A DNA stretch of 64,000 nt from Microbacterium yannicii (GTDB lineage Bacteria > Actinomycetota > Actinomycetes > Actinomycetales > Microbacteriaceae). The position numbers and the translations under genes were made by a program. The DNA is taken from NCBI RefSeq assembly GCF_024055635.1, contig NZ_JAMXMB010000032.1:1-64000 (forward strand). The letters are read 5' to 3'. Each line of letters opens with the position of its first letter. Position 1 is the first letter of the stretch. The notes below the pieces were generated by a model. That model made no database searches. It saw nothing but the letters and a program-made list of their open reading frames with translations, and was not told where the DNA came from. Of the stretch, positions 1 through 64,000 are shown one piece after another.

Positions 1-86
1 AGCGAGCGAGGAACGAGCGAGACGAAACGCCCACGGTTCGCGATGCGGCTGAGGACGTTTCGTCTCGCAAGCTCGCTCAACGACCG
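1..86. repeat. Palindromic dispersed repeat, copy upstream of cobA
   Basis: The segment carries inverted arms (CGAGACGAAACG near 19-30, CGTTTCGTCTCG near 56-67) followed by GCTCGCTCAACGACCG at 71-86. The last 16 bases recur exactly at 59846-59861. The cobA reading frame stays open through this repeat to the window edge, so it may lie inside the true N-terminus of CobA rather than in an intergenic gap. Confidence 0.6.
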
Positions 87-107
87 GAATCGACGACCGC
101 CGGCAAG

Positions 108-887
108 GTGTGGCTCGTCGGCGCCGGACCCGGCGACGCCGGACTCCTCACCCTCAAGGGGCTGCGCGCCCTCGAGGCGGCCGACGTCATCGTGGCCGAC
201 CGCCTGGGCGCCCGCGCCGTGCTCGACGGCCTCGCCGCCGACGGCGTGGTGCTGCGCGGCGAGGTCGTCGACGTCGGCAAGCAGCCGGGTCACCACGCCG
301 TGCCGCAGGACGCCATCAACGCCCTCCTCGTCCAGCTCGCCCAGGACGGCAAGACCGTCGTCCGCCTCAAGGGCGGCGACCCGTACGTGTTCGGCCGCGG
401 CGGCGAGGAGCTCGCCGCCTGCCAGGAGGCAGGAATCGCCGTCGAGGTCGTCCCCGGCATCACCAGCGCCATCTCGGTGCCGGCGATCGCCGGCATCCCG
501 CTCACCCACCGCGGCGTCGCGACCGCCTTCACCGTCGCGACCGCCCACGACCAGATCGCATCACTCAGCGGCGGCCGCGACCACACGGTGGTCCTGCTCA
601 TGGGGATCGCCACGCTCGCGAACTCCGCAATCATCCTCGCCCGCGGCGAGCGCGGCGGTGACTGCCCCGTCGCTGTCGTCGAGGACGGCTTCGGCCCGCG
701 CCAGCGGGTGACGGTGGGAACGCTCGCCACCATCGCCCACCAGGCGGCGGCTCGCGGCATCCGCTCTCCTGCTGTCGTGGTCGTCGGCGATGTGGTGCGG
801 CTCAGCCCGTACGCGCCCGCCGCGCTGGCGACCCTCGATCTCTCCTCGTACGACCCCCTCGCTCCCGAGCGCAGCCCGCGCGCCTGA
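108..887 (+). CDS. cobA: Uroporphyrinogen-III C-methyltransferase (SUMT)
   Basis: It transfers two methyl groups from SAM to uroporphyrinogen III, giving precorrin-2 for siroheme or cobalamin. Seen: GAGPGD at residues 5-10, KGGDPYVFGRGGEE from residue 88, PGITS at 116-120 and GIPLTHRG at 129-136, all hallmarks of the family; 259 aa is normal length. The GTG at 108 has no Shine-Dalgarno sequence, and the frame is open upstream to base 3, reading AGKVWLVGAGPGD across the chosen start. The true start may therefore lie before the window. The neighbours are fprA and a ferredoxin, which suggests siroheme supply for a ferredoxin-dependent sulfite or nitrite reductase outside the window (inference). 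Confidence 0.93.
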   Translation: MWLVGAGPGDAGLLTLKGLRALEAADVIVADRLGARAVLDGLAADGVVLRGEVVDVGKQPGHHAVPQDAINALLVQLAQDGKTVVRLKGGDPYVFGRGGEELAACQEAGIAVEVVPGITSAISVPAIAGIPLTHRGVATAFTVATAHDQIASLSGGRDHTVVLLMGIATLANSAIILARGERGGDCPVAVVEDGFGPRQRVTVGTLATIAHQAAARGIRSPAVVVVGDVVRLSPYAPAALATLDLSSYDPLAPERSPRA

Positions 888-932
888 CCGGCCGCACGCG
901 CGCTCCGTCCCACGACCCGAAAGAACCCCACT

Positions 933-2345
933 GTGACTTCTTCGAGCCTCCAAACCTTGCGCGTCGCGATCGTCGGCGCCGGCCCCGCCGGGATCTACGC
1001 CGGCAACATCCTCACCAACTCCCTTCGACAAGCTCAGGGACCGGATGCTGAGCCTGTCGAAGCACGCATCGACCTGTTCGAGTCGCTGCCGGCGCCGTAC
1101 GGCCTCATCCGGTACGGCGTCGCCCCCGACCACCCCCGCATCAAGGGCATCGTCAACTCGCTGCACGAGATGCTGGATGCCGGCACCACGCGGTTCATCG
1201 GCAACGTCGAGGTCGGCCGCGACATCTCGCTCGCCGAGCTGCAGGAGCGCTATGACGCGGTGATCATCGCGACCGGAGCCATCCGCGACGCGGCGCTCGA
1301 CATCCCCGGCATCGACCTGCCGGGCTCGTACGGCGCCGCCGACTTCGTGGCCTGGTTCGACGGCCACCCCGACGTACCGACCGAGTGGGCCCTCGATCAG
1401 CGCGAGGTCGCCGTCATCGGCAACGGCAACGTCGCGCTCGACGTCGCCCGGGTGCTCGCGAAGCACGCCGTGGACCTCCGCTCCACCGAGATCGCCGACA
1501 ACGTGCTGGCCGGCCTCGAAGCATCCGCGGTCACCGACGTCCACGTCTTCGGCCGGCGCGGCCCCGCCGACATCAAGTTCACGCCCATCGAGCTGCGCGA
1601 GCTCGGCGAGGTGCCGAACGTCGACATCGTCGTGCACGACGAGGACTTCGTCGACGCCGACCCGGCGAACGCGGCCAACAACCAGCTGAAGGTCATGCTG
1701 CGCGTCCTGAACAGCTGGCGCACGCGCGAGTCGACCGGTGCGCCGCGGCGCCTGCACCTGCACTTCTACCACTCGCCCGTCGAGGTGCTCGGCGAGGACC
1801 GCGTCGAGGGTCTGCGCTTCGAGCGCAACGAGCCGACCGGCGACGGCCGTGTGCGGGGCACCGGCGAGTTCCGCGAGATCGCCGTGCAGCAGGTGTATCG
1901 CGCGGTCGGCTACTACGGCACGCCCGTCATCGACGCGCCGTTCGACGAGAGAGCCGGCGTCGTCTCGAACGTCGAGGGCCGGGTCAAGAACACGGCGACG
2001 ACGGGCGACGACGACGCCCCGGTGATCCCGGGCCTCTACGCCACCGGCTGGATCAAGCGCGGCCCGGTCGGCCTCATCGGCCACACGAAGTCCGACGCGA
2101 TGGAGACGATCGCCCATCTGGTGTCGGATGTCGAGGCCGGGCGGCTCTCGGCCCCGACCGTCGACGGCGACGTGCTCGACCTGCTCGACGAGCGCGAGGT
2201 CGCCTACACGACGTGGGACGGCTGGCTCGCCCTCGACGCGCACGAGCGCGACCTCGGCGCCAGCCACCTGCACACCCGCGAGCGCGTCAAGGTCGTCCCG
2301 CGTGACGAACAGGTCGGCATCTCACGGGGAGTGCTCGTCCGGTGA
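933..2345 (+). CDS. fprA: Ferredoxin/adrenodoxin-type NADP+ reductase FprA
   Basis: This FAD enzyme passes electrons between NADPH and ferredoxin. Seen: dinucleotide motif GAGPAG at residues 15-20, LPAPYGLIRYGVAPDHP at 52-68, NADP-binding GNGNVALDVA at 163-172, and the C-terminal ATGW..GPVGLIGHTKSDA segment. Length 470 aa fits the family. The start is GTG. Odd: residues 31-45 (LRQAQGPDAEPVEAR) are encoded by an inverted repeat at 1023-1062 and sit between the first FAD-binding helix and the next strand, where relatives have a short loop. The stop overlaps the ferredoxin start by 4 bases (GTGA), so the two genes are translationally coupled and probably partners. Confidence 0.95.
   Translation: MTSSSLQTLRVAIVGAGPAGIYAGNILTNSLRQAQGPDAEPVEARIDLFESLPAPYGLIRYGVAPDHPRIKGIVNSLHEMLDAGTTRFIGNVEVGRDISLAELQERYDAVIIATGAIRDAALDIPGIDLPGSYGAADFVAWFDGHPDVPTEWALDQREVAVIGNGNVALDVARVLAKHAVDLRSTEIADNVLAGLEASAVTDVHVFGRRGPADIKFTPIELRELGEVPNVDIVVHDEDFVDADPANAANNQLKVMLRVLNSWRTRESTGAPRRLHLHFYHSPVEVLGEDRVEGLRFERNEPTGDGRVRGTGEFREIAVQQVYRAVGYYGTPVIDAPFDERAGVVSNVEGRVKNTATTGDDDAPVIPGLYATGWIKRGPVGLIGHTKSDAMETIAHLVSDVEAGRLSAPTVDGDVLDLLDEREVAYTTWDGWLALDAHERDLGASHLHTRERVKVVPRDEQVGISRGVLVR
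1023..1062. repeat. Palindromic repeat inserted in frame inside fprA
   Basis: Left arm CTTCGACAAGCTCAG (1023-1037) and right arm CTGAGCCTGTCGAAG (1048-1062) pair with one mismatch around a 10-base loop. The left arm's TTCGACAAGCTCA recurs at 13532-13544. The insertion keeps the fprA frame and adds about 15 residues. Confidence 0.85.
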
Positions 2346-2671
2346 CCTATGTGATCGCCCTGCCGTGCGTCGATGTGAAGGACCGCGCGTGCATCGACGA
2401 GTGCCCGGTGGACTGCATCTACGAGGGAGAGCGGTCGCTGTACATCCACCCCGACGAATGCGTCGACTGCGGCGCCTGCGAGCCGGTCTGCCCCGTCGAG
2501 GCGATCTACTACGAAGACGACCTGCCCGAGGAGTGGCAGGACTACTACAAGGCCAACGTCGAATTCTTCGATGACATCGGATCGCCGGGCGGCGCAGCCA
2601 AGACCGGCGTCATCGCGAAGGACCACCCTGTCATCGCGGCACTTCCCCCTCAAGGAGACGGCCATGACTGA
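2342..2671 (+). CDS. fdxA: Seven-iron ferredoxin (3Fe-4S/4Fe-4S)
   Basis: Small soluble electron carrier of 109 aa. Cysteines stand at residues 9, 17, 21, 25, 40, 43, 46 and 50 in the spacing of 7Fe ferredoxins: by family knowledge C9, C17 and C50 hold the 3Fe-4S cluster and C21, C40, C43 and C46 the 4Fe-4S cluster. The C-terminal half is acidic, as in relatives. The GTG start overlaps the fprA stop and the 3' end overlaps the next gene by 8 bases, so the reductase, carrier and flavoprotein probably form one electron-transfer unit. Confidence 0.96.
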   Translation: MTYVIALPCVDVKDRACIDECPVDCIYEGERSLYIHPDECVDCGACEPVCPVEAIYYEDDLPEEWQDYYKANVEFFDDIGSPGGAAKTGVIAKDHPVIAALPPQGDGHD

Positions 2672-3644
2672 CACCCCTTCCGCGGCCGATCCGACGGTGC
2701 CGTCGAGCACCGAGGTCGACGTCGTCATCATCGGCGGCGGTCCCGCCGGGCTCTCCGCCGCCCTCAACCTCGGGCGCGCCCGTGCCTCGGTCGTGCTCGT
2801 CGACGCCGGGCGGCCGCGCAACGCCGCCACGCTGCGCTCGCACGGCTTCCTCACGCGTGACGGCGTCTCGCCGCTCGAGCTGCGAAAACTCGCCCGCGCC
2901 GAGCTGGGCGCCTACCCGAACGTGCGCGTGCTCGATCGCACCGTCGTCACGGCGCTCCTCGAGAACGACGGCGACGATGGGCTGCGCTTCATCGCCGCCC
3001 TGCAGGGCCGGGGATCCGGCATCCCGCCGGCCGTCGCGGCGCGATCCGTGCTCGTGGCGACCGGACTGCGGGAGACCCTGCCCGACATCCCGAGCCTGCG
3101 CGCGTTCTACGGCATGACGATCTTCAGCTGCGCCGCGTGCGACGCGTGGGAGCTGCGGGACCGCCCGCTCGCTCTCATCGGCGAGACGCCAGACCTCGCC
3201 ACCCGCGCCCGGCTCATCGCGCGCTGGACCGACCGGCTGACCGTCTTCACCCACGGGTCGGACGCCATCGACACGGTCGAAGAGGCCGAGCTCGCGGCAT
3301 CCGGAATCGTCGTCGAACGCCGCGCGATCGACGACCTCGAAGGCGACCGCGGCACCGTGTCGGCCGTGCGCCTCGTCGACGGGACGCGCGTCGAGATCGA
3401 GGGCGGGTTCGTACGGCCGCAGTGGCACCCGGCACTCGACTTCATCGGCGGCATCGAGCTCGACCGCGACGCGTTCGGCAATCTGGTCACCGATCGCTCG
3501 GGACGCACGTCGCTCGCGGGGCTGTACGCGGCAGGGGATGCCGCCTCCCCCGGTCCGCAGCAGCTCATCGTCGCCGCGGGCCAAGGGGCGCGGTCCGCTG
3601 CCGTCATGGTGCACGATCTCGTCGGCGTGCGCACCGCGCACTGA
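2664..3644 (+). CDS. Thioredoxin reductase-like FAD protein, NADPH site degenerate
   Basis: Start ATG 2664 follows AAGGAG at 2652-2657; 326 aa. FAD motif GGGPAG at residues 24-29, redox pair CAAC at 156-159 and C-terminal FAD motif YAAGDAA near 288-294 place it in the low-molecular-weight thioredoxin reductase fold. At the second Rossmann motif, where NADPH enzymes have GxGxxA and a downstream HRRxxxR, it reads LIGETPDLA (171-179) and FTHGSDAID, so the NADPH determinants appear lost. It overlaps the ferredoxin gene by 8 bases. I infer that electrons may come from ferredoxin, as in ferredoxin-dependent flavin thioredoxin reductases; a small-molecule disulfide oxidase is the alternative. Confidence 0.85.
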   Translation: MTDTPSAADPTVPSSTEVDVVIIGGGPAGLSAALNLGRARASVVLVDAGRPRNAATLRSHGFLTRDGVSPLELRKLARAELGAYPNVRVLDRTVVTALLENDGDDGLRFIAALQGRGSGIPPAVAARSVLVATGLRETLPDIPSLRAFYGMTIFSCAACDAWELRDRPLALIGETPDLATRARLIARWTDRLTVFTHGSDAIDTVEEAELAASGIVVERRAIDDLEGDRGTVSAVRLVDGTRVEIEGGFVRPQWHPALDFIGGIELDRDAFGNLVTDRSGRTSLAGLYAAGDAASPGPQQLIVAAGQGARSAAVMVHDLVGVRTAH

Positions 3645-3774
3645 GCACGGCGTCGACCAGGGGCGGAGTGTCACCCGCCGTGGCACTCCAGACGGGTCCT
3701 CACCGACTCCTTACGAAGTCCTTTCGCGCTGATGGGAAGGCGCCCCGATCGGTGCGAGGGCTTCGCCGCGGACC

Positions 3775-3780
3775 TATCCT
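3775..3780 (+). promoter_or_regulatory. -10 box of the two-component operon, leaderless
   Basis: TATCCT lies 6 bases before the GTG at 3787, so transcription should begin at or next to the start codon. No Shine-Dalgarno sequence precedes that GTG. Confidence 0.55.
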
Positions 3781-3786
3781 GACCAC

Positions 3787-4487
<701 letters not shown>

Positions 4488-4491
<4 letters not shown>

Positions 4492-5498
4492 GCGTCTCGA
4501 CGGACGCCCTGCTCTTCTCCGCCGGCGCCGCGGCGGCGACCGGCATCGTCGGCGCGGCGCTGGTGCTGGCGCTCGCGCGCGTGCGCGTGGCAGCGGCCGC
4601 CATCGTCGCCCCGCTCGTGGTCGTGCTGTCGATCGCGGTGGGCGTCGTCGTCGGCGCGGCGTCGATGCTGCTGACCGCCGGCGACATGACCGGCCTGCTC
4701 CTCGTGCTGCTCGCGAGCGTGCCGGCCGCCCTGGCCGCGGGCATCGTGATCGCCGCCCGCATCCAGTCGGCCGCACGCGCCGCCGAGCGGGCCGCCGCGG
4801 CGGCCGAGACCGAGCGCCGGGTCGAAGGACAGCGGCGCGACCTGGTCGCATGGATCTCGCACGATCTGCGCACGCCGCTCGCCGGCATCCGTGCGACCGC
4901 CGAGGGAATCCACGACGGGGTGCTCACCGACGCCGGCGCGGCGGCCGTCACGATTCAGCGGAACGCCCAGCGGATGAGCGACATGGTGGACGACCTCCTC
5001 ACGCTCTCGCGGCTGCAGGCGCCGTCGGTCGTACTGGAACGCACCGACGTCGACGTCGGAGACCTCGTCTCCGACGTCGTGGCGTCCCTCCGCCCTCTCG
5101 CCGATGCCGGCGGTGTCACCCTGTCGGGGAGCGCCGAGACCGGGGCGCGTGCGCGGGTCGCCGCCCCCGAGCTGCGCCGGGCCGTGACGAATCTGGTGGC
5201 CAACGGCATCCGTCATTCTCCGCCCGGCTCCACGGTCGAGACGACCGTCGAGCTGCGCGACGGCTCGTTGCGGATCGCCGTCGCCGACGCCTGCGAAGGC
5301 ATCGCCCCCGATGACCTGCCGTACGTCTTCGAGACCGGATGGCGTGGCAGTGCGGCGCGGCCGACAGATGCCGGGGCCGGACTGGGTCTCGCGATCGTCC
5401 GCGGCGTCGCCGACGCCCACGGGGGATCCGCCACCGTCCGCAACGCCACGCGCGGCTGCGTGTTCGAGGTGACGCTGCCGTTGCGCTCGGACCCGTGA
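4488..5498 (+). CDS. Membrane sensor histidine kinase
   Basis: 336 aa from the ATG that overlaps the regulator stop. Residues 1-90 hold three hydrophobic segments with almost no extracellular loop, followed by a charged coiled stretch. Then come the H-box WISHDLRTPLAG (phospho-acceptor His), N-box LVANGIRHSPPGS and G-box GAGLGLAIVRGVADAHGG. No PAS or large sensor domain is seen, so it probably senses a membrane event or a lipophilic ligand (inference). It should phosphorylate the response regulator encoded just before it. Confidence 0.94.
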
Positions 5499-5540
5499 CC
5501 GGGGTTCGGCCGCCGTCGGGCCGTCAGACCTCTTCGGGCG

Positions 5541-6182
5541 TCAGGCTTCCTCGGGTGGCAGGGCGTCGCGGCCCGCGGCGAGCATCTCGCGCACCTGGTC
5601 GCCGTGCGTCGTGGCGGGGCTCACGGTGTCGGGCCACGACGCCAGGTGGGCCTCCGCCCACTCCGTCCAGGCGACGATGTGCTCGTAGTGGCCGACCATG
5701 AACGTGTTCGCGAGTGCGAAGAGGTGGCGCCGCTCCGGGAACGTGCCACCGGTCGTGCTGATGTACGCGGCGTAGCGTGCGAACACCTCGCGCTGTGCGA
5801 GCGCCTGCTCCCTCGTCCGCGCGAGCGTGGCGCGCAGGTCGTCGAGCGAGCCCTGGTCGGCCAGCAGCACGCGCACCATCCCTTCGAACTCGAGGGTCGG
5901 CGGCCGCACCGGAGTGCTGAGCCAGGTCGCGAGGGCCGCGCGCCCCGCCGGAGTGATCGCGTAGATCGTGCGGGCGCGCTTGCCGGTGTGCTCCTGCCGG
6001 GTCGCGACGAGGCCGTCGTCGCTGAGGCGATTGAGCAGCGCGTAGCGCCCCCGATCGGCCGACGGCCAGAGCTCCGCCACGCCGCGGCCGAGCTGCTCGG
6101 CGAGCTGATACGCCGACCAGTCGTGGTCGGCCAGGAGGCCCAGGATGAGATAGCCCGTGGTCGAGAGCTCACGGTCGGCCAC
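5541..6182 (-). CDS. PadR-family transcriptional regulator
   Basis: 213 aa from the GTG at 6182, which follows GAAGGAGGA; the frame extends upstream but lacks a better start. The N-terminal winged helix (STTGYLILGLLADHDWSAYQLAEQL, GRYALLNRLSDDGLVATRQ, YAITPAGRAALATWL) is typical PadR, and the C-terminal part is the helical VirR-type dimerisation domain (EFEGMVRVLLADQGS, ARTREQALAQREVFARYAAY). The promoter region holds a perfect palindrome at 6258-6276, so autorepression is likely. Its ligand and targets are unknown. Confidence 0.92.
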   Translation of the reverse strand: MADRELSTTGYLILGLLADHDWSAYQLAEQLGRGVAELWPSADRGRYALLNRLSDDGLVATRQEHTGKRARTIYAITPAGRAALATWLSTPVRPPTLEFEGMVRVLLADQGSLDDLRATLARTREQALAQREVFARYAAYISTTGGTFPERRHLFALANTFMVGHYEHIVAWTEWAEAHLASWPDTVSPATTHGDQVREMLAAGRDALPPEEA

Positions 6183-6257
6183 GGCGTCCTCCTTCTTCGG
6201 GTCGGTGCGGTGCGCGTGGAACGTAAAAGAGTACCCCGACGGGACCGCATCGACTAT

Positions 6258-6276
6258 ATACTGCGAAATGCAGTAT
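6258..6276. promoter_or_regulatory. Candidate PadR operator over the padR promoter
   Basis: ATACTGC and GCAGTAT form perfect 7-base arms around GAAAT. A minus-strand -10 (TATAGT, 6252-6257) abuts it, so binding here would block padR transcription. The region is AT-rich compared with its surroundings. Confidence 0.65.
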
Positions 6277-6352
6277 GCATGGGGGCGGAATCCGAGTGGG
6301 GACGAGGGACCGTCGCTGCAAGGCAGCCGAGTGCGGGGGTGCCGGTTGTCTC

Positions 6353-6382
6353 GCGGCGGGCGATCTGAGGATCGCCCGCCGC
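6353..6382. other. Strong hairpin between divergent genes
   Basis: GCGGCGGGCGATC and GATCGCCCGCCGC pair perfectly (13 bp) around TGAG. It lies between divergently transcribed genes, where a terminator is not expected; it may sit in the leader of the gene at 6472 or be a small dispersed repeat. Confidence 0.45.
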
Positions 6383-6471
6383 ACATCCCGCCTCGCGCCG
6401 CTGCCGGCCACGATGGCCCTGCCGCAGCCACGTGAGGTCGCTCTCGTTGCGGTGAGGCAGGATGGGCTTCG

Positions 6472-7518
6472 ATGTCACTGCCGACCGACCCTCCGCTCGA
6501 CGAGCTGCGCGCACTGCGCGAGCGCGCCTACGGTCGCGATGCCGACATCCAGGACGACCCGCAGGCGCTCGCGCGCCTTCGTGAGCTCGAAGCCCAGTCA
6601 GCGCGGACCTCCTCTGCAGACGACACGACCCCGAGCGCGCCGGCGGGCGCGACGCCGTACGATTCCGGCGGTGCCGGCCGGACCGGCGGTCCCACCGCGA
6701 CGGGTGCGGGGGACGACGAGCCCAGGCGGTTGCCGTACGGCGGTGGGGTGACGGATGCCGCCACCCTCCGCAGCGGCATCGCCCCGGTCGGCGTGGCCTC
6801 GGCCCTCGACGACGCCGCCGCCGGCGCGGCGGTGAGCTCCGACCTGCGCGCGGCGACCTCGGACGAAGACGCCCACCGAGCAACGAACCCGGTGGGCCTG
6901 AGCGCAGAGGCGGAACCAGCGTCGAGGAGAGACGCCGGCGCGGATGGCGCGGCCCTGCAGCCCGACCCCCTTCGCACCGACCCGCTCCCCACCGAACCCG
7001 CCGCCGCTGGCGACAGCGCGAGTGCGGCCACCGGCACCTCTTCACGCCGACCCTGGTGGCGCCGGCGCCGGGCGCTGCTCTGGGCCGCGTCCGTGGTCGC
7101 GGGGGTCGTGGTGGGCGTGAGTGCGACCTTGGCGATCCAGGCCGCCGGTGCCGGCAGGATCGCCACGCTTCAGGTGGACGCGGACGCCGCCTGGCCCGAC
7201 GCGTTCTTCGGCGAGCGCCCCGAGGACGCCCAGGTGTTCGACGAGTTCTACGGCCTCACGGTGCTGGTCTTCTCACAGACATCGAGAGAAGCGGGAAAGC
7301 AGAACTGCCTCTACATCCTCGTCGCCGAGGACTCCTTCGGCGGAGGCAGCTGCTCTTCGGGCTCGTTCGCCGCCAACGCTTCGGTGCAGGTGCTGCCGCG
7401 GTCGCCCGCCGAGCTCCGCGAGCGCTTCCCCGCGGGCACGTCTCTGGGATTCGTGGTCGAGGGCTCCCAGGTGCGGGTCTACGCGCGCGAGCCGAGCATC
7501 CTCGAACCGACGCCCTGA
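6472..7518 (+). CDS. Single-pass membrane protein, unknown function
   Basis: 348 aa. Residues 1-190 are hydrophilic, low in complexity and rich in Ala, Gly, Asp, Pro and Thr (probably disordered and cytoplasmic). A basic RRPWWRRRR block at 192-200 precedes one membrane helix at 201-224. The outer domain (about 120 residues) has two cysteines that may pair (QNCLYIL and GGGSCSSG). Orientation by the positive-inside rule puts the C-terminus outside. I do not recognise the family; it resembles anchored domain proteins common in Microbacteriaceae. It converges with dcd. Confidence 0.8.
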   Translation: MSLPTDPPLDELRALRERAYGRDADIQDDPQALARLRELEAQSARTSSADDTTPSAPAGATPYDSGGAGRTGGPTATGAGDDEPRRLPYGGGVTDAATLRSGIAPVGVASALDDAAAGAAVSSDLRAATSDEDAHRATNPVGLSAEAEPASRRDAGADGAALQPDPLRTDPLPTEPAAAGDSASAATGTSSRRPWWRRRRALLWAASVVAGVVVGVSATLAIQAAGAGRIATLQVDADAAWPDAFFGERPEDAQVFDEFYGLTVLVFSQTSREAGKQNCLYILVAEDSFGGGSCSSGSFAANASVQVLPRSPAELRERFPAGTSLGFVVEGSQVRVYAREPSILEPTP

Positions 7519-7588
7519 GGGCGCACGCGTCGCGGCTCGCCGCGGGATCCGCCCGGCGGAAGCCTCCGTGCGATGCGCCGGGAGCGGG

Positions 7589-8188
7589 TCACGCCGTCGG
7601 GGCGGCGGCGTCTCCGACGTCGGTGCGGTGGAAGTTCTGGAACGAGCGGGATGCCGTCGGCCCCCGCTGCCCCTGGTACCGGTTGCCGTAGGTGCCGGAG
7701 CCGTAGGGGTTCTCGGCGGGTGAGGTCAGCCGGAAGTAGCAGACCTGTCCGATCTTCATGCCCGGCCACAGCTTGATCGGCAGGGTGGCGACGTTCGAGA
7801 GCTCGAGGGTGACGTGGCCGGTGAAGCCCGGGTCGATGAACCCGGCGGTGGAGTGCGTCAGCAGGCCGAGTCGGCCGAGGGACGACTTGCCCTCGAGCCG
7901 GGCGGCGATGTCATCGGGCAGCGAGATCTTCTCGAAGGTCGATCCCAGCGCGAACTCGCCGGGGTGCAGGATGAACGGCTCGCCGGGGTCGACCGCGATG
8001 AGGCGGGTGAGCTCGGGCTGGTCCTCGGCCGGGTCGATGAACGGGTACTTGTGGTTGTCGAAGAGGCGGAAGGAGCGGTCGAGCCGAACGTCCACGCTCG
8101 ACGGCTGCACCATCGCCGGATCCCACGGGTCGAGCCCGATGCGCCCCGCGTCGATCTCGAGCCGGATGTCGCGGTCACTGAGCAGCAC
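7589..8188 (-). CDS. dcd: dCTP deaminase, probably dUMP-forming
   Basis: It converts dCTP to dUTP and, in the actinobacterial bifunctional type, on to dUMP for thymidylate synthesis. 199 aa; family signatures [50 protein letters not shown] and [13 protein letters not shown]. The [14 protein letters not shown] form matches the bifunctional DCD-DUT group of Mycobacterium rather than the E. coli deaminase (established knowledge). GTG start; a TAGGCT box sits 6 bases upstream. Confidence 0.96.
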
Positions 8189-8194
8189 GCGGCC

Positions 8195-8200
8195 AGCCTA
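8195..8200 (-). promoter_or_regulatory. -10 box of dcd, leaderless
   Basis: Minus-strand TAGGCT lies 6 bases before the dcd GTG (8188). There is no Shine-Dalgarno sequence. Confidence 0.55.
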
Positions 8201-8338
8201 TCGGGGCGGCATCCGTCCGGCTCGAACGTGACGTCCACCCGCCTCGGGACGACGACGGATGCAGCGGCAAGAGCACCGCATCGTGGCACGGAGAGCGGGC
8301 CGCGGCTGCGGCCGTCGAAGAGCGCGGCGATCGTCCCG

Positions 8339-8344
8339 TAGGTT
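8339..8344 (+). promoter_or_regulatory. -10 box of the ABC exporter operon
   Basis: TAGGTT suits a start near 8351, giving a leader of about 38 bases with GGAGG before the ATG at 8389. Confidence 0.4.
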
Positions 8345-8388
8345 GTCAGTGAACGTCAGCGTCGAGCGAACCGCGGAGGACCGAGCCC

Positions 8389-10782
8389 ATGCCCGATCGC
8401 CGCGCGCTGTCGTCGGCGCGACTGCTGCGCCGCCGCAGCGGTGCGCGGGCGGGACTCCTCGCGAGCGGGGCGGCCACCGTCGCCGTCGCCGTCGCCACGG
8501 TGTCGGTCGTCCTGGCCTGGCTCGCGCGTGCCGTCACGGTCGCGGGCGACCCGCCGCCACCGGGGCTCGCACCCGACGAGGTGGCCGAGCAGGTGGAGGC
8601 CGGTGGCGTCGCCCTCGCCTCGGCCACTCCCGCGCTCGTGCTGATGGTCGCGATCCTTGCGGGCACGGCCGTCGCGCAGCTCGCACGACTCGTCGCCGCG
8701 GCGCGCGAGCACGAGACCTCGACCGTCCGTGCGCGCGGGTTCTCACGCGCACAGGCATGGACCGCCGATGCCGCGGAGGGCGCTGTCATCGGGCTCGCGG
8801 GCGTCGTGGTCGGCGCGGGCGCGGCAGCAGCGATCGCGTGGATCGTCGGCTGGGCGCCGGCGAGCGCACTCGCCGCGTGGCCATGGGCGCTCGCGACGGC
8901 CGCCGTGCTGGCCGTCGTCTTCGCCGTCGCACTCCGACGCGGCGAGCGCGCCCGCACCAGCACGCGCGCCGGGCGGGCGACGACGGCTGCCGTCGTCGTC
9001 GTGGTGCTCCTGGCCGGCGGCCTCGTCGTCTGGCAGCTGCCGTTCGCGCGGGGAGCAGGGTTCGATCCCATCGTCGCGGTCGCTCCCGCGGTTGTGCTCA
9101 TGGCCGGCGCGCTGGTCGCGCTCGCGGTGTTCGGCGCGGCAGCGGTGGCCTGGTCGCGGCCGGCCGCCGCGTTCCCCTCGGTGCAGCCGGGCTATCCGGC
9201 GCGACAGGTGGCCCGCCGCATCCCGATCTACGCCGTCGCCGTGCTCCTCGTCGCCCTCACCGTCGCGCAGGCCGTCTTCGCCTCGGCATACAGCGCGACC
9301 TCGACGGCGATGGTCACCGATTCCGCCGCGGTGCGCGCGGGCGCCGATCTGAGCGTCGACATGTCGCCGCAGTCCGCCGACCCGGGCGACGTGGCGGCGG
9401 CAGCTGCGATCGACGGTGTCGACGCCGCGGCACCGGCCCTCGTCGAAGCGATCGAGATCGGCGACGCGGACGCGCAGCTCGTCGCCGTCCCGGCGTCCGC
9501 GATCGCCCCGGTCGTGACCTCGGCCGGCGGACTGATCGACAAGGCCGCGCTCGAGGCGCTGGCCGGGCCCACCCAGCCCGCGGGAACGGCCGCCGCTGAT
9601 CCCCTGCCGCTCGGCGAGGGTGCCAGCGGACTGCGGGTCACTGCACGCGCCGAGTCGCTCGGCGAGCTGCTGCCCCGTCCCACCATCGCCGCCGTGCTGC
9701 TCGACGCCACCGGCGCACCCACCGTCCTCACCCTCGCCGGCGATTCGCGGCCGAACGCCGACGGCTCCGCGACGGTCGTGGCCGAGGCGGCGCTCCCGAC
9801 CGGGACCGCGCCGTGGCGACTGCTCGCGATCGGCGCGGACCGCGGGCGATCCTTCAGCCGCGCGACGATGCAGCTGACGCTCGAGACGGTGGATGCCGTG
9901 GGCAGCGGCCCGCTCGACATCCACGCCGAGAGCGAGCTTCCCGGCAGCGGCGACCAGGTCGTCCTCTGGCTCGCCGACGACGGGCAGACGACCCCCGGCG
10001 AAGGTCCCGACGACGACGCGCCGCCCGTCGCGGCCGTGATCACCGACGGCCTGGCGCAGCACCTGGGCATCGGCGAAGGCGACGTGTTCGAGTTCCGGTA
10101 TGCCGGGACGGGCCGCCACGGCGACGCGGTCGTCTCTTCCATCGCCGAGGTGGTGCCCGGCGCCTCCTCGCCGCTGGCCCTGTTCGCGCCGATGGAGAAC
10201 CTGCTGGTGTCGCAGCTGCAGCGCGGCACGTCGATCGTCGCGCCGAACGCGGTGTGGGCGGCGGGCGACCCCGACGCCGACGCCGATCTGAGCGCCGCCC
10301 TGGGCGACCGCCCGGTCGCCACGGCGGCGCCGGGCGTAGCCGCCGGCGTGGTCGGCGCACTGGCGCCAGGATGGTGGATCGCGACGGCGGGGGCGATCGC
10401 GCTGTCGCTGGTCGCCGCGTTCGCCATCGTGCAGACCCTGGCGATCGCGCGGCGCCGGGAGCTCGGCGTGCTGCGGGCCCTCGGCATCGGTGCGGGCGCT
10501 CAGGGACGCATGCGCGCGGCCGAGCTGGGCGGCGTCTTCGGCGCCGCGCTGCTGCTGGGCGCGGTCGCCGGCGGGATGGCGTCGTGGCTGATCGTGCCCG
10601 AGCTGGTGCGGGCCGTGACCCCCGGCATCCTTCCCGTCGCGGGCGGGATCTCGTTCGACCCGGCGCCCCTCGTACTGGCCATCTCGGTCCTCGTCGCCGG
10701 GCTCGGGGCCATCGTCATCGGCGTGGCCGTGAGCGTCTCGCGCGCCGCACGCACTCAGACCGTGGGCGAGGAGTCCCGATGA
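8389..10782 (+). CDS. FtsX/MacB-like ABC transporter permease
   Basis: 797-aa membrane protein of an ATP-driven exporter or envelope-acting complex. An N-terminal helix is followed by a group of hydrophobic segments in the first 290 residues, a large extracytoplasmic region (roughly 300-660), and a C-terminal set of helices with the FtsX-type stretch ALSLVAAFAIVQTLAIARRRELGVLRALGIG. Start ATG follows GGAGG. It overlaps the next permease gene by 4 bases (ATGA). Substrate unknown; adjacent NBD genes complete the system. Confidence 0.88.
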   Translation: MPDRRALSSARLLRRRSGARAGLLASGAATVAVAVATVSVVLAWLARAVTVAGDPPPPGLAPDEVAEQVEAGGVALASATPALVLMVAILAGTAVAQLARLVAAAREHETSTVRARGFSRAQAWTADAAEGAVIGLAGVVVGAGAAAAIAWIVGWAPASALAAWPWALATAAVLAVVFAVALRRGERARTSTRAGRATTAAVVVVVLLAGGLVVWQLPFARGAGFDPIVAVAPAVVLMAGALVALAVFGAAAVAWSRPAAAFPSVQPGYPARQVARRIPIYAVAVLLVALTVAQAVFASAYSATSTAMVTDSAAVRAGADLSVDMSPQSADPGDVAAAAAIDGVDAAAPALVEAIEIGDADAQLVAVPASAIAPVVTSAGGLIDKAALEALAGPTQPAGTAAADPLPLGEGASGLRVTARAESLGELLPRPTIAAVLLDATGAPTVLTLAGDSRPNADGSATVVAEAALPTGTAPWRLLAIGADRGRSFSRATMQLTLETVDAVGSGPLDIHAESELPGSGDQVVLWLADDGQTTPGEGPDDDAPPVAAVITDGLAQHLGIGEGDVFEFRYAGTGRHGDAVVSSIAEVVPGASSPLALFAPMENLLVSQLQRGTSIVAPNAVWAAGDPDADADLSAALGDRPVATAAPGVAAGVVGALAPGWWIATAGAIALSLVAAFAIVQTLAIARRRELGVLRALGIGAGAQGRMRAAELGGVFGAALLLGAVAGGMASWLIVPELVRAVTPGILPVAGGISFDPAPLVLAISVLVAGLGAIVIGVAVSVSRAARTQTVGEESR

Positions 10783-13520
10783 GCCGCCGCGTCTCGACAC
10801 GCGCCCTCGTCGCGCACCACGTGCGATCGCACGCCGGCGGCGGCGCCATCGTCGCGCTGCTCGTCTTCGTGCTCGCGGTCCTCGCGGCCGCTGCGCCGGT
10901 CGCGCTGAGCGCGCTCGGCGATGCGACCCTGCGCGATCGGCTCGACTCCCTGCCGGCCACGGTGCGCGACGTCGCATCCGACAACGTCGGGAGCAGCGCC
11001 TTTCCGCAGACCGGCACCGCCCCCTTCACCGAGCCCCGGACGACGGAGCAGGTGTGGGGGTCGTTCTCGGCATCCGTCGATCAGATCCGCGAGGACGCCG
11101 GCCAGCCGCTCCCCTCCGTGCTGGGGCCGGGACGCATGGTGACGCGAAGCCTCCAGAACCAGATCCTCGAGGGCGACGGCACTCGTGCGGCGACCATCGC
11201 CTTCGACCCGGCCTACGAGGACGAGATCCGCATCGTCGACGGACGGATGCCGCAGCCCGCCGCCACCTACCTCACCGGCGCATCGACCGGCGCGGGTGGC
11301 GCACCCCTCGGCAACCGCATCGAGGTCGTCCTGTCCGCCCCGTCGGCCGAGGACCTGGGATGGGCGGTCGGAGAGGTGCGCACCGTGGGCGACCCGCGGC
11401 GATTCCCCGTGGAACTGGAGCTCGTCGGCCTGTTCGAGGCCGTCGATCCCGCGTCGGAGTACTGGGACCACGTCACCTCGGTGCTCGAGCCGTTCGTGTT
11501 CGACGACGGCAACGAGCCGCGTCGCGTCACCGGCACGGCGTACGCCCACCCGGCATCGCTGGTCTCGGAGGGGCTGAGTGAGGAGTGGTCGACGCTCGTC
11601 TGGTACCCGACCGACACCGGGCGCATCGACGGCGGCAATGCCGAGGACGCCATCGCCGCGCTCCACAAGCTGACCGCCGTCTCGCACACCATCGGCACCA
11701 TGGCCGATGGTCCCGGACTGCTCAGTCTCGGATTCGACGCCGACATCACGGCCACCATCGAGAACGCGCTCGCGCAGCAGCGCGCGACCGCCGGCGTCAT
11801 CGCGATGCTCCTCGCAGGCCCGATCGGGGTGGCCGCCGCCGTGCTGGTGCTCGGCTGCCGGCTGATCCTCGAGGGCCGGCGCTCGAGCCTGCGGCTGCTG
11901 TCGGCGCGCGGCGCCTCGCTCGGGCAGCTGCGCACGCTGCTCGCCACGGAGGGAGCGCTCGTCGGCGTCGTGCCGGCGGTGATCGGGGCCGGCGCCGTGA
12001 TCCTGACGGCGGCACTGGTCTTCCACACGGCTCCGAGCGCCGGGGGTGTGACGACCGCGGTCCTGGCGGGATTCGCCCCCGCGGTGATCCTGCTCGTCCT
12101 CGCCCCGTCGGTCGCCGAGCGGCAGGTGCGCGCCGACCTCGGCCGGCGCGGGTCGCGGCTGCGGCTCATCGCCGAGGCGGTCGTCGTGGGCCTCGCGGCG
12201 ACCGCGCTCGCGCTCCTCCTGGTGCGCGGATACAGCGACGGCATCGACCTGCTGCTTGCAGCCACCCCGCTGCTGCTGGCGCTCGTGGCATGTCTCCTCA
12301 CGATCCGGCTGTACCCGCTGCCGCTCGCGGTCGTGCACGACCGCGCTCGCGCCGGCGCGAACCTCGACGCCTTCGTCGGGTCGGCCCGCGCGCTCCGCGA
12401 ACCCACGCTCGGCGTGACACCCGTGCTCGCGCTGGTGGTCGGGGTGTCGGTGGCGATGTCGTCGGGGGTGCTGCTGTCCACGCTGCAGTCCGGTGTCGAC
12501 GAAGCCTCCCGGGCGCAGGTCGGCGCCGACATGCGGGCGCAGGGTTCCCTGTTCACGCAGGACCAGCTCGAGAGCGTGCAGCAGATCGACGGCGTCGAGC
12601 TCTCGACAGGCATCTCGGGCGCCGAGGTGGCGACGCTCGACATCGACGGCGTACGAGAAGGCACGTCGGTGTTCATCGTCGACGCCGCCGCGCTGCGCGC
12701 CGTGCAGGGGGACGGACCTGGGATGCTGCCGCCCGGCGTCTCGCTCGAGCCCGTCGCCTCCGGGCCGATGCCGATGCTCGCCTCGAGCGACGCCGCGGAG
12801 CTCATCGGCGACATCGAGAACCTGACGCTCGACGGCGTCGACGCCCAGCTGGTGGGCGTCTCGCGAGGCCCGGTCCCGATCGGCGGCCGCGAGAACTGGG
12901 TGGCGATCGATTCGTCGTACGCCGACGAGGTCCTCGGTCGCAACCAGAGCGCCGGCACCGTGCTCCTGACCCTCGATCCCGATGCCCGGACGGATGCTGT
13001 CGAGGACGCCCTGCACGAGGTGCTGGGTCAGACGGTGCGCATCGACACAGCCGAGCAGGTGGCCGCCGACATCCAGTCCGGGCCCGCCGTGCAGGGCGTG
13101 CGCTGGGCTCTGCTCCTCGCCACCGGCGTGGCGGCCCTCCTGAGCGCGCTCGCGATGGTGATGACGCTCAGCCTCGCCGCCGGATCGCGGGCCCGCGTGC
13201 TGGCCCTGCTCGGCACCCTCGGTGCCCCCCGACGCTCGTCGACCTCGCTCGCCGTCTGGGAGATCGGGCCGCCGGCCGCCGCCGCCGTGATCGCCGGAAC
13301 GGTGTTCGGCGCCCTGGTGCCGCTCGTGGTCATGGTCGCCGTCGACCTGCGGCCGTTCACCGGATCGTCGGTGGCGCCGGCCTACGCGATCGATCCGACG
13401 ATCCTGCTCCTCACCCTCGGCGGATTCGCCGTGCTCGCCGTCGTACTCACCGCGATCACCCTGCTCCTCTCGCGCCGTGTGCGCGCCGCGGGCGCACTGC
13501 GCACCGTGGAGGAAGGATAG
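10779..13520 (+). CDS. Second FtsX-like ABC permease
   Basis: 913 aa from the ATG overlapping the previous stop. An N-terminal membrane helix (residues about 23-43), a long outer domain, several central membrane segments (GVIAMLLAGPIGVAAAVLVLGC, LRTLLATEGALVGVVPAVIG), a second outer domain and terminal FtsX helices (WALLLATGVAALLSALAMVMTL, TILLLTLGGFAVLAVVLTAITLLLSRRVRAAG) are visible. It probably pairs with the 797-aa permease as a heterodimer. Only 4 bases separate it from the first ATPase gene. Confidence 0.87.
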   Translation: MSRRVSTRALVAHHVRSHAGGGAIVALLVFVLAVLAAAAPVALSALGDATLRDRLDSLPATVRDVASDNVGSSAFPQTGTAPFTEPRTTEQVWGSFSASVDQIREDAGQPLPSVLGPGRMVTRSLQNQILEGDGTRAATIAFDPAYEDEIRIVDGRMPQPAATYLTGASTGAGGAPLGNRIEVVLSAPSAEDLGWAVGEVRTVGDPRRFPVELELVGLFEAVDPASEYWDHVTSVLEPFVFDDGNEPRRVTGTAYAHPASLVSEGLSEEWSTLVWYPTDTGRIDGGNAEDAIAALHKLTAVSHTIGTMADGPGLLSLGFDADITATIENALAQQRATAGVIAMLLAGPIGVAAAVLVLGCRLILEGRRSSLRLLSARGASLGQLRTLLATEGALVGVVPAVIGAGAVILTAALVFHTAPSAGGVTTAVLAGFAPAVILLVLAPSVAERQVRADLGRRGSRLRLIAEAVVVGLAATALALLLVRGYSDGIDLLLAATPLLLALVACLLTIRLYPLPLAVVHDRARAGANLDAFVGSARALREPTLGVTPVLALVVGVSVAMSSGVLLSTLQSGVDEASRAQVGADMRAQGSLFTQDQLESVQQIDGVELSTGISGAEVATLDIDGVREGTSVFIVDAAALRAVQGDGPGMLPPGVSLEPVASGPMPMLASSDAAELIGDIENLTLDGVDAQLVGVSRGPVPIGGRENWVAIDSSYADEVLGRNQSAGTVLLTLDPDARTDAVEDALHEVLGQTVRIDTAEQVAADIQSGPAVQGVRWALLLATGVAALLSALAMVMTLSLAAGSRARVLALLGTLGAPRRSSTSLAVWEIGPPAAAAVIAGTVFGALVPLVVMVAVDLRPFTGSSVAPAYAIDPTILLLTLGGFAVLAVVLTAITLLLSRRVRAAGALRTVEEG

Positions 13521-13524
13521 AACC

Positions 13525-14577
13525 ATGGCCGTTCGACAAGCTCACCGACCGGGAACGGCGCCGGACGCCGACATCCTGTGCACCGATCTCGTGCGCATCT
13601 TCAAGGTGCAGGCCGCGAACGGCGCCGGTGTCGAGGTGCAGGCGCTGCAGGGGCTCAACCTGCGCATCGACCAGGGCGAACTCGTCGCGGTCGTCGGCGC
13701 GTCGGGATCGGGGAAGTCCACCCTGCTGTCGATCCTGTCGAGCCTGGATCAGCCCACAGCGGGCGTCGCGTGGGTCGCCGGACACGACCTGCTCACCATG
13801 AAGGAGAAGGAACGCGTCGAGTTCCGCCGGCGCAGCGTGGGCTTCGTGTGGCAGCAGACCTCGCGCAATCTCCTCCCCTACCTCTCGGCGAGCGAGAACG
13901 TCGCCGCGGCACTCGCGATCACCGGCTCCTCGCGGGGGACCGCCGCCCGTCGGGCGCGGGTGACGGAGCTGCTCGACCTGCTCGAGGTCTCGCACTGCGC
14001 CGACCGGCGACCTGCCGAGATGTCCGGCGGCGAGCAGCAGCGCGTCGCCATCGCCGTCGGCATCGCGAACAGCCCGCGCGTGCTGCTGGCCGACGAGCCG
14101 ACCGGCGAGCTCGACGATCTGACGAGCGCCCATGTGCTCGAGGCCATGCGCTCCGTGAATCGGGAGCTGGGCGTGACGACCCTCATCGTGACCCACGATC
14201 CGGCCGTGTCGGAGCACGTCGCCCGCACCGTGCAGATCCGCGACGGCCGCACCTCGACCGAGGTGCTGCGCTCGACACGCGTGGACGAGCACGGCGCCGA
14301 GGAGCATGTCGCCGAGGAGTACGCCGTGCTCGACCGCGTCGGCCGGCTGCAGCTGCCCGACGACTTCGTGAACGCGCTCGACCTCCGCGAGCGCGTCCGC
14401 CTGGCCCTCGAGCCGGACCACGTCGGCGTGTGGCCGGGGCAGCGCGCCGCGACGCCCGCCGGCGACGGCAGCTCCACGACGCCTGCCCCTGCACCGGACG
14501 GGGACCACCAGGTCGCCGCGCCCGCCGAGGCGCCCGTGCCCCCGGCATCCGTCGACCCGACCGAGGAGCCGTCATGA
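13525..14577 (+). CDS. ABC transporter ATPase (MacB/LolD type)
   Basis: 350-aa cytoplasmic ATPase. Walker A GASGSGKS, Q-loop WQQTSRN, signature MSGGEQQRVAIA, Walker B LLADEPT, D-loop GELDD and H-loop VTHD are intact. Odd ends: residues 1-10 (MAVRQAHRPG) derive from a dispersed palindromic repeat, and an extra C-terminal tail of about 100 residues follows the NBD and ends in a Pro/Ala-rich stretch. GGAAGG precedes the ATG. The stop overlaps the next ATPase gene (ATGA). Confidence 0.92.
   Translation: MAVRQAHRPGTAPDADILCTDLVRIFKVQAANGAGVEVQALQGLNLRIDQGELVAVVGASGSGKSTLLSILSSLDQPTAGVAWVAGHDLLTMKEKERVEFRRRSVGFVWQQTSRNLLPYLSASENVAAALAITGSSRGTAARRARVTELLDLLEVSHCADRRPAEMSGGEQQRVAIAVGIANSPRVLLADEPTGELDDLTSAHVLEAMRSVNRELGVTTLIVTHDPAVSEHVARTVQIRDGRTSTEVLRSTRVDEHGAEEHVAEEYAVLDRVGRLQLPDDFVNALDLRERVRLALEPDHVGVWPGQRAATPAGDGSSTTPAPAPDGDHQVAAPAEAPVPPASVDPTEEPS
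13532..13553. repeat. Repeat fragment forming the N-terminus of the ABC ATPase
   Basis: TTCGACAAGCTCA at 13532-13544, then CCGACCGGG, matches the left arm of the fprA-embedded repeat. It is translated as VRQAHRPG directly after the start codon. Confidence 0.7.
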
Positions 14578-15299
14578 CCCCTGCGCTGCGCGGCGAGAAG
14601 CTGACGCGAACCTTTTCATCGCCCGCGGGCGACGTGCACGCCTGCATCGACATCGACATCGAGGTCGCCGCGGGCGAGCTCGTGGTCGTGCGAGGCGCGT
14701 CGGGTGCCGGCAAGACGACGCTGCTGAACCTGCTCGGCGGACTCGATCGGCCGACGTCCGGCACCGTCTGGCTCGGTGACGTGGAGGCGACCTCCCTCGA
14801 CGAGGACGCCCTCGCCGCCCTGCGCCGCGAGCGCCTAGGCTTCGTCTTCCAGTCGTTCGGCCTCATCCCGATCCTGTCGGCGGCAGAGAACGTCGAGCTG
14901 CCCCTGCGCATCGCGAAGACCCCGCCCGCCGAGCGCGATCAGCGCGTCGCCGAGGCGCTGCGATTGGTCGGCCTCGACGGCCACGCCGCCCAGCGCCCGG
15001 GAGAGCTGTCGGGCGGCCAGCAGCAGCGCGTGGGCATCGCGCGGGCGATCGCCGCCCGGCCGCACGTGCTGATCGCCGACGAGCCGACCGGTCAGCTCGA
15101 CTCGCGCACCGCCGCGACGGTGATGGACCTCATCGGCGACCTGGTGCACTCACAGGGGCTGGCCGCGGTCGTCTCGACGCACGATCCCCTGCTGGTCGAA
15201 CGCGCCGACCGCGTTATCGAGCTGCACGACGGGCGGCTCACGTCCATCGACGGGCGACCGGTTCCCCGGGTCGTGGCGGGGGCCGACGACCCGAGGTGA
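14574..15299 (+). CDS. ABC transporter ATPase, second subunit
   Basis: 241 aa, a compact LolD/MacB-like NBD: Walker [10 protein letters not shown]-loop [20 protein letters not shown], signature [16 protein letters not shown], Walker [12 protein letters not shown] and H-loop STHD. It overlaps the preceding ATPase gene. With two permeases and two ATPases in one operon, the complex may be a fully asymmetric heterotetramer (inference). Confidence 0.93.
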
Positions 15300-15338
15300 T
15301 CCCCCGGCGGGCGACGCCTCCCGCGGGTGGGACCGCGG

Positions 15339-15962
15339 TCAGCTGCCGTCGCGCAGGTCTGCCGGCGGGTCCGCGGAGAACGTGATGGCGTCGAAGGTCG
15401 CCACGCACGTGTCGCCCTGGGGCGCCTGGGCAAGGAACCCGACCCGGAGGGGCCCGTCCCACTCGAGCCGGAACAAACGGACGAAGTCCCAGTGCTGTCC
15501 GTCCGCCGAGGAGTGGAACGCCCACGCCCGGTCGCTCAACCGCGACACCCGCAGGTGGACGTGAGGGTCGACGACCACCGTGGAGTTGCAGTCGTCCGAC
15601 CAGACGTTCGTCACGACCGAGACGACCATGGCCTCGCCCTGCGGCGAGTACTCGAAGCAGATCTTGGCCCAGTGGTCCCGGTCACCCCAGATCGCGAGGG
15701 CTGCCGCGTCGAAGGTGGTGCGCGGCGCCGAGGCGACGCCGGCACGGGCTGACAGGGCGAAGCGTCCAGGCGCCTCGAATCCCAGCATCGCCGCCGCGTG
15801 CTGCGCCGGGCCGCCGAGGGCGTCGTTGGTCCAGTCCGTGCCGGCCGCGGCGGTGACCTCGAGGCTTCCGCCCGGGTGGAGCTCCACCCTGCCGGCGCCG
15901 ACGGCCCAGTCGAGGGCGGGAAGGTCGGGCAGAACGGGCAGGGAGCGGTCGTCGGTCAGCAC
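15339..15962 (-). CDS. DUF1349-family protein (concanavalin-like fold)
   Basis: 207 aa. The pattern [58 protein letters not shown] and GFLAQAPQG matches DUF1349 proteins, whose fold resembles carbohydrate-binding lectin-like domains. No signal peptide, so cytoplasmic. GTG start with TAGGCT 6 bases upstream. The reaction, if any, is unknown. Confidence 0.85.
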
Positions 15963-15968
15963 GCCGCC

Positions 15969-15974
15969 AGCCTA
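15969..15974 (-). promoter_or_regulatory. -10 box of the DUF1349 gene, leaderless
   Basis: Minus-strand TAGGCT lies 6 bases before the GTG at 15962. Confidence 0.5.
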
Positions 15975-16005
15975 GCGGCGCGGCATCCCGGGCCCCCGAC
16001 ATCCG

Positions 16006-17796
16006 TCACCGCCGCAGCGCCGCCCTTCCGGCGTGCCCGGCGAGGGCATCGGCCGCTCGCACCAGGGCCAGGTGGGTCAGCGCCTGCGGGGTGTTGCCTG
16101 CCTGGCAGTGGCGGCCGACGTCGTACTCCTCCGAGAGCAGGCCCACGTCGTTGGCGAGTCCGACCAGATCGGCCATCAGGGCCTGGGCGTCGTCGACGCG
16201 CCCGCAGCTGGCGTACTGCTCGACCAGCCAGAACGAGCAGGCCAGGAAGGGGTTCTCATCGCCTGCGAGCCCGTCGACGTCCGCTTCCGTGCGGTAGCGC
16301 CGCACCAGCCCGTCGCGCAGCAGGGTCCGTTCGATCTCGGCCACCGTGCCGAGCATCCGCGGGTCGTCGTAACCGCAGAAGCCGACCTGCGGGATGAGGA
16401 GCAGCGACGCGTCGACCTCGGTGGAGCCGTAGTACTGCACGAAACAGCCCCGCTCGGCGTCGACGCCACGCGCTTCCACTTCGGCGCGAACACGATCGCG
16501 CAGCCTCTCCCACTGCTCGACGTCGCCGTCGAGGCCGAACTCGCGCACCGCACGCACACCGCGGTCCAGCGCCGCCCAGATCATGACGCGCGAGTGCGTG
16601 AACATGCGAGCCTCGGCACGGATCTCCCAAATGCCGTGGTCGGGCCGGTCGATCCACTCCACCACCTGGGCGAGCAGGGCCCGCTGCAGCGGCCACGAGA
16701 ACGAGTCCTCCTCGACTCCTGCCATCCGAGTGGCCTCGAGCGCCACCATCACCTCGCCGATCACGTCAGCCTGGTACTGGCTGACCGCGCCGTTGCCGAC
16801 GCGCACCGGCGTCGCACCTCCGTAACCCGGGAGGCTGTCGATCACCCGCTCGGCGAGATCGCGCTCGCCCGCCGCGCCGTACATGATCTGCACGTCCGCC
16901 GGGTCGCCGGCGATCGCCCGCAGCAGCCACCCTCGCCACCGCTGCGCGGCGAGGGTGAACCCATGCTCGATGAGCGTCTCAAGGGTCAGCGCGGCGTCCC
17001 GGAGCCACACGTACCGGTAGTCCCAGTTCCTGGTGCCGCCGAAGTCCTCGGGCAGGGATGTCGTCGCCGCCGCGACGACCCCGCCCGTGCTCTCGTGCGT
17101 GAGCGCCCGCAGCACCAGGAGCGACCGGACGACAGCGTCGTGATGCGGTCCGTGATGGTCGATGCGGTCCGCCCAGTCCTGCCACCACGCGCGCGTCGCG
17201 GCGAGGGAGACATCGACATCCAGCGGATCGGGCACCTCATGATGCGACTTGAACCAGGTGAGCGAGAGGTCGACCGTCGCGCCGGCGCCCACGGTGATCT
17301 GTCCCGAGTGGGTGTGGTCCACCGGCTGCAGGGCCGCGCCACGGAGCACCACCGCGTCGGGTCCCGCGATGCCGAGAATCGTGCGCGGCGTTCCAGGCAG
17401 CTTTCGCATCCAGGGCATCGCCCGGGCGTAGTCGAAACGCAGCCGTACCGTCTCCGTGAACTCGACCGTGCCCGAGATGCCGATGATCCGGCGCACGAGA
17501 TCGACGCGGTCGCCGTCGACGGGCATGAAGTCGTGCACCTCAGCCACTCCCCCGGCTGTCTGCCAGCGAGTGACGAGGATGAAGGTGTCGCCGTCGTAGC
17601 GGCGGGTGCTGCGCGCCTCCGCGTCCTTCGGGCGCAGGATCCAGCATCCGTGGTCTTCATCGCCCAGGAGGGCTCCGAACACCGAGGGCGAGTCGAAACG
17701 TGGCACGCACAGCCAATCGATGCTGCCCTCGCGAGAGACCAGCGCCGCCGTGCGGCAGCTGCTGAGCAGCGCGTAGTCCTCGATCGGTGCCGGCAT
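16006..17796 (-). CDS. GH15 glucoamylase/trehalase-like hydrolase
   Basis: 596 aa, cytoplasmic (no signal peptide). An N-terminal beta domain (IEDYALLSSCRTAALVSREGSIDWLCVPRFDSPSVF) is followed by the (alpha/alpha)6 barrel with GTRNWDYRYVWLRDAALTLE, GIWEIRAEARMFTHSRVMIWAALDRG and, near the end, LLSEEYDVGRHCQAGNTPQALTHLALV. This is the actinobacterial family that includes trehalases and glucoamylase-like enzymes (established); the substrate cannot be fixed here. ATG 17796 was chosen because MPAPIEDYALL is the conserved start; GACAAT lies 6 bases upstream as a possible -10 of a leaderless mRNA. Confidence 0.92.
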   Translation of the reverse strand: MPAPIEDYALLSSCRTAALVSREGSIDWLCVPRFDSPSVFGALLGDEDHGCWILRPKDAEARSTRRYDGDTFILVTRWQTAGGVAEVHDFMPVDGDRVDLVRRIIGISGTVEFTETVRLRFDYARAMPWMRKLPGTPRTILGIAGPDAVVLRGAALQPVDHTHSGQITVGAGATVDLSLTWFKSHHEVPDPLDVDVSLAATRAWWQDWADRIDHHGPHHDAVVRSLLVLRALTHESTGGVVAAATTSLPEDFGGTRNWDYRYVWLRDAALTLETLIEHGFTLAAQRWRGWLLRAIAGDPADVQIMYGAAGERDLAERVIDSLPGYGGATPVRVGNGAVSQYQADVIGEVMVALEATRMAGVEEDSFSWPLQRALLAQVVEWIDRPDHGIWEIRAEARMFTHSRVMIWAALDRGVRAVREFGLDGDVEQWERLRDRVRAEVEARGVDAERGCFVQYYGSTEVDASLLLIPQVGFCGYDDPRMLGTVAEIERTLLRDGLVRRYRTEADVDGLAGDENPFLACSFWLVEQYASCGRVDDAQALMADLVGLANDVGLLSEEYDVGRHCQAGNTPQALTHLALVRAADALAGHAGRAALRR

Positions 17797-18032
17797 CCGT
17801 CGATTGTCGCAAACGGCGACGGCCGACCGGCAGCCCTGCCGCCCGCAGCGACCGCGGGGTGGGGTCACGCCTCGCGATTACCGGCGGCGAGGGTCGATCG
17901 GCGCGCGTCCACGCGAGCAGAGTAGGTATGCTGACATGTGGTGCGGGCAGTCGACGCACCACCCGAATATGCACCTTGATGGGTGCAGCGGGACGTGACA
18001 GGGATCCTCGATCTCTGTCTCTTCCCGGCCTC

Positions 18033-18103
18033 GGGGCTGTAGTTCAATGGCAGAACTTCTGCTTCCCAAGCAGACAGCGCGGGTTCGATTCCCGTCAGCC
18101 CCT
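18033..18103 (+). tRNA. tRNA-Gly (anticodon CCC)
   Basis: Acceptor arms GGGGCTG (18033-18039) and CAGCCCC (18096-18102), anticodon stem TCTGC/GCAGA around TTCCCAA (CCC at 18065-18067), and T-arm GCGGGTTCGATTCCCGT fold into a full cloverleaf of 71 nt. CCA is not encoded. The last 18 bases of the gene and 6 following bases are duplicated at 18247-18270. Confidence 0.97.
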
Positions 18104-18270
18104 CCGATGCAGAATGAGGCGCGGCCGCCGGCCGCGCCTCATTCTGCGTTGGAGGGGCTGATGTCGGAGCTGATCCGCCTCGGGGGGTCCCGCTCCGCCG
18201 GAGGCTCCGCGCGACGCGCCAGCGGCGCGTGGAGGGGCGGAGTGGCCGATTCCCGTCAGCCCCTCCGATG
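18086..18270. repeat. 24-bp direct repeat of the tRNA-Gly 3' end
   Basis: Bases 18086-18109 and 18247-18270 are identical over 24 bases and begin in the T-arm (CGATTCCCGTCAGCCCC...). The copies are 161 bp apart. The natural terminator (18271-18294) follows the distal copy, so the intervening DNA looks inserted. This resembles attL/attR left by tRNA-targeting integration, but no integrase lies between; partial duplication of a second tRNA gene is the alternative. Confidence 0.8.
18096..18160 (+). terminator. Long hairpin embedding the tRNA acceptor end
   Basis: The core stem pairs 18109-18126 with 18130-18147 (18 bp, perfect, loop GCC). Beyond a 3-base internal loop it continues with CAGCCCCTCC (18096-18105) against GGAGGGGCTG (18151-18160), so the tRNA acceptor strand is part of the palindrome. 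There is no T-tract. Confidence 0.6.
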
Positions 18271-18294
18271 AAACCCCCTCTACGGAGGGGGTTT
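18271..18294 (+). terminator. Rho-independent terminator of the tRNA locus
   Basis: AAACCCCCTC pairs perfectly with GAGGGGGTTT around TACG (18281-18284). It directly follows the distal copy of the tRNA end. Confidence 0.75.
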
Positions 18295-18389
18295 CGCCGT
18301 TCCCGCGGGGACGCCGGTGGCACGCCGATCCCGCCTGCGACGGGGATTCTGCCGGTCCGACGCGGCCGGCTCGAACCATACTGGGACAT

Positions 18390-20585
18390 ATGCCCGCCAT
18401 CGCCGCCCACGAATACTCGCCCTGGGACTTCTGGCGCGAAGCCTCCGTCGATGACCGCGAGGCGCAGCTCGCGATCCAGCACGCGCTCGTCGACGGCCGC
18501 GCCGATCATTCGCTCGGCGAGCAGTGCTTCATCTCAGAGCTCGCTTCGATCGACAACGACTCGCTGCGGCTCGGCGACCGCACCTACGTGGCCGCCGGCG
18601 CCTACCTCACCGGCGACCTCCTCACCGGCGCGGACTGCAGCATCAACCCGTACACCGTCATCCGTGGGCGCGTCACGATGGGCGATGGCGTGCGGATCGG
18701 CGCGCACACGTCGATCCTCGGGTTCAACCACTCGATGGAGTCCGGCACGCCGGTGTTCCGCCAACCGCTCACCTCGAAGGGCATCGAGATCGGCGACGAC
18801 GTCTGGATCGGCTCCCACGTGGTGATCCTCGACGGCGTGCGTGTCGGCTCGCACGCGGTGCTCGCGGCCAGCGCCGTTGTCACGAAGGACGTGCCCGCCG
18901 GCGCCGTCGTCGGCGGCAACCCCGCCCGGTTCATCCGGTGGCGCGTCGAGCCGGACGACACCGGCGTCGCACCGGACGCCGCGGCGGACGCGGCGGCACG
19001 CGCAGAGGATGACGCGGAACCCGCGGCTGGCTCGATCGCCGAGACAGCGGATGCTCCCGCGCTCGGCCTCGTGCCCGCACTGGCCGGCCCTCACCCGCGC
19101 AGCAACCAGGCGGGGGCGTCGCAGGATGATCTCGGTGACGTCGATGCCGGAGACGCGGCGGGCGATGCCGCGGGTGGGTCAGACCGCACAGACTCGGCGG
19201 TCGACGCGGGCTACCAGCCCGGAATGCTCCGGGATGCCGCGGCGAACGCCTCTGACATTGGCACCGACACCGCGACGGGCAACGGCTCCGCCGGCGACAG
19301 CACCACAGCCACCGGCACCGCTGGCGACAGCACCACAGACACCGGCACCGACACCGCGGGTATCGCCTCCCCCACTGCCGCAGCCGGGCCGCGAGACGTT
19401 GGCGACCCACGCGCCACAGCCGGATCCAGCCGCGGCGTCTCTGGTGCTCCTTCCCTCCCGACTTCGGCGGCCGGCACGTCCGCGGACGACGCCGGCGTGG
19501 GCGCGCGCGCAGGCCTCGCCGAGCGCGTGGCCGACCTGGCCGAGCGCGCGAGGGACGAGGCATCCGCTGTCCTTCAGCGCGCGTGGAACGATGACCTCGG
19601 ACTGTTCGCCGACCGCCCGGGCGCAGCGCCCACGGTGCGCGCGCAGGGCGATGCCGTCGAGATCGCGGACCTGCTGCTCGGCACGGCACCGGCGCAGGCG
19701 TGCGCCGCTGACCAGGTCCGGCGGTTGCAGGACTGGCAGGATTCCGCGACGGGTGCGGTCGCGCCCCTCGGTTCCGACGGTCGTCAGGAGGCGGGCCTCG
19801 GATTCTCGCACGGCGATGTCGCGTACCACGTGCTGAGCGTGGGGTACGCGCTCGATCTGCTCGGTTCGGCGTTTCCGGCTCCTCTCACGTGGGTGACCGC
19901 GGCCACACCGGAGCGCGTGGTCGAGTTCTGCGAGAGTCTGCCGTGGGCCTCCGACGCCTGGAACGCCGGACACCACATCGACGGCTTCGGCACCGCGATT
20001 CTGTGGACACGGCGGGCGGGGCATCCGATTCCGGCAGGTGTGGAGGAGGCGCTGTTCGGCTGGCTCGTCATGAACGCCGACCCGCACACCGGGATGTGGG
20101 GTGCGCCGACTGCCGACGGCGGCGTGCTTCCGCTCGTGAACGGCTCCTACCGCGCCACGCGCGGCACCTTCGCGCAGTTCGGGATGCCGCTCCCCTACCC
20201 CGAACGCGTCATCGACACCGTGCTGCGGCATGCGCGCGACCCGCGATGGTTCGCCGCCGGCGCGCGCAACGCGTGCAACGTTCTCGACGTGGCGCACCCG
20301 CTATGGCTCACGCGCGCGACGGGTTATCGCGGCGAGGAGGTGCGCGCTCTCGCGGCACGCCTGCTGTCGGATGCGGTGTCGACCTGGGTTCCGGGCGCGG
20401 GCTTCTCGTTCCGCGAGCCGACGCCAGCCACTCGCGGCCTGAGCGAGACCGAACCCGGCCTGCAGGGCACCGAGATGTGGCTCGCGATCCTCTGGTACCT
20501 CGCGGATCTCGCCGGCGTGTCCGACGCGCTCGGCTACCGCCCGCGCGGAGTTCATCGCCCCGAGCCGGCCGCGACGCTTCGGTAG
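18390..20585 (+). CDS. Hexapeptide-repeat acyltransferase fused to a helical domain
   Basis: 731 aa in three parts. Residues 1-190 form a left-handed beta-helix acyltransferase (GVRIGAHTSILGFNHSMESGTP, GIEIGDDVWIGSHVVILDGVRVGSHAVLAASAVVTKDVPAGAVVGGNPARF), like maltose/galactoside O-acetyltransferases, with the His of FNHS as likely catalytic base. Residues about 190-375 are a disordered linker rich in Asp, Thr, Ala and Gly with a 10-residue tandem repeat (30-bp unit, two copies, 19293-19352). Residues 375-731 look like an alpha/alpha toroid (repeated W, H and G motifs such as SHGDVAYHVLSVGYALDLL, WNAGHHIDGFGTAILW), probably a glycan-binding or hydrolase-like domain that I cannot name. CATACT sits 7 bases before the ATG. 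Confidence 0.82.
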   Translation: MPAIAAHEYSPWDFWREASVDDREAQLAIQHALVDGRADHSLGEQCFISELASIDNDSLRLGDRTYVAAGAYLTGDLLTGADCSINPYTVIRGRVTMGDGVRIGAHTSILGFNHSMESGTPVFRQPLTSKGIEIGDDVWIGSHVVILDGVRVGSHAVLAASAVVTKDVPAGAVVGGNPARFIRWRVEPDDTGVAPDAAADAAARAEDDAEPAAGSIAETADAPALGLVPALAGPHPRSNQAGASQDDLGDVDAGDAAGDAAGGSDRTDSAVDAGYQPGMLRDAAANASDIGTDTATGNGSAGDSTTATGTAGDSTTDTGTDTAGIASPTAAAGPRDVGDPRATAGSSRGVSGAPSLPTSAAGTSADDAGVGARAGLAERVADLAERARDEASAVLQRAWNDDLGLFADRPGAAPTVRAQGDAVEIADLLLGTAPAQACAADQVRRLQDWQDSATGAVAPLGSDGRQEAGLGFSHGDVAYHVLSVGYALDLLGSAFPAPLTWVTAATPERVVEFCESLPWASDAWNAGHHIDGFGTAILWTRRAGHPIPAGVEEALFGWLVMNADPHTGMWGAPTADGGVLPLVNGSYRATRGTFAQFGMPLPYPERVIDTVLRHARDPRWFAAGARNACNVLDVAHPLWLTRATGYRGEEVRALAARLLSDAVSTWVPGAGFSFREPTPATRGLSETEPGLQGTEMWLAILWYLADLAGVSDALGYRPRGVHRPEPAATLR

Positions 20586-20900
20586 ACGGCGCGGGGTCGC
20601 GGCAGGGTCAGAAGCCGGCTGCCGCACGCGTCCGACAACCCAACGTCGTGGTGCGAACGCGAGGTGTCGCGACGCTAGGGCAAGCGACCCAAGCTGGCGG
20701 CCACGTCGGAGGCCGACGCCGCGTCGGCAGTCAGCCCGAGACAGCGGCCAGGTCGGAGCCGGCCGCCGCGCCACCGAGACCGTCACCGCTCGGCATGAAC
20801 GCAAGGTCGTCGCGGCATCCTGCCGCATTCTCCGCGCGCTCGCGGCGCCGATGAGCGAGGCAGCCGCGCTGCGAAGCCCGCACGCGGACGCACTCCGCTC
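20586..20900. other. 315-bp gap with no recognised gene
   Basis: It lies between convergent genes. No ORF with a recognisable product, no RNA and no clear terminator with a T-tract was found. Base composition resembles coding DNA, so a decayed gene remnant is possible. Confidence 0.4.
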
Positions 20901-21659
20901 TCAGGGCGCGGCTCGCTGCTCGACCGGTGCCAGCACCACCATCCAGGAGGAGTAGTGCTCGGTGACGGTGCCACCCAGCTCGTTCACGGCGGCGACCGCC
21001 CGCTCCACCTCGCCGGGAGACCAGTCGCTGAACGTGCGGAAGAGACGCCCGATCGCCGCCGCATCGAGCTCGAGCGTCCACCGGTAGGTCGAGGCATCCG
21101 TCACCTGAAACAGGCCCGAAGCCGTCAGAGCCTCGATCGTCGCGTCGAGGTCCTCCGCCGGTGGGCCGGGGCGCGGAGGCGCCCGGCGATCGTCGACGAT
21201 CTCGGCGATCCGCACGCGAAACGGCGTGACCTCGGCGTCGGAGTCTCCGAAGACGTTGCGCCATACGGCGAATCGGCCGTGCGGTGTGAGAATGGTACAT
21301 AGCTTCGATAAGAGGATTTCGAGATCCATCCAATGGATCGAGGTAGCCGCGACGACGAGATCGAAGCTCGACGGCGCGAACTGCATGTCTTCTGCCCGAC
21401 AGATGCGCACGTCGGCGGTGGGATGCGCGGCGCGAAGGAGCGCTGCGAGGCGCGCGCCGGGCTCGATGGCGGTGACGCGCAGGCCCGCATCCAGCAGCGG
21501 GCCGGTCGCCTGGCCGGTCCCGGCACCCAGATCGAGCGCGCGACTTCCCGGCCGCAGGAGCCCGAGCGTCCGCAGCCTCTGCCACAGTTCGGCGGGGTAT
21601 GGCGGCCGAGCCCCGGCATAGGCATCAGCGTTCGCCTCGAAGTGCATCGGGTCCACCAC
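20901..21659 (-). CDS. Class I SAM-dependent methyltransferase
   Basis: 252 aa. SAM-binding motif ALDLGAGTGQATGPLL, acidic motif VTAIEPGARL, motif AEDMQFAPSSFDLVVAATSIHWMD and the post-motif LTPHGRFAVWRNVFG are clear (methyltransferase type 11 group). The substrate is unknown. GTG 21659 was chosen because TACGCT lies 7 bases upstream; ATG 21647 (MHFEANADAY) is the alternative and gives 248 aa. It is divergent from the HNH gene. Confidence 0.88.
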   Translation of the reverse strand: MVDPMHFEANADAYAGARPPYPAELWQRLRTLGLLRPGSRALDLGAGTGQATGPLLDAGLRVTAIEPGARLAALLRAAHPTADVRICRAEDMQFAPSSFDLVVAATSIHWMDLEILLSKLCTILTPHGRFAVWRNVFGDSDAEVTPFRVRIAEIVDDRRAPPRPGPPAEDLDATIEALTASGLFQVTDASTYRWTLELDAAAIGRLFRTFSDWSPGEVERAVAAVNELGGTVTEHYSSWMVVLAPVEQRAAP

Positions 21660-21666
21660 GGGGTCG

Positions 21667-21672
21667 AGCGTA
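21667..21672 (-). promoter_or_regulatory. -10 box of the methyltransferase gene
   Basis: Minus-strand TACGCT lies 7 bases before the GTG at 21659 and supports that start over the internal ATG. Confidence 0.45.
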
Positions 21673-21729
21673 TGCCCATCGCGCGGCGGCGTCGAGGCGC
21701 GAGCGTGTCGCAATGTCGGAAGTGCTTCG

Positions 21730-21735
21730 TATATT
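21730..21735 (+). promoter_or_regulatory. -10 box of the HNH gene, leaderless
   Basis: TATATT lies 6 bases before the ATG at 21742, within a locally AT-rich stretch (CGTATATTTGTTCT). Confidence 0.6.
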
Positions 21736-21741
21736 TGTTCT

Positions 21742-23250
21742 ATGAACTTCTCGGTGCCGATGCCCCCGGCGATGCGGTTGACGGATGCCGTCGCCCGCGT
21801 CGCACAGCGGCTCGGCGCCGACGGGATCGGGGTCGAGAGGCTCGACGACGACCAGCTGCTCGAGTTGCTCAGCGATACGACGGAGGCTCGCAAGGCCCTG
21901 GAGCTCGTCATGGCGAGCGCGTCTGCGGAGGTGTCCCGGCGATCGGGACGCGACCGGGGGTACGGCGGGCTCGCGCAACGCAAGGGAATGCGCACCGGCA
22001 CGGCGCTCGTGCAGCAGATCACCGGGCTCGCGCGCGGTGACGTCGCTCGGGCGGTGCGTGCGGGGGAAGAGCTCGCGCCGCCGGTCCCTGTTCCGGCTGA
22101 ACCGGTCAGACCAGGAGCGGATGCCGCTCCCCGGGCTGCGATCGCGCCGCCGCCGGATGTGCCTGAGTGGCTGCAACTGGTTCGGGGTGCCCTCGCGGCC
22201 GGCGCGCTTTCGCAGGCGCAGTTCCACGCGATCCGCTCCGGTCTCGGCGAACCTCCCGTCGAGCGCTATCCCGAACTGGACCCGGAGTTCCTGCCGCAGG
22301 CGTGGTCGCGCGCGGTGAGGCTACTGCTGGATGAGGCGGCGACACTGGCGGTGGAAGACCTGCGCAACCAGGCGCGCATCGCCCGCGACCGCCTCGATCC
22401 CGTGGGAGTGACGCTGAGGTTCGAGGAGCGGTTCGCCGCACGCTCCTTCCGCCGGTGGATCGACGAGAGCGGACAGCATCACGCCCACATCCTGTTCGAC
22501 GACGAGGCGGGCGCGTGGGTGGATGCGCTCCTTCAAGCCGCCCTGCGGCCGCGGCGTGGTCCGCGGTTCGTCGGCTCCGGTGCCGCCGAGAAGGCGCGCG
22601 AGGCCGAAGCCGACGATCGGACGAACGAGCAGCTGCAGTACGACACGATCATGGCGGTGCTCCGCACCGGCGCCGACGCCGACCCGCAGCAGGCATTCGG
22701 TGATCGGCAACCTGGTGTGCGGATCCTCGTCGAGTCGGGCGCGATCAGCTCTATCGGCCAGCGTGGAGAGGCGCGGGTGACCGGCGTCGGTCATCTCGAG
22801 GACGGTGGACACGCCTTGCCCGGCGGGGTCGTAGAGGCGCGCTTGTGCGACGCGGGCGCGATCCCGGTGGTCTGGGATGCCGACGGTCGGCCATTGGATG
22901 TCGGTCGCGAGTTGCGGCTGTTCAGTCGCAAGCAGCGGATCGCGATCGCGGCCCGCGACGGCGGGTGCATGTGGCCATCGTGCAGTGCGCCGATCTCTCA
23001 GTGCGAGTACCACCACATCGATCATTGGTGGGATCACCAGGGCCGGACCGACGTCGACGACGGCGTTCCGTTGTGCCGAAACTGCCACCTGCGCCTGCAC
23101 AACCAGCGATGGCGCATCACCCGCGACCGAGATCCGGTCGGCGCGGCGGACACATACTGGCTGCATCCGCCGCCCGACCCGGTGACGGGCGAGATCGGTG
23201 ATCCGGTCATGCTCAGGTCGAAGTCGCCCCGACGCTTCGGCGCCGCATGA
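21742..23250 (+). CDS. DUF222 / HNH endonuclease
   Basis: 502 aa. The N-terminal helical DUF222 region (LDDDQLLELLSDTTEARKALELVMASASAEVSRRSG ... GDVARAVRAGEEL) leads to a C-terminal HNH nuclease fold: CMWPSCSAPISQCEYHHIDHWWDHQGRTDVDDGVPLCRNCHLRLHNQRW, with CxxxxC and CxxC zinc cysteines and HH/H/N catalytic positions. Such genes are multicopy in Microbacteriaceae and often act like mobile or 13E12-type repeat genes (established). The biological target is unknown. Confidence 0.93.
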   Translation: MNFSVPMPPAMRLTDAVARVAQRLGADGIGVERLDDDQLLELLSDTTEARKALELVMASASAEVSRRSGRDRGYGGLAQRKGMRTGTALVQQITGLARGDVARAVRAGEELAPPVPVPAEPVRPGADAAPRAAIAPPPDVPEWLQLVRGALAAGALSQAQFHAIRSGLGEPPVERYPELDPEFLPQAWSRAVRLLLDEAATLAVEDLRNQARIARDRLDPVGVTLRFEERFAARSFRRWIDESGQHHAHILFDDEAGAWVDALLQAALRPRRGPRFVGSGAAEKAREAEADDRTNEQLQYDTIMAVLRTGADADPQQAFGDRQPGVRILVESGAISSIGQRGEARVTGVGHLEDGGHALPGGVVEARLCDAGAIPVVWDADGRPLDVGRELRLFSRKQRIAIAARDGGCMWPSCSAPISQCEYHHIDHWWDHQGRTDVDDGVPLCRNCHLRLHNQRWRITRDRDPVGAADTYWLHPPPDPVTGEIGDPVMLRSKSPRRFGAA

Positions 23251-23340
23251 GGTCGGGCCCCGGTACGGCAGAGGGACCGCTGCCGTTCGCGATGCGCTGT
23301 GCAGGCCGAGCGGAAGGGCGAAGGCAGTGCCGTGCGGCCG

Positions 23341-23610
23341 AGGGAAGGCGGTGGTGTGCGGGTGCTGCCTGCCAGCAGGGCGGGGCAAGGATGCGAGGTG
23401 CCGGCACTGCCTGCCGACACGGTCGAGGGAAGGCGGTGGTGTGCGGGTGCTGCCTGCGCCGGCAGGGCGGGCAAGGCTGCGAGGTGCCGGCACTGCCTGC
23501 CGACACGGTCGAGGGAAGGCGGTGGTGTGCGGGTGCTGCCTGCGCCGGCAGGGCGGGCAAGGATGCGAGGTGCCGGCACTGCCTGCCGACACGGTCGAGG
23601 GAGAGCCGTG
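23341..23610. repeat. Minisatellite, 86-bp unit, about 3 copies
   Basis: Units begin AGGGAAGGCGGTGGTGTGCG at 23341, 23426 and 23512, and a truncated, diverged fourth begins at 23598; spacings are 85, 86 and 86 bp. Units differ by few bases (GGATGCGAGG versus GGCTGCGAGG). The unit is not a multiple of 3, so a conserved tandem peptide is not encoded. The rest of 23251-23750 holds no gene that I can support; the flanks (23281-23340, 23611-23750) are GC-rich with only weak similarity to the unit. Confidence 0.85.
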
Positions 23611-23750
23611 AGGTGCGGGCGCTGCACGAGACCGAGCCACATGCAGAAAGCGCCGGGCTTTGCCCCCTTCGTCGCCCTGTCAGGCGACCGTCGTAGAAGC
23701 GAGACGGCCATGGGGCCGTTGGGGGCAGTACGGATGCGAAGCTTGTCCTC

Positions 23751-24374
23751 GTGGGTGTGACCGTCGTCCCGTACTCCACGGAGTGGCCGGAGCAGTTCGC
23801 GCGCGTGGCTGGGGACCTGAAGCGAGCGCTGGCGGATGTTCGTGTGCACTCGATCGAGCACGTCGGCTCGACGTCGGTACCCGGACTGGCGGCGAAGCCC
23901 GTCATCGACATCGATGTCGTCGTGCGGCGGGAGGATCTGCCGGCCGCGATCGCGGCGCTCGTCGCCGCCGGCTACACGCATCGCGGCGACCTCGGTGTCG
24001 CCGACCGGGAGTCGATGGCCGCACCCGACGACGATCCGCGGCGCAACGTCTACGTCTGCGTCGAGGGCACGCTGCACCTGCGCAACCACCTCGCGATGCG
24101 CGCGATCCTTCGCGAGCGGCAGGACCTTCGAGACCGCTACGGCGCCGTCAAGACAGAACTCGCCCGCGATCCGGCGATGGACATCGAGCGATACATCGCC
24201 CTCAAGTCGCCCGTACTTCAGGAGGTGCTGGCCCTGTCGGACCTCACCGACGCCGAAATGCGGGCGATCCTCACCCTCAACACGTCAGCCGACCACACCA
24301 GCCGACCGCGTTTCCCCGCCGCGGCTCACGAGACCTCTCCCCCGCCGACGACCGCCGATACGGTGGACCGGTGA
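23751..24374 (+). CDS. GrpB/UPF0157 family nucleotidyltransferase-like protein
   Basis: 207 aa. The N-terminal pattern VVPYSTEWPEQFARVAGDLKRAL, IEHVGSTSVPGLAAKPVIDIDVVV is diagnostic of the GrpB/UPF0157 family, whose fold is that of nucleotidyltransferases with D-x-D metal ligands (IDIDVVV). The C-terminal 25 residues are Pro/Thr-rich and probably disordered. The substrate is unknown. It overlaps the next gene by 4 bases (GTGA). Confidence 0.9.
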   Translation: MGVTVVPYSTEWPEQFARVAGDLKRALADVRVHSIEHVGSTSVPGLAAKPVIDIDVVVRREDLPAAIAALVAAGYTHRGDLGVADRESMAAPDDDPRRNVYVCVEGTLHLRNHLAMRAILRERQDLRDRYGAVKTELARDPAMDIERYIALKSPVLQEVLALSDLTDAEMRAILTLNTSADHTSRPRFPAAAHETSPPPTTADTVDR

Positions 24375-24796
24375 GCTTCGATCCCCGCGACACCGCCGCG
24401 TTCGCCGACTTCGTTCGCAGGCAGGGCCGCGCCGTCGTGGCCACCGTCGCACAGTCCGGTGCACCCGAGGCCGCGCTCGTCGGAGTCGCGGCGCTCGACG
24501 ACGGGACGCTGATCTTCGATACCCGCGACGACTCCCGCAAGATCCACAACCTTGGACGGAACGGCCGGGTAGCCATCGTCGTCGGCACAGAGGGCGACGT
24601 GACGGTGCAGGTCGAAGGCGTCGCCACGATCGCGTCAGGCGCATCGCGCGATCGCCACGGCACCGCGTACAACGAGCAGTTCCCGGGCTCGCGGGCGCTC
24701 GATCAGGGCTTCGCCGTCGTGGTCGTGCAGCCGGAGTGGGTGAGGGTCTACGACGCCTCGGCGAGGCCGGCAGTCGTCACCGAAGCGAACTGGTGA
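24371..24796 (+). CDS. Pyridoxamine 5'-phosphate oxidase-like flavin/F420 protein
   Basis: 141 aa split-barrel protein: AFADFVRRQGRAVVATVAQSGAPEAALVGVAALDDGTLIFDTRDDSRKIHNLGRNGRVAIVVG matches PNPOx-like families. The cofactor (FMN or F420) cannot be assigned. The GTG start is coupled to grpB. The last ten or so codons (VVTEANW end) lie at the edge of a repeat unit that is copied twice downstream. Confidence 0.87.
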   Translation: MSFDPRDTAAFADFVRRQGRAVVATVAQSGAPEAALVGVAALDDGTLIFDTRDDSRKIHNLGRNGRVAIVVGTEGDVTVQVEGVATIASGASRDRHGTAYNEQFPGSRALDQGFAVVVVQPEWVRVYDASARPAVVTEANW

Positions 24797-25309
24797 CGCC
24801 CGCGCCTTCGCCGACAGCGGGGTGCAGATGCTCGGACGACAGGGCGACGACCGCCTGACGGGCGCCGGCGGCGAGGCATCCGTTCAGATCCGCCCCGGCG
24901 AAGGACGCCGCCAGGAAGCGGCGAAGAACGCAACCGCCGCATCGTTCGTCGCCAGCCGTCGTCACCGAAGCGCGCTGGTAACTCCCGCGGCTTCGCTGCC
25001 GACAGCGGGGTGCAGATGCCCGGACGACAGGGCAACGACCGCCTGACGGGCCCCGGCGGCGAGGCATCCGTCCAGATCCGCCCCGGTGAGTGATGCGGCT
25101 AGGAAGCCGGCGAAGAACGCAACGCACGCATCGTTCGTCGCCGGCCGTCGTCACCCAAGCGCGCTGATGACGCCCGCGCCTTCACCGACAGCGGGGTGCA
25201 GATGCCCGGACGACAGGGCGACGACCGCCTGACGGGCCCCGGCGGCGAGGCATCCGTCCAGATCCGCCCCGGTGAGTGATGCGGCTAGGAAGCCGGCGAA
25301 GAACGCATC
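24768..25309. repeat. Tandem triplication of the PfkB kinase 3' end
   Basis: Three diverged copies of a roughly 180-bp unit run side by side; the shared GACAGCGGGGTGCAGATG falls at 24823, 25001 and 25187 (spacings 178 and 186). The third copy is the real 3' end of the kinase gene; the other two are extra, non-functional copies of its last 50-58 codons. Each unit also carries the GTCGTCACC-AAGCG stretch that ends the PNPOx gene. The 354 bp between the two genes contain nothing else. Confidence 0.88.
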
Positions 25310-26044
25310 ACCCGCACCGTTGGTGTCGACCACCGTGACCGGCTCCGCGGCGATGGTGGCGCGCTCCCCCGACGCGGCGAGCGCCACCGCACCGCGTGCA
25401 CCGAGCGTGCAGACGGCCAGCCGGGGTCCCCGGTCGAGGCAGCTCTGCATCAGCGCCCACGGATCGTCCGTCGCGTCGTCGTTCATGAACACGACATCGG
25501 CGGCGCGCAGGAAGGGCTCGTGGAACTCCGCCGAGCCGTCATAGTCGTGCAGGTCGGTCCAGATGGGAGCGCCTTCCGCACCGGCGAGCCGGCCCTCGAC
25601 GATCGCGACACCTGCCGTACTGAGGTCGACGACCGCGAGATCTGCCGTCGCCACGGCGGCCGCGATCTGCTCGAGGGCATCGACGGATGCCGCGGTCGGC
25701 GTCGCGAGGTAGAGGCTCACCCGCTCCCCCGCCGGTGTCATGAGGTTCGCGTGACGTTCCGTGCGCTCCGAGGGGTACGCCTCCACGGCCACGCCCGCTG
25801 TCGTGAGTGCGTCCGCTACCCGGCGGCCGTCCTCGTCGGCGCCCAGGAACGCGTGCAGCGTGACGTCCACGCCGAGGTCCGCGAGATGCAAGGCCTTGCC
25901 CGCGGAGGTGCCGCCCACCGTGTGCCGATCACCGGCGGCGAACTGCATGTGCGGCACCGGCTCGGGGAGCCGATCGAGGAGGATCAGATGGTTCCACGAG
26001 GCGGGTCCGCAGACGGCGACCCGAGCGTCACGTGCGAGAGGCAT
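25151..26044 (-). CDS. PfkB-family carbohydrate kinase
   Basis: 297 aa cytoplasmic sugar kinase. Substrate-side motif GGTSAGKALHLADLGVDVTLHAFLGADEDG and the C-terminal anion-hole/catalytic motif DTNGAGDAFFAGF (GAGD at 243-246, catalytic Asp 246) are intact. Ribokinase-type phosphorylation of a sugar or nucleoside is expected; the substrate is not clear. Its 3' end is the intact member of a tandem triplication. ATG 26044 is preceded by TTGACT at a 6-base distance (weak -10). Confidence 0.9.
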   Translation of the reverse strand: MPLARDARVAVCGPASWNHLILLDRLPEPVPHMQFAAGDRHTVGGTSAGKALHLADLGVDVTLHAFLGADEDGRRVADALTTAGVAVEAYPSERTERHANLMTPAGERVSLYLATPTAASVDALEQIAAAVATADLAVVDLSTAGVAIVEGRLAGAEGAPIWTDLHDYDGSAEFHEPFLRAADVVFMNDDATDDPWALMQSCLDRGPRLAVCTLGARGAVALAASGERATIAAEPVTVVDTNGAGDAFFAGFLAASLTGADLDGCLAAGARQAVVALSSGHLHPAVGEGAGVISALG

Positions 26045-26107
26045 CCGCCCAGTCAACCAGCCCGCGACCGTTCTCCACACGCGCCGGTCGCGCCGACGCG
26101 TGGGCTC

Positions 26108-26113
26108 TAGATT
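26108..26113 (+). promoter_or_regulatory. -10 box of the lipoprotein gene, leaderless
   Basis: TAGATT lies 6 bases before the GTG at 26120. Confidence 0.55.
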
Positions 26114-26119
26114 GGTCTG

Positions 26120-26779
26120 GTGCTTCGCCGCCTCGCGCCGCTCCTCCTCGCCGCCGCGCTCGTCCTCGCCGGCTGTGCTGCCGAAGTGCCGGCACCGGCC
26201 ACCACGACCTCCCCGTCCCCCGCGGCACAGCCCAGCGCGACGCCGACGCCCACCCCGACAACGGCCGGCGCGATCGCTCTCGGCATCGAGGGCCTCGCGT
26301 TCACCGAGGGCGGCACATCGGAGACGTTCTCCTTCGACGACCCTGAACCGCTGCTCGCCTTCGTCGAGGAACTCACCGGAGAGCCTCGTACCGGCGAGGA
26401 CTTCCCAGACCCCTGGGGCAACGGCGACCCGTGGGGAACCCTCTACACCTGGGATGACATCACGGTGTCCGTGCTCAAGGACGGTCCCGCGAGCGTGACC
26501 ATCCTTGCGCCGGCCGTCGGCGGCATCCCCGTCCGCACCGCGAGCGGCATCGCGATCGGATCCGCGCGTGACGCTGTGCTCGCGACGGGCGGGTGGGACG
26601 AATGGGATGCCGACGGCGACGGCCAAGCGGACTACCTCGGCGTGGAGGGGCAAGAGGTGGAAGGCGTGGAATCGCTCAGCCGCCCCGGCCAACCCGGGCG
26701 GCAGTTCATCCTGGTGACGCTGGACGGCGACCTCGTCACCGAGCTTCAGAGTCCCTCGAACGACTTCAGCGACATCTGA
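26120..26779 (+). CDS. Secreted lipoprotein, unknown function
   Basis: 219 aa. Signal peptide MLRRLAPLLLAAALVLAGC ends in lipobox LAGC, with Cys19 lipidated. A Thr/Pro/Ala-rich linker (residues about 25-50) precedes a globular domain with EDFPDPWGNGDPWGTLYTWDDITVSVLKDG and an Asp-rich WDADGDGQADYLG stretch that could bind calcium. No family recognised. Confidence 0.83.
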   Translation: MLRRLAPLLLAAALVLAGCAAEVPAPATTTSPSPAAQPSATPTPTPTTAGAIALGIEGLAFTEGGTSETFSFDDPEPLLAFVEELTGEPRTGEDFPDPWGNGDPWGTLYTWDDITVSVLKDGPASVTILAPAVGGIPVRTASGIAIGSARDAVLATGGWDEWDADGDGQADYLGVEGQEVEGVESLSRPGQPGRQFILVTLDGDLVTELQSPSNDFSDI

Positions 26780-26855
26780 CCGCTATCCGCTCAGGCGCGC
26801 AAAGGCCGCGCATAGAGCTTCCTCCCCCGTTGGCGGACCACCGGCTGCCCGCCGA

Positions 26856-28637
26856 CTACTCCTCGCTCGGTCCGAGCTCCGGCTCGGCAACGAAACGGGC
26901 GACGGGGTCGGTGACACGATCGAGCTCGATCACGACGATCGAGTTCTCCCCCGCGTGCACCGCAGCGGCCGGCAGGTACAGCGTTCGCTGGGGACCGCTG
27001 CGCCAGTACCTCCCGAGCAGGAAGCCGTTGACGAGCGCGTAGCCCTTCCCCCACCCTGCGGTGTCGAGGAACAGGTCGGCGGGTGATTCCAGCGCGAACG
27101 ACCCGCGCAGGAGGAACGGGGCCACCGTCATACCGGCCACGTCCGAAGACGCGGCATCCGCCACCGCTCCACCCAAAGCTGCGACATCGATCGGCGTCGC
27201 GGCCCAGCCGGTCACCGGCACCCCGCCGAGGGTCACGGGGCCGACGAGGCCCTTGGACTCGCCCAGACGTGTGTCGTAATTGACCCGGCCCTGCTCCTCG
27301 ACGAGCACACGAACGCGGCGTCCGTCCGGCACGACGAGAGCGTCCTCGTGGCGCGTGCGCGACAGCGTGCCGACCGACACCCCGTCGACCGACACCCACG
27401 CATGGTCGCGCACCTCGCCGAAGCGCAGGACGCCACCCCGACCCCCGGGAAGCTCAGCCTCGTAGGAGACGAGCGCACTGAGGTGTCCGAGTTCCTCGAA
27501 GCTCGGCGGAGTCTCGTGTCGCACCTCGGCCGACGCGGCCGGTGCAGCCGATCCCGCCGACGCGGCCGGCGCCGCCACCGCCGTGAGAGCCACCTCGAAC
27601 GCGGGAGCCGGGCCGCTGGCCTCGGGCACCTCGTCGGTCACGGGCGCGTAGCGGGCGATCACGTCACGGAACGCGAAGTACTTGTCGGTCGGGTCGCCCC
27701 GCTCGTCGAGCGGAGCGTCGTAGTCGTACGACGTCACGATGGGGAGGTATCGGCCCTTGTCGTTGGCGCCGTTGGTCAGGCCGAAGTTGGTGCCGCCGTG
27801 GAACATGTAGAAACTCACGGATGCCCCGGCCCCGAGCAGCGCGTCGAGCTCGGCGGCCGACGCGGCCGCGGGGGTCGTGTGGTGGGCGTTGCCCCACCAG
27901 TCGAACCAGCCGTCCCAGAACTCCGCGCACATGAGGGGGCCGGTCGGCTGGTGGCGGCGGAGCGTTGCGAGCCGCTCCGTGGCGCGGGAGCCGAACGAGC
28001 CGGTCATGTGCGCCCCGGCGACACTCCCGTCGCTCAGCATCTGATCGGTCGGCTGGTCGATGGTGGTGAGCGGAACGGTGATGCCGGCATCCTTCGTCAC
28101 GCGGACGAGATGCTCGAGATACGCGGTGTCGCTGCCGTACGCGCCGTACTCGTTCTCGATCTGCACGAGGACGACCGGCCCCCCGCGGTCGATCTGGCGG
28201 GGAGCGACGATGTCGTAGACCCGCTGGAGGTACGCGGTCACCTCAGCAAGGTAGAGCGGCTCGGAGCGACGCAGCCCGATGTTCGGCATCCCGGTCAGCC
28301 ACACCGGTAGACCGCCGTTATGCCATTCGGCGCATATGTAAGGGCCGGGCCGCACGATCGCATGCATACCCTCGGCTGCGACGAGGTCGAGGAAGGCGCC
28401 GAGGTCGTTCCAACTGGTCGCATCCCACTCGCCCCGTACGGGTTCGTGGGCGTTCCACGCCACATATGTCTCGATGGTGTTGAGCCCCATCAACCGCGCC
28501 TTGCGGATGCGGTCGGCCCACTGTCCGGGGTGCACGCGGAAGTAGTGCAGGGCCCCGGCCAGCACTCGGAACGGCTCGCCGTCGAGGAGGAAGTCGGACT
28601 CGCCGATCGCGAACGAGCGGGCGTCGGCCGCCGTCAT
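26856..28637 (-). CDS. GH35 beta-galactosidase, cytoplasmic
   Basis: 593 aa, no signal peptide. TIM-barrel GH35 signatures: YFRVHPGQWADRIRKARLMGLNTIETYVAWNAHEP, RPGPYICAEWHNGGLPVWL, VQIENEYGAYG (acid/base Glu) and LMCAEFWDGWFDWWG (nucleophile Glu), then FYMFHGGTNFG. The C-terminal third is beta-rich with a jelly-roll (WGKGYALVNGFLLGRYWRSGPQRTLYLPA). An Ala/Ser-rich linker (ASAGSAAPAAS) joins them. It removes terminal beta-Gal from imported oligosaccharides. The ATG overlaps the aldolase stop (ATGA), making it the third gene of the kinase-aldolase-galactosidase operon. Confidence 0.94.
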   Translation of the reverse strand: MTAADARSFAIGESDFLLDGEPFRVLAGALHYFRVHPGQWADRIRKARLMGLNTIETYVAWNAHEPVRGEWDATSWNDLGAFLDLVAAEGMHAIVRPGPYICAEWHNGGLPVWLTGMPNIGLRRSEPLYLAEVTAYLQRVYDIVAPRQIDRGGPVVLVQIENEYGAYGSDTAYLEHLVRVTKDAGITVPLTTIDQPTDQMLSDGSVAGAHMTGSFGSRATERLATLRRHQPTGPLMCAEFWDGWFDWWGNAHHTTPAAASAAELDALLGAGASVSFYMFHGGTNFGLTNGANDKGRYLPIVTSYDYDAPLDERGDPTDKYFAFRDVIARYAPVTDEVPEASGPAPAFEVALTAVAAPAASAGSAAPAASAEVRHETPPSFEELGHLSALVSYEAELPGGRGGVLRFGEVRDHAWVSVDGVSVGTLSRTRHEDALVVPDGRRVRVLVEEQGRVNYDTRLGESKGLVGPVTLGGVPVTGWAATPIDVAALGGAVADAASSDVAGMTVAPFLLRGSFALESPADLFLDTAGWGKGYALVNGFLLGRYWRSGPQRTLYLPAAAVHAGENSIVVIELDRVTDPVARFVAEPELGPSEE

Positions 28638-29275
28638 CGGGCGGCCGCGCGCGTGCGGAGCACCTCGGCGAGGCGCTCGAGCTGCGCGGCGTCCTCGAGG
28701 GCGGAGCCGACCGCGGCGACGCGTACGCCGGCGTCGAGGAACTCCTCGACGTTCGCCGCGTTCAGGCCGCCGGTGGCGACGAAGCGCACCTGCGGGAACG
28801 GGCCGCGGATGTGCGAGAACCACCCGGTGCCGAGCCAGGTCGCCGGGAACGCCTTCAGCCACGTGAGCCCGAGCGAGACCGCCAGCTGCACCTCGCTGGG
28901 CGTCGCGACGCCGGGAAGGATCGGGATGCCGGCATCCTGCGCCGCCCGCACCACGACCGGGTCGAGCCCCGGCGAGACGAGGTACGCAGCGCCGGCGTCG
29001 GCGGCCAGCGCCACCTGCTCCGGCGTGATGATGGTGCCCGCGCCGACGCTCTTGCCGCGGGCGGCCGCGAGGGTGACGACCTCGCGCAGCGCGCGCTCGT
29101 CCTCCTGGGTCTGCAACGGCACCTCGACGGAGTCGATGCCGAGGTCCCACGCCGTCTGCGACAGACGCGCCGAACGCTCGACGCCCATGCCGCGCAGGAT
29201 CGCCATGAGCGGCGCGCCGGCGAACGCCGTCTCGAACCAGTCGCCGCCGTTCGCGGCATCCATCGTGGTCGTCAT
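28634..29275 (-). CDS. eda: KDPG (2-dehydro-3-deoxyphosphogluconate) aldolase
   Basis: 213 aa class I aldolase cleaving KDPG to pyruvate and glyceraldehyde 3-phosphate. Seen: LMAILRGM, SVEVPLQT (catalytic Glu), VGAGTI, LVSPG, ILPGVATPSE and LKAFPA with the Schiff-base Lys. A 6-phosphogalactonate substrate is also possible in this family. Lies between the KDG kinase and GH35 genes on the minus strand. Confidence 0.94.
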   Translation of the reverse strand: MTTTMDAANGGDWFETAFAGAPLMAILRGMGVERSARLSQTAWDLGIDSVEVPLQTQEDERALREVVTLAAARGKSVGAGTIITPEQVALAADAGAAYLVSPGLDPVVVRAAQDAGIPILPGVATPSEVQLAVSLGLTWLKAFPATWLGTGWFSHIRGPFPQVRFVATGGLNAANVEEFLDAGVRVAAVGSALEDAAQLERLAEVLRTRAAAR

Positions 29276-29339
29276 GAGTGTGTCCTTCTGCGGGAGCGGT
29301 CGATGGTGGTGTCGGGTTCGGGGCGTGTCGCGAGCATGT

Positions 29340-29360
29340 GGGGCGCGCGGCGCGCGCCCC
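29340..29360. other. Intercistronic hairpin between kinase and aldolase genes
   Basis: GGGGCGCGC and GCGCGCCCC pair perfectly around GGC. Flanking TTCGGGGCG and CGCCCCGAA copies can form a competing outer stem. It could set relative expression of the two genes. Confidence 0.5.
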
Positions 29361-29387
29361 GAACGTGCGGGATGCGCCCCGAACCGA

Positions 29388-30302
29388 TCATGTCGGGATG
29401 CCGGGGGCCGGCGCGACAGGCGCAGGCTCGTCGATCGAGTCGGTGGTGGTCTGCAGGGTGCGCGCAGCGCGCGCGTGCCCCGCGCGCAGGCGGTCGGGCA
29501 CGGGGGCGCCGGAGAGGCGTCCCGCGAGGTAACCGCCGGCGAACGCGTCCCCGGCGCCGACGGCCTCGACGACCTCGACGACCAGGGCCGGCTCGAACAC
29601 CTCGTCGGCGTCGGCGAACGCGGTCGCGCCGATGTCGCCGTCCTTGACGATGAGCTCGGCGACGTCCGGCAGCAGTGCGCGCACCTCGGCGGCGGTGGCG
29701 GTGCCCCACAGGGTCTCGGCCTCGTCGCGGCCGACGAGCACGACGTCGGCGCTGCGGGCCAGCTCGAGCAGCACCGGGGCGGCGGTCTCGGCATCCCACA
29801 GCGGCGCACGGTGGTTGACGTCGAACGACACCGGCACGCCGTTCTCGCGGGCGCGAGCCATGACACGTGAGAGGAACGACGACGCGGATGCCGAGATCGC
29901 GGCCGTGATGCCCGACACGTGCAGCAGATCGACGCCGTCGAACGACACCGCATCGGCGTCGGCGTCGGTCAGGTGCGCGGCCGCGGAGCCGCGGCGGTAG
30001 TAGAGGACCCCGTTGCCCGGGTCCTTCACGTACAGCCCGGTCGGGTGCGCGCCGTCGAACACGACCCGCGACACGTCGACGCCGCGGGCGGTCAGCTGCC
30101 GTGCGATGCGGCGGCCGAGCGCGTCGTCGCCCAGGCGGCTGAACCAGACGGCGCGGTGACCGAGCGCGGCCACGTGGGCGGCGACATTGGACTCCGCGCC
30201 GCCGGCGTCGAGCAGGAACGCGTCGGCATCCGTCACGGGCGCCGCGACGACCGGTGTCACCATCGCCATCGTCTCGCCGATCGCGAGCAGAGTGCGGGGC
30301 AT
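29388..30302 (-). CDS. kdgK: 2-dehydro-3-deoxygluconate (KDG) kinase, PfkB family
   Basis: 304 aa. N-terminal GETMAMVTP, GGAESNVAAHVAALGHRAVWFSRLGDDALG and C-terminal VGAGDAFAGGYLAGRLSG (catalytic Asp in GAGD) are KDG-kinase-like. It makes KDPG for the aldolase encoded just downstream. A TACGCT box 6 bases before the ATG indicates that this gene starts its own transcript, separate from the kduI gene upstream. Confidence 0.9.
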   Translation of the reverse strand: MPRTLLAIGETMAMVTPVVAAPVTDADAFLLDAGGAESNVAAHVAALGHRAVWFSRLGDDALGRRIARQLTARGVDVSRVVFDGAHPTGLYVKDPGNGVLYYRRGSAAAHLTDADADAVSFDGVDLLHVSGITAAISASASSFLSRVMARARENGVPVSFDVNHRAPLWDAETAAPVLLELARSADVVLVGRDEAETLWGTATAAEVRALLPDVAELIVKDGDIGATAFADADEVFEPALVVEVVEAVGAGDAFAGGYLAGRLSGAPVPDRLRAGHARAARTLQTTTDSIDEPAPVAPAPGIPT

Positions 30303-30308
30303 CCCGCC

Positions 30309-30314
30309 AGCGTA
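30309..30314 (-). promoter_or_regulatory. -10 box of the KDG kinase operon, leaderless
   Basis: Minus-strand TACGCT lies 6 bases before the ATG at 30302. A hairpin with arms TTCGGACG/CGTCCGAA (30364-30392) lies between it and kduI and could end the upstream transcript. Confidence 0.5.
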
Positions 30315-30443
30315 GTCAGGCCGCGGCATCCGTACCCTCACCAGATTCGGAGATCGCGCAGAATTCGGACGCCTGCGGGGCATCCGTCCGAACCTCGGCG
30401 GATCCCCGAGTTCCCCGCCACGCACTCCGGCCAGCGGCAGACG

Positions 30444-31292
30444 TCATCGCAGGTCGGTGACGGGCGCGGCGTCCATGTCGTCGAAGGCCTGGTTCTCACC
30501 GGCCATCGCCCAGATGAACGTGTACGACGACGTGCCGACGCCGGAGTGGAGCGACCACGACGGCGAGATGACGGCCTGACGGTCGGCGATCACGAGGTGA
30601 CGCGTCTCTTCGCGCTCGCCCATGAGGTGGATGACGCGAGCGTCCTCGGGCAGGTCGAAGTACAGGTAGCACTCGGTGCGGCGGTCGTGCGTGTGCGCCG
30701 GCATGGTGTTCCACATCGAGCCCGGGTGCAGCTCGGTGACGCCCATGACGATCTGGCAGCTCTTCACGCCGTTCTCGTGGATGTACTGGTTGAGTGTGCG
30801 CCGGTTCGAGGTGAGCTGGTCACCGAGCTCGCGCACGGTGCCCTCGCCGGGCGACACCAGCGCAGCGGGGTAGGCGGTGTGCGCCGGCGCAGAGAAGAGG
30901 TAGAACTGCGCACCCGATTCCTCGTCTGCGGCGTCGGCGAACGACACGGAACGGATGCCGCGGCCGAGGTACAGGCAGGCGCCCTTGACGAGCGTGTAGA
31001 CCTCGCCGTCGGCCGTGACCGTGCCGGTGCCGCCGACGTTGATGATGCCGACCTCGCGGTGCTCGAGGAAGTAGTCGCTGCGGATCTCGGGGTAGCCGCC
31101 GAGCTCCAGTACGCCGCCGGCGGGCACGGCGCCGCCGAGCACGATGCGGTCGTGGTGCGTGTAGGTCAGACGGATCTCGCCCGGCACGAAGACGTCGGGG
31201 ATGAGGTACGTGTCGCGCAGGTCCTGCGTCGTCATGCCCGGGATCTGTGCGGGGTTGGTCGCGTAGCGCTGCGGGATGTTCGTCTGGGTCAC
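30444..31292 (-). CDS. kduI: 5-dehydro-4-deoxy-D-glucuronate isomerase
   Basis: 282 aa cupin-fold zinc isomerase converting 5-keto-4-deoxyuronate to 2,5-diketo-3-deoxygluconate. Zinc ligands are visible in PAHTHDRRTECYLYFDL (His, His, Glu) and WSLHSGVGT (His). GTG start follows CCAGGAGAG. It lies 62 bp after kduD in the same operon; the next enzyme in the pathway is the product of that neighbour. Confidence 0.96.
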   Translation of the reverse strand: MTQTNIPQRYATNPAQIPGMTTQDLRDTYLIPDVFVPGEIRLTYTHHDRIVLGGAVPAGGVLELGGYPEIRSDYFLEHREVGIINVGGTGTVTADGEVYTLVKGACLYLGRGIRSVSFADAADEESGAQFYLFSAPAHTAYPAALVSPGEGTVRELGDQLTSNRRTLNQYIHENGVKSCQIVMGVTELHPGSMWNTMPAHTHDRRTECYLYFDLPEDARVIHLMGEREETRHLVIADRQAVISPSWSLHSGVGTSSYTFIWAMAGENQAFDDMDAAPVTDLR

Positions 31293-31354
31293 GGTTCTCT
31301 CCTGGTTCTGCGTGGATCTGTGAGGCGGGTCGGCGTCGCGGGTCGGCGCGGGTG

Positions 31355-32115
<761 letters not shown>

Positions 32116-32119
<4 letters not shown>

Positions 32120-33087
32120 GCGTTGTCTCCTGTGTTGTCGCCGGTCGTCGAGCGGGCGCCCTTCGTCTCGGTCGCTGGCGCTCCCTCGCTCAGGGACCGG
32201 AACGAGCGAGACTCGACGGCCGGGTCTTCGGCGACGAATCGGGTGGTGAGCTCGCCGATGCCCGAGATCCGCACCGTGACCGCATCGCCGTCGGCGAGCG
32301 GGCGGTGCGCGTCCTGGGCGGCGGGCAGCTTCTGCGGGGTTCCGGTCGAGACGATATCGCCCGGCTCGAGCGTCAGCACCTGGCTGAGGTGATGGATGAC
32401 GTACGCCACGCTGAAGATGGTGGTCGACGTCGACTGCGACACGGTGACGAGGCCGTCGCGGACGACCTCGACGAGGAGGTCCTGAGGATCTCCCACCTCG
32501 TCGGGCGTGACCACGCACGGGCCGAGCGGCGCGAAGCCGTCGGAGCACTTGCCGAGCGCCCACTGGCTCTGCCGCCGCTGCCACGCGCGGTCCGACACGT
32601 CGTTGAGGATCGTGTACCCGCCGACGTGGTCCAGCGCGTCCTCCAGGGACACCCGCTGCGCACGCCGGCCGATGACGACCGCCACCTCGCCCTCGTAGTC
32701 GACGTCCGTCGCGCCCGGAGGGATCACGACGGGCTCGTTCGGGCCTGCCAGCGTGTTCGGCGTCTTCACGAACACGTCAGGGTACTCGGGGTCGTTCGCG
32801 GTCGGATCGACACCGTCCGGCACGTGCCCGCGGTAGTTGTAGCCGAGGCACAGGATCTTGCCCGGCGTCACGGGGGCGCGCAGCGCCGCCTGGTCGAGCG
32901 CCGGCAGCCGTGCCGGGTCGGCGTCCGCCGCCTGAGCCCGCGCAGCCGCCAGGGCCGCGGCATCCGTCAGCAGCCCCTCCACCGAGCCGGCGAGATCGCC
33001 GAGGTCCAGCAGCCGGTCGCCGTCGACGCCCGCCACCACGGCCGCAGGGCGCGCACCTTCCGCGCCGGCGTACGTGACGAGCCTCAC
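32116..33087 (-). CDS. Fumarylacetoacetate hydrolase (FAH) family protein
   Basis: 323 aa. KILCLGYNYRGHVPD, FVKTPNTLAGPNEPVVIPPGATDVDYEGEVAVVIG (metal-binding Glu/Asp) and GGYTILNDVSDRAWQRRQSQWALGKCSDGFAPLGPCVV are FAH/ureidoglycolate-lyase-like motifs. Relatives hydrolyse or isomerise 2,4-diketo acids; the substrate here is unknown. The C-terminal tail (ESRSFRSLSEGAPATETKGA and on) is encoded by a dispersed repeat and is not part of the family fold. Both ends overlap neighbours by 4 bases. Confidence 0.88.
32155..32223. repeat. Dispersed repeat forming the C-terminal tail of the FAH protein
   Basis: GTCTCGGTCGCTGGCGCTCC, CTCGCTCAGGGACCGGAACG and AGCGAGACTCGACGG are pieces of the same repeat type seen at 59786-59861 and 1-86, with inverted GTCTCG/CGAGAC ends. 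It is translated in frame to within a few codons of the stop. Confidence 0.7.
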
Positions 33088-34295
33088 CAGTACTTCCTCC
33101 ACTCGGGGCGCGCCACGCGCATCAGGGCCTCGAGGTAGAAGTAGTCGCCCCACAGCGTGCCCTCGTCGACGCCGTTGTCCTTCGGCAGGTCGTACACCGA
33201 GTGCAGGATGAGCGCGTCCGAGTCCTCGGGTGCCGCGGGCGTGTAGCCCGCGACGAGCGACGCGAGGATCGAGTGCGCGCGAGCGGTCCACTCGGCCGCG
33301 CGCGCGGCATCCGTCTCGACCTGCGCGAGCTCCAGCAGACCGCACACCGCGATGGCGGCGGCCGAGCTGTCGCGCGGGGCGTCGCTGCCGTCGGTGTAGA
33401 CCAGGTCCCAGAAGGGCACCTCGTCGGCCGGCAGGTGGCGCAGGAAGTACTCGGTGCAGCGACGGGATGCCTCGAGCAGGCGCTCGTCCCCGGTCACGGC
33501 GTAGTTCATGGCGAAGCCGTAGATGCCCCACGCCTGGCCACGTGCCCAGCACGACTCGTCGAACGCGCCCTGCTCGGTCGCGCCGCGCAGCGGCTCGCCG
33601 GTCTCGGCATCCCAGTAGAACGTGTGGAACGTCGAGTCGTCCTCGCGCAGGATGTGCTCGCGGAGCTGCGCAGTGTGTCGCGTGACGGCGTCGGCGAAGC
33701 GCTCCTCGCCGGTCTGCTCGTGAGCCCATGTCAGCAGCGGCATATTCATGAGGCTGTCGATGATGGTGCGGCCGCGCTGAGTCGGGTCGGAGAGGTCGCC
33801 CCACGCCTGGATGATGCCCGCGGGCTCGAGGAAGCGGCGCATCAGGTGCTCGGCGGCGAGCAGGGAGGCCTGCCGCGCGTCCTCGTCATCGACCAATCGC
33901 CAGGCAGCGACGGTCGACAGTGTGTAGAGGAATCCGAGATCGTGGGTGTCGAGGTCCTCCTCGGCACGCACGCGGCGCTCGAAGTCGCCGGTGTCGACCA
34001 GCGCCGCCTCCCGGTACGCGTCGTCGCCGCTGAGCTCCCACGCGAGCCACAGCATGCCCGTGCGGAAGCTGGTGGTCCACCCGCGGTTGCCGCCGACCGG
34101 GATGCCGCGCTCCGCCGGGCGGAGCCGGTAGCGGTCGTCCACCGTCGTGTCGTCGGGGTACGCGCCCCCGAAGGTCGCGATGTTCCGGCGGATCGTCGTG
34201 AGTGCGGCCGCGATGGCGGCGTCCGTCGGAACGGCGGGAGCGGGCGCGTCACCGGACGTGGCTCGGGTGCCCGCAGCGGGCGAGGTGGACGTCAT
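33084..34295 (-). CDS. GH88 unsaturated glucuronyl hydrolase
   Basis: 403 aa (alpha/alpha)6-barrel enzyme that hydrates the 4,5-double bond of the non-reducing unsaturated uronic acid left by polysaccharide lyases, releasing 5-keto-4-deoxyuronate. Seen: EEDLDTHDLGFLYTLS and GRTIIDSLMNMPLLTWA (the two functional Asp regions), SCWARGQAWGIYGFAMNY and GVDEGTLWGDYFYLEALMR. No signal peptide, so it works in the cytoplasm after import. ATG 34295 follows GAAGGA. The stop overlaps the FAH start (GTGA). Confidence 0.94.
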   Translation of the reverse strand: MTSTSPAAGTRATSGDAPAPAVPTDAAIAAALTTIRRNIATFGGAYPDDTTVDDRYRLRPAERGIPVGGNRGWTTSFRTGMLWLAWELSGDDAYREAALVDTGDFERRVRAEEDLDTHDLGFLYTLSTVAAWRLVDDEDARQASLLAAEHLMRRFLEPAGIIQAWGDLSDPTQRGRTIIDSLMNMPLLTWAHEQTGEERFADAVTRHTAQLREHILREDDSTFHTFYWDAETGEPLRGATEQGAFDESCWARGQAWGIYGFAMNYAVTGDERLLEASRRCTEYFLRHLPADEVPFWDLVYTDGSDAPRDSSAAAIAVCGLLELAQVETDAARAAEWTARAHSILASLVAGYTPAAPEDSDALILHSVYDLPKDNGVDEGTLWGDYFYLEALMRVARPEWRKYW

Positions 34296-34371
34296 GGGAG
34301 GGAATCCTTCGGAAATAGAAGTCTGGAACGGATGCTTCGTCCCGCGCCGTGTGGGCGCGGGTACCGCGGCC

Positions 34372-35079
34372 TCAGGCCGGCGCAGCCGCCATCTCATCGA
34401 GATCGAGTACGGGTCGGAGCGTGTAGCGGGAGTTGGTCCACGCGAAGAAGAGCGCCGCGGATGCCGTCAGCCCGAGGCCGAGCGCGGGTGCGGTGGCGAA
34501 CACGGCGATCTGCGCGGCGAGCGCAGCCAGCGAGACGGCCGTGAGGTACCAGCGCCGCAGGCTCAGGTAGAGGCTCGCGCGCACCACGTCGCGCAGGCGG
34601 GCGCCCGGCACCTCCGCGACCGCGACGAGGGCGACGAGGCCCACCGCGATCGCGACCAGCGCCAGCACCGCGAGCAGCGGCACCGTGATGACGGCCGCGG
34701 CGGTGTTCGACAGCATCCGCACGTCCACGAGCAGCACCACGATCGCCACCGTGACGGCCGCGCCGATCACGAGCGCGTGGCGCCACGTGTCGCGCAGGCC
34801 GGCGAGGAACGCGCGGATCGGGCCGAGCCCGCCGGCGCCGTGCTCGCGGAAGGCGCGGAACGCGGCCGCGATGCCCGGCGCGGTGAGCGGCGCGGCGAGG
34901 GCGAGCAGCGGCCATGAGTACGCCGGGTCGGTGGTGATCAGCAGCACCACCATCGGCAGGCACGCCACGACCAGCAGGAGATTCACGATCAGCGCGAGGT
35001 AGATCATCCCGATGAGGGACGCCCACGTCTCGTGCGAGACCAGGCCGTTCAGCCGGCTGAGTGCATTGGGCTTGTTCAT
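34372..35079 (-). CDS. YesL-like DUF624 membrane protein
   Basis: 235 aa with about five hydrophobic segments. The family (YesL of the Bacillus rhamnogalacturonan locus) occurs next to oligosaccharide ABC importers; its role is unknown, perhaps transporter assembly. It begins 4 bp after the permease stop and so is translationally linked to the importer. Confidence 0.85.
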   Translation of the reverse strand: MNKPNALSRLNGLVSHETWASLIGMIYLALIVNLLLVVACLPMVVLLITTDPAYSWPLLALAAPLTAPGIAAAFRAFREHGAGGLGPIRAFLAGLRDTWRHALVIGAAVTVAIVVLLVDVRMLSNTAAAVITVPLLAVLALVAIAVGLVALVAVAEVPGARLRDVVRASLYLSLRRWYLTAVSLAALAAQIAVFATAPALGLGLTASAALFFAWTNSRYTLRPVLDLDEMAAAPA

Positions 35080-35083
35080 GGTG

Positions 35084-36043
35084 TCAGCCCTTCAGCCCGC
35101 TCGTCGCGATGCCCTCGACGAAGTACTTCTGGCCGAGCAGGAAGATGATCGCGATCGGGATGACCGAGATCGTCAGGCCCGCGAACAGCAGCGCGTAGTT
35201 GGTGTCGAAGAGGTTCGAGACGAAGCTCTTGAGACCCAGCTGGATGGTCCACAGATCGGGGTTGCGCAGGTAGATGAGCGGCCCGAGGTAGTCGTTCCAG
35301 GTGTTGACGAAGGTGAGCAGGGTCAGCGATGCGAGGGCGGGGATCGACAGCGGCAGCATGATCTTGCGCCAGATCGCGTACTCGCTGAGGCCGTCCAACC
35401 GCGCGGCCTCGGAGAGCTCCTCGGGGATCGTCTCGTAGAACTGCTTCATCAGGAAGACGCCGAACGCGCCGAACGCCTGCAGCAGGATGATGGCCCACAG
35501 CGTGTTGGACACCTTGAAGTTCGACAGCAGGATGAACTGCGGGATCATGTACGACTGCCACGGGACGGCGATCGTGCCCACGTACAGCAGGAAGAGCACG
35601 TCACGCCCCTTGAAGCGCATCCGGGCGAAGCCGTAGGCGGCGAACGAGCCGGTGAGCACCTGCAGGAACGTCACGACGACGGCGAGGAACAGCGTGTTGC
35701 GGATCCACACCAGCATGTTCGACTCGGTCCAGATGTCGACGTAGTTCTGCCAGACCCACGTCTCGGGGAGCCACTTCACCGGCACCGAGAACACCTCGTT
35801 GGCCGACTTGAACGAGCTCAGCACCATCCAGGCGAACGGCGCGAGCAGCGCGATCGCGAAGATGATCAGGCCGACGTACATCGCGATGCGTCCGACGCGG
35901 CGGCCGGGGGTGATCTTGTCGCCGTCGGCCGCGCGACGCGGCTTCGGGTCGGAGAGCTTGCGGAGGTTGCGCACCGCAGCGGTCGGGGGCGTGAAGTCCG
36001 AGACCAGCTGGTCCGCAGCATCCTTCTCAACTTGCTGGGCCAT
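35084..36043 (-). CDS. Sugar ABC transporter permease (MalG/YtcP-like)
   Basis: 319 aa, six predicted membrane helices after a basic N-terminal cytoplasmic stretch. The EAA loop reads EELSEAARLDGLSEYAIWRKIMLPLSIPAL, as in CUT1 MalG-type subunits. The ATG overlaps the first permease stop by one base (TGATG). No ATPase is encoded nearby, so a shared MsiK-type ATPase elsewhere is expected (established pattern in actinobacteria). Confidence 0.94.
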   Translation of the reverse strand: MAQQVEKDAADQLVSDFTPPTAAVRNLRKLSDPKPRRAADGDKITPGRRVGRIAMYVGLIIFAIALLAPFAWMVLSSFKSANEVFSVPVKWLPETWVWQNYVDIWTESNMLVWIRNTLFLAVVVTFLQVLTGSFAAYGFARMRFKGRDVLFLLYVGTIAVPWQSYMIPQFILLSNFKVSNTLWAIILLQAFGAFGVFLMKQFYETIPEELSEAARLDGLSEYAIWRKIMLPLSIPALASLTLLTFVNTWNDYLGPLIYLRNPDLWTIQLGLKSFVSNLFDTNYALLFAGLTISVIPIAIIFLLGQKYFVEGIATSGLKG

Positions 36044-36975
36044 CAGCTGCTCCGCTTCTTGTTCCAGAGGAACTGCACGATCGTGACGAGGATGCACATG
36101 AAGAACAGCGCCACCGCGGCGGCCGACGCGTAGCCGAACTGGCTCTCTTCGAAGCCCTTGCGGTAGATGAACTGCGACATCACGAGGGTGGACTGACCCG
36201 GGCCGCCGTCGGTCATGACGAGGATCAGGTCGAAGATCTTGAACGAGTTGATCGTCAGCATCACGGTGACGAAGAACATCGTGGGACGAAGGCACGGCAG
36301 CGTCACGTTGACGAACCGCTGCCAGACGTTCGCACCGTCCACGCGCGCCGCCTCGTGCAGTTCACGGGGCACGGTCTGCAGGCCCGCGAGGAACAGGATC
36401 ATGTAGTAGCCCATGTCGCGCCAGGTGCCGACGATCACGACTGCGGGCATGGCCCACTCGGGCGAGGTCAGCCAGCCGGGAGGGTTCTGGATGCCGATGA
36501 ACCGGAGGAACTCGTTGATCGGGCCGTACTCGGGGCTGAAGAGCAGGTTCCACACGACGGCGATCGCAACGATCGACGTGATGTACGGGAAGAAGGCGGC
36601 GGTGCGGAAGAAGGCGACGCCGCGGAGCTTGTTGTTGAGCAGCAGCGCGAGGCCCAGCGAGACGAGGATCGTCAGCGGGATGTGCAGCGCCGAGTAGTAG
36701 AGGGTGTTGAGAACCGAGATGCGGAAGCTGCCGTCGCCGATGAGGCGCTGGAAGTTCGCGAGGCCGACCCAGTCGGCCTTGCCGAACACGTTCCAGTTCG
36801 TGAACGACATGTAGAACAGCACGATGATCGGGATGAGGGTGAGCAGCCCGAAGCCGATGAAGTTCGGAAGGATGAAGCTCCACCCGATGAGGGTGTTGCG
36901 CAGCCGCAGCTTCGAGCGGCCGCGGCGCACGGGCGGCGGCGCGGTGCCGGCCTCTGTGGCGGTGATGGTCGCCAT
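36043..36975 (-). CDS. Sugar ABC transporter permease (MalF/LacF-like)
   Basis: 310 aa with six membrane helices and the EAA motif ELHEAARVDGANVWQRFVNVTLPCLRP. CUT1 family partner of the following permease. It is separated from the binding-protein gene by 182 bp holding two strong hairpins, which probably lowers permease expression relative to the binding protein. Confidence 0.94.
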   Translation of the reverse strand: MATITATEAGTAPPPVRRGRSKLRLRNTLIGWSFILPNFIGFGLLTLIPIIVLFYMSFTNWNVFGKADWVGLANFQRLIGDGSFRISVLNTLYYSALHIPLTILVSLGLALLLNNKLRGVAFFRTAAFFPYITSIVAIAVVWNLLFSPEYGPINEFLRFIGIQNPPGWLTSPEWAMPAVVIVGTWRDMGYYMILFLAGLQTVPRELHEAARVDGANVWQRFVNVTLPCLRPTMFFVTVMLTINSFKIFDLILVMTDGGPGQSTLVMSQFIYRKGFEESQFGYASAAAVALFFMCILVTIVQFLWNKKRSS

Positions 36976-37010
36976 GGCGGACCTCCAGTGGGGTGGATGT
37001 GCGGGGGTGC

Positions 37011-37125
37011 GGTGACCGGCCGCCGGCGGGGAGCGGGCCGGTCACCGGGTGTCCGGGTGTCGGCGCTCAGGCGCCGCGGATCGGGATCCTCCCGGCAGGC
37101 TCGCGATGAGCCGCGAGCCTGCCGG
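37011..37125. other. Two hairpins between binding-protein and permease genes
   Basis: GGTGACCGGCC (37011-37021) pairs with GGCCGGTCACC (37036-37046). CCGGCAGGCTCGCG (37092-37105) pairs perfectly with 37112-37125. Both lie within the transcript just downstream of the binding-protein stop. Confidence 0.7.
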
Positions 37126-37157
37126 AAGGTGCTGGAACGGGTCGGAAGAGCCGCGGC

Positions 37158-38465
37158 TCAGTCCGTGCCGACCTCGTTGGCGACGCGGTCCTGCGCCTCC
37201 TTGATGGCGTCGGTGACGCTCTTGGAGCCCGACATGATCGCGGTGTGCATGTCGCCGAGGATGCCCTGGACCGCGGCCGCCTTGTTCGAGGTCGGGTTCT
37301 CCGGGTGCACCTCGTGGGTCGAGTACGCGAACTTCGACAGGTCGTCCGACGGTGCGCCGTCGACCGAGAAGTACGTCTCGACGACCGGGTCGGTCAGCAG
37401 CGCCGGCGTGATGCCGATGCCGGCGAGCACCTGAGCGCCCTCCTCACCCGCGGCGAACGCGAGGAACTTCTTCGCGGCCGCGACCTTGGACTCGTCGATC
37501 CCGGCGTTGATGCCGAAGCCGGTCGGGTCGCCGAAGGTGACCGGGGTGTTGTCCAGACCGGCCGTCTTGGAGTCGACCTGCGGGATGGGCGCGATGCCCC
37601 ACTCGAAGTCGTCGGCGTCGCCCGAGGCCTGCTGCGCGATGAGCGTCGCGACGAACCACGTGCCCATCTGCAGCATCGCGGCGTTCTGCTTGCCGAACTC
37701 GCCCTGGTACGTCAGCTGGTTGGCCTTCGCCGTGTTGTAGTCGACCTGGTCGCCTGCGTCCTGGAGCGCGAGCACGTTGTCGTAGAAGGGCTCCATGTAC
37801 TCGTAGTCGCCCGCGAGGATGTCGCCGTCGGACTGCGCGTTGGCGAAGCCCTGGACCGTCGACTGCCAGTTGTGGAGGTAGGCGCCCTTTGCGGAGCTGC
37901 CCGCCGCGGCGAGGCCGTCGGTCAGCGCGGCGGCGGCGTCGCTGTAGTCGTCCCACGTCCACGAGCCGTCCGGGTACTCGACGCCGGCCTGGTCGAAGAG
38001 GGCCTTGTTGTAGTACAGAACCCACGAGTCGTTGCGGTAGGGCACCGCGTACGCGGTGCCGTCGAGCTCGTACGACTTCGCACCGCTGATGCCGTCAGGC
38101 AGCTCGACGTCCGACACGTCGAGGAGCTGGCCGCCCTCGGCGAAGGTCGGGAGGAACTTGACCTCCTTCTGCGTGATGATGTCGGGGCCGGAGCCGGCGG
38201 CGAGGTCGGCGGTGACGAGCGTGTTGTACTCGGTGGCGTCGTAGCCCTTGACCTCGACTGTGATGTCGGGGTTCGCCTCGTGGAACGCGTCGGCGAGCGC
38301 CTGGAACTCCGGCGTCGTGTCGATGCTCCAGCCGGAGAGGCTCAGCGTGACCGGACCCGAGGACTCCTCGGGCGCGGCTGCGTCGTCGCCTCCGCCGCTG
38401 CAGCCGGCGAGAGCGAGCGTTGCGACCACGGCGATGCCGGCCGCGGCAGCGAATGAGCGCTTCAT
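37158..38465 (-). CDS. Sugar ABC transporter substrate-binding lipoprotein
   Basis: 435 aa. Signal peptide MKRSFAAAAGIAVVATLALAGC with lipobox LAGC, then a Gly/Asp-rich linker and a CUT1 (SBP type 1) domain: VTLSLSGWSIDTTPEFQALADAFHEANPDITVEVKGYD, PYRNDSWVLYYNKALFDQAGVEYPDGSWTWDDY. It captures the oligosaccharide at the cell surface. ATG is preceded by AAAGGAG. It follows the DUF2264 gene by 49 bp and may share its promoter. Confidence 0.95.
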   Translation of the reverse strand: MKRSFAAAAGIAVVATLALAGCSGGGDDAAAPEESSGPVTLSLSGWSIDTTPEFQALADAFHEANPDITVEVKGYDATEYNTLVTADLAAGSGPDIITQKEVKFLPTFAEGGQLLDVSDVELPDGISGAKSYELDGTAYAVPYRNDSWVLYYNKALFDQAGVEYPDGSWTWDDYSDAAAALTDGLAAAGSSAKGAYLHNWQSTVQGFANAQSDGDILAGDYEYMEPFYDNVLALQDAGDQVDYNTAKANQLTYQGEFGKQNAAMLQMGTWFVATLIAQQASGDADDFEWGIAPIPQVDSKTAGLDNTPVTFGDPTGFGINAGIDESKVAAAKKFLAFAAGEEGAQVLAGIGITPALLTDPVVETYFSVDGAPSDDLSKFAYSTHEVHPENPTSNKAAAVQGILGDMHTAIMSGSKSVTDAIKEAQDRVANEVGTD

Positions 38466-38514
38466 TCTGGGGGTACTCCTTTGTGATTGCGGACCCGTCT
38501 TCGGGCCCATCGGG

Positions 38515-40629
38515 TTACCGGTTCGCGACGGACGCGGTTCCGGGGTGTGCGAGGCGACTGGTGGTCGCCGTTCCGTCGGGCCAGGTGACCGTGACGGTGG
38601 TCTGGTCGCCGTCGGACGCGAGTGCGACGGCGGCCGCCGCATCGGCGGGCGATGCGAGGTCTTCGGTGGTGAGTTCGACGAGCGTGGCGTTCCACTGCCC
38701 AGGTGCGACCGGGTAGGCGACGAGCGGAACCGCGGCGACAGGCCCGAGAGGGCTGGCGTCGTCGCGGGTCTCGATGGTGGTCTCGCCGTCGCCGAGCAGG
38801 GGACGGATGCGGGAGCTCAGCCCGTTCGCGATCACCGAGGCCGCGGCATCCGTGTTCTTCGACTCCACCGCGGCGTCCTCAGTTGAGGACGAGGCCCGAG
38901 TTGAGGAGCCAGGTTCGGCGTTTCGGACCTCAGCTGCGCGCAGCTCCTCAATCGAGGACGAGGGCTCTTCGTCGGACGCGAGGGCCCAGCCGCCCACGCG
39001 GAGGCGCAGCGACGCGGCGTCAATGCCGGGCTCGAGCGAGTCGACGCGCGCGAGGCGCACCTCCCACGGACCGCGGACGAGCGAGTGCACCTCGACGACG
39101 CCTGCGACCTCGACGTCGCCGTCGACGCCCGAGCCGTGGCGCTGGGCGGACGGACGCACGGTGATCCAGTGGGCCCGTGAGACCGATGCGGCGATGCCGA
39201 CACGGCCGCCGTCGTCGTCCTGCACGCGCACGTCGATCAGGTCCATCGCGGCACGGTGCGTCGCGCGACCCGCCGGGTCGACCAGGGCGACCGACTGCTC
39301 GAGCGGCTCCGACCACGCGCGCTGGTTCGCGAGCGGGCCGGCGGCGGTCGAGTAGCCGATGCGGGCGTACAGCGGCGAGTCGCCGACGAGGCTGCCCTCG
39401 GCGGCGTGGTCGGTGCCGTGGTTGGCGATGCGGACGATGCCGTCGGCGCGCGTACCCGAGATCACCCACCCGGCCGGGCGCACCGCGCGCAGCTCGTCTC
39501 CGGCCTCGATCGGCAGCGGTTCGCTCTCGGCGGCCCACACCGGGTGATCGGCGGGGAGCGAGATGCCGAGCAGGCCCTTGACCGCCCAGTACGGCGAGCC
39601 GGGACCCGAGTACGACTGGGCGAGCTCGCGCCATTCGCCGTGCCAGCCCATGGTGAGGACGCCGTCCTCGCCGGGGGCGCCGTGCTCGGTGAAGTGCGCG
39701 ACCACGGCGTTGGCGGCACGCCGCAGCTGCCCGAGCGGGACGGAGGGGACCTCTGCGATCGCGCCCACCCAGAACGGGGCGGCGGCCGCGAAGCGGTAGA
39801 TGAGGCTGCGGCCCTGCACGAGCGGCGAGCCGTCGGCGCCGACGAGGGTGACGGCATCCTGCAGGAAGCGGTCCAGACGCACGATGTCGCCGGCGGTACG
39901 GCCGTTCGCCAGCTCGTCGGCGCCCTGCATGCGCGACCACAGCACCGGATACGTGTGCAGTGCCCAGCCGACGTAGTGGTCGTATGAGCGCTCGAAGCCG
40001 TCCGAGATCCAGCCGTCCTCGCGGACGAGGCTGTCATGCAATGCCAGGTCGTCGACGACGTCCTCGGCCGACCACGGGCCGCCGACCGAGCGCAGGAACG
40101 TCTGCACGACCAGGCGGAACCACAGCCAGTTGGTCTTGGGATAGGTGGAGTCCCCCACGACGGGCGCGAGGTAGGCGATCACGCGCTCCTGCGTGAGGGC
40201 GTCGAGGCGGTCCCAGATCCACGGACGCGTCATGTCGAGCACGAGCGCGAGCGACGCGGCCTCGACCTTGGCCTGTGCGTGCTCGTCCAGGCGCACCCAG
40301 CGGTCCTCGGCGTCCGGATCGACGCCGGTCACGATGCCGCGGCGGTAGAAGTCTGCGAGCTCCTCGGTGCCCTCGCCGCGCGCACCGGCGATGCGGAACC
40401 CGGCGAGCAGGAACGTGCGGGCGAAGCCTTCGAGCCCGTCCACCGCGTGACCGTAACCGCCTTCGGCCCCCGGGAAGTGGATGCGGCCGGCGGCCGGCGA
40501 CGCATAGGTGCGGGCGGTGTCGAGCAGGAGATCTGCGCAGGCGACCCACTCATCGCGGGTCCACTCCCGCGCAGCCCAGGCGGCACCCGTCGCGTTGCGC
40601 GTCGACCTGGTGGGCTGCTGGACCGTCAC
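38515..40629 (-). CDS. DUF2264-domain protein, putative glycan-active enzyme
   Basis: 704 aa, no signal peptide. The N-terminal (alpha/alpha) region (ADLLLDTARTYASPAAGRIHFPGAEGGYGHAVDGLEGFARTFLLAGFR ... YPKTNWLWFRLVVQTFLRSVGG, DGWISDGFERSYDHYVGWALH) is DUF2264, found in polysaccharide utilisation loci near lyases and GH88/GH105 enzymes; a lyase or hydrolase role is likely. The C-terminal half is beta-rich. Odd: residues around 558-590 (SSSIEELRAAEVRNAEPGSS and on) come from a palindromic DNA repeat inside the gene. GTG start after GAAGGAG. Confidence 0.85.
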   Translation of the reverse strand: MTVQQPTRSTRNATGAAWAAREWTRDEWVACADLLLDTARTYASPAAGRIHFPGAEGGYGHAVDGLEGFARTFLLAGFRIAGARGEGTEELADFYRRGIVTGVDPDAEDRWVRLDEHAQAKVEAASLALVLDMTRPWIWDRLDALTQERVIAYLAPVVGDSTYPKTNWLWFRLVVQTFLRSVGGPWSAEDVVDDLALHDSLVREDGWISDGFERSYDHYVGWALHTYPVLWSRMQGADELANGRTAGDIVRLDRFLQDAVTLVGADGSPLVQGRSLIYRFAAAAPFWVGAIAEVPSVPLGQLRRAANAVVAHFTEHGAPGEDGVLTMGWHGEWRELAQSYSGPGSPYWAVKGLLGISLPADHPVWAAESEPLPIEAGDELRAVRPAGWVISGTRADGIVRIANHGTDHAAEGSLVGDSPLYARIGYSTAAGPLANQRAWSEPLEQSVALVDPAGRATHRAAMDLIDVRVQDDDGGRVGIAASVSRAHWITVRPSAQRHGSGVDGDVEVAGVVEVHSLVRGPWEVRLARVDSLEPGIDAASLRLRVGGWALASDEEPSSSIEELRAAEVRNAEPGSSTRASSSTEDAAVESKNTDAAASVIANGLSSRIRPLLGDGETTIETRDDASPLGPVAAVPLVAYPVAPGQWNATLVELTTEDLASPADAAAAVALASDGDQTTVTVTWPDGTATTSRLAHPGTASVANR
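38875..38963. repeat. Palindromic repeat in frame inside the DUF2264 gene
   Basis: GTCCTCA-GT-TGAGGAC (38875-38890) is followed by TTGAGGAGC (38901-38909) and its exact inverse GCTCCTCAA (38943-38951), with an inner GCTGCGCGCAGC palindrome. It differs in sequence from the TTCGACAAGCTCA family, so it is a second repeat type. The host gene frame is maintained. Confidence 0.75.
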
Positions 40630-40716
40630 GGGGATCTCCTTCGATGCCTTCTTCTTGCCGCTGTGTTCGTGGTGCGGGTCTCTCTCCGCGTGCTCAACGG
40701 AAAGCGAACGTTTGGG

Positions 40717-40768
40717 ACTGTATCAACCCGATTCGTTCATTGCAAGACTGTTTGAGATTCGTTATGAT
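40717..40768. promoter_or_regulatory. Divergent promoters sharing one palindromic -35
   Basis: TTGCAA at 40740-40745 is its own reverse complement. On the plus strand it stands 17 bases before TATGAT (40763-40768, toward the lyase gene); on the minus strand 17 bases before TACAGT (40717-40722, toward the DUF2264 gene). Direct repeats GATTCGTT at 40730-40737 and 40756-40763 flank it and may bind the DeoR-LacI regulator. The surrounding 80 bp are clearly AT-rich. Confidence 0.7.
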
Positions 40769-40846
40769 CGTTTGTGATCGGTTCGATCTCGAATGTGCCC
40801 CGAACCGACGCGACGCCCACCGATGGTGAATCAACGAGGAGGAACC

Positions 40847-42898
40847 TTGACCACCCCGACGGTCCCCGGGTCAACTGCAGGAGCCTGCCACACCACTCCT
40901 GACAGGTCGCCCGAAGCGACCTTCCACGGTGCGCTGTCGGCCGTCTATCTCGCGCACGCGGGCGTCGACGCCGCCGGTTTCGAGGCCGCCCTCGCCACCC
41001 TCCTCGCGTCCCCCGATCACGCGCTGCCCGTCCCGGCATCGGACGACCGGGACGTCTGGGGCCCTCACGGCAGCGCCGACCCGATCGCCGTCCGCGACGT
41101 GCTCGCACGGGCAGCTGCCGACCGGTCGACCCCGTGGCCCGTGCCCTTGGCGACTGCCGTCGCGCGCCTGCACGACGACGGCGACCGCGAAGGCTGGGAG
41201 AGCATCGTGTTCGAGCGCCAGCGGCGCCTCGCACGCGCCGCGATCGCCGCCGCGCACCACGCCGACGACGGCGAGACCGGCGCCGGGTGGCTCGCGGACG
41301 TCCTCGACGGGGTGTGGCTCATCTGCGAGCAGAGCTCCTGGTGCTGGCCCGCCCACGACGACGCGTTCCGCGAGCGGGGCTCGGTGCTCCCGACAGTGAC
41401 CGCGCCCTACCTCGACCTCGGCGCGGGGGAGGCGGTCGCGCTGCTGACGTGGGTCGATCAGCTCCTCGGCGAGCGCCTCGAAGCCCGGTACCCCGGCATC
41501 CGCTCCCGTATCCGCCACGAGGCGCGCGTGCGCGTGTTCGAGCCGTTCACGCGCCGTCGCGACTGGCACTGGCTCGGGCTCGACGGCGACGTGCACAACT
41601 GGAACCCCTGGATCCACGGCAACGTGCTGCTCGCCGCGCTGCGCCTGCTCGACGGGCCCGACGAGGCCGGCGAGCGCGCGGCCATCGTGGCGCTCGCGAT
41701 CGAGGGCATCGACCGGTACGTCTCGGTGCTGCCGGCCGACGGTGCGATCGACGAGGGCTACGCCTACTGGTGGAACGGCGCCTGCCGTGCACTCGAGGCG
41801 CTCGACCTCGTACGCCACGCGACCGGGGGAGTGCTCGACGCCTCCGGCATCCCGGCGTTGCGCGAGACCGTCGCCTTCCCCCACCGGATGCACCTCGGCG
41901 GCGACTGGTACCTCAACCTCGCCGACGGGCAGGCCCGCGTCACCGCCGTGCAGCCGTGGCACGCACTGCACCGTGCGGCCCTGAGTGCGCAGGATCCGGA
42001 TGCCGCGGCCCACGCCGCATCCCACCGCATCGCCGGCACCCCCGCCGCCACCGAGCACGAGGGCTTCGGGCGGCTGCTGCGGGGCATCACCGACCCGGCG
42101 TGGGTCGACGCGGCCGAGGCGACATCGCCTTTCCCGCGCGACGTGTGGCTGCCCTCGACCGAGGTGCTGCTCGCCCGCGAGCACGGCGGCACGGGCCGCG
42201 GGCTGACCCTCGCCGTCAAGGGCGGACACAACGGCGAGCACCACAACCACAACGACGTCGGCTCGTTCGTGGTCGCGTCCGATGGCGTGCCCGTGATCGT
42301 CGACGCCGGTCGTCCGACGTACACGCGGCAGACCTTCGGTCCCGACCGCTACGACATCTGGACGATGCAGAGCGGCTGGCACAACGTGCCCGTGATCGGC
42401 GGCGTCGAGCAGAGCCCGGGCGTCGGGTTCGCGGCATCCGATGTCGAGGTGTCGCTCGGCGACGACGTGGCCGCCCTCGCACTGGAACTCTCCGGCGCAT
42501 ACCGCGCGACCGGCCCGTGGCAGCGCTCGGTGCGGCTCGATCGACCGATGCGCCGGGTGGTGATCGAGGACGCCTGGCAGCCCTCGATCGCAGACCGAGC
42601 AACGCACGACGAGGGTGACAGCGCCGAGACGCCCACGCAGGTGCGGATGCTGCTGGCCGGCGAGGTGCGCCGGGATGCGGCATCCGTCGTCGTCACCCCC
42701 CTCGAGGGTGCGGCGCCGGTGCGCATCTCCTGGCCCGAGGGGATCGCGGCCGGCCTCGTCGTGCGCGAACTCGACGACCCCGTGCTCTCGAGTGTGTGGG
42801 GCACCCGACTGACCCGGCTGGATCTGGACGTGACGACACGCGACAGCGTCACCGTCACGGTAGAACTGGAACCGACGAACCCGGAGGACGCCCGATGA
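40847..42898 (+). CDS. Heparinase II/III-family polysaccharide lyase
   Basis: 683 aa, no signal peptide, so intracellular. The N-terminal (alpha/alpha) toroid includes WLICEQSSWCWPAHDDAF, HNWNPWIHGNVLLAALRL and GYAYWWNGACRALEALDL. The C-terminal beta-sheet domain has the signature GHNGEHHNHNDVGSFVVASDGVPVIVDAGRPTYTRQTFG. It should cleave uronide oligosaccharides by beta-elimination, producing the substrate of GH88. TTG 40847 was chosen because GAGGAGG ends 4 bases before it; ATG 40823 lies upstream of that ribosome-binding site. The stop overlaps the regulator start (ATGA). Confidence 0.92.
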   Translation: MTTPTVPGSTAGACHTTPDRSPEATFHGALSAVYLAHAGVDAAGFEAALATLLASPDHALPVPASDDRDVWGPHGSADPIAVRDVLARAAADRSTPWPVPLATAVARLHDDGDREGWESIVFERQRRLARAAIAAAHHADDGETGAGWLADVLDGVWLICEQSSWCWPAHDDAFRERGSVLPTVTAPYLDLGAGEAVALLTWVDQLLGERLEARYPGIRSRIRHEARVRVFEPFTRRRDWHWLGLDGDVHNWNPWIHGNVLLAALRLLDGPDEAGERAAIVALAIEGIDRYVSVLPADGAIDEGYAYWWNGACRALEALDLVRHATGGVLDASGIPALRETVAFPHRMHLGGDWYLNLADGQARVTAVQPWHALHRAALSAQDPDAAAHAASHRIAGTPAATEHEGFGRLLRGITDPAWVDAAEATSPFPRDVWLPSTEVLLAREHGGTGRGLTLAVKGGHNGEHHNHNDVGSFVVASDGVPVIVDAGRPTYTRQTFGPDRYDIWTMQSGWHNVPVIGGVEQSPGVGFAASDVEVSLGDDVAALALELSGAYRATGPWQRSVRLDRPMRRVVIEDAWQPSIADRATHDEGDSAETPTQVRMLLAGEVRRDAASVVVTPLEGAAPVRISWPEGIAAGLVVRELDDPVLSSVWGTRLTRLDLDVTTRDSVTVTVELEPTNPEDAR

Positions 42899-44001
42899 CC
42901 GACCAGACACCGGCACTGCTGGCCGCAGAACGGCGGGCGCACGTGCTGGCGACGCTCGAGCGCGACGGCGCCGTACGGGTCGCGCAGTTGATGGACGAAC
43001 TCGGCGTCGCCCCGGTGACCCTCCGGCGGGATCTCGCGCAGATGGAGCGCGAAGGGCTGCTCGTGCGCGTGCACGGCGGCGCGGTTCCCGCTGCCGGCGC
43101 CTTCGACGACGTCGAGCCGGGGCATCCGGTCTCCGCCGCTCGCGCCGGATCGATCGCGATGCTCGTGCCGTCGCTGAGCTTCTACTGGCCGAGCGTCGTG
43201 CGCGGCGCCGAGACCGAGGCCACCCGTCACGGCCTGCGCGTGGTCCTCCGGGGCGCCTCCTACGAATTGCAGGACGAACGACCGGTGCTCGAGCGTCTCG
43301 TGCATGCCGACGGCGTGCGAGGGCTCGTGGTCGCTCCCAACACCGACACTCCCCACGCGCAGGATGTGGTGCAGTGGCTCGCCGACTGCGGCGTGCCCAA
43401 CGTGCTCGTCGAGCGCGACGCGGTGGTGCTGCCGGGCGGCAGCCCCGTCGAGAACGTCACGACCGACCACGCTCTCGGAGCAGTGCTGGCCGCGCGCCAC
43501 CTCGCCGCCCTGGGCCATCGCCGGGTGGGCCTGATCATCGCGCGGGATTCGCCGACGTCGCGCAAGATCGCCGCCGGATGGCAGGCCGCCTGCATCGAGC
43601 TCGGTCTCACGCCGTCCGATCACTTCGAGACCAGCCTGCCGCCGCGCACCAGCCCGGACTTCTCGGCGGTCGTCGACGCGACGCTCGATGCGGCGCTCGC
43701 GAACTCGGTCACCGCGATCCTCGTGCACTCCGACCCCGAGGCGATGGCCTTCGTCGACCTCGCGCTCAACCGCGGCATCTCGGTGCCGGGGGACCTGTCG
43801 GTCGTCGCCTACGACGACGAGGTGGCCGAGCTGTTCACCCCGGCGCTCACGGCGGTCAGCCCGCCGCGCAACTCCGTCGGGCGCGCGGCGGTCGACCTCC
43901 TCGCGCGCCGCATCGAGGATCCGACCCGCCCGGTTCACCGTGTCGTGCTGAACCCGACGCTGAACGTGCGCGGGTCCACCGCCCCGCCCCGCGGCGCCTG
44001 A
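42895..44001 (+). CDS. Hybrid regulator: DeoR helix-turn-helix plus LacI-type sensor
   Basis: 368 aa. Residues 12-65 (RRAHVLATLERDGAVRVAQLMDELGVAPVTLRRDLAQMEREGLLVRVHGGAVP) form a DeoR winged helix. From residue 83 a periplasmic-binding-protein-like sugar sensor follows (SIAMLVPSLSFYWPSVVRGAETEATRHGLRVVL, ALGHRRVGLIIARDSPTSRKIAAGW, SVPGDLSVVAYDDEVAELFTPALTAVSPP), as in LacI proteins. It probably represses both divergent promoters and is relieved by a pathway sugar (inference). Co-translated with the lyase gene. Confidence 0.92.
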   Translation: MTDQTPALLAAERRAHVLATLERDGAVRVAQLMDELGVAPVTLRRDLAQMEREGLLVRVHGGAVPAAGAFDDVEPGHPVSAARAGSIAMLVPSLSFYWPSVVRGAETEATRHGLRVVLRGASYELQDERPVLERLVHADGVRGLVVAPNTDTPHAQDVVQWLADCGVPNVLVERDAVVLPGGSPVENVTTDHALGAVLAARHLAALGHRRVGLIIARDSPTSRKIAAGWQAACIELGLTPSDHFETSLPPRTSPDFSAVVDATLDAALANSVTAILVHSDPEAMAFVDLALNRGISVPGDLSVVAYDDEVAELFTPALTAVSPPRNSVGRAAVDLLARRIEDPTRPVHRVVLNPTLNVRGSTAPPRGA

Positions 44002-44079
44002 CGGGGAGCGCGACAGGGGAGACCACCGCGCGGAAGACGGATGCCGCGGCCCGCTGTCGCCGACGCCGCCCGTCTCGTC

Positions 44080-44093
44080 GGCCGGCGCCGGCC
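44080..44093. terminator. Possible terminator between convergent genes
   Basis: GGCCGGCGCCGGCC is a perfect 14-bp palindrome between the regulator and the oxidoreductase gene. There is no T-tract, so the assignment is tentative. Confidence 0.3.
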
Positions 44094-44137
44094 GCGCAGG
44101 GGTGCCGGGCAGGAGGGCGGGCAGGAGGCCCGGGCCG

Positions 44138-45139
44138 TCAGTCGGCGAGTGCGGCTGCGCGCCAGTCCGTGAGCACGCGCGCGGCGGCACGTGTGTGCGA
44201 CCACGGCATCTGGGGCACTTCGAGCCGGCCCTCGGCGAGGGCGAGCGACAGCGCGTCGGCCTCGGCCGCCATGGGCTGCACGACCGGCACCTCGATGAGC
44301 TGCTCCTCCCCGCCGCGGCGAACGGTCAGCGTCGATGAGCTCTCCGTTCGACTGCCCCACGCGTTGGGGAGCACCACCTCGGCGTCCGCGAACTGCAGTA
44401 CCGCGGTCCGGGGGAGGTCCTCGACGATGGACGTGGCGATCGCCGCGGTCACCGCGCCGAACGCGATGACCGCGGATGCCGAGCCGTCCACGCCCGACAC
44501 GAGCTCGGCCTCGAACGCGCGATAGTCCGGCGTATCGATGGGCTGCCCGGCCGCTGCCGCGAGGTCGATCGCCAGGGCGAGCGGATAGCAGCCCACATCG
44601 AGGATGGCGCCGCCGGCGAGCGCGCGGTCGAACAGCCGTCCCTCGTGGACGGGTGCCGCGAACCCGAACGCGCCCTCGACGCGCTCGAGCGGGCCGAGCT
44701 CGCCACCGGCCACGAGCGCTCGCAGCGCATCGGCGAACGGCCCGAAGCGCGTCTTGAACCCCTCGAGGAACGGTCGCTGCGCGCGCTCGGCGGTCGCGAG
44801 GATCCGCTCGACCTCCTCGAGCGTCGGGCTGGCGGGCTTCTCGCACAGCACGGCCTTGCCGGCCTCGAGCGCGCGGATCGCAAGTTCGGCGTGGGTCGTG
44901 TGGACGGTTCCGACGTACACCGCGTCCACGTCGTCGCGGGCCAGGATCTCGTCGTAGGTGCCGGATGCCGCGGCACCGTGCTCGGCGGCGAAGGACGCCG
45001 CGCGCTCGGGCGACGAACTGCCGACCGCGTGCAGCACGCCGTACCTCGACGCACGCAGTCCCACGACGAAGTCCCTGCTGATGGCTCCGGGGCCGAGCAC
45101 GGCCCATCTCGTCTGCACCGTGTCGTCCGCCTGAGTCAT
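44138..45139 (-). CDS. Gfo/Idh/MocA-family NAD(P) oxidoreductase
   Basis: 333 aa. N-terminal Rossmann fold TRWAVLGPGAISRDFVVGLRASRYGVLHAVGSSS, the CEKPASPTLEEVERIL motif (catalytic Lys in EKP) and a C-terminal alpha/beta domain with GGAILDVGCYPLALAIDLA. It oxidises or reduces a sugar or inositol-type substrate. It converges with the uronate regulator; participation in that pathway is possible but unproven. TACGAT sits 7 bases before the ATG. Confidence 0.92.
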   Translation of the reverse strand: MTQADDTVQTRWAVLGPGAISRDFVVGLRASRYGVLHAVGSSSPERAASFAAEHGAAASGTYDEILARDDVDAVYVGTVHTTHAELAIRALEAGKAVLCEKPASPTLEEVERILATAERAQRPFLEGFKTRFGPFADALRALVAGGELGPLERVEGAFGFAAPVHEGRLFDRALAGGAILDVGCYPLALAIDLAAAAGQPIDTPDYRAFEAELVSGVDGSASAVIAFGAVTAAIATSIVEDLPRTAVLQFADAEVVLPNAWGSRTESSSTLTVRRGGEEQLIEVPVVQPMAAEADALSLALAEGRLEVPQMPWSHTRAAARVLTDWRAAALAD

Positions 45140-45146
45140 GGCCCCG

Positions 45147-45152
45147 ATCGTA
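45147..45152 (-). promoter_or_regulatory. -10 box of the oxidoreductase gene, leaderless
   Basis: Minus-strand TACGAT lies 7 bases before the ATG at 45139. Confidence 0.45.
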
Positions 45153-45270
45153 TCGAGCCCGCCGGTCGTGCCGCCGCACGCCGGCCGCGGCATCCCTCCC
45201 CGCCCCCGCGCGCCGGTTCACGCCACCGAGCGGCAGACATCCACCGCCCGCCGAAGGTCGAGGCGCCGCG

Positions 45271-46215
45271 TCAGGCGATCGGCTCGGCCGCTTCGCGGGC
45301 CGCGCGAGCGGAGGAGCGCACCGCGCCGATGCTCGCGGCGATGACGAGGGCGATGCCGGCGATCTCGAGCCACGTCATATGTTGCCCCAGGAATATGAAG
45401 CCGGCGAGGGCCGCTGTGGCCGGGGCGAGGCTCATCAGGATCGCGAAGACGGCAGCCGGCAGTCGACGGAGAGCCACCAGCTCGAGGGCGTAGGGGATGG
45501 TCGACGAGAGGATCGCCACCGAGGCCCCGAGCGCGACGATCTCGAGGCGCAGGAGGGAGGCTCCGGCATCCGCGATGCCGAAGGGAAGCGCGATGATCGC
45601 ACCGACCGTCATCGCCAGCGCCAGGCCGTCGAGCTTCGGGAACGCCCGGCCCACCCGCGCCGACGCCAGGATGTAGAACGCCCAGCTGGCCGCGGCGCCG
45701 AGCGCGAAGAGCACGCCGAGCGGATCGAGGCGGTCCCACCCGCCCCCGCCGAGTGCCAGCACGCCCGCCAGAGCGACCACCGCCCAGAGCCACGCCGACG
45801 CACGGCGGGCAGCGACGATGGACAGCACGAGCGGTCCGAGCACCTCGATGGTCACCGTCACGCCGAGCGGCAAGCGCTCCAGGGCGAGATAGAACAGGCC
45901 GTTCATCAGCGCGAGCACGAGGCCGAACAGCGCCACCGCGGTCCAGTCGGCGCGGGAGTGTCCACGCACGCGCGGCCGCGCGATCAGCAGCAGCACGATC
46001 GCCGAGAACACCAGCCGCAGCATCACCATGCCGAGCGGGCCCACCTCGGGGAACAGCAGCACCGCGATCGAGGCGCCGACCTCCTGGCACGCCAGGCCGG
46101 CGATGACCAGCGTGATCGCGGGCGTGCTGCCCGGTGCGCCGGCCCGGCTCGCCGCTGCGTTCCCTGTCCCGCCCGAGCCTGCTCCGACCGTCACTGCGGC
46201 GCGGGCGGCGTGCAC
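45271..46215 (-). CDS. EamA/DMT-family transporter (RhtA-like)
   Basis: 314 aa with ten hydrophobic helices in two EamA repeats (ASIAVLLFPEVGPLGMVMLRLVFSAIVLLL; WAFYILASARVGRAF ... STIPYALELVALRRLPAAVFAILMSLAPATAALAGFIFLGQ). It resembles RhtA-type amino-acid exporters, though the substrate is unproven. The GTG start lies 25 bp inside the end of the preceding lipoprotein gene, so the two are co-transcribed; a later start is possible. Confidence 0.88.
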   Translation of the reverse strand: MHAARAAVTVGAGSGGTGNAAASRAGAPGSTPAITLVIAGLACQEVGASIAVLLFPEVGPLGMVMLRLVFSAIVLLLIARPRVRGHSRADWTAVALFGLVLALMNGLFYLALERLPLGVTVTIEVLGPLVLSIVAARRASAWLWAVVALAGVLALGGGGWDRLDPLGVLFALGAAASWAFYILASARVGRAFPKLDGLALAMTVGAIIALPFGIADAGASLLRLEIVALGASVAILSSTIPYALELVALRRLPAAVFAILMSLAPATAALAGFIFLGQHMTWLEIAGIALVIAASIGAVRSSARAAREAAEPIA

Positions 46216-47459
46216 ACGGCCGCGCCGGCGATGGCGTCGTGGTACTGCTCCGGCGTCCAGGGCAGTCCGGCTTCGGGCACCGTCTCACCGGCCGCCGCGG
46301 GTGCCTTCGACGCGATCGCGGCGAGCTCCCATGCGAGGTACTCGCCCACCGCGCCGTCGGCGGCGGAGTTGTTGAGCACGACGGCGACCGCCAGGCCGGT
46401 CTCCGGATCGGCGAAGGCGGCGGTGATGTACCCAGGCACCTTGCCCGCCTGCCCGACGAGGGAACCCGCGAGGAGCGCACCGCCGCCGGCGGTGTACCAC
46501 GAGGGTCCATCGGCGGCGACGGCGACGGGAGCGGCGAAGCGGTCGTCGTCCGGAACGAGCGCGCCCGAGGCGAGCGCCTGGACATAGCGGCCGAGGTCTT
46601 CGATGTCGGTGACGGCGCCGGCGTCCGTGAAGCCGCTGCTCGACGACGCCGCGGTGAGGTCGATCGGAGCAGCGCAGTCGAGCGCTCCCTCGGCGTTGTT
46701 GACCGACTGCCCGCCCTTCAGCACGCCCTCGGTGGGAAGGTCGCCGAGAGCGGTCGCGTCCAGGCTCAGGGGATCGGCGACGTATGTCTGGATGAGGTCC
46801 GCCGCGGACATGTCGGTGGCGCGCTCCAGCGCGAGACCCAGCAGCACGTAGCCGGAATCGGAATCGCGGTAGGCCAGGCCCGGCGCCGCCGAGCGCGGCT
46901 GACCGAGCCCGAAGCTCGCGAGGTAGCGCGGATCCCAGTCGCGCGCCGGATTGGTGATCCACGACGAGTACAGCTGGCCCGCGTACGAGCCGATGCCCGA
47001 CGTGCCGTCGCAGAGCTCGAGCAGGGTGACGTCGGCGAGGTCGGGGACCCCCGAGACGTAGTCCGTGACGCTGTCGTCGAGGTCGACCTTGCCCTGCGCG
47101 GCGACCTTGAACAGCACATCGCAGGTCATCGCCCGGGTCATCTTGCCCGCACGGAACGTCAGGTCTGCGGTCACGTCTCCGCCGCCGTCAGGCCGCTGCG
47201 TGCCGAGACCGGCGACCCAGCTTCCGCTCCACGGGGCCCAGACGCCCACGATGGCCCCGGACGACCCCGTGGTGCCCATCGCGTGGGTGACGGCATCCGT
47301 CAATCGCTGGACCGTCTCATCGGGAAGGGATGCCGCGGCCTGGGGTGGCAGGTCGGGGTCGACCTCGCCGCCGAACGAGCACCCTGCGAGCAGAAGAGCG
47401 GACGCGACGGCACCGGCGATGACCGCGATGGCGCGGCGACGTGTAGACCGGGTCCGCAT
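46191..47459 (-). CDS. DD-peptidase/beta-lactamase-like lipoprotein, catalytic motifs lost
   Basis: 422 aa. Signal peptide with lipobox LLAGC near residue 24. The fold resembles class C beta-lactamase/DD-carboxypeptidase proteins (LDDSVTDYVSGVPDLADVTLLELCDGTSGI, YVLLGLALERATDMSAADLIQTYVADPL). Active-site motifs are not conserved: where relatives have FRxGSVTK the sequence is FRAGKMTR, the YxN position reads DSD in YRDSDSGYVLLG, and the HxG/KTG region reads GQAGKVPGY. It is therefore probably a non-catalytic, perhaps peptidoglycan- or ligand-binding protein. ATG 47459; GTG 47465 is also possible. Confidence 0.85.
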   Translation of the reverse strand: MRTRSTRRRAIAVIAGAVASALLLAGCSFGGEVDPDLPPQAAASLPDETVQRLTDAVTHAMGTTGSSGAIVGVWAPWSGSWVAGLGTQRPDGGGDVTADLTFRAGKMTRAMTCDVLFKVAAQGKVDLDDSVTDYVSGVPDLADVTLLELCDGTSGIGSYAGQLYSSWITNPARDWDPRYLASFGLGQPRSAAPGLAYRDSDSGYVLLGLALERATDMSAADLIQTYVADPLSLDATALGDLPTEGVLKGGQSVNNAEGALDCAAPIDLTAASSSSGFTDAGAVTDIEDLGRYVQALASGALVPDDDRFAAPVAVAADGPSWYTAGGGALLAGSLVGQAGKVPGYITAAFADPETGLAVAVVLNNSAADGAVGEYLAWELAAIASKAPAAAGETVPEAGLPWTPEQYHDAIAGAAVCTPPAPQ

Positions 47460-47527
47460 TCTCACCCCCCGACGATCGTGCAATGCATTCAAACACACCC
47501 CGGTGCCTTGCCGTGAACGGCGATCCG

Positions 47528-47533
47528 TAGGCT
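47528..47533 (+). promoter_or_regulatory. -10 box of the DUF2470 gene, leaderless
   Basis: TAGGCT lies 6 bases before the ATG at 47540. Confidence 0.55.
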
Positions 47534-47539
47534 GAGAGC

Positions 47540-47866
47540 ATGACGCACCTCTTCGACGACGATGCCCTGACGGGCGTGCTCGGCCACATGAACGGCGACC
47601 ATGGTGATGACAATCTTCTGATCGCACGTGCTTTCGCCGCAGATGCGGGCATCGAGGACGGCGAGATCACCGCCTCGATCATGACGGGGTTCGACGGCGA
47701 TGGCGGCGTCTGGCAGGCGACGCTCGCCGATGGTTCCACGGCCGAGGTCGCCGTCCCCTGGCCGGCCGGTCCGATCTCGGAGCGTCGCGAGGTGCGCCGC
47801 GAGATCGTCGCACTGTACGACGAGGCGTGCCGGCGACTCGACCTCGAACCGCGACCGCACGCCTAG
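47540..47866 (+). CDS. DUF2470 protein, heme-utilisation associated
   Basis: 108 aa. VLGHMNGDHGDDNLLIARAFA carries the HMNxDH motif of DUF2470, a domain that accompanies HugZ-type and other heme-degrading proteins. The heme oxygenase gene lies 61 bp downstream on the same strand, which supports a shared role in iron recovery from heme. It has its own promoter-like box. Confidence 0.88.
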   Translation: MTHLFDDDALTGVLGHMNGDHGDDNLLIARAFAADAGIEDGEITASIMTGFDGDGGVWQATLADGSTAEVAVPWPAGPISERREVRREIVALYDEACRRLDLEPRPHA

Positions 47867-47893
47867 GCCGGCCTCCCCCCGAAAAGTCGGTAG

Positions 47894-47921
47894 TTAGGTT
47901 TGCCTTATCTTCAGTTACCAT
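47894..47921 (+). promoter_or_regulatory. Iron box (DtxR/IdeR) and promoter of heme oxygenase
   Basis: TTAGGTTTGCCTTA (47894-47907) fits the TTAGG-N4-CCTAA core of DtxR/IdeR sites with one mismatch in the right half. It overlaps the -35 region (TTAGGT, 47894-47899), 16 bases before TACCAT (47916-47921), which lies 6 bases before the ATG. Iron-loaded repressor should block transcription. Confidence 0.7.
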
Positions 47922-47927
47922 GAAGGT

Positions 47928-48581
47928 ATGAGCGACCCGATTCCGTTCTCCACCGCCCTGCGCGAGCGCTCGAGCAGCTCGCACTCTTCGAGCGAGCACT
48001 CCGGTTTCATGGCCGACCTCATGCGGGGGGAGGGCACGCGCGAGGACTACGTCGCGCTGGTCGCCCAGCACTGGTTCATCTACGAGGCGCTGGAACGCAC
48101 CGCCGGTCAGATGCGCAACGATCCCGTCGCGGCGGTCTTCATCAGCGACAAGCTCACGCGCCTGCCCGCGCTGGAGGCCGACCTCGACTTCCTCGTCGGT
48201 CCCGACTGGCGCGAGCGGATCGAGCCGCTGCCCACGACGCAGCGCTACGTCGATCGCATCGACGAGGTCGGCGCGACCTGGGCGGGCGGCTTCGTGGCCC
48301 ACCACTACACCCGCTACCTGGGCGACCTGTCCGGCGGCCAGTTCATCGGCCGGCTGATGGCCCGCCGCTTCGGGTTCGACACGAACGGCATCGGCTTCTA
48401 CCTCTTCGACGACATCGCCGACCCGAAGGCCTTCAAGGACGTCTACCGCGAGCAGCTCGACGCCGCCCCGTGGGATGCCGCGGAGCAGGAGCGCGTGATC
48501 GACGAGGTGCTCCTCGCCTACCGCTTCAACACCGACCTCTTCGACGACCTCGCCCACGCGAAGGCCGCCCAGGTGGCCTGA
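47928..48581 (+). CDS. hmuO: Heme oxygenase, HmuO type
   Basis: 217 aa. It opens heme to biliverdin, CO and Fe2+. The proximal-His region SSSSHSSSEHSGFMADLM near the N-terminus and distal-helix signature RYLGDLSGGQFIGRLMARRFG are present; length matches Corynebacterium HmuO. The upstream IdeR-type box indicates induction under iron starvation. The likely leaderless mRNA begins at the ATG. Confidence 0.96.
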   Translation: MSDPIPFSTALRERSSSSHSSSEHSGFMADLMRGEGTREDYVALVAQHWFIYEALERTAGQMRNDPVAAVFISDKLTRLPALEADLDFLVGPDWRERIEPLPTTQRYVDRIDEVGATWAGGFVAHHYTRYLGDLSGGQFIGRLMARRFGFDTNGIGFYLFDDIADPKAFKDVYREQLDAAPWDAAEQERVIDEVLLAYRFNTDLFDDLAHAKAAQVA

Positions 48582-48612
48582 CCGCCGAAAAAGCGCGCCG
48601 CGACCGAGATCG

Positions 48613-49995
48613 TCAGGATGCCGCGGACCCGCGGACGGCGGACGACATGAAACGCCGCACGTCGGGGTCGACCTGGATGTCGCGCGGTCGCAGGGGGCGC
48701 GAGAGGTACAGCCCGTCGAGCGAGGTCAGCCGCGACAGCGCCACGTACGTCTGGCCGGGCGCGAAGGCCCCCGATCCCAGGTCGATGATCGCCCGGTCGT
48801 AGGTCTTGCCCTGCGACTTGTGGATCGTCACCGCCCACGCCAATCGCAGTGGGAACTGCGTGAACTCCGCCACGATGTCGCGCGTGAGCGTCTTGGAGCC
48901 GGGGTTGTACGAGTAGCGGTACTTCTCCCAGACCGACGGCTCGACGTCGAACTCCTCGCCCTCGACGTCGACGCGCACCGTCTCGCCGGCGATGCGCGTG
49001 ACCGTGCCGATCGTGCCGTTGACCCAGCGCGGCGGCTCGCCGAACGAGCCGGTGTCGTTGCGCAGGAACATGACCTGGGCGCCGACCTTCAGCTTGAGCT
49101 CGAGATCGGCGGGGTACGCGGCATCCCCTCGTCCGAAGTCGCCGCTCACCTCTGCCATCGCCGTCTGCTCGCGACCGACCAGCTCGGCGAGGTGCCGCCG
49201 GTTGATGTTGTTGACGATGTCGTTGCGCGTCGCCAGCGTGATGATGGGGTGTTCGCCGTCCACGGGGTCGGGCGGGGTGCGGGCGCCCGTGTCGTTGAGC
49301 ACCTGGGCGATGTCGGCCGTGACGTGGCCGTGCCGCACCGCATTGAGCATCGCCTTGAAGGTGGGATCGGACTGCCGGTGGATGTCGACCAGCTCGCGGA
49401 TGTTCAGCTCGGCGCCGTACGAGCCGACGTCGAGGATGCCGTCGGTCGCCGCCTCGCCCACCCAGACCTTGGCGTCGAAGAACCAGAACGAGCGGTAGTG
49501 GTCACGGACGTAACGGAGCTCATCGCCGCGGGGCGGCACGGGCGCCAGCTGGTACGGATCGCCGAACATCACGATCTGCGCGCCGCCGAACGGCTCGGAC
49601 CGCCGGCCTCGCGCCTTGCGCAGCGCGCGGTCGATCGCATCCATGAGGTCGGCGTTGACCATGGAGATCTCGTCGATCACCAGCGTGTCGATGGCGTTGA
49701 GCAGCTTGCGCGTGGCGTCGGACTGGTCCTCGTCGTGCGCGCCGATGATGCCGAGCGGCAGCTTGAACAGCGAGTGGATCGTCTGCCCCTCGACGTTGAG
49801 CGCGGCGACGCCCGTCGGCGCGCACACGGCGATCTGCTTGCTCGTGTTCCAGGCCAGGTGCTGCAGCAGGGTCGACTTGCCGGTCCCCGCCCGCCCGGTG
49901 ACGAACACGTGCTCGCGGGTGTCTTCGATGAGCCGGAACAGCGCCTCCTGCTCGGCCGACAGCGCGAGGCCGGCAGGGGAAGGCGTTGTGGTCAC
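48613..49995 (-). CDS. PIF1-like DNA helicase (superfamily 1B)
   Basis: 460 aa. Walker A VTGRAGTGKST, Walker B TLVIDEISMVNADLMDAID, motif III MFGDPYQLAPV, KVGAQVMFLRND and the C-terminal AVTIHKSQGKTYDRAIIDLGSGAF/YVALSRLTSLDGLYL are the full PIF1/RecD2-like set. It should unwind DNA 5' to 3'. GTG start with TAGCAT 6 bases upstream. It stands alone between unrelated genes. Confidence 0.94.
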   Translation of the reverse strand: MTTTPSPAGLALSAEQEALFRLIEDTREHVFVTGRAGTGKSTLLQHLAWNTSKQIAVCAPTGVAALNVEGQTIHSLFKLPLGIIGAHDEDQSDATRKLLNAIDTLVIDEISMVNADLMDAIDRALRKARGRRSEPFGGAQIVMFGDPYQLAPVPPRGDELRYVRDHYRSFWFFDAKVWVGEAATDGILDVGSYGAELNIRELVDIHRQSDPTFKAMLNAVRHGHVTADIAQVLNDTGARTPPDPVDGEHPIITLATRNDIVNNINRRHLAELVGREQTAMAEVSGDFGRGDAAYPADLELKLKVGAQVMFLRNDTGSFGEPPRWVNGTIGTVTRIAGETVRVDVEGEEFDVEPSVWEKYRYSYNPGSKTLTRDIVAEFTQFPLRLAWAVTIHKSQGKTYDRAIIDLGSGAFAPGQTYVALSRLTSLDGLYLSRPLRPRDIQVDPDVRRFMSSAVRGSAAS

Positions 49996-50001
49996 CGGTT
50001 C

Positions 50002-50007
50002 ATGCTA
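50002..50007 (-). promoter_or_regulatory. -10 box of the helicase gene, leaderless
   Basis: Minus-strand TAGCAT lies 6 bases before the GTG at 49995. Confidence 0.5.
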
Positions 50008-50093
50008 ACGAGCGGATGCCGCCTCCCGGCCGTCCGCGCCGTGTTCGGTGGAGTGCGCACCGTTGTCCACAGGCGTCTGGGCGCCGATCTCAG

Positions 50094-51023
50094 TCAGCCC
50101 TTGACGGCCCCCGCCATCACGCCGGCCACGAGATGCCGGCCCGCGAGGACGAGGACGAGGAGCAGAGGCAGGGCGACGAGGAACACCCCGGCCATCACGA
50201 GTCCGGTGTCCGATGTGAAGGCGCCGCGCAGCTGGGGCACCACCAGCGGCATCGTCAGCTGCGAGCGCATGACGACGGAGGGCCAGAAGAAGCTGTTCCA
50301 CGAGCCGATGAAGGTGAACAGCGCGAGCGTTGCCGCTGCGGGGCGCGCCGCCGGCAGCGCGATCGACCAGAAGGTGCGGAACATCGAGGCGCCGTCGACC
50401 CGTGCGGCTTCGATGAGCTCGTACGGCAGCGCTTCTTGCAGGTACTGCGTCATCCAGAACACTCCGAAGGCCCCCACGAGTCCGGGGACGATCAGCGCGA
50501 GCAGCGAATCGATCCAGCCGAAGTCGTTCATCATGATGAACAGGGGGATGGTGCCGACCTGCGCGGGGATGATCAGCGTGGCGAGCACCGCGACGTACAG
50601 CGCCTGACGCCCCGGGAACCGCAGCTTCGCGAAGCTGAAGCCTGCCAGCGTGGAGAAGAAGACCACCGAGGCGCTGACGGCTGCGGCGACCAGAAGAGAG
50701 TTCCCGAAGGCCAGCCAGATGCTGAACTGCTCGGAGGCGAAGACCTGGCCGAAGTTCTGCCACAGCGTCGCCGTGGGCAGCCACCGCGGCAGCGTTCCGA
50801 CCGCGCGTGAGATCTCCGTCGTGCTGGACGAGCCGTACATGGCGGCGGCGTAGAGCGGGAACACCGAGAGGACGAAGACGACGGCCAGGATGCCGTAGGT
50901 GACCAGCCCCGGCCGGCGGCCCGTGGAACTGTGCGTTGCGACCGGCCTGCCGCGCGCCGCGCGCTTGGCCGCATACCTCGCCGCTCCGCGGCCGGCGGTG
51001 TTCTCGATGAGTGCCGTGTTCAC
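50094..51023 (-). CDS. Sugar ABC transporter permease (MalG-like)
   Basis: 309 aa with six helices and EAA loop ALPYELIEAARVDGASMFRTFWSIALPAARP; C-terminal GAVKG is typical of CUT1 MalG-type subunits. GTG start overlaps the partner permease stop. Last gene of the GH39 xylosidase operon. No ATPase gene is present in the operon. Confidence 0.94.
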   Translation of the reverse strand: MNTALIENTAGRGAARYAAKRAARGRPVATHSSTGRRPGLVTYGILAVVFVLSVFPLYAAAMYGSSSTTEISRAVGTLPRWLPTATLWQNFGQVFASEQFSIWLAFGNSLLVAAAVSASVVFFSTLAGFSFAKLRFPGRQALYVAVLATLIIPAQVGTIPLFIMMNDFGWIDSLLALIVPGLVGAFGVFWMTQYLQEALPYELIEAARVDGASMFRTFWSIALPAARPAAATLALFTFIGSWNSFFWPSVVMRSQLTMPLVVPQLRGAFTSDTGLVMAGVFLVALPLLLVLVLAGRHLVAGVMAGAVKG

Positions 51024-52099
51024 AGCGGGGTTCCTTCCATCGCGTCGCCGGCGGTTTCGCGTGCGACCGCCGATCGGGTGGGGACGTCATCCGCGGCCCG
51101 GCGGGGCCGGCGGCGGCGAGGACCTCGCGGCGCGGCATCCGACGAAGAGATGCGCCGGGTGAGGGCGAAGTTGAGGAGAGAGATGACCAGGATGATGAAG
51201 GCGAAGATCCACCCCACGGCCGCTGCCTGCCCCAGGCGGTCCTGCCACTGACCGAAGCCGAGGTTGAAGAGGTACAGCATCACGGTGGTCCACTGGTTGT
51301 CGGTGCCGCCTTGACCACCGCCCGTGCCGCCGCCGTCGAACAATCGGGCTTCGTCGAAGATCTCCAGGCCGCCGATCGTCATCGTGAGGATGACGAAGAT
51401 CAGGGTCGGACGGATGCTCGGGATCGTCACCGAGAAGAACTGGCGGGCACGCCCGGCGCCGTCGACGGTGGCCGCCTCGTAGAGATCACGCGGCACCGCC
51501 TGCATCGCCGCCAGCAGGATGAGGGCGTTGTAGCCGGTCCAGCGGAACACCACCATCGAACCGATCGCGATGTGGGACAGGAACCGGTCCTGGAAGAACG
51601 GCGAGCTGCTGTCGGTGAAGAGTCCGAGCGCGTGGAGGTTCGGGACGAGGATGCCGAACTGGCCGAACACCTGGCCGAAGATCATCGACGTCGCGACCGG
51701 CATGACGACGAAGGGGATCAGCACGCTCATCCGCCAGAACGTCCGTGCGCGCAGGTTCTGGTCGAGGATCGCCGCGATGAGCAGCGCGAGGATCAGCTGC
51801 GGGATCGCGCCGAGCAGGAAGATCGAGACGGTGTTCTCCAGCGAGCGCCAGAACAGCGGCTGCTGCAGCACCCACGAGAAGTTGTCGAGGCCGACGAACT
51901 CGCCCATCCCGGCACGCCGGTGCCAGTCGTGGAGCGCGACGACGACGTTGAACAGCAGCGGGAACGCGCCGAACACCGCGAACAGCAGGAAGAACGGCGA
52001 GATGTACAGGTACGGCGAGAGCTTGACGTCCCAACGGGAGAGCCGCTGCCCCCAGCCGAGGCGCCGTACGGGGCGCGGCGGCGCTGAAGTGAGAGCCAT
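51020..52099 (-). CDS. Sugar ABC transporter permease (MalF-like)
   Basis: 359 aa, six helices; EAA loop AVPRDLYEAATVDGAGRARQFFSVTIPSIRP. Start ATG 52099 follows GAAGGAG. A Gly/Gln-rich loop (GGGTGGGQGG) and an Arg-rich cytoplasmic tail (RGPRRRRPRRAA) are unusual additions. Overlaps the next permease gene by 4 bases. Confidence 0.93.
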   Translation of the reverse strand: MALTSAPPRPVRRLGWGQRLSRWDVKLSPYLYISPFFLLFAVFGAFPLLFNVVVALHDWHRRAGMGEFVGLDNFSWVLQQPLFWRSLENTVSIFLLGAIPQLILALLIAAILDQNLRARTFWRMSVLIPFVVMPVATSMIFGQVFGQFGILVPNLHALGLFTDSSSPFFQDRFLSHIAIGSMVVFRWTGYNALILLAAMQAVPRDLYEAATVDGAGRARQFFSVTIPSIRPTLIFVILTMTIGGLEIFDEARLFDGGGTGGGQGGTDNQWTTVMLYLFNLGFGQWQDRLGQAAAVGWIFAFIILVISLLNFALTRRISSSDAAPRGPRRRRPRRAADDVPTRSAVARETAGDAMEGTPL

Positions 52100-52132
52100 C
52101 GTCGGCTCCTTCCGTGTTGATGCCATGTCGGG

Positions 52133-52179
52133 CGATCGCAGCCCGGCCCGTGCGTGTGCGCTGAGCCGGGCTGCGATCG
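52133..52179. other. Hairpin between binding-protein and permease genes
   Basis: Perfect 15-bp arms (CGATCGCAGCCCGGC at 52133-52147, its inverse at 52165-52179) begin 4 bases after the binding-protein stop. The layout mirrors the hairpins at 37011-37125 in the other transport operon. Confidence 0.7.
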
Positions 52180-52183
52180 GGGA

Positions 52184-53503
52184 TCAGTCGGCGGTGTCGA
52201 AGCCGAGGGCGTCGAACTCGCTCACGACCGAGTCCCACGCCTCCTGCGCTGTCGCGCTGCCCGACTCCACGAGCCGGATGCCGTCGGTGACGAGAGTCTG
52301 GATGCCCGCGAAGTTCTCACCGCGGTAGCCGCCCGCTGCGGCATCCCCCGCGGCTGCCGCCAGGTCACCGTAGGTCTGACCCAGGCGCTGCCCGCCGAAG
52401 AACTCGTTCTCGGTCTCGGCGATGTCCGGGCTGGCGATGGCCTCCAGCTGCGAGGGGAACTGTCCGGTGGTGTGGAACCACTGGACGGCCGCCTCGGGGG
52501 AGGTCAGATAGTCGGCGAGCTTGACGGCCCACGCGGTGTTCTCGCCCGTGGCCGGCACCGAGAAGAAGGAGCCGCCCCAGTTTCCTCCCCCATCGGGGAA
52601 GGTGCTCGACACGCGCCAGCCGGGCACGCCGTCGGCGTTCTCGGCGATGATGCCGGCCATCCAGGCGGGGGTGACCACGGTCGCCCACTGGCGGTTCTGG
52701 AAGCCCGCTCCCCAATCAGCGTGGCCGATCGGGATGCCGGCGGAGATGCCGTCCTCCGCCGCCTCGGCGAACATCATGAACAGCTCTTCGATCTGGTCGT
52801 TGTCGGCCATGTCGTACGGCTTGCCCGATTCGGGGTCCTCGAAGGCATCGGGCAGGAGGTTGACCGCGGCCTGGAACGCGCTGGAGAGGGAGTCGATGTA
52901 GTAGTTGTCGGCGGTCGCGACGTACTCGCGGCCCGCGTCGAGGAACGACTGCCACGATGCGGCGTCGCCGCCGATGAACTCACCGAACGAGTCGGCGTCG
53001 GTCGCAACGCCCGCCGCGGCCATCATCTCCTCGTTGTAGGCGACGCCCAGCGGCCCGATGTCGGTGCCGTATCCGGTGATGACGCCGTCGACGGACCCCT
53101 GCGTCACCTTCCAGTCCACCCAGCGATCGGGGATCTCCGGCAGCTCCACCCAGTCCTCGGGAACCGCCATCATCTCGGTCCACCAGTCCAGCTCGATCAG
53201 ATGCACGTCCGACAGGCCGGCGCCGTCGGACGACAGTCCGTTGCGCAGCACCGTCTGCGCGGCGGCCCCGTCGGGGAACGAATCCACGACGACCTCGATC
53301 CCGTACTCGTCCTCGAAGGACGCGAGGAGGTCGGGCGGGAAGTCCATCCACGCCGCGACGGTGAGCTTGTCCGGCTTGTTCTCTTCGGTCGCTTCGCCGG
53401 CGTTGCTGCCGGCTGTGCCGCCTCCCCCGCAGGAGGTGAGAGCGAGGGCGGCCAGGGCGGCCGAGGCGATGACCGCTCCGGCGCGTGTGGTGATCTTCAT
53501 CAT
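52184..53503 (-). CDS. Sugar ABC transporter substrate-binding lipoprotein
   Basis: 439 aa. Signal peptide with lipobox LTSC (Cys25), Gly-rich linker, then SBP type 1 fold: DKLTVAAWMDFPPDLLASFEDEYGIEVVVDSFPDG, GVAYNEEMMAAAG, TSPEAAVQWFHTTGQFPSQLEAI. The neighbouring xylosidase suggests a xylo-oligosaccharide ligand (inference). Confidence 0.94.
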   Translation of the reverse strand: MMKITTRAGAVIASAALAALALTSCGGGGTAGSNAGEATEENKPDKLTVAAWMDFPPDLLASFEDEYGIEVVVDSFPDGAAAQTVLRNGLSSDGAGLSDVHLIELDWWTEMMAVPEDWVELPEIPDRWVDWKVTQGSVDGVITGYGTDIGPLGVAYNEEMMAAAGVATDADSFGEFIGGDAASWQSFLDAGREYVATADNYYIDSLSSAFQAAVNLLPDAFEDPESGKPYDMADNDQIEELFMMFAEAAEDGISAGIPIGHADWGAGFQNRQWATVVTPAWMAGIIAENADGVPGWRVSSTFPDGGGNWGGSFFSVPATGENTAWAVKLADYLTSPEAAVQWFHTTGQFPSQLEAIASPDIAETENEFFGGQRLGQTYGDLAAAAGDAAAGGYRGENFAGIQTLVTDGIRLVESGSATAQEAWDSVVSEFDALGFDTAD

Positions 53504-53542
53504 GGATCCTTTCGTGACGTCGTTGTACGCGGATGTCGTGGG

Positions 53543-55174
53543 TCAGGGGGTGGTTCGTGAGATCGACATGACGGCCCACGGCGCCAGGGTGATGTCGATC
53601 GCGAAGACGCCGTCGGCGGGAACGGTGAGCGAGCGGCGGTCGAGGCCGTCGGCGATCGCCGTGAGTTCGGCGACCTGCGGGAGGCTGAGGTTGAGGGGCT
53701 CGCCGAGCTGGTGCCACGCCTCTGCGACGTTGCCGTGCTCCTGGTCGAGGATCTCGACGGTGTAGACGTCGCCGGGCGCGAGTCCCGCGACCGTATGTGC
53801 GATACGACGCGTCGGACCTTCAGCCGCCAGCCGGTGCGTCTGCGCGTACCGGGTGGCGCCGCCGACCGAGCGTGAGCCCATCGAATCGGGGTAGTTGAAG
53901 AACACGGCGGCGACGGCATCCTCTGCCGTTCGCGTGATGATGCCGTGGTCGGTCTGCAGGGCGATGCGATCCCCGAGCCGGTTCAGCGCGGCCATGGCGT
54001 GGAACGTCGGCTTGTGGATGCCCTGCTCATTGACGAAGCCGAAGCCGCCGTGGAACGGGCCGATGCCGCCGCCGCCCTCTTCGAAGACGTCGGTGAACGT
54101 CCAGTACGAGATGGAGTCGGCGAGACTGTGGCACTGCAGGAGGGCGCGTGCGATGTAGGTCGCGGCGTACACCGTGTCGTGCATATGGTCGCGGCTGGAC
54201 GGCGACGTGGACCACTCGGTGACGTGGAGCTCCGCTTCGGGGTAGGGGGAGTCGGCGATCACCCGGCGCATGACCTCGAGGTCGTTCCGCGTCGCGTCGC
54301 GGTCGCGGCTGATCGACTGGCCGACCCCCTGCGTGTCGAAGGCGTAGTCGGTGGGATAAAGGTGCGTGGAGAGGAAGTCCAGCGGAAGGTCGCGTTCGGC
54401 GCAGTAGGCGATGAGCTCGTGGATCCACACCGGCTTCCACGGCAGTGCGTCGGGGTCCGCCGCCTCCGCCGTCGCGGCCTCCACCGACCTGTCGTGGTAT
54501 TCGCCGTCATAGCGGGAGTCGGGCACGAAGACCGATGACGAAGGACCACCGACCTTCAGTTCCGGATCGATCGCCTTGAGCGCCTTCGCGGTGGCCTCGT
54601 ACAGCTGGAAGTACTCCGTGCGTGTGCCCGTCCAGAAGTGCGGGACGAGGTTCGGCTCGTTCCAGACCTCGAACGGCCAGGTGCGCACCTCGTCGATCCC
54701 GTACCGCTCGATCCAGTGCTGGACGGTCGCGGTGACGAGGTCGACCCAGGCCCCCATGTCGGTGGGAGGGCTGCAGTGGGCCTTCCACCAGAACAGCGTC
54801 TCGGTCTGCGTCGCGAGCTCGCGAGGCATGAAGCCCAGCTCGACGAACGGGCGGGCGCCGGCGGCCAGGATCGCGTCGAAGACCTTGTCCACGTAGGCGA
54901 ACGTGTACACAGGTCTCTCCAGCGGCGTCGGCGGGCCGAAGCCGCCACCGTTCGACGCGCGGTACACGAACATGTCGTCGTGGAACAGTCCGTGGAAGCG
55001 GACATATCGTGCACCCAGCGTTCCCACGGCTTCGCGGAAATGGCTCTGCCAGTCCGCGCGCAGCGCCTCGTTGGCGCGGCCCGCTCCGAGGCACACGCTC
55101 CACACGTGATGCAACGGCGCCTCAGCAGAGGCTCGGCCGTCTACGGTGAAAGCGGGCGACGTATCGACGGACAA
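53543..55174 (-). CDS. GH39 beta-xylosidase
   Basis: 543 aa, cytoplasmic. TIM-barrel GH39: YVRFHGLFHDDMFVYR, FEVWNEPNLVPHFWTG (acid/base Glu), ELHVTEWSTSPSSRD (nucleophile Glu), and the C-terminal beta-sandwich. It releases xylose or a related sugar from imported oligosaccharides. The start is TTG at 55174, supported by GGAGG 7 bases upstream. First gene of the operon, divergent from its LacI regulator. Confidence 0.93.
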   Translation of the reverse strand: MSVDTSPAFTVDGRASAEAPLHHVWSVCLGAGRANEALRADWQSHFREAVGTLGARYVRFHGLFHDDMFVYRASNGGGFGPPTPLERPVYTFAYVDKVFDAILAAGARPFVELGFMPRELATQTETLFWWKAHCSPPTDMGAWVDLVTATVQHWIERYGIDEVRTWPFEVWNEPNLVPHFWTGTRTEYFQLYEATAKALKAIDPELKVGGPSSSVFVPDSRYDGEYHDRSVEAATAEAADPDALPWKPVWIHELIAYCAERDLPLDFLSTHLYPTDYAFDTQGVGQSISRDRDATRNDLEVMRRVIADSPYPEAELHVTEWSTSPSSRDHMHDTVYAATYIARALLQCHSLADSISYWTFTDVFEEGGGGIGPFHGGFGFVNEQGIHKPTFHAMAALNRLGDRIALQTDHGIITRTAEDAVAAVFFNYPDSMGSRSVGGATRYAQTHRLAAEGPTRRIAHTVAGLAPGDVYTVEILDQEHGNVAEAWHQLGEPLNLSLPQVAELTAIADGLDRRSLTVPADGVFAIDITLAPWAVMSISRTTP

Positions 55175-55213
55175 GAACGACCTCCGTTGGTCATGGTCGA
55201 GTGGTTCGAATCG

Positions 55214-55234
55214 GTTGCGAAAATGTTTCGCAAC
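55214..55234. promoter_or_regulatory. LacI-family operator between xylosidase and regulator
   Basis: GTTGCGAAA and TTTCGCAAC form perfect 9-base arms around ATG. It lies between the divergent genes and overlaps TTGCGA (55215-55220), which with TACGCT (55239-55244, 18-base spacing) could be the regulator's promoter. A smaller palindrome TTGTC/GACAA lies at 55244-55259. Confidence 0.75.
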
Positions 55235-55357
55235 GTGTTACGCTTGTCAGGCTAGACAATGACGGCACAGCTGTCAATTCTTCGTTCGCTTTTGAGGCTG
55301 CATGGGATCACTGATGGTGCACCAGATCGAAACTTGTTCGAGAGTCCGGGGTCGTTC

Positions 55358-56392
55358 GTGAGTGGGCCTGTCGCGCATCGCGCCACGCTGGCGGACGTCG
55401 CGACGGCCGTCGGGGTCTCCCGGGCGACCGTGTCCAAAGCACTGAACGGCCGCGGTGACATCTCCGACGAGACGCGTGAGCGCGTGCTCGCCGCAGTGGC
55501 CGAACTCGGCTACCGGCCGACGACCGGCCTCTCACAGGGTTCACGCCGCCGTTCGATCGCGGTCGTCTTCGACATCCCCGCATCGCCCTACATCGTCGGC
55601 GTGCTCCAAGGCGTACTCGCCGCGACGACCGAGTCCGGTGCCGATCTGCTCACGCGCCTGGCACCCGACCGGTCCTCGCGCACCCAGCGGGCGATCGCCC
55701 GCGAGTGGATCGCCGAGCAGCAGGCGTCGGGTGTCGTCGGCATCATCGGGCTGACGCTCTCCCGCCCGGACGGACTGCTCGAGGCGGCGAGCAACGCCAA
55801 CCTGCCGTTCGTGATGGTCGACCCGGTCGACGCGCACCATCGTCAGATGGTGAGCGTGGGGTCGAGCAACTGGGCCGGCGCGCGGACCGGCGCCGAGCAC
55901 CTGCTCGCCCTCGGACACCGCCGCATCGCGTGGATCGGCGGCCCCGAGACGTCGGATGCCGCGCGCGACCGGCTGTACGGCTATCAGGCCGCGCTCGACG
56001 CCTCAGGAGTGGAGATCGATCCGGCGCTGATCCGTGCCGGGCAGTTCGCCATCGCAACGGGAGCAGAGTTCGCGCGCGAGATGCTCACCTCCGCACACCC
56101 CCCGACCGCGATCATGACGGGCGATGACGAGATCGCCGTCGGCGTTCTCGCGACCGCGCACGAGCTCGGCGTCTCCGTGCCGGAGGAACTCAGCGTGATG
56201 GGCTTCGACGACACTCCGCAGGCCGCGTGGACGACGCCCCCGCTCACCACTGTCCACCAGCATCTCGAGGGCATGGGCGCCATGGCTGTGCAAACGATCC
56301 TCGTCATGGCGGATGGACACCAGCCCTCGTCGCCGCACGTCGAACTCGCGACCTCGCTCAAGGTGCGGGACAGCACGGCGCCCGCCCCCTGA
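55358..56392 (+). CDS. LacI-family transcriptional regulator of the xylosidase operon
   Basis: 344 aa from GTG 55358. N-terminal helix-turn-helix ATLADVATAVGVSRATVSKALNGRGDISDETRERVLAAVAELGYRPT, then a sugar-binding sensor domain (SIAVVFDIPASPYIVGVLQGVLAATTESGADLLT, GHRRIAWIGG, VPEELSVMGFDDTPQAAWTTPPLTTVHQ). An ATG at 55259 extends the frame by 33 residues, but LacI proteins start just before TLADVA. Divergent orientation and the perfect operator point to local repression relieved by the imported sugar. Confidence 0.94.
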   Translation: MSGPVAHRATLADVATAVGVSRATVSKALNGRGDISDETRERVLAAVAELGYRPTTGLSQGSRRRSIAVVFDIPASPYIVGVLQGVLAATTESGADLLTRLAPDRSSRTQRAIAREWIAEQQASGVVGIIGLTLSRPDGLLEAASNANLPFVMVDPVDAHHRQMVSVGSSNWAGARTGAEHLLALGHRRIAWIGGPETSDAARDRLYGYQAALDASGVEIDPALIRAGQFAIATGAEFAREMLTSAHPPTAIMTGDDEIAVGVLATAHELGVSVPEELSVMGFDDTPQAAWTTPPLTTVHQHLEGMGAMAVQTILVMADGHQPSSPHVELATSLKVRDSTAPAP

Positions 56393-56517
56393 CGGGCCCG
56401 CCCGGCGAACGCCGGGCAGCGATCGTGGGCCTGACCTGGGCGAACGGTCACCCCCGGCTCAAGAGACGGGGAGTCCACAATGTTGCGGTCCACAGCGGCC
56501 TCCCGGCGAGTCTTTCC

Positions 56518-56523
56518 TAGACT
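56518..56523 (+). promoter_or_regulatory. -10 box of the gene at 56530, leaderless
   Basis: TAGACT lies 6 bases before the GTG at 56530. Confidence 0.5.
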
Positions 56524-56529
56524 GGCCGG

Positions 56530-57690
56530 GTGGACCAGGGGGCGTCGGACACGGCATCCGGTCGCGCAAGCGCGCCTCCGGCCGCCTCGGCGACCCCGGC
56601 GCCCGGGCCGGATGCCGCCGAGGGACCGCTCATTCAGCCGCCACGCAAGCCGCGCGGCGGCCGGCGCCTCGCCCTCGACCTCTCGCTTCTCGGCCTCGTC
56701 GGCGTCCTGCTGATCGGCGCGGTGTTCGCCGCGTGGGGAGTGATCGAGCGCCAGTTCTACAGCCCTGCCGCCTTCGTCGAGCGCTACGTCGATCTGCTGG
56801 CCGAGGGGCGCGCGGCCGACGCGCTGACCGTGCCGGGCGTGGACGTGACCTCGGCCGAGCTCGACGCCGCCAACCTGCCGTCCACGGCATCCGAAGCCCT
56901 GCTGCGCAGCGCCGCGCTCGCCCCGATCAGCGACGTGGAGGTCGTGTCCCAGGAGCAGGACGGCGACATCACCCGCGTGACCATCGAGTACCGCGCCGGC
57001 GGCTACGAGGGTCGCACGACGTTCGCCGTGGAGCGCGACGGCTCGATCGGCCTCGCCCCGACCTGGCGCTTCGCGAAGAGCCCGCTCGCCGTCATGAACC
57101 TCGGCGTCAGCGGATCGATGGCGTTCGATGTGAACGGCTTCGAGATCGACAAGCGTCAGGTATCACCGGACGGAGCGGATGCCGACCCCGCCGCACCGGT
57201 CTCGCTGCTGGTCTTCTCGCCGGGGCTGTACTCCGTGTCGGTCGACACGGCGATCGCGAGCACACCGGGTGTGGCCGTGCTGTCGGACAGCCCGTTTCGT
57301 GCGATCCCCGTGAACGTGCAGGCGCAGCCCACAGAGAAGTTCCTGAGCGTCGTGCAGGAGAAGGTCCAGGAGTTCCTCACGGCGTGCGCGACCCAGGAGG
57401 TGCTGCAGCCGACGGCATGCCCGTTCGGCTTCTTCGTTCAGGACCGCATCGCCTCGCTGCCGAAGTGGTCGATCGTGCAGCAGCCGACCGTCGCCGTCGA
57501 ACCCGACGGTGCCCAGTGGTCGATCCTCGCCGCCGACGCCGTCGCACACATCGACGTCGACATCCGTTCGATCTTCGATGGCCGGGTACGGCCGCTCAGC
57601 GAGGACGTGCCGTTCATCGTCAAGGGCACGATCACCGTCCAGCCGGACGGCACCGCGTCGATCGTCGTGACGGGCCCCGACACCAACTGA
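56530..57690 (+). CDS. Membrane-anchored protein, unknown function
   Basis: 386 aa. A Pro/Ala-rich cytoplasmic tail (1-45) precedes one membrane helix (47-70) and a large outer region. Residues about 78-180 (FVERYVDLLAEGRAADALTVPGVDV ... RVTIEYRAGGYEGRTTFAVERDG) look like a small alpha+beta domain of the NTF2/DUF4878 kind; the rest is beta-rich with two cysteines (ACATQEVLQPTACPFGF) that may pair. I cannot assign a function. It converges with the CopD-CtaG gene. Confidence 0.8.
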   Translation: MDQGASDTASGRASAPPAASATPAPGPDAAEGPLIQPPRKPRGGRRLALDLSLLGLVGVLLIGAVFAAWGVIERQFYSPAAFVERYVDLLAEGRAADALTVPGVDVTSAELDAANLPSTASEALLRSAALAPISDVEVVSQEQDGDITRVTIEYRAGGYEGRTTFAVERDGSIGLAPTWRFAKSPLAVMNLGVSGSMAFDVNGFEIDKRQVSPDGADADPAAPVSLLVFSPGLYSVSVDTAIASTPGVAVLSDSPFRAIPVNVQAQPTEKFLSVVQEKVQEFLTACATQEVLQPTACPFGFFVQDRIASLPKWSIVQQPTVAVEPDGAQWSILAADAVAHIDVDIRSIFDGRVRPLSEDVPFIVKGTITVQPDGTASIVVTGPDTN

Positions 57691-57713
57691 TCCCTGGCCC
57701 GCAGCTACGGCCG

Positions 57714-59753
57714 TCAGCCGCCGGCGCGGGCGTCCCGTTCGGCGAGCGCAGCCAGGCGGGCGTTGTACTCCTCCAGCTCGGCGTCGCCGGTGCGGTCGGC
57801 GTGGCGGTCGCGGCGCTTCGTCTCACGGTCGTCGCTGCGGCTCCATTGGATCGCGACCGTGATGGCGAGGATGAGCGTCGGGATCTCGCCGATCGACCAG
57901 GCGATGCCGCCGCCGGTGTACTGGTCCTCGATCGGGGTGGCACCCCACGTGCGCCCCATCGAGCCGAACCACTCGGCGATCATGAGGCCCTCCTGCATCA
58001 TGATCGCGATGCCGAAGAACGCGTGCATCGCCATGACGCCGATCAGCAGCAGCAGCCGACCGGGGTACGGCAGTCGGTAGGGCACCGGGTCGATGCCGAT
58101 GAGGCTCATCACGAAGAGGTAGCCCGTGATGAGGAAGTGCGTGATCATCCACTCGTGTCCGAGGTGGTCGTACAGCGACCAGCGGAAGAGCTCGGTGTAG
58201 TAGAACACCCAGAGCGAGCCCACGAACAGACCGGCGGCGACGAACGGGTTCGTCAGCACGCGGGCGACCGGCGAATGCACCGCCCAGAGGATCCACTCGC
58301 GGCCGCCGCGCGTTCCATCGTCGCGCTTGCGGATCGCACGCGCCGCGAGCGTGATCGGCGCGCCCGGCACCAGCAGCAGCGGGATCGCCATGGTCAGCAG
58401 CATGTGCCCGACCATGTGCATGCTGAACAGGTAGTCCTGGTAGACGTTGATGACGCCCCCGGTGACCCACACCAGCAGCAGCCAGCCCGCGACCCACATG
58501 ATCGTGCGGTACAGCGGCCACGTGTCGCCGCGGCGGCGCAGGCGCCACACCCCCACGAGGTAGAAGAAGATCGCGAACCCCGCGATCACCGCCCAGAGGA
58601 GGTCGATGTTCCACGAGGTGATCCAGCGGTCGAGGGTCAGCTCGGGCGGAAGCGGGGCGTCGGTCAGGCGCTGGGCAGGGGTCGGCGTCTCGGGGATCAG
58701 CGCCTCTACCGGCGGGGGCGTGCGGGCGAGCGCCGCAGCGGCACCGCTCGCGACGCCCATCAGCACGAGCTCGAAGCCGATGAGGGTCCAGAACGAGCGG
58801 GCGGCCCGGTCGGTGTCGCGCATGCGGCCGATCAGCCGCGTGCGGTACCAGGCGCCGAACAGCCCGAGCGCGATCAGCGCGAGCACCTTCACACCGAGGA
58901 TCAGCCCGTAGGGGGACAGCAGCGCCGACCAGTCGCGCAGACCGATCGCGGCGCGCACCGTTCCCGACACGGCGACCACCGCGAAGGCGGCGAGCGCGAT
59001 GCTCGAGTAGCGCGCGACGGTCGCGGAGCTGTCGTCGCGCGATTGCAGCGGCCGCACGATCACCACGAGCAGCAGCCCGCCGAGCCACACCGCCGCCGCG
59101 ATGATGTGCAGGATCAGCGCCGTCATCGCCTCGTGGTGGAACGCCTCTTCACCGGAGTGGCCCTGCGTGCCCATCGGAACGAGGGATGCCGTGGCCAGGA
59201 GCGCCACGAAGAACGTCGCGGTCCACGACCTCACGGCGAAGGTCAGAACGGTCAGGGCGGCACCGGCGAGGGTGGTGATGAGCCAGGTGCGGCCGACCTC
59301 GGTCTCGACGATGTAGCGACCCAGTTGGGCCCCGAATTCAGGACCCATGCTGATGACGGGGTTGAACGCATCGATGAACGTCAGGAAGCCGGTCGCGGCG
59401 GCCGCCATCGTGAACACGGCCGCCGAGATCGACGCGGTGTCGAGAGCGATGTCGAAGGCGCGGTCTCCCGCCCGCAGCGTGAACAGCGCAGTGACGAGTG
59501 CTCCGACCATCCCGGCGGCGGAGAGGTTGACGACGAGCTTCGCCGTCGGGAGGCCCCATCGGACGAACGGCCCGGGATCGGCTATCGCCAGAGGCGCCGC
59601 GCCGCCGCCGAACGCCAGCGCCCACACCATCACCGCGAACGCGGCGACCACGAGGAGTGCCGGCCCGGCCGCCCGCAGTACACGCGGATCACCCACGAGC
59701 CCGGCAGCTCCACGCGGCGCGTCGACGCCGGGCGAAGAAGGGGTGGGGATCAC
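57714..59753 (-). CDS. CopD-CtaG fusion: copper and cytochrome oxidase assembly
   Basis: 679 aa with about fourteen hydrophobic segments. The N-terminal half matches copper-resistance protein CopD (LHIIAAAVWLGGLLLVVIVRPLQ, LLSPYGLILGVKVLALIALGLFGAWYRTRL); the C-terminal half matches the CtaG/Caa3 assembly domain (YLFSMHMVGHMLLTMAIPLLLVPGAPITLAARAI, LGHEWMITHFLITGYLFVMSLIGIDP, MAMHAFFGIAIMM), with conserved His and Met likely to handle copper. The fusion is common in actinobacteria. GTG start with TAGGCT 6 bases upstream. Confidence 0.93.
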   Translation of the reverse strand: MIPTPSSPGVDAPRGAAGLVGDPRVLRAAGPALLVVAAFAVMVWALAFGGGAAPLAIADPGPFVRWGLPTAKLVVNLSAAGMVGALVTALFTLRAGDRAFDIALDTASISAAVFTMAAAATGFLTFIDAFNPVISMGPEFGAQLGRYIVETEVGRTWLITTLAGAALTVLTFAVRSWTATFFVALLATASLVPMGTQGHSGEEAFHHEAMTALILHIIAAAVWLGGLLLVVIVRPLQSRDDSSATVARYSSIALAAFAVVAVSGTVRAAIGLRDWSALLSPYGLILGVKVLALIALGLFGAWYRTRLIGRMRDTDRAARSFWTLIGFELVLMGVASGAAAALARTPPPVEALIPETPTPAQRLTDAPLPPELTLDRWITSWNIDLLWAVIAGFAIFFYLVGVWRLRRRGDTWPLYRTIMWVAGWLLLVWVTGGVINVYQDYLFSMHMVGHMLLTMAIPLLLVPGAPITLAARAIRKRDDGTRGGREWILWAVHSPVARVLTNPFVAAGLFVGSLWVFYYTELFRWSLYDHLGHEWMITHFLITGYLFVMSLIGIDPVPYRLPYPGRLLLLIGVMAMHAFFGIAIMMQEGLMIAEWFGSMGRTWGATPIEDQYTGGGIAWSIGEIPTLILAITVAIQWSRSDDRETKRRDRHADRTGDAELEEYNARLAALAERDARAGG

Positions 59754-59759
59754 GCCACA

Positions 59760-59765
59760 AGCCTA
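59760..59765 (-). promoter_or_regulatory. -10 box of the CopD-CtaG gene, leaderless
   Basis: Minus-strand TAGGCT lies 6 bases before the GTG at 59753. Confidence 0.55.
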
Positions 59766-59785
59766 CGTTGCGCGGCGTCTCGGGC

Positions 59786-59861
59786 GTTTCGTCCCGCGGC
59801 TCGGTCGCTGAGCGAGGAGCGCCAGCGACGAGACGAAGCGTCCTCGCTCGCTCAACGACCG
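59786..59861. repeat. Palindromic dispersed repeat, intergenic copy
   Basis: GTTTCGTCCCGCGGCTCGGT, then CGACGAGACGAAGCG, then GCTCGCTCAACGACCG (59846-59861). The last 16 bases equal 71-86. Left and right parts are imperfect inverted repeats (GTTTCGTC/GACGAAGC). Confidence 0.7.
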
Positions 59862-59894
59862 AAGGCCGCATGCCCGCAGCGCCCGCAGACAGCA

Positions 59895-59931
59895 GGAGAG
59901 GGGATGCCGCGGGTCGCGGCATCCCCTCTCC
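59895..59931. terminator. Bidirectional terminator between HU and CopD-CtaG genes
   Basis: A perfect 17-bp stem (59895-59911 with 59915-59931, loop GGT) lies 17 bases after the HU stop. No T-tract follows on either strand. Confidence 0.6.
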
Positions 59932-59948
59932 GGAGGTCTGCGTCGGGA

Positions 59949-60236
59949 TTACTTGACGGCAGCCTTGAGCTTCGAGCCCGCGGTGACCTTCACGCGCTTG
60001 CCCGCGGGGATCTTGATCTCCTCGCCCGTCTGCGGGTTGCGGCCGGTGCGAGCCGAGGTGGCAACCTGCTCGAACGCGATCCAGCCCGGGATGGCGACCT
60101 TGCTGCCGGCTGCGACCGCCTCGGAGACGGTGGAGAAGAGGGAGTCGAGCACGCCCGAGACAGCCGACTGGCTCTGGCCGGTCGCGCTCGCGATGCTCGC
60201 GACGAGTTCGGTCTTGGTGATGGTCTTGTCGGCCAT
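59949..60236 (-). CDS. hup: HU-family nucleoid protein (short form)
   Basis: 95 aa: MADKTITKTELVASIASATGQSQSAVSGVLDSLFSTVSEAVAAGSKVAIPGWIAFE, then the DNA-binding arm ARTGRNPQTGEEIKIPAGKRVKVTAGSKLKAAV. It lacks the Lys/Ala-rich tail of mycobacterial HupB. GGAGG lies upstream of the ATG. A TACATT box (60328-60333, minus strand) predicts a leader of about 85 bases. ATCCGCG/CGCGGAT (60351-60370) is a palindrome near the promoter. Confidence 0.96.
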   Translation of the reverse strand: MADKTITKTELVASIASATGQSQSAVSGVLDSLFSTVSEAVAAGSKVAIPGWIAFEQVATSARTGRNPQTGEEIKIPAGKRVKVTAGSKLKAAVK

Positions 60237-60446
60237 GTGGTATGTCCTCCAAAGACGACGGATGCCGCCTTGTCATTGCTGGGACCGGACGGCTTCGCCC
60301 CCCGGCTGGTCGGTTCGACCGGGACCGAATGTACCCGACATGGCACCGCGATCCGCGTATTTTCGCGGATTTCCCGGGTTTTGGGGCGCGTGTCGTGTGA
60401 TTGGTGTGACCTATGGGGCTGATGTGACGCGATCGTCAGCCCACGC

Positions 60447-61040
60447 TCAGCTTCGGTGACTTGCGATGAACTCACGCGCCGTGCGCGCGAAGGCGGGGCC
60501 GACGCGGTCCTGGCCGTCGAGATAGCCGCCGACGAGGGCGGCATCCCGAAGCAGCACGAGGGAGGCCGCGACAGCCTCGGGATCCCTCAGCCTCGCGCCC
60601 TCGGCGAGCTGCCGGAGCGTCGCCCGGAACCACTCGCGATGCTCGGCGATGAGATCGCGCACCGGTCCTTCGTCGGGGTACTCGGCCGCCGCATTGATGA
60701 ACGGGCACCCGCGCGTGTGCCGCTCCCGGATGTCCTGCTCGATGCCGGCCACGACGAGATCGAGCAGCACATCGGGGTCGTCCGACACGGCCGCCGCCTG
60801 AGCGAAGAGGGCGCGCAGCCCTTGGTCCTCGCCCTCGAGGTAGGCGAGTACGAGACCCTCCTTGCCGGCGAACTGCTTGTACATGGTGGCACGGGTCACG
60901 CCCGCCTCTTCGATGATGCGATCGACGCCGACGGAGTGGATGCCCTCGTTGTAGAAGAGATCGGTCGCCGCCTGCAGAAGTCGCTCGCGGGCGGGCGACG
61001 GACGATGTGCCGCGGTCCGCGCGGCGACGGTGGTGCTCAT
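60447..61040 (-). CDS. TetR-family transcriptional regulator
   Basis: 197 aa from ATG 61040 after GGAGGGG. The helix-turn-helix ARERLLQAATDLFYNEGIHSVGVDRIIEEAGVTRATMYKQFAGKEGLVLAYLE is standard; the helical ligand domain contains RGCPFINAAAEYPDEGPVRDLIAEHREW, seen in a subgroup linked to oxidoreductase/hydrolase genes. The divergent hydrolase gene has a palindromic operator in its promoter, which is its likely target. Confidence 0.93.
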   Translation of the reverse strand: MSTTVAARTAAHRPSPARERLLQAATDLFYNEGIHSVGVDRIIEEAGVTRATMYKQFAGKEGLVLAYLEGEDQGLRALFAQAAAVSDDPDVLLDLVVAGIEQDIRERHTRGCPFINAAAEYPDEGPVRDLIAEHREWFRATLRQLAEGARLRDPEAVAASLVLLRDAALVGGYLDGQDRVGPAFARTAREFIASHRS

Positions 61041-61150
61041 GGATTCCCCTCCAGTCCTCCATCGTGCCATCGTTTCCGCCCGCTGACCGGGCGTGGAGGC
61101 GACGGCCCGACCCGGGCTCCGGACTTTTCCGAGATTTTCTAGGAATAGTC

Positions 61151-61179
61151 TTGCATAGATAGAACGTTCGGTCTACTGT
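61151..61179 (+). promoter_or_regulatory. Hydrolase promoter with TetR operator in the spacer
   Basis: TTGCAT (61151-61156) and TACTGT (61174-61179) are 17 bases apart. Between them TAGATAGAAC (61156-61165) faces GTTCGGTCTA (61166-61175), a 20-bp palindrome with 8 of 10 pairs matching. Bound TetR would exclude RNA polymerase. Confidence 0.7.
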
Positions 61180-61262
61180 CGGTGACATCAGCAGGATCGC
61201 AGCAGGATCCGCACCTGAGACCACACAGAACCCACCGCACCACCGCACACAAGGAGCTCGAA

Positions 61263-62117
61263 ATGGCCGCCACGACCAAGACCCCGATCGTCCTCATCCA
61301 CGGACTCTGGATGACCCCCAAGAGCTGGGACACGTGGGCCGAGCGCTTCCGCGCCGCGGGCCACCAGGTCATCGTCCCCGGCTGGCCTGGAATCGACGAC
61401 CGTACGGTCGCCGACATCCGCAGCAATCCCGCGGCGCTGAAGGGGATCGGCCTGAAGCAGATCGCCGACAACTACGAACGGATCATCCGCGACCTTCCCG
61501 AGAAGCCGATCATCATGGGCCACTCCTTCGGGGGAGTGATCACCCAGATGCTCGCCGACCGCGGCCTCGGTGTCGCCTATGTCGGTGTCGCCCCCGGGCA
61601 GACCGCCGGCGTCACGGCCCTCCCTCTCTCGACGCTGTGGACCGGCACCCCGATCCTCTCGAATCCGTTCGACAAGAACGGCGCCAAGCCGCTCTCGAAG
61701 CGCCACTTCCACTTCACCTTCGGCAACGACCTTCCCCGCGCAGCGTCCGACGAGCTGTGGGAGGAGTTCGCGGTCAACTCGTACAACCGGGTGTTCTTCG
61801 AGGGCGTGCTCTCGGTGGCGAACGAGAAGGGCGGCGTCACGCACGTCGACTACGGCCGCACCGACCGCGCCCCGCTCCTCGTCATCACGGGCGAGATCGA
61901 CCACGTCGTGCCGCCGGCGATCGGCGAGGCGATCGTGAAGAAGTACAAGGCGTCGGGCAGTCCCGCCATCGTCGACTACAAGACCTACCCGGGTCGCACC
62001 CACCGCCTGGTGAGCCAGGACGGCTGGGAGGAGATCGCCGACTACGCGCTCGAGTGGGCCACGACGCACCAGGTCCGCGACACCGAGCAGACTCCCGAGA
62101 CGGAGGCGGCGCAGTAG
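61263..62117 (+). CDS. Alpha/beta hydrolase
   Basis: 284 aa. PIVLIHGLWMTPKSW gives the oxyanion region, GHSFGG the nucleophile elbow (Ser), TGEIDHVVPP the acid and GRTHRLVS the histidine, so the catalytic triad is complete. No signal peptide. ATG follows AAGGAG. Regulated by the divergent TetR (inference); relatives act on small esters or lactones, but the substrate is unknown. Confidence 0.92.
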   Translation: MAATTKTPIVLIHGLWMTPKSWDTWAERFRAAGHQVIVPGWPGIDDRTVADIRSNPAALKGIGLKQIADNYERIIRDLPEKPIIMGHSFGGVITQMLADRGLGVAYVGVAPGQTAGVTALPLSTLWTGTPILSNPFDKNGAKPLSKRHFHFTFGNDLPRAASDELWEEFAVNSYNRVFFEGVLSVANEKGGVTHVDYGRTDRAPLLVITGEIDHVVPPAIGEAIVKKYKASGSPAIVDYKTYPGRTHRLVSQDGWEEIADYALEWATTHQVRDTEQTPETEAAQ

Positions 62118-62145
62118 GCGGATGCCGCGCCCCGCTGCCGGGGAA

Positions 62146-62252
62146 CCACTCCGCCGCTGAGCCCCCACGCCGGGTGGTGGCTCAGCGGTCGAGTGGTGCC
62201 TCGTCCCGTGTCCGAGGTGGGAGGCCCGGGTCTCGTGAGAGCCCCGGGCCTC
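62146..62252. terminator. Two hairpin terminators between convergent hydrolase genes
   Basis: First: CCGCTGAGCC (62154-62163) pairs with GGCTCAGCGG (62179-62188), extended by CCACTC/GAGTGG to 62146-62196. Second: GAGGCCCGGG (62221-62230) pairs with CCCGGGCCTC (62243-62252). Confidence 0.6.
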
Positions 62253-62259
62253 GATCGCG

Positions 62260-63390
62260 TCAGGCGTGCAGGCGGCGCAGGGCGGCGACCACGTCGTCGT
62301 GCCAGCGTCGCGCGGCCGGGAGCGCGCTCGAGAAGATCGGGGTGTCGTGCGTCACGCCCTGGTACCGGACGACGCTGGCGTCCACGCCGGCCCTGCGCAG
62401 GGCCGCTCCGTATGCGTCGCCGTCACCGCGCAGCGGGTCGTACTCCGCCGTGAGGATCACCGCCGGCGGCAGGCCCTCGTGCGAGTCGGCGAGAAGGGGC
62501 GACGCATAGGGCTCGCGCCCCTGGCGGGGATCGGCGAGGTAGGTGCGGGCCACCGAGCGAAGCTCTCGCAGGGCGATGAACCGCGGGATGCCGAGGGCGC
62601 GGGTGGCCCGCAGGTCGAGGTGCCCGCCGGTGAGGTCGACGACCGGCACCTCGAGCACCTGCAGCCGGAGGGGGCGCCCGCCGCGGTCGCGATTGACCAG
62701 CGTCACCGCGGCGGCGAGATTCGCGCCCGCCGACGTGCCCGCCACGCCGATGCGGCGGGCGTCGATCCCGAGCTCGCCGGCGGACTCGAACAGCCACTCG
62801 AGCGCCGCATGCGCCTGCTCGATCGCCACCGGATACGGGTGCTCGGGCGCGAGGGCGTAGTCGACCGCGGCGATCGCGACGCCGGCGTCGTGCACGCGAC
62901 GGCGGTTCGCGGCATCCGTCGTGGGATACCCGATGCCGCCGATGCGGAAGGCGCCGCCGAAGAACGACAGCACGCCCGGCACGCCCTGCGCCGGAGGGTC
63001 GTCGGGGTCCGGGTGGTAGACGCGCACGCGCACGTCGGGGTGGCCGGGCACTTCGACGACGTGCTCGGTGGTGCGGATCCGGGGTCCGGCGAGACCGACC
63101 TTGTGCAGCTCGCGACGGTCCCACGCGAGGGCGGCCTGGCGATGCCGTGCACGCGCGCGGGCGTGGGGTCCGAGAGCCGGCTTCGATTCAGTGGATGCCG
63201 GGGCGACGGCGTCCTGCGGCGGCGCAGCGGAGGCGGGCGTGGCGCCGCCTCCCATGCCGGTCATGGCCGCCGGCCCTTTGGCGAAGGGCCACAGCGCGCT
63301 CAGGCGTGAGCGCACGGAGCCCAGCGCCTGATCGAAGAGGTACTTGCGATGCACCCGCAGTCGCTCTTCGAAGAACGGATCGAGATCCAC
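62260..63390 (-). CDS. HSL-family esterase/lipase, altered oxyanion motif
   Basis: 376 aa. Alpha/beta hydrolase-3 type: nucleophile elbow GTSAGANLAAAV, acid in LTAEYDPLRGDGDAY and His in GVTHDTPIF. The family HGGG oxyanion motif reads FFGGAF, replacing the histidine by Phe. An extra N-terminal region of about 85 residues contains a disordered Ala/Pro stretch (TPASAAPPQDAVAPASTES). Substrate unknown, probably short-chain esters. Confidence 0.9.
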   Translation of the reverse strand: MDLDPFFEERLRVHRKYLFDQALGSVRSRLSALWPFAKGPAAMTGMGGGATPASAAPPQDAVAPASTESKPALGPHARARARHRQAALAWDRRELHKVGLAGPRIRTTEHVVEVPGHPDVRVRVYHPDPDDPPAQGVPGVLSFFGGAFRIGGIGYPTTDAANRRRVHDAGVAIAAVDYALAPEHPYPVAIEQAHAALEWLFESAGELGIDARRIGVAGTSAGANLAAAVTLVNRDRGGRPLRLQVLEVPVVDLTGGHLDLRATRALGIPRFIALRELRSVARTYLADPRQGREPYASPLLADSHEGLPPAVILTAEYDPLRGDGDAYGAALRRAGVDASVVRYQGVTHDTPIFSSALPAARRWHDDVVAALRRLHA

Positions 63391-63505
63391 CGGCCCTCCC
63401 CTGTCGACGGTTCAGAGCTTAGAGCGGCGCCGCGCCGCGCGCGCCGGGCTTGACGCCGGCCGATCGTGTGCCCTCGCGCCTCCGGCGTGGCGCGTTCCCG
63501 CGGTC

Positions 63506-63570
63506 GAGACAGGGGATTCCCGGCGAGACAGGGGGCGACGTCCCCGGTCTCGGCGGAAGTCCCCTGTCTC
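63506..63570. repeat. Nested inverted repeats (REP-like)
   Basis: GAGACAGGGGA (63506-63516) and TCCCCTGTCTC (63560-63570) pair perfectly. Inside, CGAGAC (63524-63529) and GTCTCG (63547-63552) form a second stem, and CGAGACAGGGG occurs twice in direct orientation. The element looks like a pair of inverted short repeats of the REP/REPIN type. Confidence 0.65.
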
Positions 63571-63621
63571 GCCGATGACGGGGCGCTCGGCGAGCGCTAG
63601 CAATGGGAGCAGGTCCCGGCT

Positions 63622-63960
63622 TCAGCCGACGACGGCGTCGATGGCGCGCGCCAGATCCGCGCGCGCACTCGCGTTGCACGACACGTCGGCGTGGTTCGCC
63701 AGCAGGGCTTCGGCGACCTGGGCGGGGTCGGTGCCGACCACCCTACGGAGGGGGATGCCGCCCCCTGCAGCCTGGGCGAACAGGACCACAAGATCATCGA
63801 GCACGCCCGCCGCCGCACTGGCAGGAACTTCAGGAACACGGCGATCCAGATAGGCGGCGAAGGCATGGAAGGCGAGACGGAACTCGATGGGTATTCCCGC
63901 GACGGCTGGGTGCAGACGCCGTCCGTCGGCGCCGGCGATCGACGGAATCTGCGTGGTCAT
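63622..63960 (-). CDS. DUF1048-like small cytoplasmic protein
   Basis: 112 aa. EFRLAFHAFAAYLDRRVPEVP ... VLDDLVVLFAQAAGGGIPLRRVVGTDPAQVAEALLANHAD matches the DUF1048 pattern (helical, usually beside a PadR gene). ATG 63960 follows GAGGAG; a TTG directly upstream is also possible. The window ends 40 bases upstream, so a promoter or an upstream PadR gene cannot be seen. Confidence 0.78.
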   Translation of the reverse strand: MTTQIPSIAGADGRRLHPAVAGIPIEFRLAFHAFAAYLDRRVPEVPASAAAGVLDDLVVLFAQAAGGGIPLRRVVGTDPAQVAEALLANHADVSCNASARADLARAIDAVVG

Positions 63961-64000
63961 CAAGGCTCTCCTCTGCTGGCGATTTTCGGCGACACGCTAC

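Follow-up and report, generated by a model that had tools for sequence, protein, structure and literature searches.

Which glycan does an actinobacterium dismantle with a single block of genes that leads from oligosaccharide capture to the cleavage of KDPG? The question is raised by positions 26856 to 44001 of a Microbacterium yannicii contig (the window, the whole stretch of 64,000 nucleotides that was analysed), and we approach it through what the genomes display directly, namely the genes present, the families to which they belong, the residues conserved, the recurrence in relatives and the exchange of a gene cassette. Our answer is that this soil bacterium's gene set probably imports GlcA-tipped galactose chains of plant gums and dismantles them intracellularly. 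The features, with genes called by an in-house codon-usage script, are as follows:

26856-28637, minus strand: GH35 β-galactosidase, without signal peptide by eye (PF01301, 364.9 bits)
28634-29275, minus strand: KDPG aldolase (TIGR01182, 149.7 bits, slightly under the cut-off of 156.05)
29388-30302, minus strand: PfkB-family KDG kinase (PF00294; top NCBIfam matches are KDG/KDGal kinases, under their cut-offs)
30444-31292, minus strand: KduI, 5-dehydro-4-deoxy-D-glucuronate isomerase, last cassette gene (NF002091, 398.3 bits, cut-off 250; 308.7 bits to 1x8m)
31355-32119, minus strand: KduD, 2-dehydro-3-deoxy-D-gluconate 5-dehydrogenase (TIGR01832, 350.3 bits, cut-off 338.85)
32116-33087, minus strand: FAH-family protein without the H-x-x-E dyad (PF01557, 221.6 bits)
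33084-34295, minus strand: GH88 unsaturated glucuronyl hydrolase, first cassette gene (313.8 bits to 2zzr; PF07470, 54 bits, cut-off 26.6)
34372-35079, minus strand: small membrane protein, weakly MusI-like (NF052431, 21.6 bits, cut-off 160)
35084-36043, minus strand: ABC permease 2 (PF00528; start position set during gene calling)
36043-36975, minus strand: ABC permease 1 (PF00528)
37158-38465, minus strand: oligosaccharide-binding lipoprotein of the ABC importer (PF01547; N-terminus ending LALAGC)
38515-40629, minus strand: DUF2264 protein, former-GH154 dehydratase family (PF10022, 344.8 bits; 81.6 bits to BcGDH, 9o4u; active-site residues kept)
40695-40784, no strand: conserved part of the divergent promoter (alignment of 10 species)
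~40847-42898, plus strand: PL33 polysaccharide lyase, without signal peptide by eye (241.7 bits to 8r6z; catalytic residues kept)
42895-44001, plus strand: regulator with a DeoR-type HTH and a LacI-type sugar-binding domain (PF08220, PF13377)

Every gene that the initial annotation had named in this uronate locus lies within the block; its list missed the FAH gene. Its proposal that import comes first and cleavage follows inside the cell agrees with the N-termini of the locus enzymes, which by eye carry no signal peptides, and the catabolism of unsaturated uronate that it had put forward is also supported. KduI and KduD exceed curated equivalog cut-offs, and GH88 matches the streptococcal UGL 2zzr over residues 57-437. 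The small membrane protein, for which no Pfam match was found, adjoins the permeases and is present in 77 of 81 loci, and none of the genes called across 26856-44001 was seen to encode a transporter ATPase. Of 282 relatives, the best 80 were kept as named loci, and the core recurs in them (they end 10 kb from the lyase, so that KduI and later genes are undercounted); the lyase is present in 34 of the 299 genomes of a family sample. Because of this recurrence the block is not a chance assembly; it is a real one, a Microbacterium oligosaccharide importer with a predicted complete pathway that starts at unsaturated uronate and ends with the cleavage of KDPG.

The protein previously described as a heparinase II/III-like lyase is indeed a predicted lyase, and its family can now be given as PL33. 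The match to 8r6z spans residues 52-681 of 701 and covers both domains, and by hand alignment to PL33 the catalytic residues N238, Y291 and H444 are kept, as are R103, H154, L174, W239, W242, Y470 and F475, while W224 is a His. Across 115 lyase rows, which include some repeats of one contig, N238 and Y291 are each conserved in 114, with one gap, and H444 in all. We predict β-elimination on a uronate polymer; a true heparin or heparan target was set aside, as the Pfam name Hepar_II_III tells only the fold. The DUF2264 protein, present as annotated, can likewise be placed, through comparison with BcGDH, in the former GH154, a family described in 2025 as glucuronate dehydratases, with a GH154-type dehydratase paired with GH88 in that account (PMC12269599). 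BcGDH residues N177, W178, F181, Y229, R285, Y289 and Y354 are kept in 111 of 111 DUF2264 rows, N176 is Thr in the protein of this locus, and E74 and R78 are matched by motif alone, since the alignment begins after both. Dehydration of a terminal GlcA is predicted, and lyase and DUF2264 protein should both generate unsaturated ends for GH88.

At each end the FAH gene shares 4 bases with its neighbour, GH88 or KduD; it occurs in 50 of the 65 loci with GH88 and in none of the dehydrogenase type (see below). In FAHD1, the water-activating dyad is His-x-x-Glu, H30/E33 (PMC7115867). The locus protein lacks this dyad: the His is kept in 50 of 50 orthologues, and the third residue after it is Asp in 39, Ala in 8, Pro in 1, Ser in 1 and a gap in 1, never Glu, whereas Glu holds this position in 27 of 27 compared paralogues, from which the locus proteins form a separate clade. 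A Pfam search found the FAH domain and no cupin match. We propose that the protein plays a KdgF-like role as a ring-opening or keto-enol isomerase, a likeness of function only and not of fold; kdgF itself is reported in under half of strains for nearly all cluster types (PMC12838403). A pairing of FAH with KduI outside this clade was considered and rejected, as no KduI or GH88 lay near FAH in three plasmid regions and in 24 further loci with flanks of only about 1.5 kb.

It is doubtful that the protein works as an ordinary C-C hydrolase in a diketo-hydrolase pathway, for instance one for rhamnose freed from the glycan. Rhamnose is able to cap GlcA in such glycans, the best characterised relatives include the L-2,4-diketo-3-deoxyrhamnonate hydrolase 8gsr (156.7 bits), and the protein scores 182.5 bits against NF053535 (cut-off 500); we nevertheless set this role aside because the dyad is lost. 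The tie of the gene to GH88 loci also speaks against it, as does the fact that no sugar-acid dehydratase was identified adjoining the FAH gene.

GH88-FAH-KduD-KduI behaves as an exchangeable cassette. In relatives, a single D-2-hydroxyacid dehydrogenase occupies its place; in M. hibisci this gene (L042, 2526-3503) stands alone between importer and KDG kinase, where the exchanged stretch measures 1.17 kb against 4.06 kb with the cassette. With loci typed by GH88 (type A) or by the dehydrogenase (type B), the two genes were found together in none of 81 and none of 103 loci, and a quick lyase tree, its support measured by SH-aLRT only, requires at least 7 supported changes of back-end type. In 30 of 33 dehydrogenase-type genomes there is no GH88 or GH105 match over cut-off, KduI was absent from 5 of 5 tested in a search without a parallel positive control, and in dehydrogenase-type loci lyase and dehydratase retain their catalytic residues. 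Such exchangeability is invisible from a single genome.

The swap of four genes for one unrelated gene points to an alternative enzyme route. Tentatively, and with the odds in our judgement against this combined reading, cassette and dehydrogenase could be alternative answers to the same problem, the dehydrogenase converting unsaturated uronides to 2-keto-3-deoxyhexonate in a nicotinamide-dependent manner and the FAH clade supplying a second, non-cupin ring-opening enzyme. At its boldest, the dehydrogenase would either reduce the opened product directly, the uronate being released otherwise, or act as a redox glycosidase. Four of five dehydrogenase paralogues, in the window's genome or more distant, have no DUF2264 gene nearby (17 of 29 matches in the sample, 3 of 4 in the window's genome), and the enzyme family is therefore not confined to uronate loci.

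That no gene here fixes the substrate, as the initial annotation had stated, is true of the window alone; its galactose- and uronate-containing glycan is upheld and narrowed towards a β-1,3/1,6-galactan by the neighbours in relatives. A GlcA-tipped β-galactan is our best guess because galactanase-like enzymes, GH59 and galT/galK/galE adjoin the core there, and we think it reasonably probable that the operon serves the catabolism of imported glucuronidated galacto-oligosaccharides, most likely type II arabinogalactan side chains of plant gums and arabinogalactan proteins. The adjoining secreted enzymes resemble endo-β-1,6- and exo-β-1,3-galactanases, with one member of each neighbour family scanned, the GH30 having the endo-β-1,6-galactanase 24td as its top match and the GH43 matching, among others, the galactan 1,3-β-galactosidase 7bys; galT, galK and galE exceed their cut-offs. 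GH59 adjoins the core in 12 of 81 loci, galT in 7, and GH30 and one GH43 family in 4 each, and two loci (L054 and L096) hold a GH42. Strong GH59 matches occur in 12 genomes of the family sample, all among those with PL33, and in the window's genome a GH59 gene adjoins a relative of the locus regulator. On arabinogalactan protein, a Rha-GlcA lyase has been described as paired with GH105 (PMC8406133). Against arabinogalactan, no secreted galactanase was found in the window and no PF14587 (GH30_2) match in its genome, the GH59 of that genome lies on another contig, all galT/K/E loci have the dehydrogenase-type back end and come from one clade of seven, a sulfatase adjoins KduI in one locus (L097), and GH30 co-occurrence is weak (9/27, p 0.001, with p-values that ignore kinship). 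We found no documentation of GH59 action on arabinogalactan.

The divergent promoter contains a direct repeat, TGATCG-TTTG-TGATCG (40765-40780). A shared operator joining GH59 to the operon was rejected: the repeat is absent upstream of GH59, and in the window's genome it has a single exact copy, with one further match at two mismatches. No perfect palindrome recurred in more than 4 of 78 intergenic regions searched. Separately, a fold-based role for a hexapeptide-toroid protein was set aside, its top matches being weak.

Two other substrates were weighed. A system for glycosaminoglycan (hyaluronan, chondroitin or heparosan) or gellan oligosaccharides would fit the PL33 enzymes characterised so far, described as cutting HA, CS, heparosan or gellan (PMC11848413), the chondroitin locus in which BcGDH works (PMC12269599), the PL8 lyases reported from Microbacterium strains (PMC12666371) and the GH88, nearest to streptococcal GAG enzymes; we consider it unlikely, as the identified locus genes include no hexosaminidase, amino-sugar kinase or deacetylase, β-galactosidases and galactanases recur beside the core, and the one actinobacterial PL33 reported, from Curtobacterium, was inactive on the authors' panel (PMC11848413). 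The side chains of pectin (rhamnogalacturonan I) appear a poor candidate. Pectin catabolism often involves GH35 and KduI/KduD, and a PcRGLX-like (rhamnogalacturonan exolyase-like) protein is encoded elsewhere in the window's genome, but the latter adjoins another DUF2264 locus (L195), which has a transporter of its own, the GH88 resembles the glucuronyl type, and the galactanases beside the core resemble β-1,3/1,6 enzymes.

For type II arabinogalactan, the course of events that we infer in this organism, including every enzyme activity, the substrate and the FAH step, would begin with secreted enzymes, encoded elsewhere, releasing galactan side chains, which the lipoprotein and the two permeases would import. 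The lyase would detach whatever cap or neighbour is 4-linked to GlcA, and the dehydratase would take water from a bare terminal GlcA, each leaving a 4,5-unsaturated uronate, which GH88 would release; GH35 would remove the exposed galactose. The FAH protein may assist ring opening and ketonisation, after which KduI, KduD, KDG kinase and KDPG aldolase would yield pyruvate and glyceraldehyde 3-phosphate, with the regulator sensing a sugar ligand.

In combining a lyase, a former-GH154 dehydratase and GH88, so that cut and bare GlcA ends would both feed the same hydrolase, the locus resembles BcPUL25 of Bacteroides caccae (PL35, BcGDH, GH88); unlike it, it has PL33, cytoplasmic enzymes, ABC import, GH35 in place of GH109 and a full Kdu pathway with FAH in the operon, and its glycan is probably another. 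With BT4410 and its PL33 relatives the lyase shares two-domain coverage and the conserved residues, but it differs in the His at W224 and, by eye, the absent signal peptide. The cytoplasmic GH88-to-KDPG logic recalls streptococcal GAG clusters (UGL, DhuI/DhuD, KdgK, KdgA), which have DhuI/DhuD rather than KduI/KduD and PTS rather than ABC import, and to which this locus adds FAH, an intracellular PL33 and the dehydratase. KdgF, a cupin, is like the FAH-fold protein only in the proposed step from unsaturated uronate to linear keto form. The gum arabic Rha-GlcA lyases (PL42, the GH145 anterior site) likewise lyase the cap off GlcA ahead of an unsaturated uronyl hydrolase, but their folds are unrelated and they act outside the cytoplasm.

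These results offer a concrete, assayable function for actinobacterial PL33 and DUF2264 genes, and the FAH clade is a candidate for enzymatic ring opening where KdgF is absent. Genomes with dehydratase and lyase but without the partner hydrolase provide a natural test of whether former GH154 enzymes, as claimed in 2025, act as dehydratases in the service of GH88/GH105, and, if the reading of the dehydrogenase type is right, they would hold a widespread, so far unrecognised way of handling unsaturated uronic acids.

The window's genome comprises 42 contigs totalling 4,444,727 bases, and the uronate locus (26856-44001) consists of two divergent units around one common promoter region. The leftward unit carries, in order, DUF2264, a solute-binding lipoprotein, two permeases, a small membrane protein, GH88, FAH, KduD, KduI, KDG kinase, KDPG aldolase and GH35, and the rightward one the lyase followed by a DeoR-HTH/LacI-type regulator. 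Four-base overlaps between GH88 and FAH, FAH and KduD, and aldolase and GH35 suggest coupled translation of these pairs. Every gene listed in the initial annotation, which had proposed a complete locus for the use of unsaturated uronates, is present, and FAH, missing from that list, is added; the interpretation given there is partly supported, and the window's own catabolic route is mostly explained. The features discussed are:

18390-20585, plus strand: hexapeptide acyltransferase domain fused to an alpha/alpha toroid
32116-33087, minus strand: FAH gene
38515-40629, minus strand: DUF2264, formerly GH154, putative glucuronate dehydratase
40695-40784: divergent-promoter stretch with a TGATCG direct repeat
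40847-42898, plus strand: PL33 lyase
42895-44001, plus strand: regulator
52184-55105: GH39-family enzyme and solute-binding protein, apparently another sugar locus

The divergent-promoter stretch is near-invariant across 10 species, including M. hibisci, and likely comprises operator and promoters. The closest relatives of the lyase are from Microbacterium (88% identity to M. psychrotolerans). In the window and the best 80 of 282 named relatives (81 loci, flanks of up to 10 kb), the core recurs almost throughout, with the lyase in 81, DUF2264 in 80, the regulator in 79, the lipoprotein in 78, and each permease and the membrane protein in 77. The hexapeptide-toroid family occurs in 32 of the 81 and often adjoins the regulator (e.g., 13153-14871 of the compared locus L044); its toroid, modelled with high confidence, resembles known folds only weakly (e.g., MmpH at TMt 0.51).

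The lyase and DUF2264 are the two enzymes predicted to make unsaturated ends. Over residues 52-681 the lyase aligns with crystal structures of PL33 enzymes (8r6z-8r75, 241.7 bits), with PL35 structures far lower in the list, and the chain numbering of the alignment is that of the PL33 paper (PMC11848413). In this alignment the catalytic N238, Y291 and H444 are present, as are the subsite residues R103, H154, L174, W239, W242 (invariant in subfamily PL33_1 according to the available text of PMC11848413), Y470 and F475, while W224 is replaced by His; the catalytic residues are conserved across 115 relative rows, which include repeats of the same contig, except in one gapped row. DUF2264 matches BcGDH (9o4u/9nwf, about 80 bits), the enzyme behind the re-description of GH154 as uronate dehydratases by Alvarez and colleagues (PMC12269599). 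Seven active-site residues are conserved in 111/111 rows, N176 is Thr in the window protein and likewise in 8oi4, and for E74 and R78 the match is by motif only. BT3677, the founding member, which has a second domain, is described in the available part of that paper as having activity on methyl beta-glucuronide and none on chondrosine; at 704 residues the window protein is likewise long. GH88 closely resembles streptococcal UGL (313.8 bits).

FAH is found in 50 of the 65 GH88 loci among the 81, and never where GH88 is lacking. A sample of 394 genomes of the class yields six copies sharing 66-100% identity, each in the arrangement GH88-FAH-KduD-KduI, and identity drops to 45% at the next match. 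Unsaturated uronates are 2-keto acids in enol-ether form, and the FAH superfamily is known to include keto-enol isomerisation among its reactions, so that a KdgF-like role is plausible, if tentative and with the balance tilting against it. As 15 GH88 loci are without FAH, it would be useful but dispensable, or else the step proceeds unaided there. In FAH-family hydrolases a His and, three positions further along, a Glu hold the attacking water (FAHD1 H30/E33, in the available text of PMC7115867); the locus clade has the dyad His in 50/50 and the Glu in 0/50, against 27/27 for the Glu in compared paralogues, from which it also differs by a three-residue insertion, and its metal-binding acids are conserved. 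In seven loci (six from Micromonosporaceae, one from Cellulomonas; e.g., L085, 1438-2262), none with FAH, an IolB-type protein (TIGR04378, 214.3 bits, cut-off 205) occupies the position expected for KduI, and in one Microbacterium locus a sulfatase-family gene lies past KduI (L097, 1-888).

Regarding the substrate, the 81 loci have beside the core GH59 (12), GH30 (4), one GH43 family (4), GH35 (5, counting the window) and galT (7). Scanning one member of each gave GH59 (211-243 bits), GH30_2, whose best solved relative is the secreted endo-beta-1,6-galactanase 24td, and GH43, whose solved relatives include a galactan 1,3-beta-galactosidase; galT, galK and galE exceed curated cut-offs, and GH42 occurs in two loci (L054, L096). 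GH59 above 200 bits is found in 12 of 299 genomes of the family, all 12 among the 34 with the lyase (p 6e-13; by genus 7/7 vs 16/85, p 2e-6; kinship ignored in both), and lies less than 20 kb from it in 4 of the 12; for GH30_2 the co-occurrence is weak (9/27 genomes, p 0.001, kinship ignored). In the window's genome, a GH59 gene (1,799 residues) adjoins a relative of the regulator (L145, contig 16, 8388-15132), and no PF14587 match was found. These galactanase, GH59 and gal neighbours, together with the succession of lyase and unsaturated uronyl hydrolase on arabinogalactan protein in the available text of PMC8406133, favour a GlcA-tipped beta-1,3/1,6-galactan as the putative substrate. Against this stand the lack of anything secreted in the window itself and the known PL33 activities, which are on glycosaminoglycans and gellan (PMC11848413); the available main text of that paper does not mention gum arabic or arabinogalactan, and the sole actinobacterial PL33 it names, from Curtobacterium, was inactive on its panel.

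In 13 of the 81 loci, a D-2-hydroxyacid dehydrogenase replaces GH88, FAH, KduD and KduI; it never occurs together with GH88 (0/81), and neither is within reach in three. Of the 34 lyase genomes of the family sample, 13 have GH88, 20 the dehydrogenase and one neither. The lyase of M. hibisci (L042) is 84% identical to the window's, and the loci align on either side of the exchange (window 34393-36993 with 3602-6209, and 27919-30333 with 1-2430), which spans 4,059 bases in the window and 1,171 in L042, where KDG kinase, aldolase and GH35 are retained. In a quickly built tree with 105 lyases (69 of GH88 type, 32 of dehydrogenase type, 4 unassigned), the label changes at least nine times, at least seven of these forced by well-supported branches. 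In two sets of genomes searched, a GH88/GH105 match above the Pfam cut-off is present in 13/13 and 14/14 of GH88 type, and in only 1/20 and 2/13 of dehydrogenase type; KduI was not found in 5/5 of the latter type, in a search without positive control. The catalytic residues of lyase and DUF2264 are conserved in both types. Two neighbours were also observed, the ThuA-like protein near 8/33 dehydrogenase-type and 0/70 GH88-type loci, the operon in the neighbourhood of both types of lyase or DUF2264 locus:

L157, 12755-13561: ThuA-like protein
L048, 488-2859, also L157, L202 and L203: operon of Gfo/Idh/MocA oxidoreductase, DUF993 and xylose-isomerase-like TIM barrel

In a survey reaching past the lyase loci, 24 DUF2264 genes in 174 genomes have the dehydrogenase within 5 kb in 12 cases, GH88 within 10 kb in 7, both in none and neither in 5 (one at a contig end). 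In the window's genome a second DUF2264 gene shares four bases with that of a D-2-hydroxyacid dehydrogenase; this locus (L195, contig 16, 8115-19000) also has a regulator and an importer of its own and a secreted-looking PcRGLX-like exolyase, and no GH88 or GH105. The nine closest dehydrogenases all adjoin DUF2264, and 17 of the 29 total matches do not. The dehydrogenase's Arg and His are conserved in 54/54 rows, and among solved structures the enzyme is most closely related to glyoxylate reductase and phosphoglycerate dehydrogenase. Among the literature matches listed, none on GH154/DUF2264 had DUF2264, and none linked such a dehydrogenase to DUF2264 or unsaturated uronates. What a specialist would find unexpected is this replacement of four genes by one.
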